This document shows, one piece after another, positions 1 to 64,000 of a stretch of 64,000 nt of DNA. The notes beneath the pieces were generated by a model. It did not search any database. It was not told where the DNA came from and saw only the letters and a program-made list of their open reading frames with translations. The stretch is from Hyaloraphidium curvatum (lineage: Eukaryota; Monoblepharomycota; Hyaloraphidiomycetes; Hyaloraphidiales; Hyaloraphidiaceae), in the NCBI GenBank assembly GCA_025558095.1, contig JAIVFI010000010.1, forward strand, positions 744,001 through 808,000, written 5' to 3'. Each line of letters begins with the position of its first letter. Within the stretch, counting starts at the first letter, position 1. Both the position numbers and the translations under genes were made by a program.

Positions 1-504
1 CTAACGGCCCTCTGGCGGCATCGCTTCTCACTGGTGCAGTCGGGTTGGCCCATGATCCTCTTTGTCGCCCTGCCCTGGACTCTCTACGGCATCGCCAGCG
101 TCGCCGTCGGCAACTGCCTCCCCGCCTTCGTGCTCATTGGCCTGAGCCTCATCGCCGTCAATGTCGTCGCGGACCTCGTCAACTTCGCCTCGGGAAACGC
201 GCAGATCGGCTCCGTCCTGGAGCTGTACCGCGCCGCCTCCTTCGAGATCCGCCGGCTCGTCGCCCGCGCGCGGGAACCAGGCTCCCTTGCCTCCGACCGC
301 GCCGTTTTGCGCGCCGAGGCCGCGGACAGGCTGCTCGAGTCGTGCCTGGCCGCGGAAAGGTTCGAGGCCAAACTGTTCGGCGCCGCGGTCGATACCGCCG
401 GGGTGAGGAGGTTCGCGGCGGGGCTGGTGACCGTCGCGCTGGGGTTCTACTCCGTGCTCAGGGGGAGCGGGGTGGTGCTGACCATGGACAACTACTGCCG
501 GTGA
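1..504 (+). CDS. Family A membrane protein, 3' part only (cut by window edge)
   Basis: The frame is open from base 1 and ends with TGA at 502-504, giving the last 167 residues of a larger protein. It has two or three hydrophobic stretches (residues 18-55 and 135-155). It aligns end to end with the C-terminal third of the gene at 27972-29636: a Trp-Arg pair followed by a Phe-Ser-Leu-hydrophobic stretch, then a helix pair, a polar region and a last membrane segment followed by a short tail with a Cys. I do not recognise the family and give it no function. The 5' part lies outside the window. An ATG at 52 is in frame but is probably internal, because the homology runs upstream of it to base 1. 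Confidence 0.6.
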   Translation, partial: LTALWRHRFSLVQSGWPMILFVALPWTLYGIASVAVGNCLPAFVLIGLSLIAVNVVADLVNFASGNAQIGSVLELYRAASFEIRRLVARAREPGSLASDRAVLRAEAADRLLESCLAAERFEAKLFGAAVDTAGVRRFAAGLVTVALGFYSVLRGSGVVLTMDNYCR

Positions 505-1116
505 ATGTAAACGGGAGCGTCCCATTTTTCGGCACCCTGGTCTCCTCGAGGAGGGTGATGGACAGCAGCAGCAGAATGCATCCTGCGAGTTGCGCCCTCC
601 ACCGCTTCGTGTTGGCCCCTGGACTCATCCTGTACCCAGCCGCTGGCTCCATACACCTCACCGGGAGGGCGCGGCCGCCATGGTCCCGTCCTGAAGCAAT
701 CCCGATCCCGAAATTGATCCACCTGCAACTTCCCGCATCCGGCACCTACCGCCGCTACGCGCTGCTGCGGGTAGTGGGGCCGTAGGCGAGGGACGAGCCG
801 TAGGACCATCCCTCTCTACCCGCACTACCCGCAGCTGCTGCCGCACTCGCTCGCCCGTGGCTATACGACACACTTCCCAGCACGGCTGCTGCTGCCCGTC
901 GGTTACGAGACTCAGCTGTCCCCAAACTCTCCCGCACCAGCAAAGATCGCCTAGCTACAGCTCCGCCCCCCCAGAGTCGAAAGCATTAGACTTTCCGTTC
1001 CGTCGCATGGAGCGAAAACATCGTTTGAGCCGAAAGTGTGGTTAATTGACGGCGGAAGAGGCGAGCACGGACTGGCTGCACACGCACGCTTCCATCGAGG
1101 ACTTCGACGAAGCTAG

Positions 1117-2305
1117 GAACAGGCCGAACATGACACGGTCGGGCTTGCCCCGGCGGAGTGGCTCGTGCTTTTCCCCGCCCCGCCGGCTGAGCCCCGGAGT
1201 GCCACGTGGATCCTTGCGCCCGACGAGCGGCTGGCGGATCCCGCCGCGGCGGCGCGGGCCGCGTCGCCGCTGACGCGCGCGGCGCTGCTCGCCGGGCTGT
1301 GCGGGCGGCCGCTCCTGCGCGGCATTGTGTTGCTGCAGTTCGCGGCCGCGCCGCTGGGCGCCCACTCGCGGGCCCGCGCCGCCGCGTTCGCCGCGGGCTC
1401 GGCCGCGCTCGTCGGCCCCGTGTGGGCGCTGAACGACGGGCGCTTCGCGCGGCGGCAGCTCGTCGGGGGCTCCGCCGCCGTCGCCGCGTTCCTCGCCATC
1501 CTGGTCGGCACCGTGGCCGCCACCGGCAGCTGGCGGGGCCGCTTCGCAACGGCCGCGCCCGGGCAGCCGCCGGCAGACGTGAGCTCGCACGCGCTGGCGT
1601 CGCTGGTGCGGTGGAGGCAGCTGGTGGATATGGCCCCCGATCGCGCCGCGAAGCCCGAGTCGCAGGGGGAGGCGGGCGTCGGATCCGGGGTGCCGCACAG
1701 GAGCGTGCTGCTCGACCACGAGCCCAACGACCCCTTCTGCCCGTGCCCGGCTGACGGGTGTGCGGGCCGTCTGGTTGCTTCCGTCGGTTACGTCAAGCTC
1801 CTGGACGGGACCCTGAGGATGTTGGCGGCCGCGATCGGGACCTTTTACGTGCAGCAGTGGACGGCTTTCGTCACCTTCGGACCGGCCTTCTGGACCACGT
1901 GGTGGTGCGTCGTCCTGGGGCTGCTAGTGAAGTGGGTCCCCGGCTCCCGATTGCTCGCCCGCTTCCCGCTCAGCATACCGTTTCCCCGCAGTCGCCGGAA
2001 GCTGGTGGTGGTTCTTCCCCAACACGTGGTCCCGCTTCACGACGCAGCTCCCCCTGCTCCGGCTCGACCTCCGCCTCCAGCACCGGGCCATGTCCCGCGC
2101 CCTCCGTTGCCTGCTGCGGCGGTACCGCGCCGGCCTGATGGGAGCCGCCGCCGGGCCCCCGCCGGCCGCGGCGCAGGACGAGCTGTACGTTCAGCTCCAC
2201 GCGCTCCTAACCGCGGCGTGGCAAAGCCGCATGTCCTCGCTCTATACATACGCCCGACGTCATTCGATGGAGGGGCATTCCGAGTTCATCACCGCTGCTC
2301 ATTAG
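1117..2305 (+). pseudogene. Family A membrane protein, incomplete copy
   Basis: The frame is open from just after an in-frame TAG (1114-1116) to about 1995, then shifts to a second frame that ends at TAG 2303-2305. The product resembles the first two thirds of the 27972 gene: an N-terminal Glu-Trp-Leu motif, two membrane segments, the shared motif RWRQL, a Cys-Pro-Cys/Cys-x-Gly-Arg motif, more membrane segments, and an Arg-Tyr-Arg-Ala segment followed by Leu-x-x-x-Trp. A GT-AG intron of about 60-75 nt near 1925-2000 could join the two frames, but no start codon fits upstream and the last membrane segment seen in the other copies is missing. It is either a degenerate copy or a gene whose first exon I cannot find. 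Its stop codon interlocks with that of the convergent methyltransferase gene. Confidence 0.5.
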
Positions 2306-3282
2306 CCCGCCGCCTCGCCCTGCTCCGTCACAACCACCTCCCCGTCCGGCCGCACCAGGACAAAGAACGCGCTCTGGACGTACCCCGGCCCCTCCGCCAA
2401 CCCCTTCAACGCCTCCCCCCGCGCCCCCTTCACCCGTTCCCACACGTCCGCCGCCGAGTGGAGGTACCGCGCGCAACCCCCGCACCGCGCCAGGGTTTCG
2501 AAGACCAGCGCGCCCTCTGCGGACGGCCGCCGCTCGCGGGGGGGTTCGGGGTCCGCGGGTTCCAGGAGGTCGTGCATGGACGCCAGCGCGGCGCGGCCGG
2601 GGGCCAGCATGCGCGCGGCGGGGAGCACGATTTTGGATAGGTAGGTGCGGATGCAGGGCTCGTCGTGGCACGTGTCGACGTGGAGGTAGTCCGGCGGCTG
2701 GACGAGGGCGGCCGGTGCGGTCGAGGCGAGGTCGCCGAGGTGCAGGCGGAAGCGGGCGAGGTATCTCGAGCGCAGGTCGGGGGGCAGGCAGGGGTGGAGG
2801 AACGCTGTGGTGTTGAACACGTCCAGGCCGACGACCTCGGCGCCGTCCAGGGCGCCGGCGGCGTCCAGCGCGGCGAGGATGTACAGCGTCGAATGGCCCA
2901 GCGCGGGCGACACCTCGAGCACGCGTCTGGGGCGGTGCGCGCGCACGCGGAGGTACAGCAGCTCCGACTCTGCGGCGCCGGTGAGGCACGGCGCGAGGTG
3001 CGGCAGGCCGGATTGCTTGAGCAGCGGCGCCAGGCACGCGCAGTACTCGGACGAGAGGGCGCGCACGCGGCGGAGGTCGGCGGCGTGGCGGCGATAGGCG
3101 GCGGTGTACGCGGCGGCGGGATCGGCCCACTCCGCGTCGGGGGATGCCCAAACGGGGTCGCGGTCCGCCGGGCCGGGCGCCGACCGCCATAGCAGCGCAC
3201 CCATTACGAGCAGCGCCGCCACAGCCGCCGCGTAGCCGTGCAGGAGCGACATCGCGAGGGGCGTGTGGGCCGGGAGGAACAC
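2302..3282 (-). CDS. Membrane-anchored class I SAM-dependent methyltransferase
   Basis: A single-exon gene of 326 residues. An N-terminal hydrophobic segment (about residues 10-30) looks like a signal anchor. The rest has a Rossmann methyltransferase core: motif I as VLEVSPALGHST near residue 121, an acidic strand-2 end (VVGLDVF), and a post-motif Asp-Thr-Cys-His-Asp segment. This pattern is typical of the Methyltransf_24/O-methyltransferase-like group, which often modifies sugars or small molecules. The substrate cannot be read from the sequence. The gene is divergent from the glycosyltransferase at 3664, with a 380 nt shared upstream region, so the two may act together on a surface glycan in the secretory pathway; that link is inference. 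The ATG at 3280-3282 precedes the anchor; a second ATG ten codons on is also possible. Confidence 0.7.
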   Translation of the reverse strand: MFLPAHTPLAMSLLHGYAAAVAALLVMGALLWRSAPGPADRDPVWASPDAEWADPAAAYTAAYRRHAADLRRVRALSSEYCACLAPLLKQSGLPHLAPCLTGAAESELLYLRVRAHRPRRVLEVSPALGHSTLYILAALDAAGALDGAEVVGLDVFNTTAFLHPCLPPDLRSRYLARFRLHLGDLASTAPAALVQPPDYLHVDTCHDEPCIRTYLSKIVLPAARMLAPGRAALASMHDLLEPADPEPPRERRPSAEGALVFETLARCGGCARYLHSAADVWERVKGARGEALKGLAEGPGYVQSAFFVLVRPDGEVVVTEQGEAAG

Positions 3283-3663
3283 TTAAATGGGGTCTGCGAG
3301 GAGGAGACTCGCAGGAACAACGGGACAGGGACGGGACCTCGAATGTCTCGAACGCATCCCGGCACCCCACGATACGGAGTGCTCTTCCCGGTCGTGGCGA
3401 GCCGTCGCCGGCCCCCGATCGCACGGATGCCTCGCCCGGCATAGCGACGCCCGCGGCTCCGCACAGAGATCGCGATAGGAGCCCGCGTCGCGAGAGCATC
3501 CTACGAGCGGGAGCCGGCCGAGATCAAGCCAGAGAGCGCTTTCAGAAGCCGCGTGAAACGCCGGCAGAGCGCTCCATTAGTGTATACTGAGGAGCCCGAC
3601 CGAAGCCGTCCCTCATTTACCAGCCCGGCCCACCGAGTTATTGGCCCGCCGTCCGCCGCCGCA
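3283..3663. promoter_or_regulatory. Divergent intergenic region, methyltransferase/glycosyltransferase
   Basis: This 381 bp stretch separates the two divergent starts. The glycosyltransferase frame is open upstream to 3553 but only with a GTG start; the ATG at 3664 sits directly before the membrane anchor. I see no recognisable box or RNA gene. Confidence 0.3.
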
Positions 3664-5790
3664 ATGCGGGTGTGGATCGCCCTCGCGGCGCTGCTCGTGG
3701 GGATCGTTTCGTACCTCACGCCGCCGCCGCCGGCGCAATGCCCGGCGTACGCGTGCGTGGCGTGCCCCGCGCCGACGCCGTGCCCGCCGGCGGCCTGCCC
3801 GCCGGCCAGCTGCCCGCCGCCCCCTCCCCCTCCGCCGCCGGCGGCGCCCGCACGGCGCGTGGTTTTCGTTTCGGGCGAGCCGGGGCCCGCGTCGGCCGCC
3901 GGCAACGCCCACCGCGTGGTGCGCGCAGCCGCCGCCGTGAAGCTGGCCGGTTGGGAGGCGGCCGCCGTCCCCATAACGGACCTCGAATCCGAAAAAGCCC
4001 GCGGGAACGCATTCGCCGGCGCCGCAGTGGTCGTCGTGTGGCGCGCGCCGTGGGGCCCGCTGCTCGAATCGGTCTACGGCGCCGCCAGGGCCGCGGGGGC
4101 AAAGGTCGCCTACGACCTGGACGACATGATGCTCGACCCGGCCCTGGCCGACCCGAAGTTCATCGACGCCGTGCGGTTCCACGACGCCGCCGGCATCAGG
4201 GATCTCTACTCGAGGGTCAGGGACGCGGCGCTGCGCGCGGATTTCTGCCTCGCCCCGACCCGCCCTCTGGCCGAGGCGTTCGCCGTGCACGCCAAGCCGG
4301 CCTACCTGGTCCCCAACGGCTACACCGCAAAAGGCCTCGCGCTCGCGGAGCGCCTTCATGCCCGCGGGTGCGGCTCCCGCGACGGCCGGCGCCGGATCGG
4401 CTACGCCAGCGGCACCCTGACGCACCAGGCCGACCTGCGCGAGGCGCTCCCCGCGCTCGTACGCCTGATGGGGGAGCGGGATGATCTGCGGCTCGTGTTC
4501 TTCAGGGGCGGGATCGACCTCGCCGAGTTCCCGGACCTGGAGCCGTACCGCGAGAGGATCGAGCTCCGCGACCCCGTGCCCGTGGGCCGCACCATCGAAG
4601 AGGTCTGCCGGTTCGACGTCAACATCGTGCCGCTGCAGATCAACCCCTTCACGGACGCCAAATCGGAGCTCAAGTTCCACGAGGCCGCGCTGCTCCGCAT
4701 CCCCACGGCGGCCAGCCCCACCGCGCCCCATCAGGAGTCGATCGAACACGGCGTGAACGGCGTGCTCTGTGCCAACGCAACGGCATGGTACGCCAGGCTG
4801 TCGGGGCTGCTGGACGACCGGGAGCTGGCGGCGGAGCTGGGCCAGAGGGCGTACGAGTCCGCGCTGTGGCGCTTCTCCCCCGAGCGCCGCGGCAGACTGT
4901 ATGCCCTCGCGTTCAAACACGCGCTGGCCGAGGAGCACGAGGCGGCGATGGTCTGGCCGGCCTACGCGGCCGAGATCGGCACGGGGCCGGGATATTTCCA
5001 CGAGCTGCCCGAAGACTACCACGCCGTCTTCGACAGCGAGGATGGCAAGCCGCCGCCGGACGGGACCGCCGAGGTGGCGGTGATCCTGGCGAGCTACAAC
5101 CAGGCCGGCTTCCTCAACGAATCCCTCGCCTCGATCCTGGCCCAGCGCGACCTCGCTTCGATCGAGGTGATCGCCGTGGACGACCTCTCCCCCGACGCCT
5201 CGGCGGGCATCATCGCGGCCTGGATGCGCCTCCACGCCCCGCGCTTCCGCCGCGCCATCCTCCTGCGCCCCAAGCGCAACGCCGGCCTCGCCGCCTCCCG
5301 CAACGCCGCGCTCACCATGGCCCGCGCCCCGTTCGCCATGATCCTCGACGCCGACAACCACCTCCTCCCGGACTGCATCCACCGCCTCCTCGCCGCCCTG
5401 AAGCCGACCGACGCCGCGTTCGCCTTCCCCGTCCTCCAGCAGTTCGGCGACGCCAAGAACAGGATGGGCGCGCTCCTTTTCTCCCCCGCCGTCCTCGCCG
5501 GCGGGAACCAGATCGACGCCATGGTGCTCCTCCGCCGCTCCGCGTGGGCCGCAGCGGGGGGGTACCGCCAGTTCCACGGGTGGGAGGACTACCGCATGTG
5601 GCTCGCCATGTCCGAAAAGGGGATGTACGGGATCCGGTTGGGGGGCGAGCCGGCGGCGGGGTACAGGGTGAGGCTGAGGGGGAGCATGAGCGCGGAGGAC
5701 AGCAGTCCGAACAGGAGGGGGATGAACGGGGTGCTGAGGCAGGAGAGGAGGTGGTTGTACATGGGGAAGTTTTTGAGGGGGGGGCAGTAG
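3664..5790 (+). CDS. Two-domain glycosyltransferase (GT4-like plus GT2) with N-terminal anchor
   Basis: A single exon of 708 residues. A membrane anchor (residues 3-20) is followed by a linker of repeated Cys-Pro/Pro-Ala units and nine prolines. Residues 60-430 resemble GT-B sugar transferases of the GT1/GT4 type, with the segment YDLDDMMLDP and a C-terminal lobe containing SELKFHEAALLRIPTAAS, where GT-B enzymes usually bind the nucleotide sugar. Residues 455-690 form a GT-A (GT2) domain: VAVILASYNQAGFLNESL, VDDLSPD and the DxD-like ILDADNHLLPD. Such tandem GT4-GT2 proteins are common in bacterial O-antigen or capsule loci, and the lack of introns among intron-rich neighbours fits acquisition by transfer; this is inference. 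The likely site is the Golgi or ER lumen. Confidence 0.75.
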   Translation: MRVWIALAALLVGIVSYLTPPPPAQCPAYACVACPAPTPCPPAACPPASCPPPPPPPPPAAPARRVVFVSGEPGPASAAGNAHRVVRAAAAVKLAGWEAAAVPITDLESEKARGNAFAGAAVVVVWRAPWGPLLESVYGAARAAGAKVAYDLDDMMLDPALADPKFIDAVRFHDAAGIRDLYSRVRDAALRADFCLAPTRPLAEAFAVHAKPAYLVPNGYTAKGLALAERLHARGCGSRDGRRRIGYASGTLTHQADLREALPALVRLMGERDDLRLVFFRGGIDLAEFPDLEPYRERIELRDPVPVGRTIEEVCRFDVNIVPLQINPFTDAKSELKFHEAALLRIPTAASPTAPHQESIEHGVNGVLCANATAWYARLSGLLDDRELAAELGQRAYESALWRFSPERRGRLYALAFKHALAEEHEAAMVWPAYAAEIGTGPGYFHELPEDYHAVFDSEDGKPPPDGTAEVAVILASYNQAGFLNESLASILAQRDLASIEVIAVDDLSPDASAGIIAAWMRLHAPRFRRAILLRPKRNAGLAASRNAALTMARAPFAMILDADNHLLPDCIHRLLAALKPTDAAFAFPVLQQFGDAKNRMGALLFSPAVLAGGNQIDAMVLLRRSAWAAAGGYRQFHGWEDYRMWLAMSEKGMYGIRLGGEPAAGYRVRLRGSMSAEDSSPNRRGMNGVLRQERRWLYMGKFLRGGQ

Positions 5791-6015
5791 GGGCGGACTT
5801 GGCTGGGGGGTGGTGTGAGAGGCGTCCCGACCGGCGCGGCTGTATCCGGACGTATCGACGGAATCCGGGCCATCCGATGTCAGAGGTGCTATCCACGGAA
5901 TCCGGGCTAGGATCCGTATTCGCCAAATCTGGTCGTCCAACGTGTGGAGGCGGCGGGTCCCGCCATGGTTCCGCCGAAGTCTCCATCGCTGCACGTACCC
6001 GGCGACCGAATCGCC

Positions 6016-6315
6016 ATGGCGTCTGCACCGTCGGACGCGCCCTTCACGCGGGAGGAATGGTTCGCGATTTTGCCCGAGGCCACCGCGGATCCGCCGGACC
6101 TGTTTCCTTCTGTCGACGACAGGCGACGGGCCAGGAGAGGGCGCGAAGGAACCCCCGCCCGCGACGGTTCCGATCGACGAGGCGGTGGCCGCGACGGCGC
6201 ACTTTTCGCCGCTGCTGGCGTCCATGGCGCGCGGCTTGGCCTGGTTGGAGAAGCCGTCCGACTTGGCAGAGGGCACACGCAAGGTGCCGAACAACGTGCA
6301 TTCGAACGGCGAGAC
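6016..6315 (+). pseudogene. Probable N-terminal remnant of family A
   Basis: From an ATG at 6016 the frame reads a short peptide with the motif FTREEWFAILPE, which resembles the N-terminal FTLSEAEWLALLPD of the full-length gene at 27972. After about 30 codons the similarity moves to another frame (about 6140-6290), which contains DEAVAATAHFSPLLASMARGL, comparable to the next segment of the copy at 1117. No intron phase joins the frames and the downstream membrane segments are absent. I read it as a decayed 5' fragment. The match is short, so this call is weak. Confidence 0.3.
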
Positions 6316-6532
6316 CCCGTTCGGATTTGTCATTGCCTGCCCCGACGATGCCCCGCAGCAGCCGGTAAAAGTCGCTGCCGGCTGCCGGTGTGTTTGGGAT
6401 GCATTCGCAAGGTCGTTCCGCGGTTGTTCCGCGGGTCCTTCCGCGGTCCCCCCGGGTTCAAAACTCCGGGGCCCGCATGCTCGCAACGGGACAAGCGGCA
6501 AATAATCGCAGAGAACATCATCGGGCGCAAAG

Positions 6533-7224
6533 ATGAACATCAACGTCGGCGACGTTATCCCTTTCGAAGCTGTCGAGACCGTCAACGGGAAGACCGTCAG
6601 CCTCCGCGGCGGCGAGGGGCTCGTGCACTTCTACCTCGGCCGGTTCAGCGGCTGCCCCGCATGGTGAGCCCACGCCTCTCCGCGGCGTGTGCCCGCTGAC
6701 CGGGCTCAACGCAGCAACTTCCTCTACAAGCAGTACTACAACCAGCGCGCCGACTTTGAAGCGGCCGGCGTGACCAACGTCTTCGTCATCCACTCTGAAG
6801 CCAAGACCATCCTTGCCGTACGTGTGCCCTCCCTTCGCTGTCGTGCGCCTGCTCACCCCCGCGCCAGAACCAGGGCGACAAGTTTGGCTGGGCGAAGGAA
6901 GTCAACTTCGTGGCCGACCCGTCGCGCAAGCTGTACCGCAAGCTCGGCGCCGAGATGACGCTCTCGGCGCTTGCCACGACGTACATGGCCACGGTCGTGC
7001 GCAACGCGTTCGGGCAGTTCAGGGTGGAAGACGAGGGGGTCGGCGAGGGGCGCACGCAGCGCCCCTTGGAGCTGCTGATCGACGCAGCGACGGGCAAGGT
7101 GCTGGCAAAGTACTACGGGGCGAAGCTGAACGATGCCTGGGTGCCGAAGCGGTTGATCGAGATCGTGGAGGAGTACAGGGCAAAAGGGAGCGTGCAGAAC
7201 GGGGACGGCGAGGCGTTCCGGTAG
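6533..7224 (+). CDS. AhpC/TSA-like (peroxiredoxin-fold) thiol protein
   Basis: Three exons: 6533-6663, 6715-6817 and 6868-7224 (introns of 51 and 50 nt). The spliced product has a thioredoxin-fold start (VGDVIPFEAVETVNGKTVSL), then a Cys-Pro-Ala-Cys active-site motif whose second cysteine codon is formed across intron 1. After it come a helix, VFVIHSEAKTIL and the segment DPSRKLYRKLGAE, which is typical of AhpC-TSA_2 peroxiredoxin-like proteins. It probably reduces peroxides or disulfides in the cytosol. A conserved-looking RPLELLIDAATGKVLAKYYG follows in the C-terminal half. About 197 residues is normal for the group. The two-cysteine motif differs from the single peroxidatic Cys of classical 2-Cys peroxiredoxins. 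Confidence 0.75.
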
Positions 7225-7659
7225 CGGATCAGCACAAGCTTCCATAGATTGTTATCATGATGTTCGCCAGCCGACCTCCGAGGCCCTGTCCGAGCTGGCA
7301 GTGCGTCCGGAGCCGCTTCCTCAGCGCGAGGGCCTCCCGCAGCCCCTACTTCCCACCGAAAAACTCCGAGCTCAGGTGGTCCAGCAGACGGGAACGTCGT
7401 TCCCGGGCTTCAGCTTCCCGTCCATGATCGCCAGGCATGCCGCCTTGTGTGCGTGGTTGCCTTCTTCTGGCACTCCTTCCCCACCTCTGGAAGACCGGCA
7501 CCGGGAGCACCGCGAGAGGCCGGGATTGGGACAGATGGACATGCCGCACGGCACCCGCACCGCGTCTCTGACGCTCAGCGACATCCTCGATCGAAGGAGA
7601 TCGAAGGCCGAAGTGTGTAATGAGGAGCTAGCAATCCCACCGTACACTTAGAAATCCCC
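7225..7659. other. Spacer; possible 3' flank of the retroelement
   Basis: These 435 bp lie between the thiol protein and the stop of the reverse-transcriptase gene on the minus strand. A 116-codon plus-strand frame (7301-7651) has no recognisable motif and I do not call it. If the element keeps a 3' UTR it lies here. I see no poly(A)/poly(T) tract and no target-site duplication. Confidence 0.3.
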
Positions 7660-10600
7660 CTACGCCCCAAGAATCAGCTCCTCATCTACATTCAAACCAA
7701 AAGCGACCGGCGCGGGGGCCGGAGCGTTGACAGCGGCGGCTTCGGTGCACAGCTGAAGCCAGTGTTGGAGTTGGGCCGCGACGCCAAGAGCCCAGGCCAC
7801 CGCGATCCGTTCGCGGAAGCGCCGCACAAAACGAGAGTAAAGGCCATCGAGGTCCACGGGCTGCCCATCGCGGCCGACGATCCCGGGATACTGGATGCGC
7901 CCCATCTCCGAGGAGAAGCGCGAGAAAGTGGCAGAGACAGCGCTGTACGAATCAAAAGCAAGCACGATCAGAGGGTAGAAGTTGGCGTTGAAGACGAAAC
8001 GGGAGTAGTCCTTCCTGGCGGCCTCGACCCGCCGTTCGACTGCGTGGCCCGGGACCGAGAAGACCAGGCCCGTGTGCAAATGGGCCATAGAGGTGAGGGT
8101 CTTGATCTCGAGCAACCACCGTTTCCGGGTTTCGCGGTGCGTGATGAGAATGTCGCCAAGGCGGCCAGCATCCGCAGGCGTGGGCGGGGTGACAGTCTCG
8201 TAGCCATGCGCAAGGAGGTTTGGCGGCATGGGGTGCACGCGGAGGAGCGGGATGGAGCGAAGCGCCGCGCGGATGGCCGCGCAAATGTCGTCGTGACCAG
8301 GACTGAAGAGATCCCGGCCATAGCAGCCCGAGAACGCGTGCTCCCCCGTCAGCGACATGGCCGATCGCTTGCAGCCCCGCCGGCAGGGCAAGGAAAGACC
8401 AGGGTAGTCGGCCTCGTGCAGGAGCGGGAGGCAAAGCCGGAAGCGTACAAGTAAGCGGAAAAAGTTGTTGCGAATGTGGTTGGCAAGCAGCGCGGGAGAG
8501 GCAGTCAGGAAAGCCGACAGGCCGTCCTGCGCCTGGACGAGCCGCTTGCGGCGCTCCAGACCAGCGGAAGTGTCGGGTTGCAAGGCAATCAGAGCCGCGA
8601 GGCGGCGCTGGTCCTCGAGACGCGTAAGGTCGCTCTGCAGGCCGTGCCAGACCGGCTGAGCGAAGAAACTGGCGTCCGCAGGGAGCGTACGGCGGGCGGG
8701 CGCGGCGCCCACCGGTTGCCCAGCACGCGCAGCCTCGGCGTACGCTGCGGCCGTGTCATCCTCGACACGCTCAAAGGCGGGGCGGAGGGCCTCGATGACG
8801 GGAACCAGTTCCCGCACGTGCTCCACGCCCACACCCCGGGCCGAGGTTCGAAGACCAAGCATGGCGTCCAAGGGGCCCGCCGTGAGGTTGAGTGAAGACA
8901 GGTAAGCCGCCGAGGCCACCTTCTCCGATGACAGAAGCCCCATCCCCGAGTAGTGCAGACCCAAGAATACCTGCTCCCGCACAGTCCGACCCTCCACCGA
9001 CAGCGGATCCAGATCCTCGGCCCGATCTCCCAGCAAGCGCAAGAAGGTGGTGAAAAGCGCGTTGTCAAGACGTCGAGCAAAGGGTTGGGTAACCGAGGGG
9101 GGGAGAATGCGGAGCCAAAACGAGAAGAGCTGGGTCACACAGAGACGGAGGAGGGAGTACAGGCCCTGGAGGGAGGGGATGTCGGCCGGCATGGCGTAGC
9201 CGAGCGCGGCGCGCTCGATTTCATCGAGAAGAGCGGCAATGGAGTCGATCTTGGCCGCGAGGAACGACTCCACATAGGCAGGGGTGCCGACCGGGGCACC
9301 TACCACCTTGAGGCCGCACGAGCGAGCGAAGTCAGGCGAGCCCGGGGCCGACGCCGTGGCATGCACCTCGGGGTCGGCCTCGTGAGGCGGGAAGCCAGCG
9401 ACGCGGATGTTGTGGGCCGCACCGGCCGCGCGCACCCGCTCCAGCACGGCCGGGTTCGTCGAGAGCGAAAGCAGGTAGCTCTTGTCCGGGCGGTGGGTCA
9501 TGCCGAGGGAAGAAAGGCCGTCACGCACCTCTCCCAGGACGGCCATGACCGAGTCCAGCGGCCCGACCACGGTGAGGTCGTCGAGGTACCCAAGGATGAG
9601 GCAGTCGGGGTGCCCAGAGCGGATGGGCCGCAGCATGCGGCTCATGGCGCAGGAGAAGATGGCAGACGACAGCGGGTCGCCCTGGATGTTGCCCTCGTAC
9701 ATGGTGATCCGGAAAAGGAGCTCCGCCGAGCGCCGGTCGCGGAAGTAGGCGTGGGAAGGGCGCGAGTAAACGAGGTTGTAGTACGGGATAAGCTGAGGCA
9801 CCTGGCGGACCACCTCGCGCGCGAAGAGGCGGCGCAGCGTATTGAAGGCGTTCCTAGAGTCGACCTTCATGACGACGTGGTCGGGGAAGGCCGCCAGCCA
9901 CGCGTTCACCGCGTGGGCGGTCGCCTCCGCGCCCCCGTCCACCCCGTGACCCAGGTCCTCCTGCTGTTGGAGCTTCCTCAGAAGAGCCTTGTGCCGCACG
10001 GCCAGGTACGAGCCCGCGAGCCGCGTGATGCCCTCCATAATGCCAATCGGCCGGAGCCCCCCCTCCGGCTTGAGCAGAGGGACGAGGATTTGATCCGTGA
10101 GGAGCGGCCGGAGCATGGGGGTGTCGAGTCGGCCAGTGCACACGCCATGCACCATGGCCGCCAGCGGGCGGAGCTTCCGCCGCGTCGCGTCGTTCTCGCA
10201 GTTGTGCACGATGAAAAGTTTGGCCATGCTGAAACCCGACATGCCGGCCCCCACGCCGTCCTTCTTCCGGCGCAACCGGGCCCAGATGTCCTCCAGGAAA
10301 GCCGCGTCCGTGTAGGCAGGGCAGGGCGCGGGCGCGTTGGGGGGCAGAGACAGCCGACACAGCGGCTCTCCCTCCCGCGGCCCCGGGTACAGCTCCTCCA
10401 GTTCCGCCTGAAGCGTGGGCGTGAAGCCAGCCGGAACGGCCTCCCCCGAGAGGGCCGCGGACGCAGCACCAGGAGCGCCCTTCAAGGCGGCAAGCACGAT
10501 GGACTTGAAGAGCTGGTAGTTGAGCGGCCGCAGCCCGTCCCGCCGCGCGCCCCGGTTGACCTGACGGGCGGCGAAGTAGTTCTGCTCGTACATGTAGTCC

Positions 10601-11466
10601 CCCGACATGACGTAGCCGCCAAACGCAAGGTAGGCGGTGAGAGTGCGGTGCAGGTCGGTTTCCGGTGCCGCCGGGTCCTCGTAGGCCCGTTGGAAAGACT
10701 CGCTGGCCCGGAAGGCGAGCGTGCTCCAGGTGGTGGTCCGGTAGCGGTGCTTCAGCGGCTCCGGCGGCGGCGCCCCCGCGCCCCCGCCCGGCGGCGGATC
10801 AGGCCCGGGACCCCCGGGTGGACCACCGTCGCCTGGGTCGCCCGGATCACCGCCGTTGCCGTGCCCGCCAGCCGCGGCGTTGCCGCCCGGCGCGCCGTCG
10901 CCGCCTGGGGGATCACCGCCGTCCGGGGCGGCACGCGCCGCCGCCGCCGCCGCCGCCAGCGCCGCCCGTTGCGCCTGGCCGTCCTGCGGGGCGTCGGCCG
11001 CAACCCGGGCGGCCGCAAGGGCCGCCATCAGCGCGGGCGCGGGTGGCGAAGCACGGGGAGATGCCGACGATGCCGCTGGTGACGCCGGTCCCTCCGCGCG
11101 TCCCGTGGCAGCCGCCCGCTCGGCACGCACGCGGTCGAGGAACTCGACGAGATCGGGTGGAAGCGAAGCTAAAGAGACGCCGAGTGGCGGGTTAGCTGCG
11201 TCCGGGTTGCACGAGGTGTGCTGTCCAGAAACACCGGCACCAGAGGCGTTTGCGGCGTAGGGACGCCGGCAACCCCCGCACCGCGCTAGCCCCATGGCGC
11301 GCAACGCATCGGCAGACAGGCGCTGCATCGCCAACCAGTGCTCCGGGCTCCGTGTGACCCGAAGATGACCGTCCCGTTTGTTTTTGTTTGGAGTTGGCTG
11401 GAAGCGGCAACCATCAACCGGGCACTCATGGAGGCCGGGTTCAGCAGGCGCCTCCGCCATCGGCAC
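7660..11466 (-). mobile_element. Non-LTR retroelement ORF: reverse transcriptase with restriction-like endonuclease motif
   Basis: One uninterrupted frame of 1268 residues. The N-terminus has two possible zinc fingers (C-x4-C-x13-H-x8-H near residue 15 and C-x2-C-x16-H-x2-C near 60) and a Gly/Pro/Ala-rich spacer. Reverse-transcriptase motifs follow: A with VMKVDSRNAFN near residue 530, B with QGDPLSSAIFS near 590, C with LGYLDDLTVV near 627. The C-terminus carries a C-x3-C-x10-H-x4-C finger near 1027 and then GDILITHRETRKRWLLEIK near 1102-1122, the D...ExK arrangement of the endonuclease of R2/NeSL/CRE-type elements. There is no APE endonuclease or RNase H motif in view. The absence of stops over 3.8 kb suggests recent activity or cellular use. 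The long plus-strand frames opposite are shadows. Confidence 0.85.
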
Positions 11467-11690
11467 ATCGCCGTCGATGCAAGATTGGTGATGATGAGAT
11501 AGAGCTCCGATGTTGGCGAAAGCTGCCGCGCAGCGGTGGCATCGAAGGCCGGAGCGAGTCTCAGAAGGGATTTGTGTGCACTGTCAGGGAGACCCGAGCC
11601 GCGCAAGCGCGACGCAAGCTCCCAATCACGAACGGGTTCCACACTCCCGGCCACTTATCGAGCATCGAAGCGCGCCGCCTTACATTCAGC

Positions 11691-12927
11691 ATGTCGAGCA
11701 TCGCGATCAAGGTCGCCTGCGGGGGCGAGATCCGGAGGCTGGTCGTCGACACGGCCGCGACGGAGTGGAGCGAGGTCGAGGCCCGGATCCGCGGGCTGTT
11801 CAAGATCCCCGAGGAGCAGGGCATCGAGGTGCGCACATCGCGGCATGCCGTTCCGAAGGCGGCGGCTAACATGGGGCCCGGACAGGTCACTTACGTCGAC
11901 GAGGACGGGGACGAGATCACCCTGAGCACGACTCAAGAGATCAAGGAGCTCTCGGCGCTGTCTTCCAAGAACCTCAAGTTCAACGTCGTCATCGGCGGCG
12001 CGTCGCCTGCTGCGCGCGAGGCTTGGACCAAGGTGCCTGCCAGCGAGAAGGAGGCCGAGAAGGTCGCCCCTCGGGCCGAGGAGGTCAAGGAGGCACCCGC
12101 CCCCGCTACGGTCGAGCCCGTCGAGGCGGTCGGGGAAGCCAAGGCCGAGGAGCCCGCCAAGCACGAGCACGCGCACGAGGGGCACCAGGAGGGCGAGCAT
12201 GCGCACGAGAAGGGTAGCGAGCACGCGCACGAGCATGAGGCGAGGCCCAAGCAGCCTTGTGGGTTCCCTCTGTCCCTCCCGCCGCGCACCGGTCATCTGA
12301 CACCATCTCGCGTGCAGGGTTCGGCGTTACCTGCGACGGCTGCGGCATGTACCCCCTCGCCGGACACCGCTTCAAGTGCACCGCATGCGCCGACTACGAC
12401 CTGTGCTCGGCGTGCCACCCCAAGCGCGAGGAGATCCACCTCGACGGCGAGAAGAAGCCGCACGGGCACGAGTTCAGGGACCTGGGTGACGAGGGCAGGA
12501 GGTTCAGGCCCGCCGTGCCGTGGTACGGCGTCGTGTGCGACGGCTGCGAGGCATCGCCCATCGTGGGCAACAGGTGCGTTGATCTTGCGCGCTTGTGCAC
12601 AAGCAGATTCTGACATGCCCTTCCTCGCTTGCAATCAGGTTCAAGTGCACGACTTGCCCCGACTACGACCTGTGCAGCAACTGCTACCCCAAGCGCGCCG
12701 AGCTGCACCTCAAGCCCGCCACCGAGGACGCCGAAAGCCTGGCGTACGACCACGAGTTCAAGGACCTCGGCGTGCGCACGAAGCGCGGGTGCGGCCGCTG
12801 GCGCTCCCCGGCCGTCTACGTCGTGCCGCCCGGGGTCTACTACGCCCCGCCAGTGCCGGGCTTCTTCCCCGCCGGGTTTCCGTGGCCCTCCGGCGACATG
12901 TACTACGGCGGTCGCGGGTGGTTCTGA
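11691..12927 (+). CDS. PB1-domain protein with two ZZ zinc fingers
   Basis: Exons 11691-12258, 12318-12573 and 12639-12927 (introns 59 and 65 nt). The first about 100 residues fit a PB1 domain: a basic start ([16 protein letters not shown]) and the acidic OPCA-like [18 protein letters not shown] charged linker follows with Glu/Lys/Ala and then repeated His-Glu-His-Ala ([16 protein letters not shown]). Then come two ZZ fingers, each with C-D-x-C, a middle F-K-C-T-x-C and a D-Y-D-L-C-S-x-C ending; the second is split by intron 2. The tail is Pro/Tyr-rich. PB1-ZZ proteins include p62/NBR1-type selective-autophagy and signalling adaptors. No UBA or LIR motif is evident, so the autophagy role is unproven. 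The histidine-rich linker may bind metal. Confidence 0.8.
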
Positions 12928-13194
12928 GCGAGGCGTTTGACATGGTCCAAGAAGTCGAGACGGGACGGGCTGATCTCGGTGGCTTGCTGACAGGTGCTTG
13001 ACTTGAAACCAGATGTACATCATTCGCTGCCTTTCAATTTGATTGCTTTTATGAGAACGAGCTCAGGTCAGACGTGGTTTGCCTTCGGCTAAGGGCGTCC
13101 CTGATTCCGCGGGAGACAATCCGCACTCACTCCGTGTGTTGTGCGCGCTTCTCTGTACTCACTCCGTGTCGCCGTCCGCGACCCGAATCCCGCA

Positions 13195-14876
13195 ATGAAC
13201 GGCAACCACGCCAACGGCAAGACCGAGATGAACGGTGCGGACGCGCTCATCGCCACGCTGGTGGCCAACGGCGTCACCGCCTGCTTCGCGAATCCCGGCA
13301 CGAGCGAAATGCAGTTTGTCTCGGCGCTCGACCGCGAGCCGCGAATGCGCGGCGTCCTGTGCCTCTTCGAGGGCGTCTGCACCGGCGCCGCCGACGGATT
13401 CGCCCGCATGGCCGGCACTCCGGCGTGCACGCTGCTGCACCTCGGGCCCGGCCTCGCCAACGCGTCCGCCAACCTGCACAACGCCCGCCGCGCCTTCTCG
13501 CCCATCGTCAACGTCGTCGGCGACCACGCGACGTACCACCGGAAGCACGATGCCCCGCTCAACTCGGACATTGCCGCCCTGGCCAAGCCCAACTCGATCT
13601 GGATCAAGTCCGCCGACGCGCCCGACGACGTGGGGCCGGCCACGGCCGAGTGCATCCTCGCCAGCTACGGGCCGCCGGGCGGCGTGGCGACGCTGATTCT
13701 GCCGGCCGATGCAGCGTGGCTGCCGGCGACCAAGGTCGGGGGGAAGGTCGAGAAGCCGGCGAAAGCCAAGGTCGCCGCGGACCAGGTGCAGAAGGTCGCC
13801 GGCGAGATCAAGGCCGCCAAGAGCCCCGTCATCTTCCTCGGTGGGTCATGCGTTGCTTCTGCCGTTGATATTGCTGACGGATTCGTTTCCAGGCACGGGA
13901 GCGTGCGAGGACGTCGGGCTTGCTGCTGCAGCTCGCCTTGCGGCCGCCGGCCTTCGCGTGATGAACGACACCTTCACCGCCCGGCAGGCGCGCGGCGCCG
14001 GACGGTACCATCCTGAAAAACTCCCGTACTTCGGAGAACAAGCACTCGACGCTCTCGGCCCCACAGACCTTATGGTCTTCGTGGAAACGGTCCAACCTGT
14101 CGCCTTTTTCGCCTACCCCAACCGCCCCAGCGTGCTCGTTCCCGAGGGCTGCGCAACCACCACCCTCGCCTCCCGCGGGCAGGACGGCGTCGCCGCCCTC
14201 CACACCCTCGCCGACCTCCTTGGGGCCCCGAAGTCCGGCCCTGTCGAGCAGCTCTCCCTCCCCGCCTCCCCACCGACCGGCAAGCTCGACCCCGCGGCCT
14301 GCGCCGTGTCGATCGCAAGGCACATGCCCGAGAACGCGATCATCTGCGACGACGCGGTCACCTCTGGCGCCCCGATCTACGCACTCACCAAGACGGCCCG
14401 GCCCCACGATTGGATTCTCGTAACGGGCGGCGCGATCGGCCAGGCGATCCCTCTCTGCATCGGCGCAGCGGTTGCGTGTCCTGAGAGGAAAGTTCTTTCG
14501 CTCAATGGCGATGGCGCGGCCATGTACACCGTGCAGGGGCTTTGGACCATCGCGAGGGAGAACCTGGACGTCACCGTGGTCGTGTTCGCCAACCACAGCT
14601 ACAAAATCCTCAAGTACGTCCCTTTGTTTCGGCCCCTCGGATCGAACTGACGCCGACCTGCCCCGTAGCATCGAGCTTGCCCGCACCGGCGCCGGCCCCG
14701 CCGGCCCCACCGCCAAGAAGCTGCTCGACCTCGACGAGCCCAAGATCGACTGGGTGTCGCTGGCCAAGGGGCTGGGGATGCCGGCGGTGCGGTGCGAGAC
14801 GGGGGAGAGCTTCGAGGCCGAGATGGAGAACGCGATGAAGGGCAAGGGGCCGTTCTTCATCGAGGCGGCGATCTGA
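13195..14876 (+). CDS. TPP-dependent acetolactate synthase/benzoylformate decarboxylase-like enzyme
   Basis: Exons 13195-13840, 13893-14613 and 14669-14876 give 524 residues, close to the usual 520-570 of the family. The N-terminal pyrimidine-binding domain shows ACFANPGTSEMQFV and the activating glutamate in CLFEGVCTGAADGFARM. The C-terminal domain has the diphosphate/Mg motif as LNGDGAAMYTVQGLW followed by VFANHSYKIL (the GDG...N pattern). Catalysis would be decarboxylation or carboligation of 2-keto acids using thiamine diphosphate. The compact form without an organellar signal resembles bacterial catabolic members rather than fungal mitochondrial Ilv2. It stands tail to tail with the MBL-fold gene and begins a run of four small-molecule enzymes. 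Confidence 0.85.
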
Positions 14877-14959
14877 AGAAGAAAGAAGTCGAAGAAGAGA
14901 TGCAGTGTACAAAGATGCTTCGGCCGCCGGCCGCTTTTTGTCAACAGTGAAGTTGTGAT

Positions 14960-16033
14960 TCACAGCTTTGCGGCAGCCTCCATCCTCCCCAGCAGCTTCC
15001 CCACGCTCTCCCTCACCACCTCCCTCCCGCCGCCCTCGACGTCCCTCCCCGGGAACGCGCCGAGGATCGCGCCGAACGGGTAAGGCTCCACCGCGCGCCA
15101 GGCGCGGAGCATGTCCGAGGGCGGGAGCGGGACCAGGTTGGGGAAGGAGTACATCATCGAGATGGAAGTGTGCCGGGGGGTCGGGAGGAACGAGTCGGAG
15201 CTGAGGAGGATCTGGTCCTTGACGCCTGAGATGGAACGAGGATGTCAAAGAGAGCAAGCACGACGGCGACCAATGGGGTTACCCTCGAGCTCGACGACGC
15301 ACACGGTGCTGCCTTCAAAGTGGCCTCCGACATGCACTGCCTCGGCCCCGGCCACCTTCCTGCCTCCTGCAGAGTCCCTCGACGGTTCGCCAAAGATGGG
15401 CAGCTGCTCCCCGTCCCAGAAGGTTACGGCCGCCCGGTCCGCCTCGGGTATCCACCCTTCGTCGCGCCGGTGCACGAACACGGGGCACCCGCCGAGCTCC
15501 TTTGCCCAGGTGGCCATGCCCCCGTAGAAGTGCGGGTGCGAAACGACGATTGCGGCTAGATCCTTGCCCCCCAGGGCCGCTTTCACCCCCCGCACCGACG
15601 CCGCGTCGACGTAGGCGAGCGAATCGAACATAACCGCGCCGCGAGGGGTAAGGGCGACCAGGGCACGCTGTCCGATGCCGAAGCTCGGGACGGTGAACAT
15701 CTCGAAGAGCTGGATCGCGGCGGTGTCGGTTGATGGGCTGTTCGAGTAGGGGGAGACACGACGGACCTTGCCGTTCCCGCAGCGCACAGGCCTCAGCACA
15801 TTTCGGTGCCTTCCCGCAGCCACCATCTCCTCCAGCGTCGTCCATTCCTGTTTCCCGGAGCCGCCGATGCCGACGTACTGCCTGCGGAAGCGGCTTCGTC
15901 AAGGTTCCGCGACGCGTCGGAATGCGGCCACAGACCGCTCGTCCACGCAAATCTGGCATTCGACCGGACGGGATCCGTCGGGAGCGTCGCGCAATGGGTT
16001 GTTGCCGCACGTGGTGCAGATCCAGCGCGGCAT
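14960..16033 (-). CDS. MBL-fold hydrolase-like protein with N-terminal zinc ribbon
   Basis: Exons on the minus strand: 16033-15936, 15881-15283 and 15225-14960 (introns 54 and 57 nt), 320 residues. The start has two Cys pairs (ICTTCGN and CQICVDE), a small zinc ribbon. The body has the metallo-beta-lactamase layout: GAVMFDSLAYVD, then IVVSHPHFYGGMATW in the place of HxHxDH, then VHVGGHFEGSTVC and DQILLSSDSF. The metal motif is partly degenerate: Asp of the HxHxDH set is replaced by Tyr-Gly. It may be a hydrolase for a ring-cleavage or lactone product given its neighbours, but the substrate is unknown. It lies 91 nt downstream of the flavin hydroxylase on the same strand. Confidence 0.75.
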
Positions 16034-16124
16034 CGCGGGGTTGTTTGCCGGTGGGACTCGGGGCACCGACGGCGTCGCGCGAAGCAGCTTCCGGCTCCAC
16101 TTCCGTTAGACTTCGCATACATAC

Positions 16125-17865
16125 TTAGATCTTGGGCACGCCGCCAGGACAAAGCCGCGCCGCCAGGTCGTCCAGCGCCGCCGACAACTCCTCCGCGTCC
16201 TTGGCCACCGCAAAGGTGTAGAAGTCCGGCCTAATCACCGCGAAAGACGCCCCCGTCCTCAGGCTCTCGAGGTACCCCCGCAAATGTCCCTTTTCGTCGA
16301 CAACCCGCGGCACCTCCCCGCCGGCGGGCTCTCCGCCCTTGGGCATCACCGTCACCCTCGTCCCGCCGAGCGTCTTCCACACTGCCGCCTGCGCCTCACC
16401 CAGCACCGGCTCGCTCCCCAACCCGAGCAGGACCCAGCCCCTCCCCGCCGTTGCGCCCAGCATCCCCACCCCGCCCGCGCCGCGCACCGGGAAATCCGGC
16501 ACGTACGCCCCCGCGCCCTCCCCCCTCACCAATCCCTCGCCGAGAAGCAGCGGCAGCGGCGGCGGCATCACCTTCCTCGGATCCCCGTCGTGCCCGAGCA
16601 TCCGCGCGTCCCTGGCCGCCGCGGCGGCGGGGTCGGTGATGCAGATCACGCGGCCGAGGTCGACGGAGAACTGGATCGCCGAGCGGACGTGGAAGGCGCG
16701 CTCGGTGCCGTACGTGGAAAGGATGGGGTGGGGAGGGAGGGAGGGGTGCAAGAGGAGGTGCAGGAGCTTGAAGGAGAGGTTCTGCACGTCGCGCAGCCCG
16801 GAGCAGAGGCCCTGGCCGGCGAAGGGAGGCTGCAAAGGGTGATCAGACACGACCCGGGCGAGCGCGAGCTGGCGGGGAAACCCACCATGAGGTGCGCGGC
16901 GTCGCCGGCGACCCACACCCTTCCGCGGCCCCACTCCCTACCCCACTTGGCCTGGAACCTGTACACCGCGCTGCGCTCCAGCTTGGCGTTGCTCTGGTTG
17001 ACGTCGTACTTTTCGAGGAGCTGCCAGGCGGTCTCGGGCTTCTCGAGGTAGCCTGGCGGGTCGTTGGGGAGCGCCATGAATTCCCAGCGGCGGCGGCGCG
17101 CCGAGCCGCCCGAGACGAGGGTCGCGGGACGGACGGGGTCGCAGATCTGGAGGTTCAGGGGCTGGTAGACTGTGCGGAAGGTTGTAAGGCGAAGTGTCGG
17201 AACGGATTGGGGAGCTTACTCCGCGGCTCGTTGAGGAGGACGTCGACGATGAGCCAGTCGTAGAAGAAGCCGAGGTCATCCATGACCAGGCCCAGCTGCT
17301 CGCGGACCCTGGAGCCCGCTCCGTCGCAGCCGATCAGGAATCTGCATGAAGCGGCAGGTGAGACCATGACACGGCATCACCACATCAGTAGAACCCACTT
17401 GGCCTTGACAACGTCGTTCCCGCCCATCCCGTCGCGGGTGACGACCTCCACGTGCCCGCCCTTGTCCTCGAACGAGAGCAGCTCGCATCCCCAGCGCATC
17501 GTAAGGTTCTCGTACTTGCCCGACTCGCGGTGCAGGTGCTCCTCCAGCACCGGCTGCGCGAACATCCAGTCGTTCCCGTCCGGCGGCGGCGGGATCCTAA
17601 GCAGCAGGCCGCCCTCGGCATTTTTCCATTCGTAGAAACCCGTGGGCTCGATCTCTCCGCCGCCCATCCCGCCGACGGCGTCGAGGATGCGGCCGCCTTC
17701 GCCGTCGATGTGCACCGCTCGCGGCAGGCCATAGGGCTGGTTGTGCTTCTCGATGGCGAGGACGGTGGGTTTCGAGGGCGCGGTGGCGAGGAGCAGCGCG
17801 AGGGTGGCGCCGATGGGGCCGAAGCCGCTGATGACGACGTCGACCGACTTGGGGAGGCGGCTCAT
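16125..17865 (-). CDS. FAD-dependent aromatic monooxygenase (phenol hydroxylase class)
   Basis: Exons 17865-17399, 17341-17220, 17169-16886 and 16829-16125; introns 57, 50 and 56 nt; 525 residues. The Rossmann FAD motif is at the start ([16 protein letters not shown]), the GD motif is [17 protein letters not shown] (joined across intron 1), and the second FAD motif is [23 protein letters not shown] (joined across intron 3). This is the class A flavoprotein hydroxylase family that includes MhpA and phenol 2-monooxygenase. The enzyme would hydroxylate a phenolic ring using NAD(P)H and O2 in the cytosol. A C-terminal thioredoxin-like extension is likely ([10 protein letters not shown] and following). 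It is divergent from the FAH-type gene across 318 nt, so co-regulation is plausible. Confidence 0.9.
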
Positions 17866-18183
17866 TGCGGTGTGCGCGGGTTGGGGCGCTGCAGAAGGAG
17901 GATGGTATTCGGGGGCGGTGATCCGTTCCTCGGTGTGCTCCTGCGCTTCGACTGACACGTGGGCGACACGCGGGGAGAGTGGCGTTGGGCGGACCGGGAG
18001 ACACAGGCGGCCGTGCGGCCAGAGGAAGTCCGCTAAGGAACGAGCTTTCCTGAACACAGCACGCCTTAACCGGATTGACCCGCTTTCGGCTTTGCCGTCG
18101 CTTTGCCCCGCGGTTGCGGACTTCAGGGTGTCTCCACGCCTCGCCCCCACCGCCCCCCGCGCCTCCAATCACACCGCACCGAG
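17866..18183. promoter_or_regulatory. Shared promoter region, hydroxylase and FAH-type gene
   Basis: These 318 bp lie between two divergent catabolic-enzyme starts. That layout suggests bidirectional control. I cannot identify an operator or TATA-like element with confidence. Confidence 0.35.
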
Positions 18184-19453
18184 ATGGCACCCTCCTGGCA
18201 GCGCCTCGTCCGCTTCAAGACGCCCTCCGGCGCAGTCGTCTACGGCGACCCGTCGGCCTTCCTGGCCGGCGGCGAGCTCGGCACCAAGGCCCACGTGGTC
18301 GAGGGCGGCGTGTTCGGCGGCAAGGTCACCGCGCGCGTCGAGGAGATCGCCGAGGTGCTCGGGCCGCTCGAGATGGACGATGTGCCGGTCGTGGCCTGCA
18401 TCGGGCTCAAGTGAGTGCCGCGGCGCCGGTCGGCCGGCCGTTTGGGGAGGTGGGGGGCAGGGAGGATAAAAGTGGTGGTGCCGCCGCTTTCGCCATCCCG
18501 TCGTCAGTTATTCGGCGATGATTTCTGCCGTTTGGTTGGTTATGTTCGGCTGCCGATCGACGGCACTTCCGCCGCGATTCGGGGCCCTGAAGGCCTCCCT
18601 GCCTTCCCCGTTGCGAACCGTCTCCCGCCCTGTGATCCCGCCCCCCGCACGCCGCTAACTCCCCATCTTCCCCGCTCCGCAGCTACCGCGCCCACGCCCT
18701 CGAATCCAAGATGCCGATCCCCGAGTTCCCCGTGCTCTTCTACAAGCCCAAGACCTCCATCGCCGGCCCCGGCCCCATCGCCATCAGCTCCGTCGTGGCC
18801 AAGCAGAACCAGCTCGACTACGAAGGCGAGCTGGGCGTCGTAATCGGCAGGGGCGGCAAGGACATTCCCGAGGACAAGGTGGGCGCGGTCTGGGCGGCGA
18901 GGTCCTGTCGACGGAGTGCTGATCTTCCGTGCGCTTCTTTCCCAAAGGCCCTCGACCACGTGCTGGGCTACGTTGCCGCCAACGACGTCTCGGCCCGCAT
19001 CTGGCAGCGCTCCGTCGGCGGCCAGTTCTGCTACGGCAAGGTGCGCCCCCTCCCCTCTGCCCCGCCTTCGTCTCTCACCCTTCCCCCGCTCGCCAGGGCT
19101 TCGACGGCTTCGCCCCCATCGGCCCCATGCTCGTCTCCCCCTCCCTCGTCCCCGACCCGTCCAAGCTCCAGCTCACCACCAAGGTCAACGGCAAGGTCCG
19201 GCAGAGCTCGCCCACCTCGGACCTCATCTTCTCCGTGCCCAAGATCATCTCCTTCCTCTCGGCGGGGTACACCCTCCTCCCGGGCACGGTGATCATGACC
19301 GGCACGCCGAGCGGCGTGGGGATGGCCATGGGCCCCGACGCGCTGCTCAAGGACGGGGACGTGGTGGACGTGAGCATCACAGGGCTGGGGACGCTGAGCA
19401 ACAGGATGGTGCACGAGAAGGCGCAGGTGTACAGGCCGCAGCCGCAGCTCTAG
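18184..19453 (+). CDS. Fumarylacetoacetate hydrolase-family protein
   Basis: Exons 18184-18410, 18683-18878, 18948-19040 and 19097-19453; introns 272, 69 and 56 nt; 290 residues. Family signatures are present: NYRAHALESK (the Y/NY.DH region), FYKPKTSIAGPGPI, DYEGELGVVIGR (metal-binding Glu residues), DVSARIWQ and, near the end, TGTPSGVGMAMGP. Members are acylpyruvases, 2-keto-4-pentenoate hydratases or decarboxylases that act on products of aromatic ring cleavage with Mg2+. The first intron is long for this window. Divergent placement next to the FAD hydroxylase supports a shared aromatic-catabolic pathway. Confidence 0.9.
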
Positions 19454-19662
19454 ATGGTGCCGGCGTCGCCGTTGCCGGAACGGTCCGCGGTGTGCGGTTT
19501 GCGGTCCGGTCCGGCTTCCCAGGTCCGTGCGATGCGGCGGCTCCATCCACTACCTTGGACCCATCGGCGGAACCGAGGATCGATGATTACCTGTAGGCCA
19601 GGGCCGCAATGGGGGGAGAGGTGCGCGGAAGCGTCTATGGAGGTTGTCCTTCAGCCTCCAGT

Positions 19663-20848
19663 CTACTTCCTCCCCCGGCCCCGGCCCCTCCCCTTCCCTT
19701 TGCCGCCCTTCTTCTTCTGTCCCTCCTCCTTCTCCTCCGCCTCCTCGGCCCCCTTTGGCCGCAGCAGCTTCGACAGCCGCAGGAAGACGGCCTCGGGCTT
19801 CTGCCCGCGCGCGGCGCACCACGCGACGTACTGCGCGGCGATGCCGGCGTGCATGAGGGGGTTGCGGATCACGTTGAGGCGGAGGGGGACGGAGAGGGGT
19901 GGGGGTGGGGAGGGGGGGAGGGTGGAGATGGCGGGGGCAGAGGGGAGGGGGAGGGGGGTCGTGGGGGTCCTGTGGGTTCCACATTGGACGGCCAGAAGTA
20001 GTCAGTGCGGTCCCGCACGGGCGCCTCCTGTCCGCAACCCACCACTTCTTGCGGTTCCTGAGCCGCAGGCGCTCCCGGACGGCGCGAGGGGCGGCGGGGG
20101 AGTAGCTCCACGGGCTGAACGCGGCGTACGAGGGCGCGTCGCTGTAGCGCGATCTGGGGGCGGGCTTGTCGGCCTCTTCGCCTTCCGGCGCAGCGGCAGA
20201 ATCGGCGGCGGGCGCCCGGTCCTCCTTCTGGTCGACGACGCGGCCGTCCCTGATGTCCGCCCAGCGCGCCTCGACGGTGGCCGCCCAGCCGCCCATCCGG
20301 TCCGCGGCGCCGCTCGACTCGGAGGCGGGCAGCCACGGCGCGCTGTCGGGCACCATGCCGTCGGGCCTGTCGCGCCTGAAGATGCCGAACGCCTCCCTCG
20401 GTTTGCCGGCCTCCATCAGCGCCACCAGCGGCGTCGAGTCGTTCCCGCGCGCCACGCGCTGGAAGTACGCGTGCGGCTGGACGGTGCGGCCCCACAGCCT
20501 GTCGCCCTTTGCGTCGATGCCTTTGCGCCTCCACATGTGCGGGTACCAGCCGCCCTTTGCCGCGCGGATGCGGCGCTCGACGTGGCCCTCGGCGCCGCGC
20601 ATGTCGGGCGGGATCTCGAGCGCCCGCGGGACGGCAGAGGGCAGCCACCCCGCCGCCGCGTCCTCCCGCGTCACGAGCACCGTCGCCGAGGCGTGCTCCG
20701 TCGTCGGCGACGCGCGCACCCGCGCCGGCGAGTGCAGGAACGGCTGCAGCACGTGCGCCGCAAGCTGCGCCAGCGGCGGGTGCCGCACGTCCTGCGGGAA
20801 CCCGTAGTGGTGCTTGATGCGCAGCGACAGCGGGTTGATGCGCCCCAT
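19663..20848 (-). CDS. Mitochondrial small-subunit ribosomal protein uS3 (nuclear copy)
   Basis: Exons 20848-20046 and 19969-19663 (76 nt intron), 369 residues. The N-terminus MGRINPLSLRI matches the uS3 start (G-x-x-INPISLR-type). The C-terminal exon has NVIRNPLMHAGIAAQYVAWC, like the VIRNP...AQYIA segment of mitochondrial Rps3/Var1, and ends in a very basic Lys/Gly/Arg tail. The middle is long and poorly conserved, and a Pro-rich run encoded by a G-rich tract on the plus strand begins exon 2. It would act in the mitochondrial ribosomal small subunit. In most fungi rps3 is mitochondrial DNA-encoded, so a nuclear gene with a spliceosomal intron implies transfer. I see no clear cleavable presequence before the conserved start. 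Confidence 0.65.
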
Positions 20849-21157
20849 GGCCGCGCGCGGGGGGGGGAACGCGTTTGTTGGTGTTCGGCCGGGGGCGGTT
20901 AGCGCCTCCTATCAGCCCCCCAGCAGTTAGCCCCCTCTAACCACCCCCGGCCCCCGAATCCCCCGGGTCGTTTGCCGCTTTTCTGCAATTCCAATTCCGC
21001 CCGCACTTACTGCCTCCACCGCATCGCATTCCCGGCCCCGCCCAGCCGGCGCACACCCTCGCCCCGCGCTCCCCTTCCCCGCCCCGAAAACGGCCCGCCC
21101 TCCCGCGCCCGCCGCTTCCCCGCCCCACGGCACCCCGCCCGGCACCCCCCGCTCGCG

Positions 21158-21508
21158 ATGACCACCCGCACCGGCACCGCGCTGCTCCCCACCCTCCTCC
21201 TCCTCCTGGCCCTCCTCGCCCTCATCGTGCCCCACTCCGCCGCCCAGTCCCCGGGCTCCCCGGCCTGCCTCGCCTGCATCCGCACCGCGACCTCGGCGCT
21301 GCACGGGCAGATCTGCACCGGCCCCCGGGACAAACTCGACCGCCGCAGCGCCGTGTTCCGCCTCAAAGTCAAGGCGGCTTGTGCCACCAAGGCGGCGTGC
21401 GGCAGGGCGAGCGGGAAGCACTACGTCGGCGGCCTAAGCGGCACCACGCTGGAGAAGGAGAGCGGCAAGGGCGCGGGGACGGCCGAGTTCGGAGGGGTGA
21501 CGTGCTGA
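21158..21508 (+). CDS. Small secreted cysteine-containing protein
   Basis: A 116-residue protein with a strong signal peptide: two Thr-Arg residues, then a long Leu-rich core (about residues 9-24) and a cleavage-like AAQS. The mature part is basic, with six cysteines in the arrangement Cys-x2-Cys, one Cys, Cys-x5-Cys, and a final Cys as the last residue. I do not recognise a family. Its size and cysteine spacing fit fungal small secreted proteins, which are often cell-surface or effector-like, but nothing here shows function. Confidence 0.6.
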   Translation: MTTRTGTALLPTLLLLLALLALIVPHSAAQSPGSPACLACIRTATSALHGQICTGPRDKLDRRSAVFRLKVKAACATKAACGRASGKHYVGGLSGTTLEKESGKGAGTAEFGGVTC

Positions 21509-22018
21509 TGCGGATGCGGCATGCGGAGCGGGTTCGGAAGCGGCGGCGGGGGCGCCGCACCCCGGACCCGCCGAGGCGGTGGAGGTGATCAGTGATCGCC
21601 GGCCGCGGACGGCATAGAAAGCCTGCCTTTGGAATCCCACGTTGAAAGTGCCAGCTCGCTCGTTCCGATTCGACGCCGGCCGCCGGCCGTCCGCCGTACC
21701 GGCGGATCGTGGGGACGGGCGCGGCAGGCGCGGCAGAAGATTATGCATGGGAGCATGCCTCGCGGAAGCCGTCGATGCGGATGGAGGGGTCTGACGTGCC
21801 GTTCTGCCGCTCGCGCAGTCGGCCAGCCCTCTGCATGCTCTGCATGGCCCAAAGTACGTCGGTCCATCCATGTCCGTGATACCAGGGGAAGACAAGGATC
21901 ACGCTTCATGAGCGGCATCCCAAGCACAGGCGCCGTCGTTGAAGGTAGGAGCGACAAATACGACAACTGACCACAGTTGCTTCCAATCCACTTCCACGGA
22001 CCCAAGCCCGCCCGCCGT

Positions 22019-22267
22019 TCAAAACGCCGGACACACGCTCTCCACCGTGACCCGCACCCCCGCGGCCCTGAGCACGCTCCACAGCCCCAGCAGCACCGTG
22101 ACCAAGCTGGCCGCGATCCCGCGCGCGGTGCCGTACCCCACCGTGATCCCCAGCACGCGCCGACGGTACCGCGCCGCCTGCTCCAGAAACAGGGCGAGCA
22201 CGGCGTCGTGCGCGGCGATCTCCGCGCGGAGGGCCGGCGACGAAGAGGGCGCGGCTGGTTCATTGAG
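22019..22267 (-). pseudogene. C-terminal remnant of family A
   Basis: An open stretch of 82 codons between an in-frame TGA (22270-22268) and its own stop. The translation has VLGITVGYGTARGIAASLVT followed by a hydrophobic helix and a tail with VESVCPAF. This lines up with the last segment of the full-length gene at 27972 (GIVVGYGVVRAVFATTATLL, ending DALCPGPG). It has no start codon or upstream membrane segments, so it is a 3' relic left beside the GNAT gene. Confidence 0.5.
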
Positions 22268-22396
22268 TCAGAGGGGAACGAACAAAGGCGGCGTCCGCCA
22301 GTTCGTCGTAGTGGAGCGAGCTATGAAAGCTCTGGAATCTGTTTCGCGATCCTCCGCACTCTACGATCCAACGACACGGTCCGCGGACCTTCCGCC

Positions 22397-23068
22397 CTAT
22401 CCATGCGCAACATCGAGGTCCAAGCACATAAAGTTCAGCTCCATCTCGTGCTTGGTCCCCTCCCAAAACTTCCCACGCCCCTTGAGCACGAACTCGAACC
22501 TCTCGTAGAACTTGACGAGGCTCGCGTCGCAGTCCAGGTCCACGCGCAGCCTGCCCATCCCCGCCGTACGGGCCTGTTCCACAGCCCAGGCGAGGAGGTC
22601 CTCCATCACCGCGCCGGCGATGCCCTTGCCCCTGTACCCTTCGGCGGTGGCCATCATCTGCACGTGGGCCTTGGCCCCGGGGCAGTACTCCTTTGAGTAG
22701 GACTCCGTGAGCGCCGCGACGCCCCCGACGTGCGTCATGTGGTCCGCCCCGTATTCACGTTCCCATTCCGCGAGGAATTCCGCGGTGGGCGCCGCCATGT
22801 CGAACCCGGAATCGAACCTGCACGAGCCGGTGCCGACCACGCGCCCGGTGCCGGGGTCGCGGAGGACGACGGCGCGCGCGGTGCCGGCGAGCATCGTCCC
22901 GAGGCGGAACGCGAAGACGAAGCGGATGAAGGGCAGGCGCTTCGCCGGGGGAAGCGGCTCCGCCGCGGACGAGTAGCCGGGGAGGTGCGCCAAAGCCGAG
23001 GCGCAAAGGTCCGTGGCTTCCGGGAGGGAGGCGGCGTCGAGGGGCTCGAGGGCGTAAGGGCGGTGCAT
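22397..23068 (-). CDS. GNAT-family N-acetyltransferase
   Basis: A single exon of 223 residues. The acetyl-CoA-binding motif A is clear: VQMMATAEGYRGKGIAGAVM, with the R/Q-x-x-G-x-G/A signature as YRGKGIAG. It is followed by motif B-like VDLDCDASLVKFYERFEFV. This is the common layout of small-molecule or protein GNATs (for example the fungal GNAT relatives of puromycin acetyltransferase). The substrate is unknown. It is divergent from the WW-domain gene, with 295 bp between starts. Confidence 0.85.
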   Translation of the reverse strand: MHRPYALEPLDAASLPEATDLCASALAHLPGYSSAAEPLPPAKRLPFIRFVFAFRLGTMLAGTARAVVLRDPGTGRVVGTGSCRFDSGFDMAAPTAEFLAEWEREYGADHMTHVGGVAALTESYSKEYCPGAKAHVQMMATAEGYRGKGIAGAVMEDLLAWAVEQARTAGMGRLRVDLDCDASLVKFYERFEFVLKGRGKFWEGTKHEMELNFMCLDLDVAHG

Positions 23069-23363
23069 TGCTGGCTCTTTGGCAGGGGAAAGGGGCACGG
23101 GATGGGGAACTGGAGGTTGGGGGACGGTATGTTTTCCGCGGAAGTGTCCGTGGAAGCTTCGAGGAATTCGGGGCCGGGCGACATCTTTTAACCGCCGCAT
23201 GCGGCCACATGTTGGACATAGCATCCAAAGCAATCCATCTGCGCGATTCGAAACCATTAGACGCCACGCCCACCTGGCCGAAGGTTGTCTGCAGCATCCA
23301 ATCCCTTCCAGGGTCCGCGGGTCCGCCGACATCCCCCACCACATCCCCGCCCATCCCGTCGCA

Positions 23364-24274
23364 ATGGCCGCCGCGCAGGACGCGCCGCCGGCGTGGCTCT
23401 CGCAGCCGCTGCCCGCCGGCTGGGTGTCGGAGTTCGACGCGAACCACCAGGTCCGTCCTCCGCGGGTGAACACGGAGGCAAAAGTGCTGATCTCCAGGGC
23501 GTCGGCAGGCCTGGTACTTTGTCGACACCACGAAGAAGCCGCCGTTCGTCACGTGGGACGACCCGCGCGAGCCGCCCGAGGCCGCGGCCCCCGCGGCCCC
23601 CGCTGCCGCCCCCGCGGCCCCGGCCCCCGCCGCCCCCGCGCAGCTGGTCGCCCCCGCCGCCGTGCCCGCGGGGAACACCGGCGTCGCCCCCGGCGAGCAG
23701 CCGCTCCCCGCCGGCTGGCTCAAGGCGCTCGACAAGGCGAGCGGGCGGTACTTCTTCATCGACCCGAAGCAGGCCGTGACCTGGGACGACCCGCGGACAC
23801 CCGAGGGTACGCCGGCGCCCGTCCGCGCTCCCGATCCCGGGAACCTGATCCCCTGCCGGCAGTCGAAAAGGCACCGTCGAACCCCAACAAGAAGCCCGCG
23901 CCCGCCCCGGCGCCCGCCGCTGCCCCCGCACCGGCACCCGCCGCCCCCGCGGGCCCCAAACCGCCCCCGCCCCCGCCGCGCACCGACGTCATCCCCCTCT
24001 CCGTGTCGGCCCCCTCCCCCTCGGCCAACCCCGTCGCGCCGCCGCCCCCGGGCGAACCCAAGAAGAAGCACGGCTTCTGGACCGGTGGGTCGTCCTTGCC
24101 TCCCGGTCGTTCCGGCTGACGGTTGCTTCCGGTACAGGTGCCGCGATCGGCGCCGGCACCGCGCTCGTGATCTTCAACCCCATCAGCGCCGTGATCGTCG
24201 GCGGCGCGGCCGCGGTGGGCTACGTGAGCAGCAAGATGGGCGACTCGGACGACGAGAAGGACAAGAAGAAGTAG
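23364..24274 (+). CDS. Two-WW-domain protein with glycine-rich hydrophobic C-terminus
   Basis: Exons 23364-23450, 23509-23806, 23863-24084 and 24138-24274, 247 residues. Two WW domains are present: LPAGWVSEFDANHQ/AWYFVDTTKKPPFVTWDDP (joined across intron 1) and LPAGWLKALDKASGRYFFID followed by VTWDDP. Ala/Pro-rich linkers lie between and after them. The last exon encodes a glycine/alanine/valine-rich hydrophobic segment (GAAIGAGTALVIFNP, IVGGAAAVGYV), possibly a membrane-associating hairpin, then an acidic/lysine tail. WW domains bind Pro-rich ligands; this protein itself contains such runs. The role is unknown. Confidence 0.8.
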
Positions 24275-24534
24275 GCCGCAGGGCCCGGGGGTTCGGTCGT
24301 CGGCGGGTCGGGTCCATCGGCGTGGGCGGGGGACGGACGGCGGGGGGGCGGAGGCGAGAAGTAATCTATGGGCCGTCCCGCGGGGCGGCCGGTACGTAAG
24401 ACAGAGATGATGCGATTCCACTACCCCGGCCGATCTGCGGAATCGCAACGGGTCAGTCGCCGTCCCGTGGCAACTGCCGAGCGGCACGATGAATACCCAC
24501 CGAAAACGTTCCAACGGACACCACCACGCGCGCA

Positions 24535-25676
24535 CTACGCCGCCTCCTTGCCCTCCTCCGCCGCCGAGAAGAACGCGTCCTCCGCCGCCTCCCCCTCGGC
24601 GTCGGGCGCCCGCTCCTCGCTGGGCTCCCGGACGACGGGCAGCGCGGGGGTGGTGTCGAGCCCCGGCGAAAGCGCGGCCGAGGTGGCTTCGACCTCGGTG
24701 AGCTCGGTCACCTCGACCGTCGTTTCCGCCGACGTCTGCGCGGGGGGCGAGGCCGGGGGCGGGGACGGGGTGAGCGGCGGGACGACGATGGGCGCGATCC
24801 CTGGCTCCTCATCCGGCAACGGCTGCGTGGGGGTAGGGGGTGCCACGACGACCGTGGGCTCCGACGGAGGCAGCTGGTGCGAGCGCAGCACCGCGGCGTC
24901 GGCCTCGCGCTCGTCCGCGAGCTCCTGCGCGTCCATCGACAGCAGGCCGTCGTCGTTGCCCGCCGCCGCCTCGAACATGAGGATGGTGTCCTGGATCACG
25001 TCGTTGGCTTCGTAGTCGGCCAGCTCCGCCGTGGGGGTGGGTTCGCGCTCCGAGGCGCCGTCGTCCGAGGCCGGCTCGCCGTCGTCGTCCTCCTCGGGCT
25101 CGTCCGGCTGCTCGTCGGGGGCCGACAGCGATGCCTGCCCCGGCTCCTCGGTCCGGACCTTCTTGCCCTTGCGCTTGCCGGTCCCCGTGCTCGCCCTCTT
25201 TCTTGGCGTCGGCGTGCCCCCGCTCCTCGTCCGCCGCACGCCCTCCTTGTCCTCCTGCGCCGGCACCTCCGCCAGCGCCGCCGCCAGGCCCCCGTCCTCG
25301 GCCCTCGTGCCCGTCTTGTTCTCCACGTACCCCTCCCTGATCTTGACGCGCACCAGCGAGTCCGCGTAGATCTCCGCGTCTGCGGGCGACGCGTGCGTCT
25401 TGCTCCGCGCCTGGCCGTGCGGGTTGCCGCGCGTGCCGTGCTTGCCGTACCGCACCGTGGTGGTCAGCCCGTCGTGCGAGATGGAGATGGCCCAGAACTG
25501 CTCCCGTTTCCGCGTCCGAGTGGTGGGGACGGGGTTTCGAGATACCCCGTGCCGGCGTCGCAGCGCGGGCGGCGGCCGTCGCGGAGGCCGGATGGGGCGG
25601 AGCGGGCGCGTCAGTATCGTCCCCCCCGGGCAGCGCCGGAGCCGCCCACCCTGTCGATGTTCTCAAAGTACCGCAT
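24535..25676 (-). CDS. WGR-domain protein with acidic Pro/Thr-rich tail
   Basis: Exons 25676-25650 and 25497-24535 (152 nt intron), 329 residues. Residues 1-70 form a WGR domain, starting MRYFENIDRFWAISIS, then TTTVRYGKHGTRG and ADSLVRVKIREGYVEN. WGR domains occur in PARPs and bind DNA/RNA ends and catalytic domains in PARP1, but no PARP catalytic domain follows. The rest is acidic and low in complexity, with a basic patch (RKRASTGTGKRKGKK) that could be a nuclear signal. A stand-alone WGR protein suggests a chromatin or DNA-repair accessory role, by inference only. Confidence 0.75.
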
Positions 25677-26057
25677 CGGCCCGTCCCCCTCGTCGCCGCC
25701 CGGACCGGCGTCCGCCATCCTGGGCCGCTCGTCGCCCCGACGCCGCCGGCTGTCGCTTGAGCACCGATTTAGACGCCCGCCAGCAGGCCCGCACGGGGCA
25801 GGGCGCGGAGCTGCGCGGGGGGCGGCGTGGGGACGCGGGTGGGGGTCCGCGGGGTCCGCACGGTGCGGGGTTGAGGGATGGCGCGAACGGGGGATCGCGC
25901 CCGAAGCGCCGCGAGGGAAGGGACGGGAGGGCTCTGTGTTAGAGGGGAAGAGAAGAATGCAAGGAGGAAGCGGGATAACGGGACGGATGGATGGATGAAA
26001 CCGTGGAGTGCACTCCCCACCGGTGACTCATCACCAGACCGGGCGAAGGCAACAACG

Positions 26058-26702
26058 ATGGCATCCGACGACAAAGACGTCCAGGACTTGTTTGCGGGTC
26101 CCTTCGAATACGTCGACCGCGACAAGCTGGAGCGCTCCGTGGTCGGCATCCTCGTCGAGCCCGTGCTCGCCGCCTCCGGCCCCCCGCCCCGGCGCCTCCT
26201 CATCGGCATCGACTTCGATCTTTCCGCCGAGGACCTCTCCACCCGCGACGGCCGCCTGCGCGCCGCGTTCCGCGCCTTCCGCGGGAACGAGACCGCCGTA
26301 ATGCGGGCCGCCGGGGCCGGGCTGCGCGCGTGCCCCGCGTGCGGCGATGCGTGCCCGACGCTGCAGATGTCCATCTTCCTGGACTGGTTCGGCGGGCTCG
26401 CTGCCGCAGGTTTTGGCGGCCGGGCGCTCGACGTGGCGCACGTGCGCGCCGCCCCGACCTGCAAGAGGCCGGCCTGCGTACGGGTTGGGAACAGGATCGT
26501 GCAGGGTCCGAAGCCCGACCACGGGGACTCGTCAAAGGGTTACTTCTGCGGCGCGTGCGGGAGGTTCGCGAAGAAGAAGGAGGACTTGAGGCAGTGCGCG
26601 GGCTGCGGGAGGGCCTACTACTGCGGGAAGGAGTGCCAGAGGACGGCCTGGCCCGAGCACAAGGCAGACTGCGGGTCTTTGACCGGCCGCCAGCAAGAGT
26701 AG
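26058..26702 (+). CDS. MYND-type zinc finger protein
   Basis: A single exon of 214 residues. The C-terminal 45 residues are a MYND finger: C-G-A-C in FCGACGRFAKKKE, then LRQCAGCGRAYYCGKECQ and WPEHKADC, with all zinc ligands in place. The first about 100 residues are mostly helical-looking, and an extra Cys-x2-Cys (CPACGDAC) sits in the middle. MYND domains mediate protein-protein contacts in transcription or chromatin factors. There is no SET domain. The start ATG at 26058 is the first in frame after a 380 bp spacer shared with the divergent WGR gene. Confidence 0.85.
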   Translation: MASDDKDVQDLFAGPFEYVDRDKLERSVVGILVEPVLAASGPPPRRLLIGIDFDLSAEDLSTRDGRLRAAFRAFRGNETAVMRAAGAGLRACPACGDACPTLQMSIFLDWFGGLAAAGFGGRALDVAHVRAAPTCKRPACVRVGNRIVQGPKPDHGDSSKGYFCGACGRFAKKKEDLRQCAGCGRAYYCGKECQRTAWPEHKADCGSLTGRQQE

Positions 26703-27172
26703 CCGCACGGGTATGGTGCCAGTCGATTTGAGGCGGAAGGGTCGCCACCGGGGGAACCGGCGGCGCCTGGCGACGAACCTGGCCAAGGACCCGCGGATCC
26801 CCCACAAAAATGACCGAGTGCGGCTCCGAAGATGGAGGAAATCAGGAAACAAGCTCGCATTGCCCATTTTCCGCGCGGATCCGCCTCCAGTCCGGCGCCG
26901 AACCGCCCCGTCCCCGCCGAGTCCGACCACCCCTTCCCCGCCTCGTCCACCGCCCACCCGCGTCCCACGCCCCGTGCGACGAAGTTCCTTTCCATTTTCA
27001 GCGAGCTCCCGCGTCCCCACTGCGGTCCAAAGTCCCCGCGCCGCGCGCCGGCCGCGCCCTCTGCGACGCGTCCGCCCCGCTGCCTCCTCCCCACTGCCCC
27101 CTTCCCACGACGCTCCCGCCCGCCCCCGCTCCTGCGAGTCCGCCGAAAGAAAGTGGGCCGCCCGCGGGAGGT
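26703..27172. other. Intergenic region, no gene recognised
   Basis: These 470 bp lie between two convergent genes (MYND on plus, OST4 on minus). Long GC-rich frames run on both strands, but none has family motifs. It probably holds the two 3' UTRs. Confidence 0.4.
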
Positions 27173-27286
27173 TCACTCCCTCTCCGCCTGGCCGTCGACC
27201 CAGTGGTACGCCAGGATGAGGGCAAAGATGAGCGAGCCCAGGAGGTTGACGGCCGCCGCGAGGGCGTCGTCCGAGATGTGGAGCAT
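27173..27286 (-). CDS. OST4: Oligosaccharyltransferase subunit Ost4
   Basis: A 37-residue protein on the minus strand, easily missed because of its size. MLHISDDALAAAVNLLG is followed by SLIFALILAYHWVD and a short charged tail. This matches Ost4: Met, a short polar start with Ile-Ser/Thr-Asp, one membrane helix, then a Tyr-His-x-Val tail; yeast Ost4 is 36 residues. It would stabilise the STT3-OST3/6 subcomplex of the ER oligosaccharyltransferase. The frame stays open upstream to a possible start at 27451, but that extension is low-complexity and I take the internal ATG (27286) as the start. Confidence 0.8.
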   Translation of the reverse strand: MLHISDDALAAAVNLLGSLIFALILAYHWVDGQAERE

Positions 27287-27971
27287 CGTCCTAGATGAGG
27301 GAAACGGGGTTGCGGCGGCGCCCGGGAGGAGGAAGCGCGCGCAAAGGGCGGGGAAGGTGAAAGACGACGCGTTTCCGCTGGACGCGGCGGGCCGTGCGGA
27401 ACGGTGCCAAGTGGGCGGATGGCGAGGCTCGACGCGTGCGCCCTTCCTCATGCGGCTCGACTTCCCCAGCTATACACGACAGCACCTGGTGGACTTCAAA
27501 GTGACGGGAGGGCCGAAACCGCGGATGCCTGGACGACGGTGGGTGGGCAGCTCGGTGGTATGTCGACCGTCGACCGCTCCTTCTTCGCTGGTTCATTGCC
27601 CTCACGCACCAGATCCACACAGGGCTCGTCAGTCTCCATTGTTCTCATTCGGCTGTTGTGCGTCGCAGAAGAGGATGACGAGACCTGGATCAGCCGGCGC
27701 ACGTACGGGGACACGGAGATGAAGATGCTCGTCGCCAGTCATTGACCACCGGGAATTTCAACGCTGGCGAAGAGAGCTGCGGCAGAGCTTCCATGTGAAA
27801 ATGTGTAAAGCTGGGCGGATTTCCGGGAGGAGCAAGGCATCTCGCTGAGCATCTCGCGTGCGTCCCCTTCCATCCTCCCCCGGATGTTGCATCGTCACAT
27901 CAGGCGTCCAGAGCTAGAATCGTCCTCGAAAATTGGCCTCGGCGCTCACGTGGCGTCGAATCAAGGGCTAA
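27287..27971. other. Intergenic region, no gene recognised
   Basis: 685 bp between OST4 and the full-length family A gene. Frames of up to 113 codons exist on both strands but show no motif, signal peptide or homology I can see. It presumably holds the two divergent promoters. Confidence 0.35.
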
Positions 27972-29636
27972 ATGAAGCCACAGGGCGGTGGACGAGGGAC
28001 GTGCGCGACGCACTCGTCGGGGCGGCCACCAAACATTGGCTTCCCCATGCAGCGCGCTTCCCGCGCCGGCCCCCGCCGGCCGTCGCTTTCCGCGCCGCCG
28101 TTCACTCTCAGCGAGGCCGAGTGGCTTGCCCTGCTCCCGGACGACCGTGTTCTGCGTTCGGTGCCCGTTCCGCTGTCGACGCGGCCCCTGCCCGACCCCG
28201 CCGAGCGCCTCCGCGCCGAGAACCCGCTGACGCCGCCTGTCACGCGTGCGCAACTGACCGCGGATGGCTACAGCTGGCTGTCCCCCTCCGTACACGCGGC
28301 GTATTTCGTCTCGCGGGCGCCGCCGTTCCACCTCTTCTTCGGGCTCGCCGCGTCCTTCGCGGTACCGCTGTGCGCCGCCTTTTCGGCGCAGGCCGTCGTT
28401 GCCGTCTCAGACCCCGAGGGGCGCTTCGGCACGAGGCAGATCGCAGCGGGCACCGCCGCCTGCGTGCTCACGGTGCTCTGCTACGGCATCCCGTTCCTCA
28501 TCCCCATCTTGACGGGCTCCGCGCCGCCCGGCCGCAAGCCGGGCGCGCACGTCGACTCCAGCCTGTGGGTCTCGGGCGCCTACATCCGCTGGCGGCAGCT
28601 CTTTGCCGGCCCCACCCCCTCGCGGCTGGTCGAGCACGCGCCGGGCGACAGGCTGTGCCCGTGCGCGCTGCCCTCCTGCTCGGGACGGTGGTTCGACTGG
28701 GACCTGGCCTTCCGCGCCGTGCTGGCGCCCCGGGACGTCGTCATGCGCGGGCTCGTCGCGGTGCTCCAGCTCTGGACGCTCGCGGTGACGTTTGGCGGGC
28801 GCTCGTGGACCACCCCCTGGACGGCATTCGTCATGTGCCTCGCCGTCGCGGCGTGGGTGCCGACCGCCGCGGCCGTCACCTTCTCGGTGGGAGCGCTGGT
28901 GGACATGCCGCCGGGGATAAGGGCGTCGGGGAAGCTGCAGTGCAGGGCCATGAAACTCGTGCTGGTGGACCTCCTAGCGCGGTACCGCGCTGCGCTGTTG
29001 CCCGAGCGTGGTGAACCCTTGGATGGCGAGGCCGAGGAAAACAAAGATGACAAACCTGCTCCGTCTATGGGGTGCGACGCCGCGCACGACCTCGATGGAG
29101 CAACTGAAGGCGAGGACTACTACGTGACCCTGCACTCGTACCTCCGCGGCATCTGGCGCGGCAAGCTCATGTTCAGCCTGCAACGCGCCATCCTCACGTC
29201 CTACGGGACCGCCATCTGCATCTCCCTCGTGCTCAACGCTGCCGCGGGCTCCTGCATTCCGCTGTGGATCCTCGTCTTCCTCCTCTCCACGCTGATCGGC
29301 GTGTTCGCCGACCTCCTCCGGCTCGCGGACCACAACGCCCAGCCGGAACTCGTCTCCTCGCTCCTCCGCGACGCCGCGCTCGAAGCCCGCTCCATCCTCC
29401 TCCGCGCCCCGCCAGGGCCCCTGCCGGACCGCCTCGCCCGCCACGCGACCGTGCTCTCCTCCCTCGCGGACCCGCAGGCGCACCACCGCGGCACCTTTTT
29501 GGGCATCGTGGTCGGCTACGGCGTGGTCAGGGCGGTGTTCGCGACCACGGCAACGCTGCTGCTGGCCGCGTGGACGGTGGCCAGGGCGTTCGGGCTGGTG
29601 GTGGTGCTGGATGCGCTGTGTCCCGGGCCGGGGTAA
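27972..29636 (+). CDS. Family A multi-pass membrane protein, full-length reference copy
   Basis: An intronless 554-residue protein and the only complete member of this family in the window. Predicted features: an N-terminal FTLSEAEWLALLPDD; hydrophobic segments near residues 115-140, 158-185, 255-310 (two), 410-455 (two) and 515-545; the motif RWRQL before a Cys-Pro-Cys/Cys-Ser-Gly-Arg cluster near residue 235; and a cytosolic acidic loop with DGEAEENKDDK. About seven membrane segments are likely. I do not recognise it: it lacks the C-terminal TYxxxxxQ signature of gustatory-receptor-like proteins and shows no transporter motif. Four other copies or fragments (1-504, 1117-2305, 6016-6315, 22019-22267) are in this window, so the family has expanded. 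An internal ATG at 28047 is an alternative start. Confidence 0.7.
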   Translation: MKPQGGGRGTCATHSSGRPPNIGFPMQRASRAGPRRPSLSAPPFTLSEAEWLALLPDDRVLRSVPVPLSTRPLPDPAERLRAENPLTPPVTRAQLTADGYSWLSPSVHAAYFVSRAPPFHLFFGLAASFAVPLCAAFSAQAVVAVSDPEGRFGTRQIAAGTAACVLTVLCYGIPFLIPILTGSAPPGRKPGAHVDSSLWVSGAYIRWRQLFAGPTPSRLVEHAPGDRLCPCALPSCSGRWFDWDLAFRAVLAPRDVVMRGLVAVLQLWTLAVTFGGRSWTTPWTAFVMCLAVAAWVPTAAAVTFSVGALVDMPPGIRASGKLQCRAMKLVLVDLLARYRAALLPERGEPLDGEAEENKDDKPAPSMGCDAAHDLDGATEGEDYYVTLHSYLRGIWRGKLMFSLQRAILTSYGTAICISLVLNAAAGSCIPLWILVFLLSTLIGVFADLLRLADHNAQPELVSSLLRDAALEARSILLRAPPGPLPDRLARHATVLSSLADPQAHHRGTFLGIVVGYGVVRAVFATTATLLLAAWTVARAFGLVVVLDALCPGPG

Positions 29637-29899
29637 GGTATGGAGCGCATTCCTTTTGCCGGGAGGTGCAGGAGGACGCGGAGGTAGCGCCGGGATCCCC
29701 TGGTTTGCGGTTCCGGGGGCGGCGGTGCGGCGACGGCACGGCCACCGGGCGCGCGGCGGCTTTCCGGACTCGGGCAGGCCGGAGGACCCGGAGTGGACTC
29801 TGTCGGGGTAGAGTGGCGCTGTTTGCAGCGAGCGGATGTGTACCACTTGGACCCACGGGCGGGTCCCGGCCCCTGCGCAAGATGCATTGATCTTCCGTC

Positions 29900-30592
29900 C
29901 TACTGCCCCGCCCTCTCGATCCTGTCCACCCGTTCCTCAAGCCTACCGACTGCCTGCTCCACGCCGCCGACCCTCTGCCGCATCTCCCGCGAGAAGTTGC
30001 GGAACTCGTGGGTGAGCGCTTCCACCTGCCGATGATCCGGGCATCGGCACGAGCTCTTCCACCAGAGGAAATCCGGACCTCACCTGGGCCTGGGTAGCGG
30101 GTGGTCCGGCGGCAGGGAGAGGATCGGCCGCGGGAGCCGGAGGATCGTAAGGCGGGAGCGGTTCCTCGTGGACGTCGTCGGCAGGGGGGTTGAGCGGCGG
30201 CGGTGGCGGCGGCGGGTTCGGCAACGCGGCTTGAGGAACGCCAACTTGAACGTGTGCAGCGGTAGGGCGCCTCCTTGGTCTACGATGCCGGGCACCGTGG
30301 CTTGCGCAGCGGCGTGGTGCTGCTGCTCCGCTGTGAGAAAGGGTGTAGTGGGGAACTTTCTTACCGCGGCGAGCCGCCGTTGGAGGCGCCCCCTCCTGTC
30401 GAATGGATCTTGTTACTCCTTGTTCTTGGCCTGGTTATGGTGCGCAGGCGCCGATACGCACCCGCCGACGCCGATGAGGTGGCCGCTTCGGCTCGCTGGA
30501 AACGGCGGCAACGGGGAGCAGAAACACCATGAGTCCTTCATGAACGTGAGTGCAAAGTGCAGTAATGGGCAGCGAACCTGGGACAAGCTCAT
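29900..30592 (-). CDS. Family B proline-rich coiled-coil protein, copy 1
   Basis: Proposed exons 30592-30578, 30495-30365, 30330-30084 and 30025-29900 give 172 residues. The core is a Pro run followed by LNPPADDVHEEPLPPYDPP, and the last exon is a coiled coil (VEALTHEFRNFSREMRQRV, ending RLEERVDRIERAGQ). Exon 1 is only five codons and its 82 nt intron equals that of the copy at 34645. The 34 nt intron (30364-30331, GTAAGA...TTTCTCACAG) is needed to avoid an in-frame TAA, yet the same DNA is coding in the other copy, so this copy may be degenerate. The middle part reads in a different frame from its paralogue. Function unknown. Confidence 0.45.
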
Positions 30593-30663
30593 TCGTCGAG
30601 GACCAGTGCGTGCTGGCGGTGTGATCGAAGTGTGAGGGACAGCGAATCGTCAAATGCCCAAAG

Positions 30664-30701
30664 GACGAACTGCGGCGCTCCCCCTTGGACACTGTACTGC
30701 T
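30664..30701 (-). promoter_or_regulatory. Conserved 38 bp element upstream of family B copy 1
   Basis: On the minus strand this block starts AGCAGTACAGT, has CCAAGGGGGA in the middle and ends GCCGCAGTTCGTC. It matches 34535-34572 at 35 of 38 positions and lies 71 nt from the start codon, against 72 nt for the other copy. It may be a promoter element or conserved 5' UTR. It could also be plain residual similarity from duplication. Confidence 0.45.
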
Positions 30702-31538
30702 GAATCAGGGGCTAAAGCCCGGCCTGCGCTGAATGGTGCTTCTGATGCTCACGTGGCGCCGGAATGGTACCTGATTGATCGAGCTCGGGCAGCGAGGGCG
30801 ATCTCGTCGCTGCGTCGGTTCCCCCGATCCCTCCGCGAATGCAAAGTCTGACAAAGTCGGGGCGGATAGAACAACCGGACTTGTACGTCCTCGTGAAGGC
30901 GGCGCAATCAATGGATAGCAGATAAGCAACTACGATCGTAGGTTTAGATCGGCAAGACGGGCGGCGAAGTCGGTCTGTGGATCTCGCACATGCGAGGGGC
31001 TTCCGGGCCTCCGGTCCAGCAGGCTCGTCCGCTCAGAAAATAAGGCACGCCAATCCTACTCGCTTGTTTCGCCCTGTAATCGCCCGTGACCCGCGACCGA
31101 GCTCGGACGGAGCATCGATCCAGGTGGCGCCGGCCGGCGCACGAGCCGCCCGATCCCGGCGCACGCTCCCCACTCCGCAACTCCCCGCGCCCGCCCACAT
31201 GCCGCGGCCCGCCGCGTTCGGCGCCGCCGGCTGACCGGCCTTTTGGCTCTCGGGCCCGCGCGGCGGCGGACGGCGGGCGCCGCTCCCCGCCGTTATCTCC
31301 CTCGCGCGCAAGGGCACCCGCAATCCGCCGCACCCCGCACCCGCGAAAGGCCGTAGCGGAACGTGGAGTTTTGCTCGACGGGTCGGCAGACGGCGCCCTG
31401 CGTGATACTCTCGGCGCCGGAGTGGTCGGCCTCGGTTTTTCTGGGGACCGCTGCCGGCGGCCGGACGCGCCTATCCTCTGCCCGGCGGCCCCCTTTGGCG
31501 CCCCGGTGGTCGCCCATTGACTCGACGCCCGCTTCAAG
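30702..31538. other. Intergenic region, no gene recognised
   Basis: About 840 bp between family B copy 1 (minus) and the antiporter (plus). I see weak continued similarity to the upstream region of family B copy 2 at its left end and nothing else. Confidence 0.35.
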
Positions 31539-34230
31539 ATGGCGCCGTCGGCGGGCGTGCCGGGCTTTCCGGCGCCCACGCTCAACTCGAACGACATCTA
31601 CGCCTGGGGCTTCCCCATCGGCGGCTTCATCGTCGGCTTCACCTTCATCTCGCTGGTGATCAAGGAGAAGCTGTTCGTGTCGGACGCCATGGTCGCCACC
31701 CTCTTCGGCGTCATCCTCGGCCCTTTTGTTTCCAACTACTTCGACCCTTTTCATATCCAGCCCGAGGGCACCTACCTCATCATCATGTACCTCTACTCGG
31801 AGATGCTTCTCGTCGTGCAGATCATCGCCGCCGCCATCTCTTTGGACCGAGAGTTCTGGAACTTCCACTGGCGCTCCTTCGCCATCCTTCTCGGCCCCGT
31901 CACTTTCGGCATGTTCGTCGTCACCACCCTCCTCGTCTGGGGAATCTGCGGTCTGCCCTTCCTGGACTCCATGATCGTCGGCGCGGCATGCAGCCCCACG
32001 GACCCGGTGCTCGCCAACTCGATCGTCAAGGGCCGGTTCGCGGACCTGCACGTGAGCCCGACCGTGCGCGACCTGCTTTCGGCCGAGAGCGCGGCCAACG
32101 ACGGCATGGGCTACCCGTTCCTCCTCCTCGGCGTGTACCTGATCCGGTACTACTACGCCCCCACCACGAACTACTCGGAGCCCTACCCCACCAGGGGCGC
32201 GCCGGGCAACGAGACCTCGGTCGGCAACTTCGTCACCCCCCCGAACGCGCACTCGCCGGGCAACTACGAATCCGCCGGCCAGGCCGTGCTGGCGTGGTTC
32301 CTCGAGGTGATCCTGTACCAGATCTGCTGCGCCGCCATACTCGGCTTCATTTTGGGGTGGGCGGCGCGCAAGACGCTGCGGTTCACGGAAAGCAGGGGGT
32401 GGATCGACAAGGAGACCATGCTGGGGTTCGCCATTGCCCTGGCGCTGTTCATCCTGGGGCTGGGGAACGTACTCAACATGTCGGCCTTCATCCTGGCCGT
32501 CGTGGCGGGGGTCGTGTTCTCGTGGGACAAGTGGGTTGGGCGTTGCGCGCTCGTCTGTTTTGGCTGACCGACGTCGCACCGCATTCTCTTTACCCACAGC
32601 TTCTTCTACCACCAGGTCCAGGAATCGCACATCCAGGAGGTCATCGACATGCTCCTCACCGCCGTTTTCTTCATCTTTTTCGGCACCTGCATCCCGTGGT
32701 CCATGATGAACACCCCTGAGCTGCCGATATGGAAGCTGTTCCTGCTATCGCTTGCCGTGCTCGCCGTTAGGAGGCTGCCGGTCGTGGTGGCGCTGTACCC
32801 GACGCTGCGGAGCCTGATCAACCACAAGGAGGCGTACTTTGTAGGCTACTTTGGGCCGATCGGGGTGGCCGCCATCTGGTGGGTCGCGAGCCGCGCTCCG
32901 CTCCGCCGATAGGCCGCTCAACTCGCGCGCTCGTCGCAGGTACATGACGCTCGTCCGCGAGACCTGCCCCGAATCCTCCCCCCTCATTGTCCCCATCTGC
33001 TTCTGGATGGTCCTCACCTCGATCGTCGGCCACGGCCTCTCGGTTCCCTTCGTGCACCTCTCCATCCTCACCTACTCCCGCTCCCGCGACCCCGCTCTGC
33101 GCGGGCCGCGCGGACCCAGAGGCTGGCGCGGAGGGAGGGAGGGGCTGGTCATCGGGGCGCCGGTGTTCAACGGTCCCGTGCCGACCTTTTCGCGGCGGCA
33201 CAGCGCCGACATGGGCAGGAGGGGGAGCATGGACGCCGCGAGCGAGGTGCGCAAGAGTGGGGAGGGGGCCAACGGGAGCCCGGACACGTTCGTGGAGGAC
33301 GACGATACGGCGCGGTCGGCGCGGTCGGGGGCCAACTCGAACCGGTTCGAGGTCTACGGCGGGCGTATCTCCGTGGATTCACGGCGGAGTGGCGACCTCT
33401 CGGACCCCGGCGACGCCGACCTGGCCGACGCCGAGCTCGGCATGGGCATCCCCATCGGCCCCTCGCTCTCCCTGGGATCGGGGCTGCCGCTGGAGCGGCA
33501 GAACACGGTCAAGTTCGTCGACTCGATCCGCCCCTCCGCCCCCGCCGTACCGGGCGGCATCCTGGTCTTTTCCCCGGCAGAGGAAGCTCCCAACTCGCAG
33601 CTCTCGTTCCGCATCTCGCGCCCGCGCTCCGCGAGCGTCGGTTCGGCGTCGGAGGAGATTGTGCCGCCGACGGTGCTCGGCGCGGGGATTCCGTACCAGC
33701 GGTACCACTCCCGCGCCATCTCGTTCGACATCCCCCTCGAAGGCGACTCCCGCGGCGCCACGGGCGGGAGGAGGGGCTCCCGTGCGCCGAGCGGGGTGTC
33801 GGCGGACTACGCTTCGGACGATGAGCCGACCCCGGCGGGGACGAGCGTGGCGCGCAACCCGCGGTTCGCGCGGTCGCTTTCGGTCGGCGGGGAGGCGATG
33901 CAGGAGAAGGGCTTGTCGTCGGGCTGGATCAAACCGTTCTGGAAGGACTGGAGCTGGGGGCGCAAGGGGTCAAACGCCACGGGGGGTTCGGATCCGCAGG
34001 CAGGGCAGCAGCCCGATCGACGATCTTCCAACTACAGCACCTCGCCGGGGGCGCTGCAGGTCTACGGCGGGGGAGAGCGGAGGGATTCAACATCGATGCT
34101 GCCGGCCGTGGCGGACCCGGTGATCGGGTCCTCGGGGACGCCGCCGCCGCAGCCGGTGCCGTCGCCGTCGATCCTGGTGCCTCCGAGGACGTCGGATACG
34201 CCGGTTTTGGGGAGCGGGAACTCGACGTGA
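31539..34230 (+). CDS. Plasma-membrane Na+(K+)/H+ antiporter, NHA1/SOD2 type
   Basis: Exons 31539-32530, 32600-32878 and 32940-34230; introns 69 and 61 nt; 853 residues. The N-terminal half has about 12 membrane segments with family motifs: SDAMVATLFGVILGP, the ion-binding region AACSPTDPVLANSIVKG and SAESAANDGMGYPFL, then FFGTCIPWSMM and FGPIGVAAIW/YMTLVRE (joined across intron 2). This matches fungal Nha1/Sod2, which export Na+ or K+ in exchange for H+ across the plasma membrane. The last about 400 residues are a hydrophilic, Ser/Arg/Pro-rich cytoplasmic tail with many possible phosphorylation sites, as in yeast Nha1. Confidence 0.92.
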
Positions 34231-34644
34231 GCCTTAGGGTGGGGGCCGTTGGCTGGGTCGGGGGCGCGGAACGTAGGGGGCGTCGGTCGCCGGGCCAGGG
34301 CCGCGGTCGCGCACCGCACGTTCCTGTGTCTTTGGAATACCACGGACATCATTTCATTCTAGAAGCCGCGGCGATCCGTCCGTTCCTGCTTTGGATGCGC
34401 AGAGGGATCCGGGGGACAGCGGTGACGAGATTGCTCCCGCTACGTCCCCGCATTCCATCGATCTGGTTACATCCTAACACCCAGTGAGTAATGGAAGTAC
34501 TGTGGTGCCGCTCCGTTTGTTTCGCGCCGCATTAAGCAGTACAGTATCCAAGGGGGACGGCCGCAGTTCGTCGTTTTGGCGTTTGATGCTTCGCTGGCGG
34601 TCCCCCTTCCATCACACCGCCAGGTCACAGCGGTCTTCGACACA
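34231..34644. other. Upstream region of family B copy 2
   Basis: 414 bp with no gene. The right part (from about 34530) is similar to the upstream region of family B copy 1, most strongly at 34535-34572. Confidence 0.4.
34535..34572 (+). promoter_or_regulatory. Conserved 38 bp element upstream of family B copy 2
   Basis: Partner of the element at 30664-30701, identical at 35 of 38 positions, and 72 nt before the ATG at 34645. Equal spacing in both copies favours a retained promoter or leader element. Confidence 0.45.
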
Positions 34645-35333
34645 ATGAGCGCTCCGCAGGTACGCTGTGGATTGTTCGACCTTCCCATCGGCGTAGCAAC
34701 GGACTGACTATGCCCTCGGCACCCGTTCCTGCTTTCTGCAGCCCGCTGATGGCGACGGGTCCCCGCAGTCCGCCGATTCGTGCGGGCGCCTGCGCAGCAA
34801 GACGACGCCCAAAGCAAGGTCTAATGGCAAGACCCCGACAGGCTCGGGATCCTCCCAGGGCGGCCACTACCCTTTCATTGCCGCGGAGCAGGCCCACCAC
34901 GCGGCCGCCCGTGCGACTGTTCCGGTGGTCGAAGTGCAAAGCGGAGGAGCTGTACAAGAGGCCGCTGCTCCCGGGAGGCCCGGTCAGCCCGCAATGAACC
35001 CACCGCCGCCGCCGCCGCCCAACCCCCCGGCCGACGAGATCCACGAGGAACCACTCCCTCCCTACGCTCCTCCGGCAGCTCCTCTCCCCGGAGTCGAAGC
35101 TCCTGTTTCTCAAGCCCAAGTGAGCTCCGGTTTCCTTCGTCCCATTTTAGAGCTCGTGCTAATGCCGGAACCATCGACAGGTCGCAGCCCTCACGCAGGA
35201 GATGCGCAACCTCACGCGGGTGGTGGAGAGGGTCGACCAGGGTGTTGGCGAGGTTAGGCAGGAGATGAAGCAGGACATGGCGAGCCTCAAGGCGAGGGTG
35301 GAAAGGCTGGAGAGGGAGAGGCAGCAGGGCTGA
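34645..35333 (+). CDS. Family B proline-rich coiled-coil protein, copy 2
   Basis: Exons 34645-34659, 34742-35119 and 35181-35333; introns 82 and 61 nt; 181 residues. Exon 1 encodes only MSAPQ. Exon 2 has a basic Ser/Gly-rich part (RLRSKTTPKARSNGKT), an Ala-rich part, then seven prolines and NPPADEIHEEPLPPYAPP. Exon 3 is a clean coiled coil: ALTQEMRNLTRVVERVDQGV followed by VERLERERQQG. PLPPY and EPLPPY resemble WW- or Nedd4-type ligands (PPxY-like), and WW-domain proteins occur in this genome (23364-24274). There is no signal peptide or membrane segment. I recognise no family; the intact frame and matching introns with copy 1 argue that it is a real gene. Confidence 0.55.
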
Positions 35334-35713
35334 GCATGTAGCAGGCTTCCATAGCTGGCATCATCACCGTCACCATCGATCGGAAGAGCACTAGCAATCT
35401 GAATTCACCGCAGTCGCAAATCGGATCGCTCCGCAAGCAGGTGCATCCTGAACCCGACGGGAACCCATGGCCACGGTCGCCCTGCTGTGCTGTCGGTTCC
35501 CGCACCGAATCCTGGATCCCGGCGTCGTTCCGCGTGTTCCCATGCTGGCGCCGCTGGCATCACGCTGCTACGGCTGCTGAGCTCGGTTTTCGAGGCAACC
35601 TCCTCGGGATCCAAAGCCTCGTTGCGGAGCGAAGGCTGTGCGGCACAGCACCCTGCCCATAATCCCGTCCCCCCTGCATTGCAGCATTCCGGGTTTCGGG
35701 CTCACGCTGCAAA
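35334..35713. other. Intergenic region, no gene recognised
   Basis: 380 bp between family B copy 2 and the GPI-like protein. Frames up to 73 codons on both strands have no recognisable features. Confidence 0.35.
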
Positions 35714-36562
35714 ATGTTGCCGCTGAATGCTCTTGTTGGCCTCCTTCTAGTCTCCATGGCCCCGTGGCCTGCCTCCGCGCAGTCGCTCCAAATCCCGACC
35801 CCCATGCCGCGCGGGAACTTCGTCCTCCAGACCACCGCCGCGAACGACTGGTGGTGAGCTCCTCCGCCTCGTCCTCGAGCCTCTCTGCCGATGCCGACGC
35901 TCCGCTTTCCCGCTGCAGCAAGGCCTTCGTCATCTCCCTGCCCGCCAACGACACCACACGCCTCGAGCTCACCGTCCAAGGCGGATACGCCCTCGCCCGC
36001 GTCACGGAACCCGGCATTGCTTACCCCTCTTCCCACGCATTCGGTCCCGTGCCGTGCCTGCGCCCGGATTCGGGGGGGAAGAAGGCGGTCGGAAGCAACG
36101 TGCCGGTCAACCCAGTCAACGGGTCGGGGGCGCTGAGCCTGGGTGCGGATCCGTTCCCGGGGAACTGCTATACCGAAGACGCAGCGGTGTTAGTGTTTCT
36201 CAGGTGCGCTTGCGGGGCGAAACGGTGGAGAGAAGAGCGACTGATGCGATTTTCGCAGCACGTACTGGACGGGGGAGACCTTCATCAACGGGACCGAGGT
36301 TCCGGACGCCAACTTCCAGCGGGGGTTGCCGCGCAATATCACGTTCGTGCTGGAGCCGAGCAGGGTGGCGAACGTCGCCCCGCAGCCGTGCTTGCCGGTG
36401 GTGCGGGCCACGGCGACCACGACATCGAGCGCGACCGCGTCAACGAGGAGCGCGACGACGAGCTCGACGAGCTCCTCCAGGAGCGGGGCATGTGGGGGGA
36501 GGAAAGCGAAGGAGTGGATGGTGGCAGCTGGCGCGGCGCTGGCTGCCGCTGCAGGTCTCTGA
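35714..36562 (+). CDS. Secreted, probably GPI-anchored surface protein
   Basis: Exons 35714-35853, 35919-36203 and 36259-36562; introns 65 and 55 nt; 242 residues. A signal peptide (MLPLNALVGLLLVSMAPWPA, cleavage near SAQS) leads into a domain with Asn-Asp-Trp-Cys, FVISLPANDTTRLELTV and GNCYTEDAAVLVFL/STYWTGETFING. Then comes a Ser/Thr-rich stretch (TTTSSATASTRSATTS) and a C-terminal hydrophobic tail (MVAAGAALAAAAGL), which together look like a GPI-attachment region. It probably sits on the cell surface or wall. The globular domain is not one I can name. Confidence 0.6.
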
Positions 36563-36638
36563 TCTGGTTCTCGATTGGCGGCAATTGCACAGTTTACATT
36601 TCGTACGTTTACATAGCTCGAGCCTCACAGTATAGCAA

Positions 36639-37445
36639 TCACAGCTTCGCAGGAGGTGGAGCCAGCCAGCCGGATCGCTTTGGTCTCGGCTCCTCCGGCG
36701 CCGCCGGGCGCTGCTGCCTGTCTTCCGCTCCTTCGCCGGCTTTCACTGCTTTCCCCCCTCCCTTCTTTTCGAGCTTTCGCGCCGGCATGCCCACCCACGT
36801 CAGCCCCGGCTCGACGATGTCCTTGTGCAGCACCGCGCCCATCCCCGTCCTGGTCCCCGCCGCGATGCTGATGTGGTCCCTCACGATGGTGCCCAGCCCC
36901 AGCACGCAGTCGCTCCCCACTCTGATCGATCCCCCCATCGATACCTTGCCGTTGAGCTGCGCGTAATCCTCCAGCACCGTGTCGTGGCCGACGCTCGTCC
37001 CGCCGCCGATCCGGCAAAAGTCCCCCACGCGGACGGCGTTCCCGATGCGGCTGAAGAAGCCGATGAATACGCCGCGGCCGATGGTGGCGCTGCGCGCGAC
37101 GGCGGCCAGCGGGCTGATGGCGGGGGGAAAGCGGAGCGTCCAGGGAGAGAGCTCGCGCTCGACCTCGGGGACGAGCTTGTGCAGCACGTCCGGCTCGCCG
37201 TGGCACACGAAGACGTCGACAACGGCAGCCGGCGGGTCGAGCTCTCTGAGGAATTCGCGGACGCCCTCGGCCGAGCGGATGTGGGCGAAGCCAACGAGCG
37301 ACGGGTGTATCGCCGGCCCGTCGTCCCAGCACACGGCGCGGCCCGAGGCCACCTCGGCGGGGTATTCGTCCTGCGCAATTTCCCACAGCGTGCCGGCATG
37401 CCCGCCGCCGCAGCGGAGCAGCACGGCGCGGGGACGAGCCGCCAT
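36639..37445 (-). CDS. Left-handed beta-helix (hexapeptide) acyltransferase, NeuD/PglD-like
   Basis: A single exon of 268 residues. The first about 110 residues resemble a nucleotide-sugar-type binding fold ending FPPAISPLAAVARSATIGRG. Hexapeptide repeats follow: IGRGVFIGFFSRIGNAVRVG, IGGGTSVGHDTVLEDYAQ, VSMGGSIRVGSDCVLGLG, then IAAGTRTGMGAVLHKDI and PGLTWVGMPARKL. These are the marks of sugar O-/N-acetyltransferases (NeuD/PglD/WbbJ type) that use acetyl-CoA. The tail is Lys/Pro-rich. The upstream frame is open to 37760, but the ATG at 37445 starts the conserved fold. It lies 120 bp from the divergent ABM gene. Confidence 0.75.
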   Translation of the reverse strand: MAARPRAVLLRCGGGHAGTLWEIAQDEYPAEVASGRAVCWDDGPAIHPSLVGFAHIRSAEGVREFLRELDPPAAVVDVFVCHGEPDVLHKLVPEVERELSPWTLRFPPAISPLAAVARSATIGRGVFIGFFSRIGNAVRVGDFCRIGGGTSVGHDTVLEDYAQLNGKVSMGGSIRVGSDCVLGLGTIVRDHISIAAGTRTGMGAVLHKDIVEPGLTWVGMPARKLEKKGGGKAVKAGEGAEDRQQRPAAPEEPRPKRSGWLAPPPAKL

Positions 37446-37565
37446 TGTCGGAAAACGGCCATTCAAAGGGATCGCGACGTTGCCCGAACCACTGAACGGA
37501 ACCACTGAACCTTCCCGCCGTCGGTCCGTGCGGCCACGCGAATCTCCGCCTACTGCCGGCCCGCG

Positions 37566-37886
37566 ATGACCGTCGTCCGCATCTCGAAGGGGCGGTATCC
37601 CCCGGCGCTCCATGCCAAGGTCTCCGCCGCCCTTCAGGCGTCGGGCGACATCCTCATCCCCGCGATCAAAAAGCTCCCCGGATGCCTCTCCTACTACGCC
37701 GGCGCCGACGAGGCCAGCGGTACGATGATTAATGCCTCGGTGTGGGACACGGAGGAGCACGCAAAGGCCATGGCGGGGCTCAAGGAGATGGCGCAGCAGG
37801 CGGGCGAGTTTGTCTCCCTCGGCGTCGAGTTCGAGAGGCCGATCGTGAACTACGGCGTCATGTGGGATTTGGACGGGCAGAAGTAG
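37566..37886 (+). CDS. ABM-type (dimeric alpha-beta barrel) monooxygenase-like protein
   Basis: A single exon of 106 residues. The pattern is that of an antibiotic-biosynthesis-monooxygenase/ferredoxin-like barrel: an initial strand (MTVVRISKGRYP), a helix, IPAIKKLPGCLSYYAGADE, MINASVWDTEEHAKAM and a closing helix. Such proteins are small dimers that act as cofactor-free oxygenases or heme-degrading enzymes. The active residues of any one subfamily cannot be assigned. The size is typical. Confidence 0.7.
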   Translation: MTVVRISKGRYPPALHAKVSAALQASGDILIPAIKKLPGCLSYYAGADEASGTMINASVWDTEEHAKAMAGLKEMAQQAGEFVSLGVEFERPIVNYGVMWDLDGQK

Positions 37887-38519
37887 GCGGTGCGGTGGCG
37901 GGGCGGAGGATGTTGCAGGGCGGCGGGTTGGACGGGCTGGCGTCTCCCGCGTCTCCCGCGCCTCCAGTGCCTCCCGCGGCGCAGTTCGACGCGTTCTATG
38001 ACATGTGGATGAACAGTTTGACGCGAATCATGGACGGAAATTACTTTGGATGGCGCGAAATATACCGTCTTGGACTGGGTGCCGTCTTCGCTTCGATTCG
38101 GGCCTGAACCTGAAGGGAGACTTCCACTTTCAGATATGTCCTCTGCAGCGCAACCGTCCTCCGTCCTTGGCATTGTAGCAATAGGCCCCCGATTGCGCCA
38201 CCGTTGGTCGACGGGAGCTAAATGTTCGAGAGCGTTGGTCGGGCCGGGGCAAGAGCGGACCGGAGATCCAAACACGCTAGCTCCCTGGCCCCACGGATTT
38301 CGCATGGAACTCCCCGACGCGCTCGGAACTACTTTACTTCGAATGAGCGGATTGCGAACCTGCACCTGCGGGACGCAGCCCGTCCGGGGCGTGCGGGGAT
38401 CCCTCGCGGATCCCTACGGGTGGCGCGTTGGGACGCACGTCCGTCCCGATTCCCTCACGGCCGCGCCGGTTTTCACTTCCCCCTGCTCCACGCCGCACCT
38501 CCTCCGGTGCCACTCGCCG
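37887..38519. other. Intergenic region, no gene recognised
   Basis: 633 bp with no supported gene. A long plus-strand frame starting at 38046 passes through it into the next gene but has no motif in this part. Confidence 0.35.
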
Positions 38520-39134
38520 ATGAGGACACCTACCGTTGCCGCCCTCGCCCTCGCGGCCGCCGCGCTGCTCGCCCTCCCCGACGACGCGGCGGCGCAGTGG
38601 TTCATCCACGCCCGCCTGGATTTCCTCGGCACTTCGACGTGCCCCTCGAGTACGTCCACCTCCGCGCCCCGCATCGGATCGCCGCCTGACCCGACCCGCC
38701 CCCTCCGCGCAGCGCTGGCCGGCTTCCGCCCCCTCGGCGCCTTCTTCAGCTTCAAGTACGCCCACGTCCGCGACGGCCCGCCCGACGCATGCGATTCCTC
38801 GTCCGCCCCGTCGCTTTCGCAGGCAAAGTGCGAGAGCGACGGGGAGGATGCGGTGGTGGAGTGGTGCGCCCTTGTCTCGGCGATCCAGGTGGACGGGATG
38901 GTGGGGTGGGGTTTTCCCAGCAGGCCTGCATCGGCCCGTGGGTGGATCGCAGCGCGCCGGTCCCGCATCCGGGCTAACCGACCCGCCCCGCCGCAAGCCA
39001 ACCTGCTCGTGCGGAGCACCTACAGGTACCCCAACATCCAACCCGCCCCCGAGCTCCGCCGCGGCTGCGCCGCCTTCGGCACCCCCATGACCCCCGTCGT
39101 GCCCTCCTCGAGGACCCTGGATTGCGGGGAGTGA
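38520..39134 (+). CDS. Secreted protein of unknown family (exons uncertain)
   Basis: The ATG at 38520 opens a clear signal peptide (MRTPTVAALALAAAALLALP, cleavage near AAAQW). Then follow DFLGTSTCPS, and after a probable 63 nt intron (GTACGT...CGCGCAG) the segment LAGFRPLGAFFSFKYAH. Further on come AKCESDGEDAVVEWCALVSAI and ACIGPWVDRSAPVP, which can be joined by two more short GT-AG introns and a stop at 38977. Alternatively the open frame continues to 39134 with an extra Cys-containing tail. I cannot choose between the two. The cysteine pattern suggests a disulfide-bonded extracellular or lysosomal protein. I considered GILT thiol reductase but the CxxC and CQHG signatures are missing. Confidence 0.4.
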   Translation: MRTPTVAALALAAAALLALPDDAAAQWFIHARLDFLGTSTCPSSTSTSAPRIGSPPDPTRPLRAALAGFRPLGAFFSFKYAHVRDGPPDACDSSSAPSLSQAKCESDGEDAVVEWCALVSAIQVDGMVGWGFPSRPASARGWIAARRSRIRANRPAPPQANLLVRSTYRYPNIQPAPELRRGCAAFGTPMTPVVPSSRTLDCGE

Positions 39135-39268
39135 CCCGAGGGGACGGGGAGGGCGGAGTGCTTGGACGTGGTGGATGAGGAGGATGTGGATGCGTCGGTG
39201 TCGCTGGATGCGTGCGGCGCGTTGGGTGGGTTGCCGGAAGCGGCGCGTGTGCGCGGCGGGAGGGGCTG

Positions 39269-39448
39269 ATGTTTGCCAGGCGCAGGGACCCATCCGCGGC
39301 TGGTTCGGGCGGCCAAGCGGACGACGACGAAGCGCAGGGCCACGTCGTCGAGGAAAAAGACGACTTCGGCGAGGAAGAAGACCACGTCTGCGAAGAAGAA
39401 GACGACGAAGAAGGGCGCAAACCGACGACAACACCGAGCAAGGCGTGA
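39269..39448 (+). other. GAA/GAC-rich tract, short acidic frame
   Basis: A purine-rich trinucleotide tract (about 39325-39425). One frame (ATG 39269) reads a 59-residue very acidic peptide (EEKDDFGEEEDHVCEEEDDEE); the next frame reads Lys-Lys-Thr-Thr-Ser-Ala repeats like a histone H1 tail. No flanking domain supports either as a gene. It may be a terminal exon of something I have not resolved or a simple-sequence expansion. Confidence 0.25.
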
Positions 39449-39843
39449 TCGGGACGGACGTCGCGCCAGGGGCCGATGGCAGTGTTCACCGCCCGAATCG
39501 CATCTGCAGCTTGGGATGGAACTTTTGAGCAGCTTCCGAGGGACGACCAGTGCGGACACGAGTTGCCCGGCGGGATTCGGAGCGTTCGTTTGATGCCCGT
39601 CCCCACTGCTTTCCATGTCCCCCTCCCTCGGGCGAAGCTGCCGCGATCCCCCCCTGCCCCGATCCCCATCCAAGGGATCGGAAAAGGGAAAATCCGTCCC
39701 AACGACTGGAAAGGCCCGAATGTCCTCCACAACGACGGCCACGCGGGAGGGGTGCGCGGCTTCTGGTCCTGCGCGGCGGCGAAGAAGCCGCGGCGACCGC
39801 CAGCTCGCCCGACGAGTCACGCACAGCACCTTCTCTCGACACC

Positions 39844-40574
39844 ATGGAGCCGCCCAAAGAGCCGCCGCAGCCGATGCCGCAGGTTCCCGCGAAGCAAGTC
39901 TCTGTCGAGGGTGGGATCACCGTCATCCCCGCCGAGGACTCCGGCTCGGAGGGGTCGGGGGACGACGACCCGCCGCGGGACGGAGTGCTGCCGGTCCCCG
40001 TGGTCACGGCACCGGGAAACGCCGGCGGCGGAAACCAAGGAAACCAAGGCGAGCCTTGATCTCGCCTTTGTGGCCGAGCTGCCTCGTCCCCGACAGCAGT
40101 TCCGTTCAGCCGCAGGAGGAGGTTCGCCCGCACGAAGATTCGTTGCCGCCAGACGCGAACCATGCACTTCTCGCCCCTAACACCGCGTTGGCGTGCTCCA
40201 ACAGGGAGCGGGTGGGGCCGGCCGCGGCATCCATCGGCACGGCACGGGCGCTGACGTGTCCCCTGCCTGATTCTGAGTCTTGAAACCTCCCTCCCGCTCA
40301 TCCTTCAACGTCTCAGCGTCGTCGAGACCTACGGACCCCGGATCGAACGCCTCGAGAACGAGTTCCACGCATTCAGGACCAGCCAGGAGACAGCAGTGGA
40401 GGAGGTGGGATGCGCCAGTCGCGACCGGCGGGGCTCTCGCTGATTGTCTTCCTCCGACAGATCAGGGTCAGATTGGGTCGCCTGGAAGGCAGGATGGACG
40501 CCGTGGAAGGAAAGCTGGACGCCGTGGAAAGAAAGCTGGACGAGGTGCTGGAGCTTTTGAAGGCGTCGCGCTGA
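39844..40574 (+). CDS. Possible family B member, copy 3 (divergent)
   Basis: The ATG at 39844 starts MEPPKEPPQPMPQVPAKQ and an acidic stretch. In a second frame (about 40110-40200) there is QEEVRPHEDSLPPDANHAL, comparable with ADEIHEEPLPPYAPP of copy 2. The last part is a strong coiled coil: IERLENEFHAFRTSQETAVE, then after a probable intron (about 40405-40470, GTGGGA...CCGACAG) IRVRLGRLEGRMDAVEGKLD and LDEVLELLKASR, with TGA at 40572-40574. The same Pro-rich-then-coiled-coil order as copies 1 and 2 supports kinship, but the middle introns are unresolved. Confidence 0.35.
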
Positions 40575-41867
40575 ATCTGAATAGATCATGACCGCATTCT
40601 TTGGAGCCGTCGGTGCCGCGCGAAGTCCACTCGGCTCGGCGCAAGTTGACTTGCGTGAGTGAGGCTATTCCTAATGTATACCCGGCACCAAACTTCGCTG
40701 AGAGAAAATGCCTGTTGGATAAATAAATGCTGAGCGGCAATATTGGTGGTGCTCATTGGCTGCTCCGGTGCGCGGTCCGTCGCGATGTAGCCTGCTTCCG
40801 CGGGGGCGTCCGGCCGTTTCGCCGCCGGGGAGGATGGAAGTTCGTGGACGGCAATTCTCTCCGCCGTTCCAAAGCCGTGCACCGCGCGAATCCTCGTTGG
40901 AGACGGATCAATAGGCATTGCTGCAGACCCCGAAACGGGAGGTAGTAGAATGTGCAGGGAGTTGCTGATGCGGCGGGGCGATGCGAGCAAGTCGCGCGGG
41001 CGACATTTGCTTCGGGAGACAACTCGGGGCATTCCGCTTGGCTGGGGTCAGATGTGCTCCGAATCGACCGAATGGGTGAATCTAGATCGAACGGGATGCA
41101 ATTCGCACAACTACAGTAGTCCGCGTGCGTGGGGAGCAACGGAGTCGTCGACCCCCTGCAACGTCACATGTCCAGTCCCTGACTCGGTCCGCATCGAAAC
41201 CATCGAGCGGAACCCGTCATGCAGTGCTTTGGGACGCTCATCAGGCGTTCTGATGAACGGGAGAGTAACTCCATCATTCGATTAGGATCAGGCAGTGAGA
41301 CACTGGTAACAGGTCAAGTCAACGCGCCACTTCTTCCACAGCGAGCAAACCGCGGAATGAAGTCATTCTCCTTCCGATCGAGCAATTAGGTGGATCTATT
41401 GCAATATGTCGGAATTCGCAGCCGCTGCGTCCAACGATGCGTGGGGAAAACCTGGACCTGTCGGAACAGAAGTAGTCGGCCACGCATCAAGCTACCGCGA
41501 CCACCAACCAGTCACGGCAACGACAGATCAATCCATCATCGATCTCCTTCCTTCTTTTCAAAGACTACGACGGGCGCGCGCGCGCGCCGCGCAGCCCAAT
41601 CACTAGTGCGTCCGACGCGGAGTCCGAGCCGCCGCCGGCCCCGGCCCGGTTCTCCCCTACCCCGCAGGCAAACGAATCCCGCGGGATTCCTCTCCATCCT
41701 CGCTCGTCGATGAAAAATCATGCGCGCCCGATGGCCTTCCGAGCTGCAGCATTTCCCCCAGTCCGCCGGGCGTGCGCCGCTACGCCGACTTTGCTGCGGC
41801 GGGGACCAAGCCCCGCGCACGCGGTCCCTTCCGCCCGACGGCCGTCCCCCGGCCGGGCCTCGGGGCG
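40575..41867. other. Long intergenic region, no gene recognised
   Basis: About 1.3 kb of somewhat more AT-containing sequence than its surroundings. Frames of up to 148 codons exist on the minus strand without motifs. I looked for tRNA-like arms and direct repeats and saw none that convinced me. It could hold a relic or a non-coding RNA. Confidence 0.35.
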
Positions 41868-44642
41868 ATGCCCGCGCAGAACAGCTCGATATACTACGGC
41901 GCATGGGGCAACACGGGCTACCTGGACCCGGCGCGGCCGCCGGGCGGCGCGGACTTCGGCGGGCCGCTGCCGCCGGGCGACGGCGTGCCGACCGCGCTCC
42001 CCCCGCCGGCGCCGCTGCAGCCGGTGCCGTCGGCGTCTCAGCTGTCGGCCGCCGCGGTGTCGGGCGCGGCAGCGTCGGGCGGGCCGGCAGGTGCGGCGCC
42101 CGCGCGGGTCAACTCGCTGCCGCCGGGCGCCGACGCCGAGCTCGCGAAAAAGTCGGCCGCCGACAGGGGCGACGCGCCGCGCGCAAAGACGAAGCTGCTG
42201 TGGGCAGAGGGGCTGCGGGGCGTGGCGGCCGCAATCGTCGTCAACCAGGTGGGCCATTCGGGCCCGCGATGGGGCCCGGGTTGACTCCGCCCCCTCGTTC
42301 CCCGTTCAGCACTTCGTGACGTCGTTCGCCACCGAGATGAACAACGGCTACGGCCCCGGCCCGGCAGAGGACTTTGACGGCGGCCAGGACCACGGCTCGG
42401 TGGTCGCCTGGCTATGCTGGCCCTTCCTCCGCGTCATCTACAACGGCACCTTCACCGTCTACGTCTTTTTCGTGCTCTCGGGCTTCGTGCTCTCGTACCG
42501 CTACCTCTCGCTGGTGCGCGACTCGATCCTGCAGCAATCGCCGCAGGGCCTGGCCCACGCCGAGCGCACGGTCGGCTCGACCATGCTGCGCCGCTTCCCT
42601 CGCCTCTTCATACCCTGCCTCGCCATCGTCCTCATCTCATACATGATCCTGGCCCTGGGCGGCTACGATCGCACCCAGGAGGTCGCCGAGATCGCGGGCG
42701 GCAACCCCGAGGCGTGGTTCTACCGCGTCGCGCCCAACCGCGAGACCTCGTCCGAGTTCCTCCGCCTCTTCAGGCAGACCTGGGTCACCATGTGGATCAA
42801 CAAGGTCAACGACCTGGACTCTTCCATGTGGACCATGGCCTACGAGCTCACGGGCTCGGTCTACGCATTCATGGCCGCCCTCGTGATCGGCCGCGCCGCC
42901 GGCCTGCGCTTCCCGCCGGGGCTCAACTACGGCGGGCCGCACTGGATGATGCTCGCCGCGGCGTTCTGGTGCATGTCGCCCGGGATCTACGCCACGTACG
43001 CCTACTACTCGTGCTTCTTTTTCGGCATCGCCATCGCGTGGCTGGACCTCGACCCCGGGGCGATGCCCTGGCGCGCGTCCATACGGATGAAGTTCCCCCT
43101 GGACGACCAACGGCCGGCGTGGAAGCAGGGCAACACCTACGTCCAGGAAATCTTCCCCACCTGCATGTTCATCCTCTCCCTCTGGCTCGCCTCCTTCCCC
43201 ATGCGCGGCTCCTCGGTCGCCTGGGCCGAGCCCCTCCGCGTGGTCGCGCAGTTCTTCTACAACCCCGAGGACCCGGAGGAGCTCGTCAAGATGTGGTACC
43301 CGCTGGGCGCGGCGCTCATGACGTGGGCCATCGTCGAGAGCAGGTGGCTGAGGGCGTGCTTCGGGAACGCGGTGGGGGTGTTCCTGGGGCAGATCAGCTT
43401 CATGAGCTACCTGATCCACGGGCCGCTGGTGGGTGGCGGGCGGACACGGTCGCGAGCTGGTCTTTGACCATGATCCATGCCTTCTCCCCACAGCTCTGGT
43501 CGGCCGCGGGTATCATCTTCCTCGACTTCTACAACACGTGGAAGCTCAACTACAATCTCGCCGTCTTCATCACCTATATCACCTGTGGGTCCGCGTCGTC
43601 TTTTTGTGCTTCTCCCGCTCACCCATTTCCGCCAGTCTGGTTCTACCTCCTCCCCATCTCCTACATCCTCTACTGGGCCGTCGACTACCCCTCGGGCAAG
43701 TTCACGCAGTGGATGGAGGAGTACATCTCGGGCGGGGACGGCAAGCCCCCCAAACCCGCCAAACCCGCCCCCCCCGCGCCGGGCGGCTACGACTCGGCCT
43801 CGGCGCGCGCGCTGCCTCCGCCGCCAAACGGCTCCTCCCTCCCGCAGCCCTACATCGGCCGGGGCGGGCAGATGATGGAGATGCAGAGCATGGATACGCT
43901 GCAGGATTCGGTTTCCCTGCAGGGGAGTGACGGGCCCACGCCCGTCCCGGGGGGCCGCAAGCCGAGCACCCTCGCGTCGAGGGAGGACCTGGTCGGCGCG
44001 GGGGGGAGGTACGATATGTCGGGGGGGAGGGCGACGGTGTCGACGCAGGCGTCGGGGGCATCGCTACGGCAGCCGTCGTACCCCCTGCAGGCCGCGCCCC
44101 CGGCCGTGCCGTCGTCGATCGCGCCGCCGCTGCAGACGGCCTACGCGGCCGCGGCGCCGGTGACCTTCGTGACCTACCACGACGTGTCGCCCTCGTCGAG
44201 CGACGCGACGGCCAACGCGACGCCCAACCCGCCCGCGGGGCCGGCGCTGTTCGGGTATTCCCCCAACCAGACGGCTTTCGGCGCGGGGCAGCAGACGGCG
44301 CAGGCGTCGCCGTCGGCGCTGCCGGGAGCATCGCTGTACGGGTACAACCCCGCAGCGGCGCAGACATCCCCCGCCGCGACGGCGTACGGGTACGCCGCCC
44401 CTCCGGCGCAGGCATCCCCCGCCGCGACCGCGTACGGGTACACCCCCGCGCAGGCCGCCCAGACCTCGCAGACGCTGCAGGCCTACGACCCCTACGGACG
44501 CACTCCCTCGCCGCAGATGTACGGGTACTCGCCCGCCCTCGGCCCGCAGTTGGGGGCGCCGCCGAGCCCGGGGATGCTGCCGCAGGGGTACCCGAGCACG
44601 GCGACGTGGGTGGTGCCAAAGGGGCCGATCGGGTTCGTCTAG
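41868..44642 (+). CDS. Acyltransferase-3 family membrane protein with YGY-repeat tail
   Basis: Exons 41868-42248, 42310-43428, 43494-43584 and 43636-44642; introns 61, 65 and 51 nt; 865 residues. After a Pro/Ala-rich start, the acyltransferase-3 signature AEGLRGVAAAIVVNQ/HFVTSF appears (the His at the splice join is where the catalytic His usually lies), then YNGTFTVYVFFVLSGFVLSY and RRFPRLFIPCLAIVLI. About ten membrane segments follow, ending LPISYILYWAVDYPSG. These enzymes O-acylate sugars or other extracytoplasmic substrates. The cytosolic tail of about 300 residues is Pro/Ala/Gln-rich, with repeated Tyr-Gly-Tyr units spaced about 15-20 residues apart. An upstream in-frame ATG at 41772 is possible. 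Confidence 0.9.
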
Positions 44643-44914
44643 GGCCGAAGGCGGGATATGTATGCCCCGTTCTGCGGGGGCGGGGCAGGAAATGGAAGGC
44701 TTTGTCGGATTGAGGGTGGGACGGCGCGGTCCGGGTCCGACACCGGTGGCAGTCCCTGGGGAGGTGGCCATTGAACCTGGCAACATCGGAGTGACTTGAT
44801 AGTCTGCTCGCGTCATACAATGCACTACTAGACAGCTTGCACTCGAAATGCCCTACTTAGATGTACCATCCGCGCAGGAAGGCCATCCGATCCCGGACGC
44901 TGCCGCCGGTTGGC

Positions 44915-45766
44915 TCAGCACACGTCCCTCACGCGAAGCTGGTAGTTCAGGGGCTTGGGATCGCCGGCATAGTTCACACCTCCGGTGATAACCACTGATC
45001 GATCGAAGGCGGCGCTGTAGCCGAGGAACTGGGAACCCGTAGGGCTAGCCGAGGCCAGGACCTCAAAGTCGGAGCCCGAAGCCCCCGAGACGCTGAACCA
45101 GTACGACGTCGAAGGCTGGAGCTGCCTTCCACCGAATGCGATGGAGAACTCTTGGAAGGCCGTGTTCTTGTCGTCCACCTCGACCGGTTGCCACGAGGCG
45201 AGGGACGAAGGGAATTCGGGCGAGTCCATGAAGTCGTCGTGGGCATGGAGCCTGATCGCCACCGTCCCGTTAGGACCGTTGCTGCTCACTCCCCGCAGGT
45301 AGAGCCGCAAGGAAGCGAGGGCGAGCTTGCCGGAGGCGGGCGTTCTGAAGATGTTCGCAACGGCGACCCCGGTCCCGACGCGGAAGACGGTCTCGCTGGC
45401 CCCGCTGACGCTAATCGCCACCTCGTCCGGACCGGGGTCGCAGGCCGCGTCGTACCTGCGTGGCGGTGGTCAGCACCAGCCCCACGGCAACCGCGGCTGA
45501 CCCGGGCCCACCCACCGTCGGTAGAGAGAGGACAGCCTGCCGTTGCCCGCATCGTTGCCGTACACCACACAGGCCACCCGGCCTGCCGGCGCACCGTCGT
45601 AGCCGAACTCGCAGAAGGCGTCGGAGGGGCAGCTCCCGCACGAGGCTGCAAAGGTGACGGTGCCCGCCTCGGCGACGGCGAGCTCCCCGCGGCCAGCGAG
45701 CGGCGCCGCGAGCGCGGCGGGGATTGAGGCGGCGAGGAGGACGGGGAGAAGCTTGGTCGGACGCAT
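44915..45766 (-). CDS. Secreted protein with beta-sandwich (choice-of-anchor R-like) domain
   Basis: Exons 45766-45516 and 45455-44915 (60 nt intron), 263 residues. A signal peptide (LLPVLLAASIPAALAAP) is followed by a Cys-rich part (ASCGSCPSDAFCEFGYDG). The second exon encodes a beta-rich domain: VANIFRTPASGKLALASLRL, the segment VAIRLHAHDDF, then LQPSTSYWFSVSGASGSDFE and a final RVRDVC. The order resembles the choice-of-anchor R type of extracellular beta-sandwich (a Tyr-Trp motif after an L-x-P-x-T/S turn). No catalytic motif is visible, so a structural or binding role on the outside of the cell is most likely. Similarity is judged by eye only. Confidence 0.55.
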
Positions 45767-46538
45767 GGCGGACGGGGGAGCGGAGCGGGACAACGGTGGG
45801 GGATTCGGGGGATCGAGGGATCGGGGGTGGCCGCAATGGCATGGCACCAGCCACTCGTGCCTGGGCGTCCCTAGAGACACTCCGTCGACGGCACGATAGG
45901 ACTCCGTCCTGCAGGTCGGGGAGTAGGCGTGAAGCTGCTTGCAGTAGTTGGGATGGCAACGCATTGCTGCTCGAGCTAACGCGGCCGATGTCGCGAGAAA
46001 GTCTTCCCCTCGCCTGGCACAGCCAGAACGGCGGCCAGACCGCAAGTGCGTGTCTGCTACGTGCCCCGTAAGCCCTAAGGCGCCCGAATATGTGTATAGC
46101 ACCGAGGGGATGCTGTCCGAGCTGAGCAGCTCGGCGAAACGGGTCGGACATTGCCGAGAAGACCAGCACAGCCACGGCGTCCCGCACTGGACCGCCCTTT
46201 ACGCGACCCGCCGGTCAGCCCGATCCCGAGCATTATTGCGCGTACATTATCGGGACGTGAACAGCAGGTCCAGGGTCGCATACCCAGCGACTGGGCATGG
46301 CCCGCATGGAAGCTACAAAGATGTTGGGCGCCGAAGGAAAGGAAGTCCGCCAACGAAGGTCCCGCGACGCAGCCAGACGCGACACCCGATCGAGGCGACG
46401 GCCGATTTGCCATCCTGGATTCCGTGCGTGACACAGCAGGACCGCTCCCGTCTCTCTACCAGCCCCCCTGCAACGCCCCGGTCCGCTTGCCCGCGAGTAA
46501 GCCCGCTGCCCAGCCTCGCCTTGCCCGCCCCGGCGGGA
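45767..46538. other. Intergenic region, no gene recognised
   Basis: About 770 bp between the secreted protein and Mic10, both on the minus strand. Frames up to 119 codons show no motif. Confidence 0.35.
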
Positions 46539-46806
46539 TCACCGCCCCCCCTCCCTCAGCTTCTGCTCCAGCCTGTACCTCTCGAGCGAAAAGTCGGCGT
46601 TGCACTCGGCGTACGCCATCCCCAGGCCGAAGCCCGTCGCGAGGGGGACCGGGAACTGCTTGCCTGGAACGCGGGGTGCTGGTGAGATGCAAAAGAAAAG
46701 AAGGGGGGGGAGGGGACCCACGGCGGAAGAAGAGGATGGCCAGCCCGAGGCCGACGAAGAAGCCGACGCCACCCTTGGTCACGGCGTTGGCTATGCACTT
46801 GTCGTA
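46539..46806 (-). CDS. MIC10: MICOS complex subunit Mic10 (first exon unresolved)
   Basis: Two exons are clear: 46806-46722 and 46663-46539 (58 nt intron). The spliced product reads YDKCIANAVTKGGVGFFVGL, a hydrophobic helix, FFRRKQFPVPLATGFGLGMA, then YAECNADFSLERYRLEQ and a short tail. This is the Mic10 arrangement: a W/Y-D-x-C start, two membrane helices with glycine motifs (G-x-G-x-G) and a positive Lys/Arg loop between. Mic10 shapes cristae junctions in the inner mitochondrial membrane. An acceptor (TGATAG) precedes the Tyr codon, so a short first exon with the ATG lies upstream, probably within 46870-47130, but I cannot place it. The protein is normally 70-100 residues. Confidence 0.75.
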
Positions 46807-47179
46807 CTATCACAAGAGGGCCCCCCCGCGTTAGTCCACCGTGTCCTGCGGAGGACGAGTGAGGGAAACTCACCCGGCGGGCGAGGACTGGCCCAAGAAG
46901 ACGGTGGCGCGAGGACCGCGTGAAGGCCGCCGTCCGGAGGGGAGGGAGGGAGGAATCCCCGTCAGAAAGGCCGTCAACCCGGTGCCAAGGATCCACAAAG
47001 AAGTGCGAAAGGGTCGTTGGAGGACCTGCCACCCCGCAAGCGGCTCCGCCGCCCGGGAACCCGCGAACAGGCCCGCACGCGCCACGCTCCCTGCCCCGCC
47101 CGTCCGGCATCAAATGTCCCTCCCGTTCCGGCACCCGGGGTTCCAGTGACCAAAGCGCCGGTACCCACGCTCGTCGCTC

Positions 47180-47370
47180 GTGATTCTTTGCTCGTCCGCC
47201 ATTCCGGGAGGATTTCGGGGGCGGGAGAAGAGGGGTGTCGGAGGGCGGAAAGCGGAGGAAGGAGGCCGCTCCGAGGGCGCGGCGGGGAGGGAAAGGGTAG
47301 GGAAGGGTCCCGACAAGGGGGAGGAGGGAGGGAAGGGCCGCAGACGGGGGCGATGGGCGGAGGGGTTGGT
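47180..47370. other. G-rich tract upstream of the DUF4336 gene
   Basis: The plus strand carries many runs of three to five G separated by short spacers. It could form G-quadruplexes in the non-template strand or 5' leader of the gene starting at 47612. No gene is supported here. Confidence 0.3.
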
Positions 47371-47611
47371 TGTTGTCGGCGGGCGCCGCGGCGCACCGTC
47401 ATCGCCGCTTGCTGCCCCGAGTCGCGAGGCGCTTCGTATCTCGCGTCTCCTCGAACCGCCAAAAAACCGACGGCGTCGGACAGTCCTGGGGCGCACTTCC
47501 TTTAGCGGGCTCTCGCTCGCTCATCCCGAGACGCTTTCCTTCCTTCGCGGACTGCTCGTCCCCGCGGACCGCCAGCTGGCCCCCGCCCCTTCCCCCTTCA
47601 CCCACCTCCCC

Positions 47612-48490
47612 ATGCCCCCCGCCTCGTTCCGCACCCTCGGCTTGCCCGCACATCTCCTCCTCATTTCCCGGCCCTTCCTCCGCCCCCCGCTGGGCATCGC
47701 CGTCGGCGGGCGCTGCACGTGCGTGCGGCTCGCCTCGGGGGGGCTGTTCGTCTTCTCGCCCACCGAATTGGACGAAGAGACGAAAAAGGCGGTGCAGGAG
47801 TTCGGGGGGAGGGTGGAGTTCTTGGTGGCGCCGGACAGGGAGCACTATTTGTTCGTGGGGGAGTGGATGCGGGCGTTCCCGGGGGCGGTGGCGGTGGGCG
47901 TGGAGGGGGTGGAGAGGAAGACTAAGGGCGTGAGGTGGACTGGGCTCTACGGGGCAGGCGGGGAGGGGAAGAGGTACGGGTTCGAGGGGGAGATCGAGGT
48001 GGGTTGGGACAATGCTGGCGGCCACGAGTCACTTCGGCTCGTGACACTCCAACGTTTCTCGACACACCCACAGTTAGAGTACGTCGACGGCTTCGCCAAC
48101 CGCGACCTGCTCGCCTTCCACCGCCCCTCGCGCACCCTCCTCGTCGCCGACATCTTCTTCAACATGCCCCTCCGGGAGCAGTTCGGGCCCGACCACCGGT
48201 TCCGCCTTCGCGACAGGGTTGCGCACCGATTCATGCGCCCGCAATCGTGGGGACACAAGGTGATCTGGTTCCCAAGTGCTTGCGTGACGAAGTGATGGCG
48301 CTGACCAGGCGATCGCGGGCAGGTCTTCCTGTGGCTCGCCACCCGCCGCGGCGGCAAACCGTCCATGCAACGGGCGGCACGGAGGGTGGTCGATGAGTGG
48401 AAGCCGGAGAGGATCGTGCCGTGCCACGGGGAGGTGGTGGAGGAGGACGCGGTGGGGAGGTGGGGCGAGGCGTTCCGGTGGTTCCTGTAG
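47612..48490 (+). CDS. DUF4336-family protein
   Basis: Exons 47612-47998, 48074-48259 and 48323-48490; introns 75 and 63 nt; 246 residues. The sequence shows the MBL-derived DUF4336 pattern: GLFVFSPTELDEETKKAV, VEFLVAPDREHYLFVGEW, AFPGAVAVGVEGVERKTKG, LLVADIFFNMP and a final IVPCHGEVV. Metal-binding HxHxDH residues are replaced, as in other members. Function is unknown in the family; fungal copies are cytosolic. The upstream frame is open far 5' but low in complexity, so the ATG at 47612 is preferred. Confidence 0.8.
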
Positions 48491-48770
48491 GAATCCGAAG
48501 GCGGCCTCGGATGAATCAATCCGACTGGCACGTGCCTACACCAATATGTTCCCGTCCTTTTGCTTCGTTTGCTACTGCCTTCAGCCTGAGGCAGCTTTTG
48601 CGGGCGGCCGTTGCGCACGGAGGACCCTCGATTCGCGGACCCTGACCGCCGCAACGAAAGCTCCGACGCCGACCGCGCCGCGCATTTCATTCGGCGGCGC
48701 CCAGACTCGCCACTCTCGTGTTACACAGTCTTCTGCTCTTCCTTCCCGCGCCCGAAAACCGCCCTGCGCC

Positions 48771-51335
48771 ATGTCTCGCGCCGCTCCGGCCGGCGCCGCG
48801 GTCGCGGTGCCCATCTGCCCCAAGGGCGGCCACGCGATGCAGTTCGTGGGGATCACTACGTTCTACGCGTGCGACGGCTGCGGCGCCACGCGGCCGACGG
48901 TCGGCGAGGTGCACGCGCGCTGCTGGACGTGGTGGGTGGCGGCCGCTCCCGTCTCAACAGACCTCGCTAAGCTCGCCCGATGCCTCATGGAACGCCCCTC
49001 TCCGTGAATCATCAAGTAACGTGGACCTCTGCCCGACTTGCATGCCGCCCCCGCCGCTGCCCACCGCCGCCGGGCCGCCCGCGCCCGCGCCCGCGCAAGT
49101 CGCCGCACCTTCCCCGGCAGCCGCCGCCGCACGGCCCGGCCTCGGCGGGATCAGGCCGCCCGCCCAGCCGGCGCCTACTCCGGCGGCACCGGCACAGGCT
49201 GCCGCCACGCCCGGCCCGCCGCCGTACGGCAGGCCCGCGGAGGCGCCCGCCCCGGCGCAGCCTGTGGCTCCTGCCCCCGCTCCCGCCCCGGCCCCCGCTC
49301 AGCAGCCCAGCAAGCCGCATTGGGGCCCTCCCGCGCAGCCGGCCCCCGCGCAGCCCGCCCAGCCCCCCGCCCCCGTTCCCGCACCGGTCCCCGCCAAGCC
49401 CGCCGAGACCGCCGCCGCCTACTCGGCCGTCAGCGCCGCCGACGACCTCAAGACCACCAGCATCCGCGCGCTCCCCGCCACGCAGCTCCCCACGCTGCAC
49501 GCGCACGGCCAGCCCTTCCTCGTCCTCGGCGCGCAGGCCGACATCTGGCGCTCGGTCAAGCAGGACGACGAGGTGCGGTTCTTCTTCTCGCAGTACAAGA
49601 AGATGAACGCCACCGTCGTCACGATCGGCATCCCGTGGGCGCGGTGCGAGGCCGTCGAGGGCAAGTACGATTTCAGCTTCATGGACTGGTACATCGACCG
49701 CGCAAACGAAGCGGGGCTCAAGCTCAACCTCGGGCTGTTCAACACCAACGTGTGCGGCAAGGTCCAGGAGGGCTCCTCGTGGGAGCCCGCCGACTCGGAC
49801 AAGGTCCTGCGGTACACGCCCAAGTGGATGGCCGTGGACCAGAAGGACAAGTACCACCGGATCATGGTCGAGGAGTGGGGGCTGCAGTGCTGCGTCGGGG
49901 GGCCGCCCATGTGCTGGAACAACAAAGCCACGCTGGAGAAGGAGAAGGCGTACGTGACCAAGCTCGTCGAGCACCTCAAGGCCTACGACAAGAACAGGAC
50001 CGTGTGCATGCTGCAGCTCAACAATGGTTGGTCGCGCCGTCTATTTCGATCCCACGAGCAAGCTCCTGACCCCCCTCCCCCCGCCCTCCCTCCTCCAGAA
50101 ATCTACACCCTCCAGTTCTGCGAGGGCGGCGGCGGCCGCAAGCCCAAGGAGCCCCTGGACGTGCACTGCAAGTGCCAGGTCTGCCCCAAGCTCTCGGGCG
50201 AGTACCCGACCGGGCAGCACCTGCAGCACACCACCAACGCCAAGGTGGGCTTCCCGCGGCGCCCGCCGCCGGGGCCGACATCTCACCCCCGTCCGCCCGC
50301 AGTACACCGCCGAGATCGCCAAGGCCGTCCGCGCCGTCCTTCCGGACGTCCCTCTGTACGTCAACTCCCCCTGGTGGCCGACCTTTGCCGCCGAGATCTA
50401 CCTCAAGCACGGCGAGGTCGACCTCGTGGGGTGCGACGGCGTGCTGTCGAGCTACGAGCCCAACGTGCTCGACACGATCCAGGTCGAGGTCGATCTGCCG
50501 GGAGGGGGGAAGAAGCGCAACGTGGCGTTCGCGAGCGAGTGCCCGACCGAGAACGAGAAGACGATCGCGAACCTGGACGTGCTGCCTTACTACCTCCTGT
50601 TCGGACGGTACCTCGGCATCGGCGCCCTCCTCTGGTATGTTCCCGCGCGCACCCCGCCTCCACGCCGCGAACCTGACCGCCACCACCCCTCGCAGGGAAT
50701 CCAACACCATCCGCGTCCTCGACGACCCCCTCTCCGTCACCCGCTTCGGCCGCGCGCTGTACCCCCTCAAGCACGCCATGGTCCCCGTCGCGCGCGCCCG
50801 CGGAACGGAGGACCTGCTGGCGTGGTACCTCGTCCGCGACCCGGCCTCCGTCGCGGCGGCGACGCGGGACGTGTTCGGGAACGTGATCGAGCAGCCCACT
50901 GTTGAGATCCAGGCGGCGGGGGCGAACAAGGCGGAGGACGAGGACAAGATGGTGGTCAGGCTCGGGGGGAAACTGGCGGAGCAGAAGGGGGAGGAGGTGG
51001 ACCTGGTCCTCGCGCCCGGGTTGGAGATGCACGTCGAGGGGTGCCCCGCCGGGTTCGTGGTCTACGGGCCCGCGGCTAACGGCCGGCGCTCGGCGTGGAT
51101 AGGGATCCAGATGGGTAAGCTGACCTTCAAGGGGTGGGCGGCCAAGAAGGCGACGATCGAGGAGGGCGTGTTCGAGCTCTACACGGACAAGTGGGTCCCC
51201 GGCAAGGCGGAGAAGAACGAGACGATCAGCGGGAGCGAGCTGCAGGTGGACGACAAGGCGGGGAGGAGGAAGGAGGACGTATGCGTGGTGGCGTCCGGGG
51301 ACGCCAAGGTGCTCCGCATCGAGTTCGACGCCTAG
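48771..51335 (+). CDS. ZZ zinc finger fused to a GH42/GH35-like glycoside hydrolase
   Basis: Exons 48771-48931, 49017-50026, 50099-50244, 50303-50634 and 50696-51335; introns 85, 72, 58 and 61 nt; 762 residues. A ZZ-type finger opens the protein (ACDGCGATRPTVGE, then HARCWTC/NVDLCPTC across intron 1). About 130 residues of Pro/Ala linker follow. The rest is a (beta/alpha)8 hydrolase: PFLVLGAQADIWRSVK, VVTIGIPWARCEAVEGKYDF, and MLQLNNEIYTLQFCEG, whose Asn-Glu is the usual acid/base site; the Glu codon spans intron 2. DLVGCDGVLSSYEPN and VAFASECPTENEKT may give the nucleophile. This resembles GH42/GanA-like beta-galactosidases, with beta domains at the end. There is no signal peptide, so it should be cytosolic. 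Confidence 0.75.
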
Positions 51336-51498
51336 ATCGGGCGATGGTGGATCGGCCACATCTGAATATGATAGTCGGCTGCATGTGACCGCATCCGTGC
51401 GTGGGCGAGGGACCCGGTGACACCGCGAATCCTGAGGGATTGCAGCACTTGACTTCACAAGCCCCGACTTTGGTTCTCCCCTTCCGGCGCTCGCCGCG

Positions 51499-53254
51499 AT
51501 GGGTGGCAGCATGGACGCCCCACCGTCGCCTCTGGTTCCGGCTGAATTGCCGGGGAACGGTTCCGGCGCCGCGAACGGCGTGTCCCCGGCTGAAACCCCG
51601 CGGAGCCGCACCCCGCCGGCCAACGGCGTCCACGCGGCCGAGAAGGCCGAATCCGAGCCGCCGCACGGCTCCCCGGACCGCGAGGAGGGCGAAGAAGAGG
51701 ACGACGACGAGGGCGTGTCCATCACGAGCGAATACTACCACCGCGCCGCCGGCACCGGGACGGCGCGGTCGACGACGATGCGGCGGTCCGCGCGGATGAA
51801 CCAGATCGTGCACGGCGGGAAGTACCTCCGCACGGGGCCCAAGGAGCGGCGCGTGGGGTGGGACGAGCTCTTCTTCGACCTGCTCTACGTCTACCTCGTG
51901 CGGCTGGTCGGGGAGTCGAGCATCAACTCGGAGTTCTTTGGCTACCTCGCCGACCCGCAGCAGGTGGCCGTAACTGATGGGCCGCTTCTTTTCGCTCGTC
52001 TAACACCACGCCGACACGTACACCAGGTGCTGCAGTCCATGGGCCGCTTCTTTCTGCTTTTCTATCCAGTCTGGATGTTGGTTCGCGACGCCCGGCCATC
52101 GACCCGCTCTAACGACTCCGCTTTCCAGCTCCTGGTTCCTGACCCAGCTCTATACCAACTTATACCACCAGGAGGGAATCGCGTACCGCATCTCGTTCAT
52201 GATCCACGTGGTCGCCATCGTCGGCCTCGCCTCGGTGATCCCCACGGTGCTTCCCCTCACGCCCAGCGGCGCCCCCGAGGACGATGCTTCGCCCGCCTCC
52301 TCCTCGGGCCGCGCGTTCGTCTTCTTCTTCGCCTTCAACCGCGCGGAGCTCGTCTTCCAGAACCTCGTGCGCGCCTTTGTCTTTCCGCGCTTCGCCAAGA
52401 TCTTCCTCTTCCGCACCGTGGCCCTCGTGCTGCCCCTCGCCCTGTACGTCGCCTGGATCTTTGTCGGCCACGCGACCGCGCTCTGGTGGTCCGCCGTCGC
52501 CCTCGACATCTTCCTCATCTTTGCCGTGGACCCCTTCGTCGCTGCCCGCGCGCACGCCCGACCCGCCACGGACCAATCCCACTGGAGCGAGCGCCTGGGC
52601 CTCTTCACCCTCATCGTGCTGGGCGAGCAGGTCCAAAACGTCGTGTGGGAGCAGCAGGCCGGCACCTTTGCCTACGGCCCCTTTTTCGCCTCGGTGCTCG
52701 GCGTGCTGCCCGTCTGGGTGCTCTGGCGGCTGTACTCTGCCGCGGGGAGGGGCTACCGCCGCCACGCCGTGCGCCGCGGGCCGTGGTTCGAGAGCGCCTG
52801 GTCGTTCCTGCACCTGCCCATGCAGGCGGCCATGGTCGCCGCCGCGGCGGGGCTGCACCTCATGCTGGACTCGACGTTCCCGACGGGGACGACGGCCGAG
52901 GGGCGCAGGCTCGCGGCGCGGCAGTCGTCGGGGTACAACCGCAACGCCGAGGTCTCGTACTTCCTGTCGACCCTCTTCTCGCTGCTCTCGATCGGCCTCA
53001 TCGGCCTGCTACACCTGCAGGACGCCCGACCCAGGGAGCGCTGGCTGCGCGCGGCGAGCCTGATCTTGGGCGGGGGGCTGGTGGCGATCCCGGTGGGGCT
53101 CAAGGGCGGGTTCTGGGCCGTGCTGGGGACCACCAACTTCGTGCTGTGGGTCCTCTATGTGGGGTGGGAGGCGTGGGAGTGGTGGAAAGCGAAGAAGCGA
53201 GGGGCGAGGGGCGAGGTTTTCCAGAGGCAGGAGACGGACAAGGACGCGGATTGA
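51499..53254 (+). CDS. Low-temperature-requirement A (LtrA) family membrane protein
   Basis: Exons 51499-51963, 52027-52076 and 52129-53254; introns 63 and 52 nt; 546 residues. After a disordered acidic N-terminus comes the LtrA hallmark VGWDELFFDLLYVYLVRLVG, then FFLLFYPVWI/SWFLTQLYTNLYHQEG (joined by the tiny 50 nt exon 2) and SERLGLFTLIVLGEQV. About ten membrane segments run to NFVLWVLYVGWEAWEWW. LtrA proteins are widespread in bacteria and fungi; the name comes from a Listeria mutant, and no transport activity is established. The charged tail is short. Confidence 0.88.
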
Positions 53255-53339
53255 GTGCTGATTAACGATCGCTTGCGTTGTGATTCGGGGTTCTCTCCGC
53301 CTGGCGCTTCGAGTCCGACAGTTCCGTCGCGATCCGGAG

Positions 53340-53883
53340 CTTGGACTGACTCCATGCATTGTCCGTTGGTGCGGAGGATCGTGGGCGGCACCATCTCAAC
53401 GGTCGTCACCTTCACACCGGGAGCGACAACGCTGGGTTCCTTTCGAGATACTACGCCAACAACCTGCAGGTCTCTTCGCCTGATTCGCACAAGGTGTTCC
53501 TCCAACCGATCGTGGGTGGCAGTGCCACGCTCTTTGCTGGCAACGCCACTTTGGGGAACGCGGGAAGCGGGGCCCTGGCAACATTGGCAACGATAGCCCA
53601 AGCCGCTGGCCACGCCCGGGATGCAGCCGACTTGACCTACATCGCCTTCCGGAACCGGCAACAGGATCAGCGTCGTAACATCCGCGGGCACGATCAGATC
53701 TTTGCGGGCAACGGCACGAATATCTCGACCGGTGACGGGCAGGAGCCGTCGGCCACGCCGAGCAGCTTCGGTCTCGTGCGCGCTGTCGCCAACAATGAGG
53801 CGAGGAAGCGGCTGTACATTGCCAACGGCCTCAACCGCGTCCGTATGGTTCAGTGGCCGGGAGCGCACGGGGAGGCCCTATGA
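53340..53883 (+). pseudogene. Fragment of an NHL-repeat protein
   Basis: The frame 53359-53883 contains recurring NHL-type signatures: IVGGSATLFAGNATLGNAG, then IFAGNGTNISTGDGQEPSAT and RKRLYIANGLNRVRMV, the last like the LYIADxxNNRIR core. A different frame just upstream (53340-53400) reads VRRIVGGTISTVV, which a GT-AG intron of about 72 nt (GTCGTC...CTGCAG) could join. No start, signal peptide or further repeats are seen, and the stop follows shortly after the last repeat. NHL repeats form beta-propellers. This looks like a decayed or captured piece of a larger gene. Confidence 0.45.
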
Positions 53884-54128
53884 CCAGCGAGCGGGACGCT
53901 GAGGAAGGGACAGCGAAGTCGTCCGCTTGTAAACGAGTGTGTTACGGTACGAAGAGATGTATGCCGGGAGAGCGGGCGTGGTGGCCGGCCGGATGGGGCC
54001 GGGCTGTCCACGTGCGCAACATGAATCCGAAAACCGCCCGAACCCCCGACAACAGAAGGACGACACCAGCCCGGAATCCGGCGTTTCCTCACGCAGAGCC
54101 CCCTTCACTGATCTGCTGATCTGCCGCG

Positions 54129-54814
54129 ATGGCCGCCGACGTGCCCGCCAAGCCCTCGGCGCACGACTGGGTCCTCCGCCGCGCGTCCGAGCTGGCCAAG
54201 AAACCCGTGCACGAGGACCTCCTCCTGAGCCACCTCCTCGGCCCCGTCTTCTCCCCCGATGCGGCGCACCGCGGGCTCTGGACGGCGTTCCAGCAGCGCC
54301 TCGAGGCGGACCTGCACGTCAAGTTCGACGAGACCACGTTCCAGGACCAGGTGAAGCTCAAGAACCTCATCGCCTACGCCGAGCGCGTCCAGGCCGGAGG
54401 GCCGGCCAAGGAGCGGCACGACGACGACCACGCGAAAAAAGCCGAGAGCCACGTGGAGAAGTTCAAGGCGGAGGTCCCGAAGGAGGGGGAGACGGACGCA
54501 GAGTTCAAGGCGCGGATGGACTCGCACGCCGAGGACGTGAAGAAGACGCTCGAGACGGCGGCCAAGGCCGACCCGGCCAAGGCCAAGTCCATTTCGGCGA
54601 TGTTTGCGGACCTGTCGAAGCACACCAAGGAGAAGCTGCACCAGTGGAACGTGGACGGCGGCAAGTTCATCACGGACCTGCAGAAGAGCACCGAGGAGCT
54701 CGCGCCCTTCCAGCCGAAGGAGGCGTGAGTGCCCTCGATTTACCCGCTCTTGACTTCGGCTGACCCATGGTGGGCCCAAACAGGGCGCAGGAGCTCGGGA
54801 TCAAGGACGCGTAG
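54129..54814 (+). CDS. Unknown helical acidic/basic protein
   Basis: Exons 54129-54724 and 54784-54814 (59 nt intron), 208 residues; the second exon adds only QELGIKDA and the stop. The protein is soluble and almost all helical in character. Residues 12-100 form a possible compact domain (HDWVLRRASELAKKPVHEDL, then LWTAFQQRLEADLHVKFDE). Residues 105-195 are charged heptad-like helices (KAESHVEKFKAEVPKEGE, then MDSHAEDVKKTLE). I see no signal, membrane segment or known motif, so the family is unrecognised. Confidence 0.65.
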
Positions 54815-54829
54815 ACAAAATAGAGAGGG

Positions 54830-56345
54830 CTACATGTTGGTGAACACCTCGACGCCCTCCCCGCCCCCGAACACGTAGTACATCCCCTTCCACCTGTCCG
54901 GCTTGTCCGACACCCACCCCATCCTCTTCATCCAGCCGTTCCATCCCCCCTGGTCCTTCCCCGGCGACCCCGGCGCGGGCGACGGCGAGCGCTCCCGGTC
55001 GCGCTTGACGGCGTCGACGCGGACGGCCGAGGCGGCGAGAACCGTCGTGCGGACGGTGAGGAGGCGGGCTCCGTGTTCGACGCGGGTGTTGGGGGGGAGG
55101 AAGGTCATGCTGGCGAGGGCGGAGGAGCGTAGGGTGGTGAGGAGGCGGTCGGTGCTCGGGGGGAGGTCCGTGTGGAGGGACTCGAGCCCGGGTATCTGAG
55201 CGAAGGGGTAGTCCAGCTCATTAGGGCGGCGGAGATCCAATCGTGCGACCGAGGAACCCACCCTCTGGCCCGCAGGGTCGACCTCGTCCTTCAGAACGAG
55301 CCGTCCGGGCGAATTGGCGGCCAGCATCCGCGTGAGCAGCATGTCGGGTGCCCTCTTGGCGTCGACCTGATCGTCCGCCGGCAGCGGAGGTAGGTCGCCG
55401 CGCGCGGTCTCGAGCGCGAGGTCGGTTGGGTCCACCTTGATCCCAGCGGGGTCGACCACGTCGAGGCCGTTCTTGTCGAAGGTTTTCCTGCGGTGCTGGG
55501 TTCGAGCACAGCGACGCATCGCATCGCAGCGCGACCCACCACTCAATGGTCGCCACGAGGTACTTGACGACCCCGCCGCTCCCGTCGCAATCGCTGCACG
55601 TCACCCAACCCGTCGCGCCGCACGTGAAACACATCCTCCATCCGTCCCCGCCACACGACCCGCACCGCTCCCGCACGGTATCGTGCCTTTTCACCCCTGG
55701 CTCCGTCTCCACCCATCGGCTCTCGGTGCGCCAGCCGTCGCCGCCGCACGAGCCGCACCGGTCGCGGCCGGTGCCGTGGCAGACCCAGCACATCGTCCGA
55801 CCGCGCTCCGAGCATTCGGAGCAGGGGTGGCGCTCCTCGGAGCGGGGCAGGCGGGCGTCGACGGAGGCGTCCTTGGCGGGGAACGAGGAGGGCGGGGCGG
55901 CGGCGATGTCCCACAGAAGGGGGGGGGAGGGAAGGGAGTACGACGTGCCCCCTGACGAAATGAAAGGCCCGCGGCGACGATCGAGTAATGGAATCGCGTT
56001 CAGGAAAGCCATAAAGGTCAGGAACGCGTCTCGAGGCCGGCATCCCGCCGCGGGCTCACTCCTCCAGGGCTCCTGCGCCTTCTTCAGCGACCTCCGCTCG
56101 AATGCCACGCGCACCGTGCCCGCGAGAAGCACCAGCGGCGGGCTGACGTGCAGCGAGTAGCGCGCCAGCCGGTCCTCGGCGTCCTTGAAGAACTGTTTCA
56201 CCGCATGGTTTTTGGAGTAGACCTCGAAGAGAATGCGCCGCAGCTCGTCGTGGTCCGCCGGTGGGGACGGCAGGCCAAACGAGGCACTCCACGGGACCGC
56301 ATCGTAGGCCGGAGGCGGCTCGGAAGGGGGCACTTCTAGCGACAT
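54830..56345 (-). CDS. SSUH2-like protein with DnaJ-type CxxCxGxG zinc repeats
   Basis: Exons 56345-55536 and 55495-54830 (40 nt intron), 491 residues. The centre carries repeated Cys-x2-Cys-x-Gly-x-Gly units: HPCSECSERG, MCWVCHGTGRDRCGSCGGDG, ERCGSCGGDGWRMCFTCGATG and VTCSDCDGSGG. This is the DnaJ/BSD2-like zinc fold seen in SSUH2 (Ssu-2 homologue) proteins. The flanks fit that family: an N-terminal Pro-rich start with a helical domain and a C-terminal beta-rich part ending in YYVFGGGEGVEVFTNM. There is no J domain. The role is poorly known; it may act as a chaperone-like factor. The frame is open upstream of the chosen ATG to 57017 and overlaps the divergent hydrolase gene there. Confidence 0.7.
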
Positions 56346-56450
56346 CGCGTTGCGGAGCAAGGGGTTGCCGAGCGGCCTCCAGTTGACACCTCTCCGACTG
56401 CAGCCCCTAGCCAGTCGACGCGTCGACGGCACTTTCACGACGCGTCTGGG

Positions 56451-57098
56451 ATGCCTCGACGTGCTGGTCACTCGTCGCCGGGCGGGGATGCCCTTGCCAA
56501 GGTGGTCATCGTGCCGGGCAACGGCGCCGGTTGCATCTACTTCAACTTCTACGAATGGCTGCGCGACATGCTCGTCGCCGAGGTGCCTGGCGTGACGGTC
56601 AACATGAAGGACATGCCCGACGGCGACACGGCGCGCGAATCGATTTGGCTGCCCTTCATTGAGGACGTCCTCGGGGCGGACGACGAAACGATCCTGGTTG
56701 GCCACTCGAGCGGCGCGCTGGCGGGGCTCCGGCTCGCGGAGCGGACCGAATTGCGAGGACTCGTGCTGGTTTCGGTGTCTACGACGGATCTGGACGACGA
56801 AAACGAGCGCGCGAGCGGATACTTCGACCGCCCTTGGGATTGGGCCGCCGTTAGGCGGAACGTGCGGCACGTAGTGCAGTTTGCGAGCACGGATGATCCA
56901 TTCATCCCGCTGGAGCTGCAAAGGGAGGCGAGGGACGGGCTGGAGGCGGCGGGAGAGGCCGAAGGGGTGCTGGAAGGGCACGAGTTCGAGTACATCGAGC
57001 TCGAGGGGAAATCCCACTATTTCGACGAGCAGCAGCCGGAAATCTTGGAAGCGGTGAAGAAATTGATCGAGCGGGTGGGCGGGGAGGACTCGTCATAG
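56451..57098 (+). CDS. RBBP9/YdeN-type serine hydrolase
   Basis: A single exon of 215 residues. An alpha/beta-hydrolase start (KVVIVPGNGAGCIYFNFYEW), then the nucleophile elbow GHSSGALAGLRLAE (Ser in G-H-S-S-G), ASTDDPFIPLELQ (likely acid Asp) and a final GKSHYFDEQQPE (catalytic His). This is the RBBP9 family, small esterase-like hydrolases of unknown natural substrate. Length is typical (about 190-210). It begins 106 bp from the divergent SSUH2-like gene. Confidence 0.85.
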   Translation: MPRRAGHSSPGGDALAKVVIVPGNGAGCIYFNFYEWLRDMLVAEVPGVTVNMKDMPDGDTARESIWLPFIEDVLGADDETILVGHSSGALAGLRLAERTELRGLVLVSVSTTDLDDENERASGYFDRPWDWAAVRRNVRHVVQFASTDDPFIPLELQREARDGLEAAGEAEGVLEGHEFEYIELEGKSHYFDEQQPEILEAVKKLIERVGGEDSS

Positions 57099-57198
57099 TT
57101 GATATGTTGACGAGTGGGTAGCGCCTAGTCATCGGTCTGCTTCCCATCCCCTCGCCCCCACCCCCTCCCCCCCACCCCCTCCCCGTCCCAACAACACG

Positions 57199-57960
57199 AT
57201 GGCGTCTCCTCCGGACCGCGACGCCGTTTTCGCCTTCATCGCGTCCCGCCCCGCACCCGTCCCCCAGCCCACGCCCGCCCAGGCCGCCGACTTTGAGGAG
57301 CTCGACGGCCGCCTCGCGGACTTCGCCGCCGACTCCGCGCTCGCGGAGCTCTCCGTGCCCGCGCTGAACGGCCTGCGGAGGCTTTGGATGCATCGCCGTG
57401 CGGAACAGCTTGGACTGAGGTCTGAGTCGTCGGGCGAGGGCCAGGTCAAGGACCTCCGCGTGGAAAAGCCTCCCGGGTGGTCCGCCGCGACGGTGCTCCC
57501 ACCCGTACCCAAGCCCACGCCCACCCAGGCCGCCGACTACGCCGCGTTCGACAGGATCCTCGTCGACTTTGCGGCGGACCCAACCTGCGTGGAGCTCAAG
57601 GTTACCAAGTTGGACGCCGTGGAAAGGCGATGGATGCATGACCGCGCGGAGCAACTTGGGCTGCTGGCCGTCGCAGTCGGGCAGGGGCAGTTCAAGGACA
57701 TCCGAGTTCAGAAGACCCCCAAGACCATCCCCACCAAGGCCGCTGACCGCGCAACGTTCGACAAGCTCCTCGCCGACTTTGCAGCCGACCCAACCTGTTT
57801 TGCGGTCGAGGTGACCAAGTTGAACGCCGTGCAAAGGCGCTGGGTGCATCGCCGCGCGAAGGAGCTTGGGATGCTGTCCGTCGCTGTCGGGCAAGGGCAG
57901 TTCAAGGACATTCGAGTTGAGAAGCCCCCAGAGTGGCCGGTCGCGGCGGTCCCTTTGTAG
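57199..57960 (+). CDS. Protein of three tandem R3H-like domains
   Basis: A single exon of 253 residues made of three repeats of about 75-80 residues. Each has the R3H core: LNGLRRLWMHRRAEQLGLRS, then LDAVERRWMHDRAEQLGLL and LNAVQRRWVHRRAKELGMLS. Each is followed by a G-x-G-Q-x-K-D-x-R-V segment and preceded by a helix with DFAAD. The R-x3-H pair that names the domain is present in every repeat. R3H domains bind single-stranded nucleic acid; usually one is found per protein. After the TAG at 57960, another frame continues to 58180 with CEDCVEGDPELERLKWEPK, so a frameshift or hidden exon may extend the protein. Confidence 0.7.
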   Translation: MASPPDRDAVFAFIASRPAPVPQPTPAQAADFEELDGRLADFAADSALAELSVPALNGLRRLWMHRRAEQLGLRSESSGEGQVKDLRVEKPPGWSAATVLPPVPKPTPTQAADYAAFDRILVDFAADPTCVELKVTKLDAVERRWMHDRAEQLGLLAVAVGQGQFKDIRVQKTPKTIPTKAADRATFDKLLADFAADPTCFAVEVTKLNAVQRRWVHRRAKELGMLSVAVGQGQFKDIRVEKPPEWPVAAVPL

Positions 57961-58028
57961 GCCCCGCGGCCTCGACGAGCAGGAAGAAGGACCGTGCGCG
58001 GCGAACGAGGCAAAGAAGAGGCAGAAGA

Positions 58029-58180
58029 TGGAGGCGTGCCAGCAGGCGCTGACGCGAGCTCCACGCGTCGGGGCGCTCTACCACTACTCGGGGATGGGAC
58101 CGCTGTGCGAGGACTGCGTGGAGGGGGATCCGGAGCTGGAGAGGCTCAAGTGGGAGCCCAAGGCGTCGTTTCGGCATTGA
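58029..58180 (+). other. Possible 3' exon or extension of the triple-R3H gene
   Basis: A reading frame starting MEACQQALTRAPRVGALYHY and ending at a stop near 58180 lies just after the R3H stop, in another frame. It has a Cys-x2-Cys (LCEDC). It could be the last exon of the R3H gene or an independent 50-codon frame. No clear donor/acceptor pair links it. Confidence 0.25.
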
Positions 58181-58228
58181 AGGAAAGGGCAGAAGAGTCA
58201 GATCAATTCACTGATTACCTCGTATACG

Positions 58229-59200
58229 TCACTCATTGAAGATTTGAACCTTGATGGCCCCCGACTTGCGGTCCCTCGCCGCCTCGAACGCCTTAGCCGC
58301 GTCCCTGAGCGGGAACCTGTGCGTCACCACAGCCTCGGTCAACTTCGGCCCCAGCTCGCCGATCATCGCCGCTGCCTCGGCGAACGCCCGCGGGGTGTAG
58401 GCGGACGAGCTGAGCACCCCTTGGTTCTTCTGGTGGAACTTGAACCCGATCTCCACAGGCCTGGAGAGCCCGCCGAGCTCCACAATCAGCCCGCCGGGGC
58501 GGGTGGCCTCCACGCAGGCGTCGAAAGCCGGCTGGCTCTTGCCGACACACTCAAACGACACGTCCGCGGAGCTGGTTTGGGCCTCAGCGACGACGCGGCC
58601 GCCCAGCTTCTCGGCGGCCGCGGCCTGGTGCGGGTGGCGGGCGACCACCGCCGGCGTGATCCCCTTCGCAGCGAGGACGGCGACGGTCATCAGGCCGATG
58701 GTGCCCGCGCCGTAGACCAGGCACTCGGTGTCCTTATCCAGATCCTTGACCAGCGAGACGCCGTACACGGCGACGGCCAGCGGCTCCACCAGCGCCACGT
58801 GGGCGGGGTCGGTGCCCTCCGGCACTGGCACCAGGCGGTCCCTGTCGACGAGGCACGCCTCGGCCAGCCCGCCCGGCCTCCGGATTCCGATCAGCGTGCC
58901 GAAAGCGTCCTTGCAGGTGTTGCCCAGGTCCTTGTTGCACTCGCGGCACGCGCCGCACGCGCCCGTGGGCCGGACGGCGTAGAGCTTCCCGTCCGGGGCG
59001 AACCCGCCGAACTCGTGGCCGGGCGTGAGGCCCTCGCTCGGCCACGGGAGCTTCCCGTCCATGATGGTCAGGTCGGTGCCGCAGATTCCGGCGGCGGTGA
59101 CGCGCAGGGGGACGGCGCCTTCCTCCTCGGCGAGAGGGCGGTGCACGGTTTCCAGCAGCGGCTGGCCGGAGCGGAAGACGACGGCGTTCATCGTAGTCAT
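58229..59200 (-). CDS. Zinc-dependent medium-chain alcohol/polyol dehydrogenase
   Basis: A single exon of 323 residues. Catalytic zinc: AAGICGTDLTI and the TPGHEFGG motif. Structural zinc: four cysteines in CGACRECNKDLGNTC. The NAD(P)-binding Rossmann motif is CLVYGAGTIGLMTVAVLA. This is the MDR superfamily, of the sorbitol/threonine-dehydrogenase subgroup, oxidising a secondary alcohol or polyol in the cytosol. The frame extends upstream to 59356, but the ATG at 59200 starts the conserved catalytic domain. Confidence 0.92.
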   Translation of the reverse strand: MTTMNAVVFRSGQPLLETVHRPLAEEEGAVPLRVTAAGICGTDLTIMDGKLPWPSEGLTPGHEFGGFAPDGKLYAVRPTGACGACRECNKDLGNTCKDAFGTLIGIRRPGGLAEACLVDRDRLVPVPEGTDPAHVALVEPLAVAVYGVSLVKDLDKDTECLVYGAGTIGLMTVAVLAAKGITPAVVARHPHQAAAAEKLGGRVVAEAQTSSADVSFECVGKSQPAFDACVEATRPGGLIVELGGLSRPVEIGFKFHQKNQGVLSSSAYTPRAFAEAAAMIGELGPKLTEAVVTHRFPLRDAAKAFEAARDRKSGAIKVQIFNE

Positions 59201-59394
59201 CTTGGGCGCGCGCAGGAACTGAAGGGAAGCTCGGCTGCTGGTCAGGACAATAGAAGAGGGTGGCGACGTTGAACGACGGTGCGGGAGACACTTGCCGAGG
59301 CCGTACCACTCGCCCGCGCCGCGACTCGATCGGTGAGGCAACTGTGGCAACTCCAACTCGGCAAAGCGACCCGGGTATATTGATCAGCCATCAA

Positions 59395-60929
59395 TCAGAC
59401 CCTCCACAGCATCACCGCGTCCCCGGCCGCGGTCGCCAGCACTGGCTCCGTGTGGTGCCAGCTCAGGGTGCGGGCCATCGACCCCGGCATCGGGATCGGA
59501 ATCGGCTTGGGTACTGCGATCCGCGATGCGGTTAGGCGAACCTGCAGGTGAAGACGGATGGCGGTTGCACCCACTCCTGGAGTCCAGATTGAAGAGCCGG
59601 ACGAGCTCCGAGGTGCCGGGGCGCAGGTCGGTCGGCGAAGGGCGAAAGGCCGAGATAGCGAGGGCGTTGCCGGCCCGCGAATACCTGGCGACGTCGACCA
59701 ACCCGGAATTAGCTGGATCCGATTGCCGTCCGACCGCACGCGGCCCACCTGAGCAGCCCGCCCTCGGGGAACGACTCCCCTCCCCCGACCAGCCCCCTGC
59801 CCACTTCCAGCAGCCCCCACTTTCCCTCCGCCGCGACCACCACCGTCCCCTCCGGCCCCCATTCCCCGTCCGTGCACCGCGCGCCGGGGAACGGCGCGCA
59901 GCTCCACGCCCAGCTGCCCGACCGCCACTCGAGCACCTTGGCGCCGTCGCCGCACGCGCAGAGGAGGATGTGCCGGTGCTGTGGGTGGAAGGAGAGGGAG
60001 AGGGCGGGGGAGGGGAGGCGGTGCCGCGCGAGGAGGTGCGGCGCGGAGGAGGAGGTGGGGAAGAGGTAGATGGACAGGAGGCCGGCGTCTGGAAGGCGAA
60101 CTAGATGAGAAGGCGGTCCAGATGCGAGCTCAGGTAACTTCTACCTGTGCAGACGGCGACCACGCGGCACGGGCCGGACACTTGCGGGTGCTCAACCCGT
60201 TCCGGGGCGTGCGAGATGGCAAGCGCCGTCACGGGGCCTCCCAGCAGCGACACCGCGTGGCTCGTCTCGTTGTGGTAGAAGATCAGGTCCGACGAGGCGT
60301 ACCCGACCGCGAAGCTGGCAAGAGAGGGCGAGGCGTTAGATTCGCCGGCCTCGTGTCCGCAAGGGGTTCGCACATGAGCTCGGCGTCGACCCGCCCCCCC
60401 CGTTCGTCCCAGCGCGTTTCCGGGCTGAACCTCAGACACGTCGCACGTGCCCCGGCCTCGTACGTCTTGGCGAGCGCGTACTTCCACTTGCTGGAATGGG
60501 GGACGCGTCACCCCCTGTCGCCGACGCGTGCCGACGAAGGACGCACCCCTTCGCCGCCGTTGAGCCCGGCTGCTCGGCCCTCGCCTCGGCCTCGAAATCC
60601 CGCTTCAGCACCATGATCGAATTCGCTGTGGCCACGGCCAGCAGCCCCGCCGCCCGGTCCGAAGGGGCAAACTCGGCCAGCACGGGCGGCCCCCCGGCGT
60701 TGCGCACCCGCTCCGGCTCGCCCTCCGCCATCTCGTCGTCCTCCGCGGCGTCGGCGAGGCGGCGGTCGGCGCGTTTGGCGCCGAAGAGGGGAGTCGGGGG
60801 GAGGTAAATGCGGGCGAGGAGCGCCGCCGCCCGGCCGGGAGAAATCGGCAGCGGGGCATTCAGGTCCGGCGCGGGTGGGGGAGCGGCACTGTCGGCGCGG
60901 GGAGCGCGGGCCGAAGTGGTCGCCAGCAT
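59395..60929 (-). CDS. WD40-repeat protein (Aladin-like?)
   Basis: Exons 60929-60547, 60490-60374, 60314-60145, 60100-59749, 59684-59603 and 59541-59395 (introns 56, 59, 44, 64 and 61 nt), 416 residues. WD-like blades are visible: RATCLRFSPETRWDE, LIFAVGYASSDLIFYHNE, LSLSFHPQHRHILLCACGDG followed by AKVLEW, ARCTDGEWGPEGTVVVAAEG and TLSWHHTEPVLATAAGDAVM. The order of a Trp-rich blade (WSCAPFPGARCTDGEW) recalls the nucleoporin Aladin, but this rests on a short resemblance. A scaffold role is certain only in the general sense. The intron before the last exon has an unusual donor (GTCCGG). Confidence 0.55.
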
Positions 60930-61147
60930 CGCTGGGGCGGCGGGAGGCGGGGCTGAATGTAGAGGAAGAAACGGGACCGCCGACGCGTCCCGCAGGTCGG
61001 TGCCCCGGGATCCACTCTCGCTTGACCGACGTTGAAGATCATCATTCTAATGAATCGATGCCAAGCAAGATGCTACTAGGTCTACCACGAGCAATTCCTC
61101 AAGTTCGTCGGCGCCCACCCCAAGATCTATGCTCGCAAGGCCGCGGA

Positions 61148-62757
61148 TCAAGCGGACCTCGGCTTCCCGTCCGAATCCAGCTCCACGTCGGGCCCCACCG
61201 GCGGATCCAGCTTCGCGATCGCCATCCCCTGGAGGATATGCCTCGCCCCCTGGCCGTGGAAGTAGACCCCGCCGTTGAACGCCGCCGTGACGTCGCGGCC
61301 GAGGCTGAGCTTAATCAGGTGGCGGCCGCCGGGGTGGTGGGGAAGGAAATCCGCGACGTCGTAGATGACGTTGGAGATGCAGAGGAGCTTGCGACCCTCG
61401 ATGTGCAGGGCCTGGACTGCATGCATGGCAGAGGCTGTGGTGAGCGGATGCCGCCGTCGCTGCGGCGTTCGAACCCACACTCCTCCCACGTCCACGACGG
61501 CAGCTCATCCTTGCGAGTTCCGTAGCTCAGCCGCGCCTTCTGCCTCGCCAGCTCCTTCTCGATCTGCAGCAGCTCGCCCTTGCGGATCGCGTCGTCCGGC
61601 ATCGTCCGCAGCCCGTGCGCGAGGCCGAGCGCCGCCGCGCCCCGGATGAGCCACTTGGTCGGATCGTACTGCCACCACCGTATCGCGTTGCGGTAGTCAT
61701 GCGGGAACTCGTGATGGAAGTTGTGGTATCCCTCGCCTCCGGTCACCAGGGCGGTCAGGAGGTGGTTGCGCGGGGTGAGGCGGTCCGTGTAGGTGGCGTC
61801 GCCGAGGTAGTGCGCGAGCGAGTTGACACAGAAGGTGGCGTGGTGCACAACGACAAGACGGGTGATGCCGGCGTAGAAGAATCCGCCCTGCCGATTGCGG
61901 CGCATCAGCTTCGCCGCCGCCTGCGACCGCGCTTAGCTCGAGACCGACCTTCCAGTCGCCCCACCCCACCCCAGCCACCACCGCGGGCCAGATGAATCCC
62001 ATGAGCAGCGCCAGCATGCCGTAGTTCCGGTGCTGCCACCGGACCATCCCGTCGGCGTCCAGATCCAACACGTCGATGGGGCCGCGGTTGGCGGGGTCCT
62101 CCTTGGTCAGCATCCAGCCGATGTGCGACCAGAGGAGGCCCTTGCGCGCCGAGTAAGGATCCTGCAACGGGAGAAAGGGTGAGCTCTTGCCCGAAAGAAA
62201 GCGTGTCGTCCGCGGGTGACACGTGGCCGGCACCAGCGGAAGCCCACTGCGCTCGCTCGGACGAAACACCGCCATCGCCTTCCTTGCATCCCCCCCCGCA
62301 CCTTTCCGCGGCCGATGCTCACCCTGTACGTGTCCGTGTACCGATGGTGCTGCCTGTGCCCCCGGCCCCACCACCTCACGCTGCCTTGCACGGCGCCGGT
62401 GCCCCCCAGCAGCAGCCACCACCGCATGAGCGGGCCCGCATCGTAGCTCCGGTGCGACCAGTAGCGGTGGTAGCCCGCGGTGATCCCGAAAATGCTCCAG
62501 AAGTAGTAGGCTGCGGCCCAGATGGCGGTCGGGGCCACGAGCGGGACCGTGACGAGGCCGTACAGGGCGAGCAGGGGGGTGACCGTGAGCAGGAGGAAGT
62601 GCGTCCAGTTGATGCGGTCGAGAGAAGTCGGGAGCGGCGGGTCCGCGGTCTGTCGCAGGAACTCGGGCGCGACGAATCGCGGGGCTTCGGGCGCAGGGGG
62701 CGCGTGCCGCCGAGGCCGTGGTTCGTCCAGGGGCCGGGAGGCCGCGGAGTGAGACAT
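61148..62757 (-). CDS. OLE1: Delta-9 acyl-CoA desaturase with C-terminal cytochrome b5 domain
   Basis: Exons 62757-62323, 62161-61949, 61887-61479 and 61416-61148; introns 161, 61 and 62 nt; 441 residues. The three histidine boxes are HRYWSHR, HRQHHRY and HNFHHEFPHD. Membrane segments flank them, and the YTDTYRDPYSARKG region (joined at intron 1) is typical of fungal and animal stearoyl-CoA desaturases. The C-terminus is a cytochrome b5 with the heme motif FLPHHPGGRHL. Desaturase fused to a C-terminal b5 is the fungal Ole1 layout. It introduces the 9,10 double bond into palmitoyl- and stearoyl-CoA in the ER. Length is a little shorter than yeast Ole1. Confidence 0.95.
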
Positions 62758-63297
62758 CGCCGCAAGAAGTGCAGCCTCGGTTTGGCCGGACACGTCGCGG
62801 GCCCTCGCTATTCTATTCGGCACGCGGCTTTATAGCGAGACGCGTCCCCGGATCCGGCCGCGCTGGCTGGTGGCCGGTCGGCGGAGCTCGGGAGCCCTGA
62901 TCCGAACCTGCCGCACCCTGATATCCGGCCAGCAGCCTGGGAGGCTTCGACCATATACGTCTCGATTGCGATTCAGGCAGAGTCCACAATCTCGTATGCT
63001 GTCACCCCTTTGGAGCTGCCTCGCCGACCTGCCGGAAAGCCTCGTCTGGGAATCAGCGTCGGTGCACCGCACTTTGCCACCCATGCTATCTTGCAGAGGG
63101 GAAAAGCGAAACAATGCCATTCGTATCGCTGTACATATTGGCCTCGCGAATGGAGAAGATAGTCCATTGGGCTTCCGTTTCAGGGGCAATCACTCTCCCT
63201 GCCCGTGGGCACGCCCCGACCTCGAACGGCGAACACGCATCGCCTCGATTCCTCTAGTCCCCCATCGACACGTTCCCGACGCGTCTTTCTCATCGCG
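62758..63297. promoter_or_regulatory. Divergent intergenic region, desaturase/BtuF-like
   Basis: 540 bp separate the two start codons. An in-frame ATG at 62823 could extend the desaturase. No sterol- or fatty-acid-response element was recognised. Confidence 0.3.
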
Positions 63298-64000
63298 ATG
63301 ACCGCCCTCCGCGTCGTGTCCCTTCTACCTTCGGCCACGGAGCTCCTGCTCCTTCTTCCCTCCGCGCGGACCATGCTCGTCGGCCGCAGCCACGAGTGCG
63401 ACTTCCCGGCCTCGATTTCCCACCTTCCCGTCGTCACCGGTCAAAAGACGACGTTCACGACGACCGAGGACGTGGACCGGCAGGTCTCGCAGGCGCTGGG
63501 GGAGGGCAAGTCGCTGTACACCCTCGATGCCGACGCGCTCCGGCGCCTCAAGCCCGACGTGATCCTCACCCAATCGCTGTGCGAGGTGTGCGCAATCGAT
63601 GTAGGCACCGTGCACCGCGTGGCAAAGACGATGGAGCCGCGGCCCGAGGTCGTGACGCTGAACCCGGCGTCGCTGTGGGACGTGCTGGACGATGTCAAGA
63701 CGGTGGGGCGGAGCGTGGGGTTGGAGGAGGAGGCGAAGACCGCAGCGGCAAATCTGAGGGCGAGGATTGACAAGGCGACGGCTTTTGCACAGGACCGGCT
63801 CAAGGAGGCGGGCGGGAAGCGGCGCGACGTGCTCTTTGCGGAATGGCCGGTGCCCCTCTTCCCCGGCGGCCATTGGACGGCGCAGATGATCGAGATGGCA
63901 GGCGGCTCGCACCCAATCAACCCGCCCAAGGGGCCAGGCCTCGCCGCGGGGCCGTCGCGGCGTACGCCGCCCGAGGAGGCCGCGCGCCACGCGCTCGACG
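63298..64000 (+). CDS. BtuF/FhuD-like substrate-binding-fold protein (cut by window edge)
   Basis: The first 234 codons are present; the frame is open at base 64000. RVVSLLPSATELLLLLPSAR and VGRSHECDFPASI match the start of cobalamin-binding BtuF-like proteins (Peripla_BP_2). LDADALRRLKPDVILTQSLC and VLDDVKTVGRSVGLEEEAK give the central helix-strand pattern, and FPGGHWTAQMIEMAGGSHP is typical of the second lobe. In bacteria these bind cobalamin or iron-siderophores outside the cell for an ABC importer. Here there is no signal peptide, so it is probably cytosolic and of uncertain ligand, as in other fungal members. Confidence 0.75.
   Translation, partial: MTALRVVSLLPSATELLLLLPSARTMLVGRSHECDFPASISHLPVVTGQKTTFTTTEDVDRQVSQALGEGKSLYTLDADALRRLKPDVILTQSLCEVCAIDVGTVHRVAKTMEPRPEVVTLNPASLWDVLDDVKTVGRSVGLEEEAKTAAANLRARIDKATAFAQDRLKEAGGKRRDVLFAEWPVPLFPGGHWTAQMIEMAGGSHPINPPKGPGLAAGPSRRTPPEEAARHALD

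Follow-up and report, generated by a model that had tools for sequence, protein, structure and literature searches.

A large fungal family of seven-helix membrane proteins that may work like insect odorant and gustatory receptors

The 64,000-nucleotide stretch of DNA analyzed here (C10:744001-808000, hereafter the window) carries members of an undescribed large family of predicted membrane proteins, for which Pfam, NCBIfam and the PDB hold no sequence match. The most likely reading, to which we give an even chance on the strength of analogy, is that this huge fungal seven-helix family works like the insect odorant and gustatory receptors (ORs and GRs), that is, like members of the 7TMIC or GRL superfamily. 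From this analogy we infer homology of the family to the 7TMICs. Somewhat under even is the chance we give to the bolder statement that the fungus independently evolved an insect-scale repertoire, in the hundreds, of OR/GR-type ligand-gated ion channels, by far the largest outside insects, with a zinc-braced cytosolic loop that is not known from animals.

The single-exon gene at 27972-29636 (plus strand) is intact and encodes 554 aa, with an N-terminal FTLSEAEWLALLP motif, seven transmembrane (TM) helices, a His-Cys-Cys-Cys cluster, a conserved TM7 and a Cys tail. All six frames of the window were scanned with a profile of 29 full-length relatives, and reversed sequences served as the background control, with a best E of 0.034. 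This gene covered profile positions 1-488 (match at 27972-29633, E 9e-139). The initial annotation had listed it together with four partial copies. Four of these five copies (27972-29636, 1-504, 1117-2302 and 22022-22267) are far above background and thus real, but the fifth, at 6016-6315, gave a weak match of E 0.02 over 39 profile positions, which is about the level of the reversed control and not above it. No additional copies were found by the six-frame profile scan at 30-64 kb of the window.

The copy at 1-504 (plus strand; match at 1-501, profile positions 324-486, E 1.5e-42), which had been described as partial, encodes the last 167 aa of another full-length, intact gene. Upstream sequence (C10:741500-744100) was joined to the window through an identical 100-base overlap, which showed that the gene starts some 1.07 kb before position 1 and forms a single 522-aa open frame at profile positions 4-486. 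The copy is thus complete and only appeared partial because the window begins inside it, and two full-length copies touch the window (27972-29636, and 1-504 with its upstream part). About 0.6 kb downstream and in the same direction lies a truncated tandem duplicate (1117-2302, plus strand), which extends from the N-terminus to TM4 and cytosolic loop 2 and is missing TM5-TM7. Its first block (1117-1929) matched profile positions 5-250 in one frame, from the N-terminus to TM4 (E 9e-63), and its second block (1988-2263) matched positions 250-342, cytosolic loop 2, in another frame (E 1e-20); the six-frame scan gave no downstream profile match to the C-terminal third. This copy has its own H-D-CPC-C-G cluster at 1717-1766. 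Its frame breaks near profile position 250 and could reflect an intron or a frameshift; an intron may be the cause because a member elsewhere, L064, breaks near the same position. A Methyltransf_24 gene (2302-3282, minus strand) starts at the end of the truncated copy and occupies the place of its TM5-TM7.

A C-terminal relic at 22022-22267 (minus strand) comprises the end of loop 3, TM7 and the Cys tail (profile positions 412-488, E 5e-33). Directly upstream of it, on the same strand, is a GNAT acetyltransferase gene (22397-23473, minus strand). Within the weak fifth match, positions 6016-6150 (plus strand) read MASAPSDAPFTREEWFAILPEA... and align to profile positions 3-41 with an E of 0.02. 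That this segment is an N-terminal relic of the family is plausible, and we retain it as a probable one because the start motif EW-h-h-h-h-P (EW, four hydrophobic residues and P) was seen three times in the window against an expected 0.025.

Genome-wide, the family is far larger than the five copies reported at the outset. Four different family queries were run against the own genome (31.9 Mb, 55 contigs), yielding 123 matches for the 554-aa protein and 118, 91 and at least 150 for the other three. Merged by position, the matches formed at least 240-243 separate loci on 46 of the 55 contigs, which is a lower bound; a crude capture-recapture estimate between query pairs gave 150-360 loci. The identity of members to the window protein was 23-31%. 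In two contig pairs (C17/C47 and C30/C48), the family matches have the same scores and the same spacing on both contigs, which suggests haplotype duplicates or a segmental duplication in the assembly, so that a few loci may be double-counted.

These loci form a family that is mostly intact and constrained, with decay being exceptional. A stop codon was present in only 3 of the 91 matches of one query, and typical open frames were 500-700 aa long. About 25 of the at least 150 C-terminal matches were short frames beginning just before TM5. Many of these are probably last exons rather than fragments, since the one short frame inspected in detail, L062, has a canonical intron (GTGAGT...TTGCAG) across which ILNL is spliced to IGGLCIPAW. 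L062, L063 and L064 form a subgroup in which a short intron (about 60 bases) directly precedes the GGxC motif that follows TM5; the acceptor region of L063 is unlike that of L062, where GTGAGT...TTGCAG is clear. Two related members share an intron with consensus splice sites at the same place. Across 20 close paralogue pairs, dN/dS ranged from 0.18 to 0.54, indicating purifying selection. Hence, of the repeated duplication and decay that had been proposed from the window, duplication is borne out, whereas decay does not describe a family dominated by frames of this length under such selection.

The genome itself looks fungal from its sequence. The 15 best PDB matches to the ribosomal protein L3 main exon, which we take to be fungal entries (yeasts, fission yeast, Chaetomium, Candida and Neurospora), outscored those of animals and plants by at least 12 bits, and the query does not have the insertion shown by animals (about 9 residues) and plants (4 residues). 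The flagellate Cafeteria, which GC content had first suggested as host, was rejected on this L3 comparison; the host may be an early-diverging, GC-rich fungus. Several chitin-synthase genes are also present. Searches without a positive control gave no match to one axoneme family and a sub-threshold match to one IFT family. Elsewhere in the window, an open frame of 1268 aa at 7660-11466 (minus strand) contains a Pfam RVT_1 reverse transcriptase domain; by eye, its N-terminus shows a Cys/His stretch and its C-terminus a Cys-His and endonuclease-like region, and it is probably a non-LTR retrotransposon. A 745-aa single-exon protein with fused GT1-type and GT2-type glycosyltransferase domains is encoded at 3553-5790 (plus strand), a TPP-dependent enzyme (TPP_enzyme_N and TPP_enzyme_C) at 13141-14944 (plus strand) in at least two frames, hence with short introns, and a MYND-finger protein at 25878-26702 (plus strand).

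Searches of the sequence databases agreed with the earlier description of an unrecognized multi-pass family. The 29 members had nothing above chance in Pfam, where scattered single hits reached a best E of 0.012, and neither 7tm_6 nor 7tm_7 matched the family by sequence. A Pfam 7tm_7 search of the own genome was empty, but so was its control, which makes it uninformative. The profile search of PDB sequences gave no match below E 0.84, NCBIfam gave no significant match, and a single family protein used as query found no relative among viral or prokaryotic contigs. When the H-D-CPC-C-G cluster was searched for as a DNA pattern, it was present in at least 6 viral and at least 97 prokaryotic stretches. 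These were rejected as relatives because the shared motif alone explains their scores against the family profile, which were at most 19.8 bits, compared with more than 100 bits for members. G-protein-coupled receptors (GPCRs) were also rejected: the GPCR N-terminus is extracellular whereas that of the family is predicted to be inside, and none of the 29 members had a GPCR hit in Pfam.

Alignment-averaged hydropathy resolved seven membrane segments, namely TM1, TM2, TM3, TM4, the double segment TM5 and TM6, and TM7. Among the 29 members, K+R per 10 residues was 1.0-1.9 for the N-terminal flank and for loops 2, 4 and 6, against 0.46 in loop 3, 0.12 in loop 5 and 0.13 in the tail; loop 1, at 0.95, is intermediate. 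From this distribution of basic residues, the positive-inside rule predicts an inside N-terminus and an outside C-terminus. In this predicted topology the inside loops measure 67-82 residues and the outside loops 6-11. Helix lengths were read from proline and gap patterns in an alignment of 43 members, with residues numbered in a 514-aa scheme whose first position is residue 41 in the 554-aa protein. Three almost ungapped helices stand out: helix 6 (residues 391-438, 48 residues, 0.8% proline), a short helix before TM7 (residues 444-458, 15 residues, 0.7%) and TM7 (residues 478-500, 23 residues, 0.2%). Proline is similarly scarce in residues 281-302 (0.7%). In loop 4, by contrast, the linker 303-338 contains 13% proline and 45% gaps, and the TM5-TM6 loop spans about 6 residues. 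Two structure models, one from a single sequence and one from a three-row alignment, both of window sequences only, were of low confidence (mean pLDDT 42 and 47.6); helices common to both were 339-384, 391-415/418-438, 444-458 and 462-499. Foldseek/VIA lists for the pLDDT 47.6 model contained unrelated helical proteins and no insect receptors, but the quality of the model is too low to judge from these.

Several residues do not vary among full-length members. H182, C189, C191, C196, R285, T488, G501 and C510 are invariant in 43/43 comparable members, C388 and N415 in 44/44, and T229 is kept in 42/43. The cluster H-x3-D-x2-C-P-C-x4-C-x-G lies at 28635-28684 (plus strand) in cytosolic loop 1, between TM2 and TM3, and contains H182, C189, C191 and C196; this pattern occurred twice in the window, against 0 expected from shuffles. 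C388 in the TM5-TM6 loop and C510 in the tail are both outside by the predicted topology. Based on these placements, the cluster probably binds zinc and the two cysteines probably form a disulfide. Both the His-Cys-Cys-Cys cluster and the outside cysteine pair look new. Identity among distant pairs was 15-23% for TM1-TM6, 34% for the RLQxRA helix, 40% for TM7, 42% for the loop-1 cluster and 56% for the TM5-TM6 loop (outside loop 3). Segment dN/dS, measured on seven close pairs, was highest in TM2 (0.64), TM5 (0.58) and TM1 (0.53), compared with 0.19 in TM7 and 0.10 in the TM5-TM6 loop, with purifying selection in every segment measured. Helices other than TM7 hold few conserved polar or charged residues.

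If the family does work as receptor channels, the parts could act as follows. The N-terminus would lie in the cytosol, helices 1-6 would form a variable pocket that binds and senses ligands, and helix 7 would line a cation pore. The cytosolic extensions of helices 4-6, together with the short helix before TM7, may hold a tetramer together. Zinc bound by the His-Cys-Cys-Cys cluster in cytosolic loop 1 would brace the cytosolic side, and a C388-C510 disulfide would fasten the end of TM7 to helices 5/6. Several points speak against such a channel: the low-pLDDT models, no match to 7tm_6 or 7tm_7, the near-complete absence of TYhhhhhQF, and the longer loop 1. Seven TM helices with an inside N-terminus are also found in unrelated proteins. 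We give roughly a one-in-three chance to a lineage-specific seven-helix family outside the 7TMICs, whose members might, for example, be transporters, zinc-dependent membrane enzymes or receptors that signal via cytosolic partners, and whose topology would be convergent. It would accommodate the invariant cytosolic His-Cys-Cys-Cys cluster, a feature that we do not know from insect receptors, as well as the missing sequence match to any 7TMIC family and the pLDDT values of the models. However, a transporter or membrane enzyme would be expected to conserve polar or charged residues in its helices, and these are few outside TM7. An enzyme also sits poorly with a copy number in the hundreds, which is commoner for receptors than for enzymes. 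The TM5/TM6 extensions, the helix before TM7 and the conservation of TM7 itself are instead what a pore helix and its anchor domain would show.

Two further explanations draw on the family's size and relics. The comparison with receptor or surface-antigen families made in the initial annotation holds for receptor-like duplication, but a variable surface family for self/non-self recognition or antigenic variation is rather improbable. It would agree with a large, divergent and partly tandem family that includes relics and truncated copies. The predicted outside loops, however, are tiny and among the most conserved, nearly invariant parts; surface antigens, which vary in their exposed parts, are less likely because here the variable parts are the membrane helices and the cytosolic linkers, and no segment measured departs from purifying selection. 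Highly improbable is a decaying or mobile repeat family with no cellular function. The relics in the window (22022-22267 minus and 6016-6150) are what such a family would leave, but intact frames dominate, dN/dS is well below 1, and the intron shared by two related members has consensus splice sites in the same place.

A limited set of GPCRs accounts for most of what is understood of fungal chemosensing. If they are receptors, the 240 or more intact seven-helix proteins of this one fungus, under selection and with an inside N-terminus, would rank among the largest receptor families known in unicellular eukaryotes. Confirmation of the fold would mean that an insect-type chemoreceptor channel radiated at such a scale more than once; even with a different fold, a large membrane-protein family would be added that has no Pfam, NCBIfam or PDB entry.

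Known GRL candidates were selected as proteins that belong to no other family (or have a reciprocal best hit to a known GRL), are 350-500 aa long, and have seven TM helices, an intracellular N-terminus and intracellular loops longer than the extracellular ones (PMC7746228). The present family shares four of these five properties and is slightly over in length: Pfam, PDB and NCBIfam assign it to no other protein family, averaged hydropathy gives seven TM helices, the positive-inside prediction over 29 members puts the N-terminus inside, and inside loops of 67-82 residues compare with outside loops of 6-11. Its aligned core measures 470-540 aa versus the 350-500 aa of GRLs, the excess coming mainly from loop 1. 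GRLs are already known from early-diverging fungi, with single genes in two Spizellomyces species that keep 1/4 of the TM7-motif positions (PMC7746228). The family resembles these in most screening properties, and its Thr equals at most one motif position, but it has at least 240 loci rather than one gene per genome, is longer (about 490-550 aa) and has invariant residues of its own. Longer cytosolic loops and the lack of a TM7 motif are also seen in other divergent proteins of the 7TMIC fold, the DUF3537 and PHTF proteins of plants and algae; these differ in forming small families with separate Pfam models, none of which matches the family.

Compared with insect ORs and GRs (7tm_6 and 7tm_7; Orco, MhOr5 and BmGr9), the family has no detectable sequence similarity, and it differs in its loop 1 of about 60 residues, the invariant His-Cys-Cys-Cys, the outside cysteine pair and an FxxxEWLALxP N-terminal motif. 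The insect GR signature TYhhhhhQF in TM7 is reduced to the invariant Thr (T488), with Y, Q and F absent. As this motif is largely lost outside insects (PMC9998090), its loss excludes an insect-type GR but not the superfamily. In BmGr9, S5, S6, S7a and S7b measure 53, 45, 15 and 21 residues, the S5-S6 loop has 5 residues and the S4-S5 loop is disordered (PMC11100771). From TM3 onward the layout of the family is close to this (48, 15 and 23 residues versus S6, S7a and S7b), and the main difference is cytosolic loop 1, with 5 residues in BmGr9 versus about 60. In common with the insect receptors, the family shows seven TM helices, a predicted inside N-terminus and outside C-terminus, inside loops longer than outside ones, a tiny S5-S6 loop, long cytosolic TM5/TM6 extensions, a short helix before TM7, TM7 as the best conserved helix, and a large divergent gene family. 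Insect ORs combine a variable pocket with a conserved gate (PMC13207653), and by analogy the variable helices 1-6 and conserved TM7 of the fungal family are the same variable-pocket, conserved-gate pattern.
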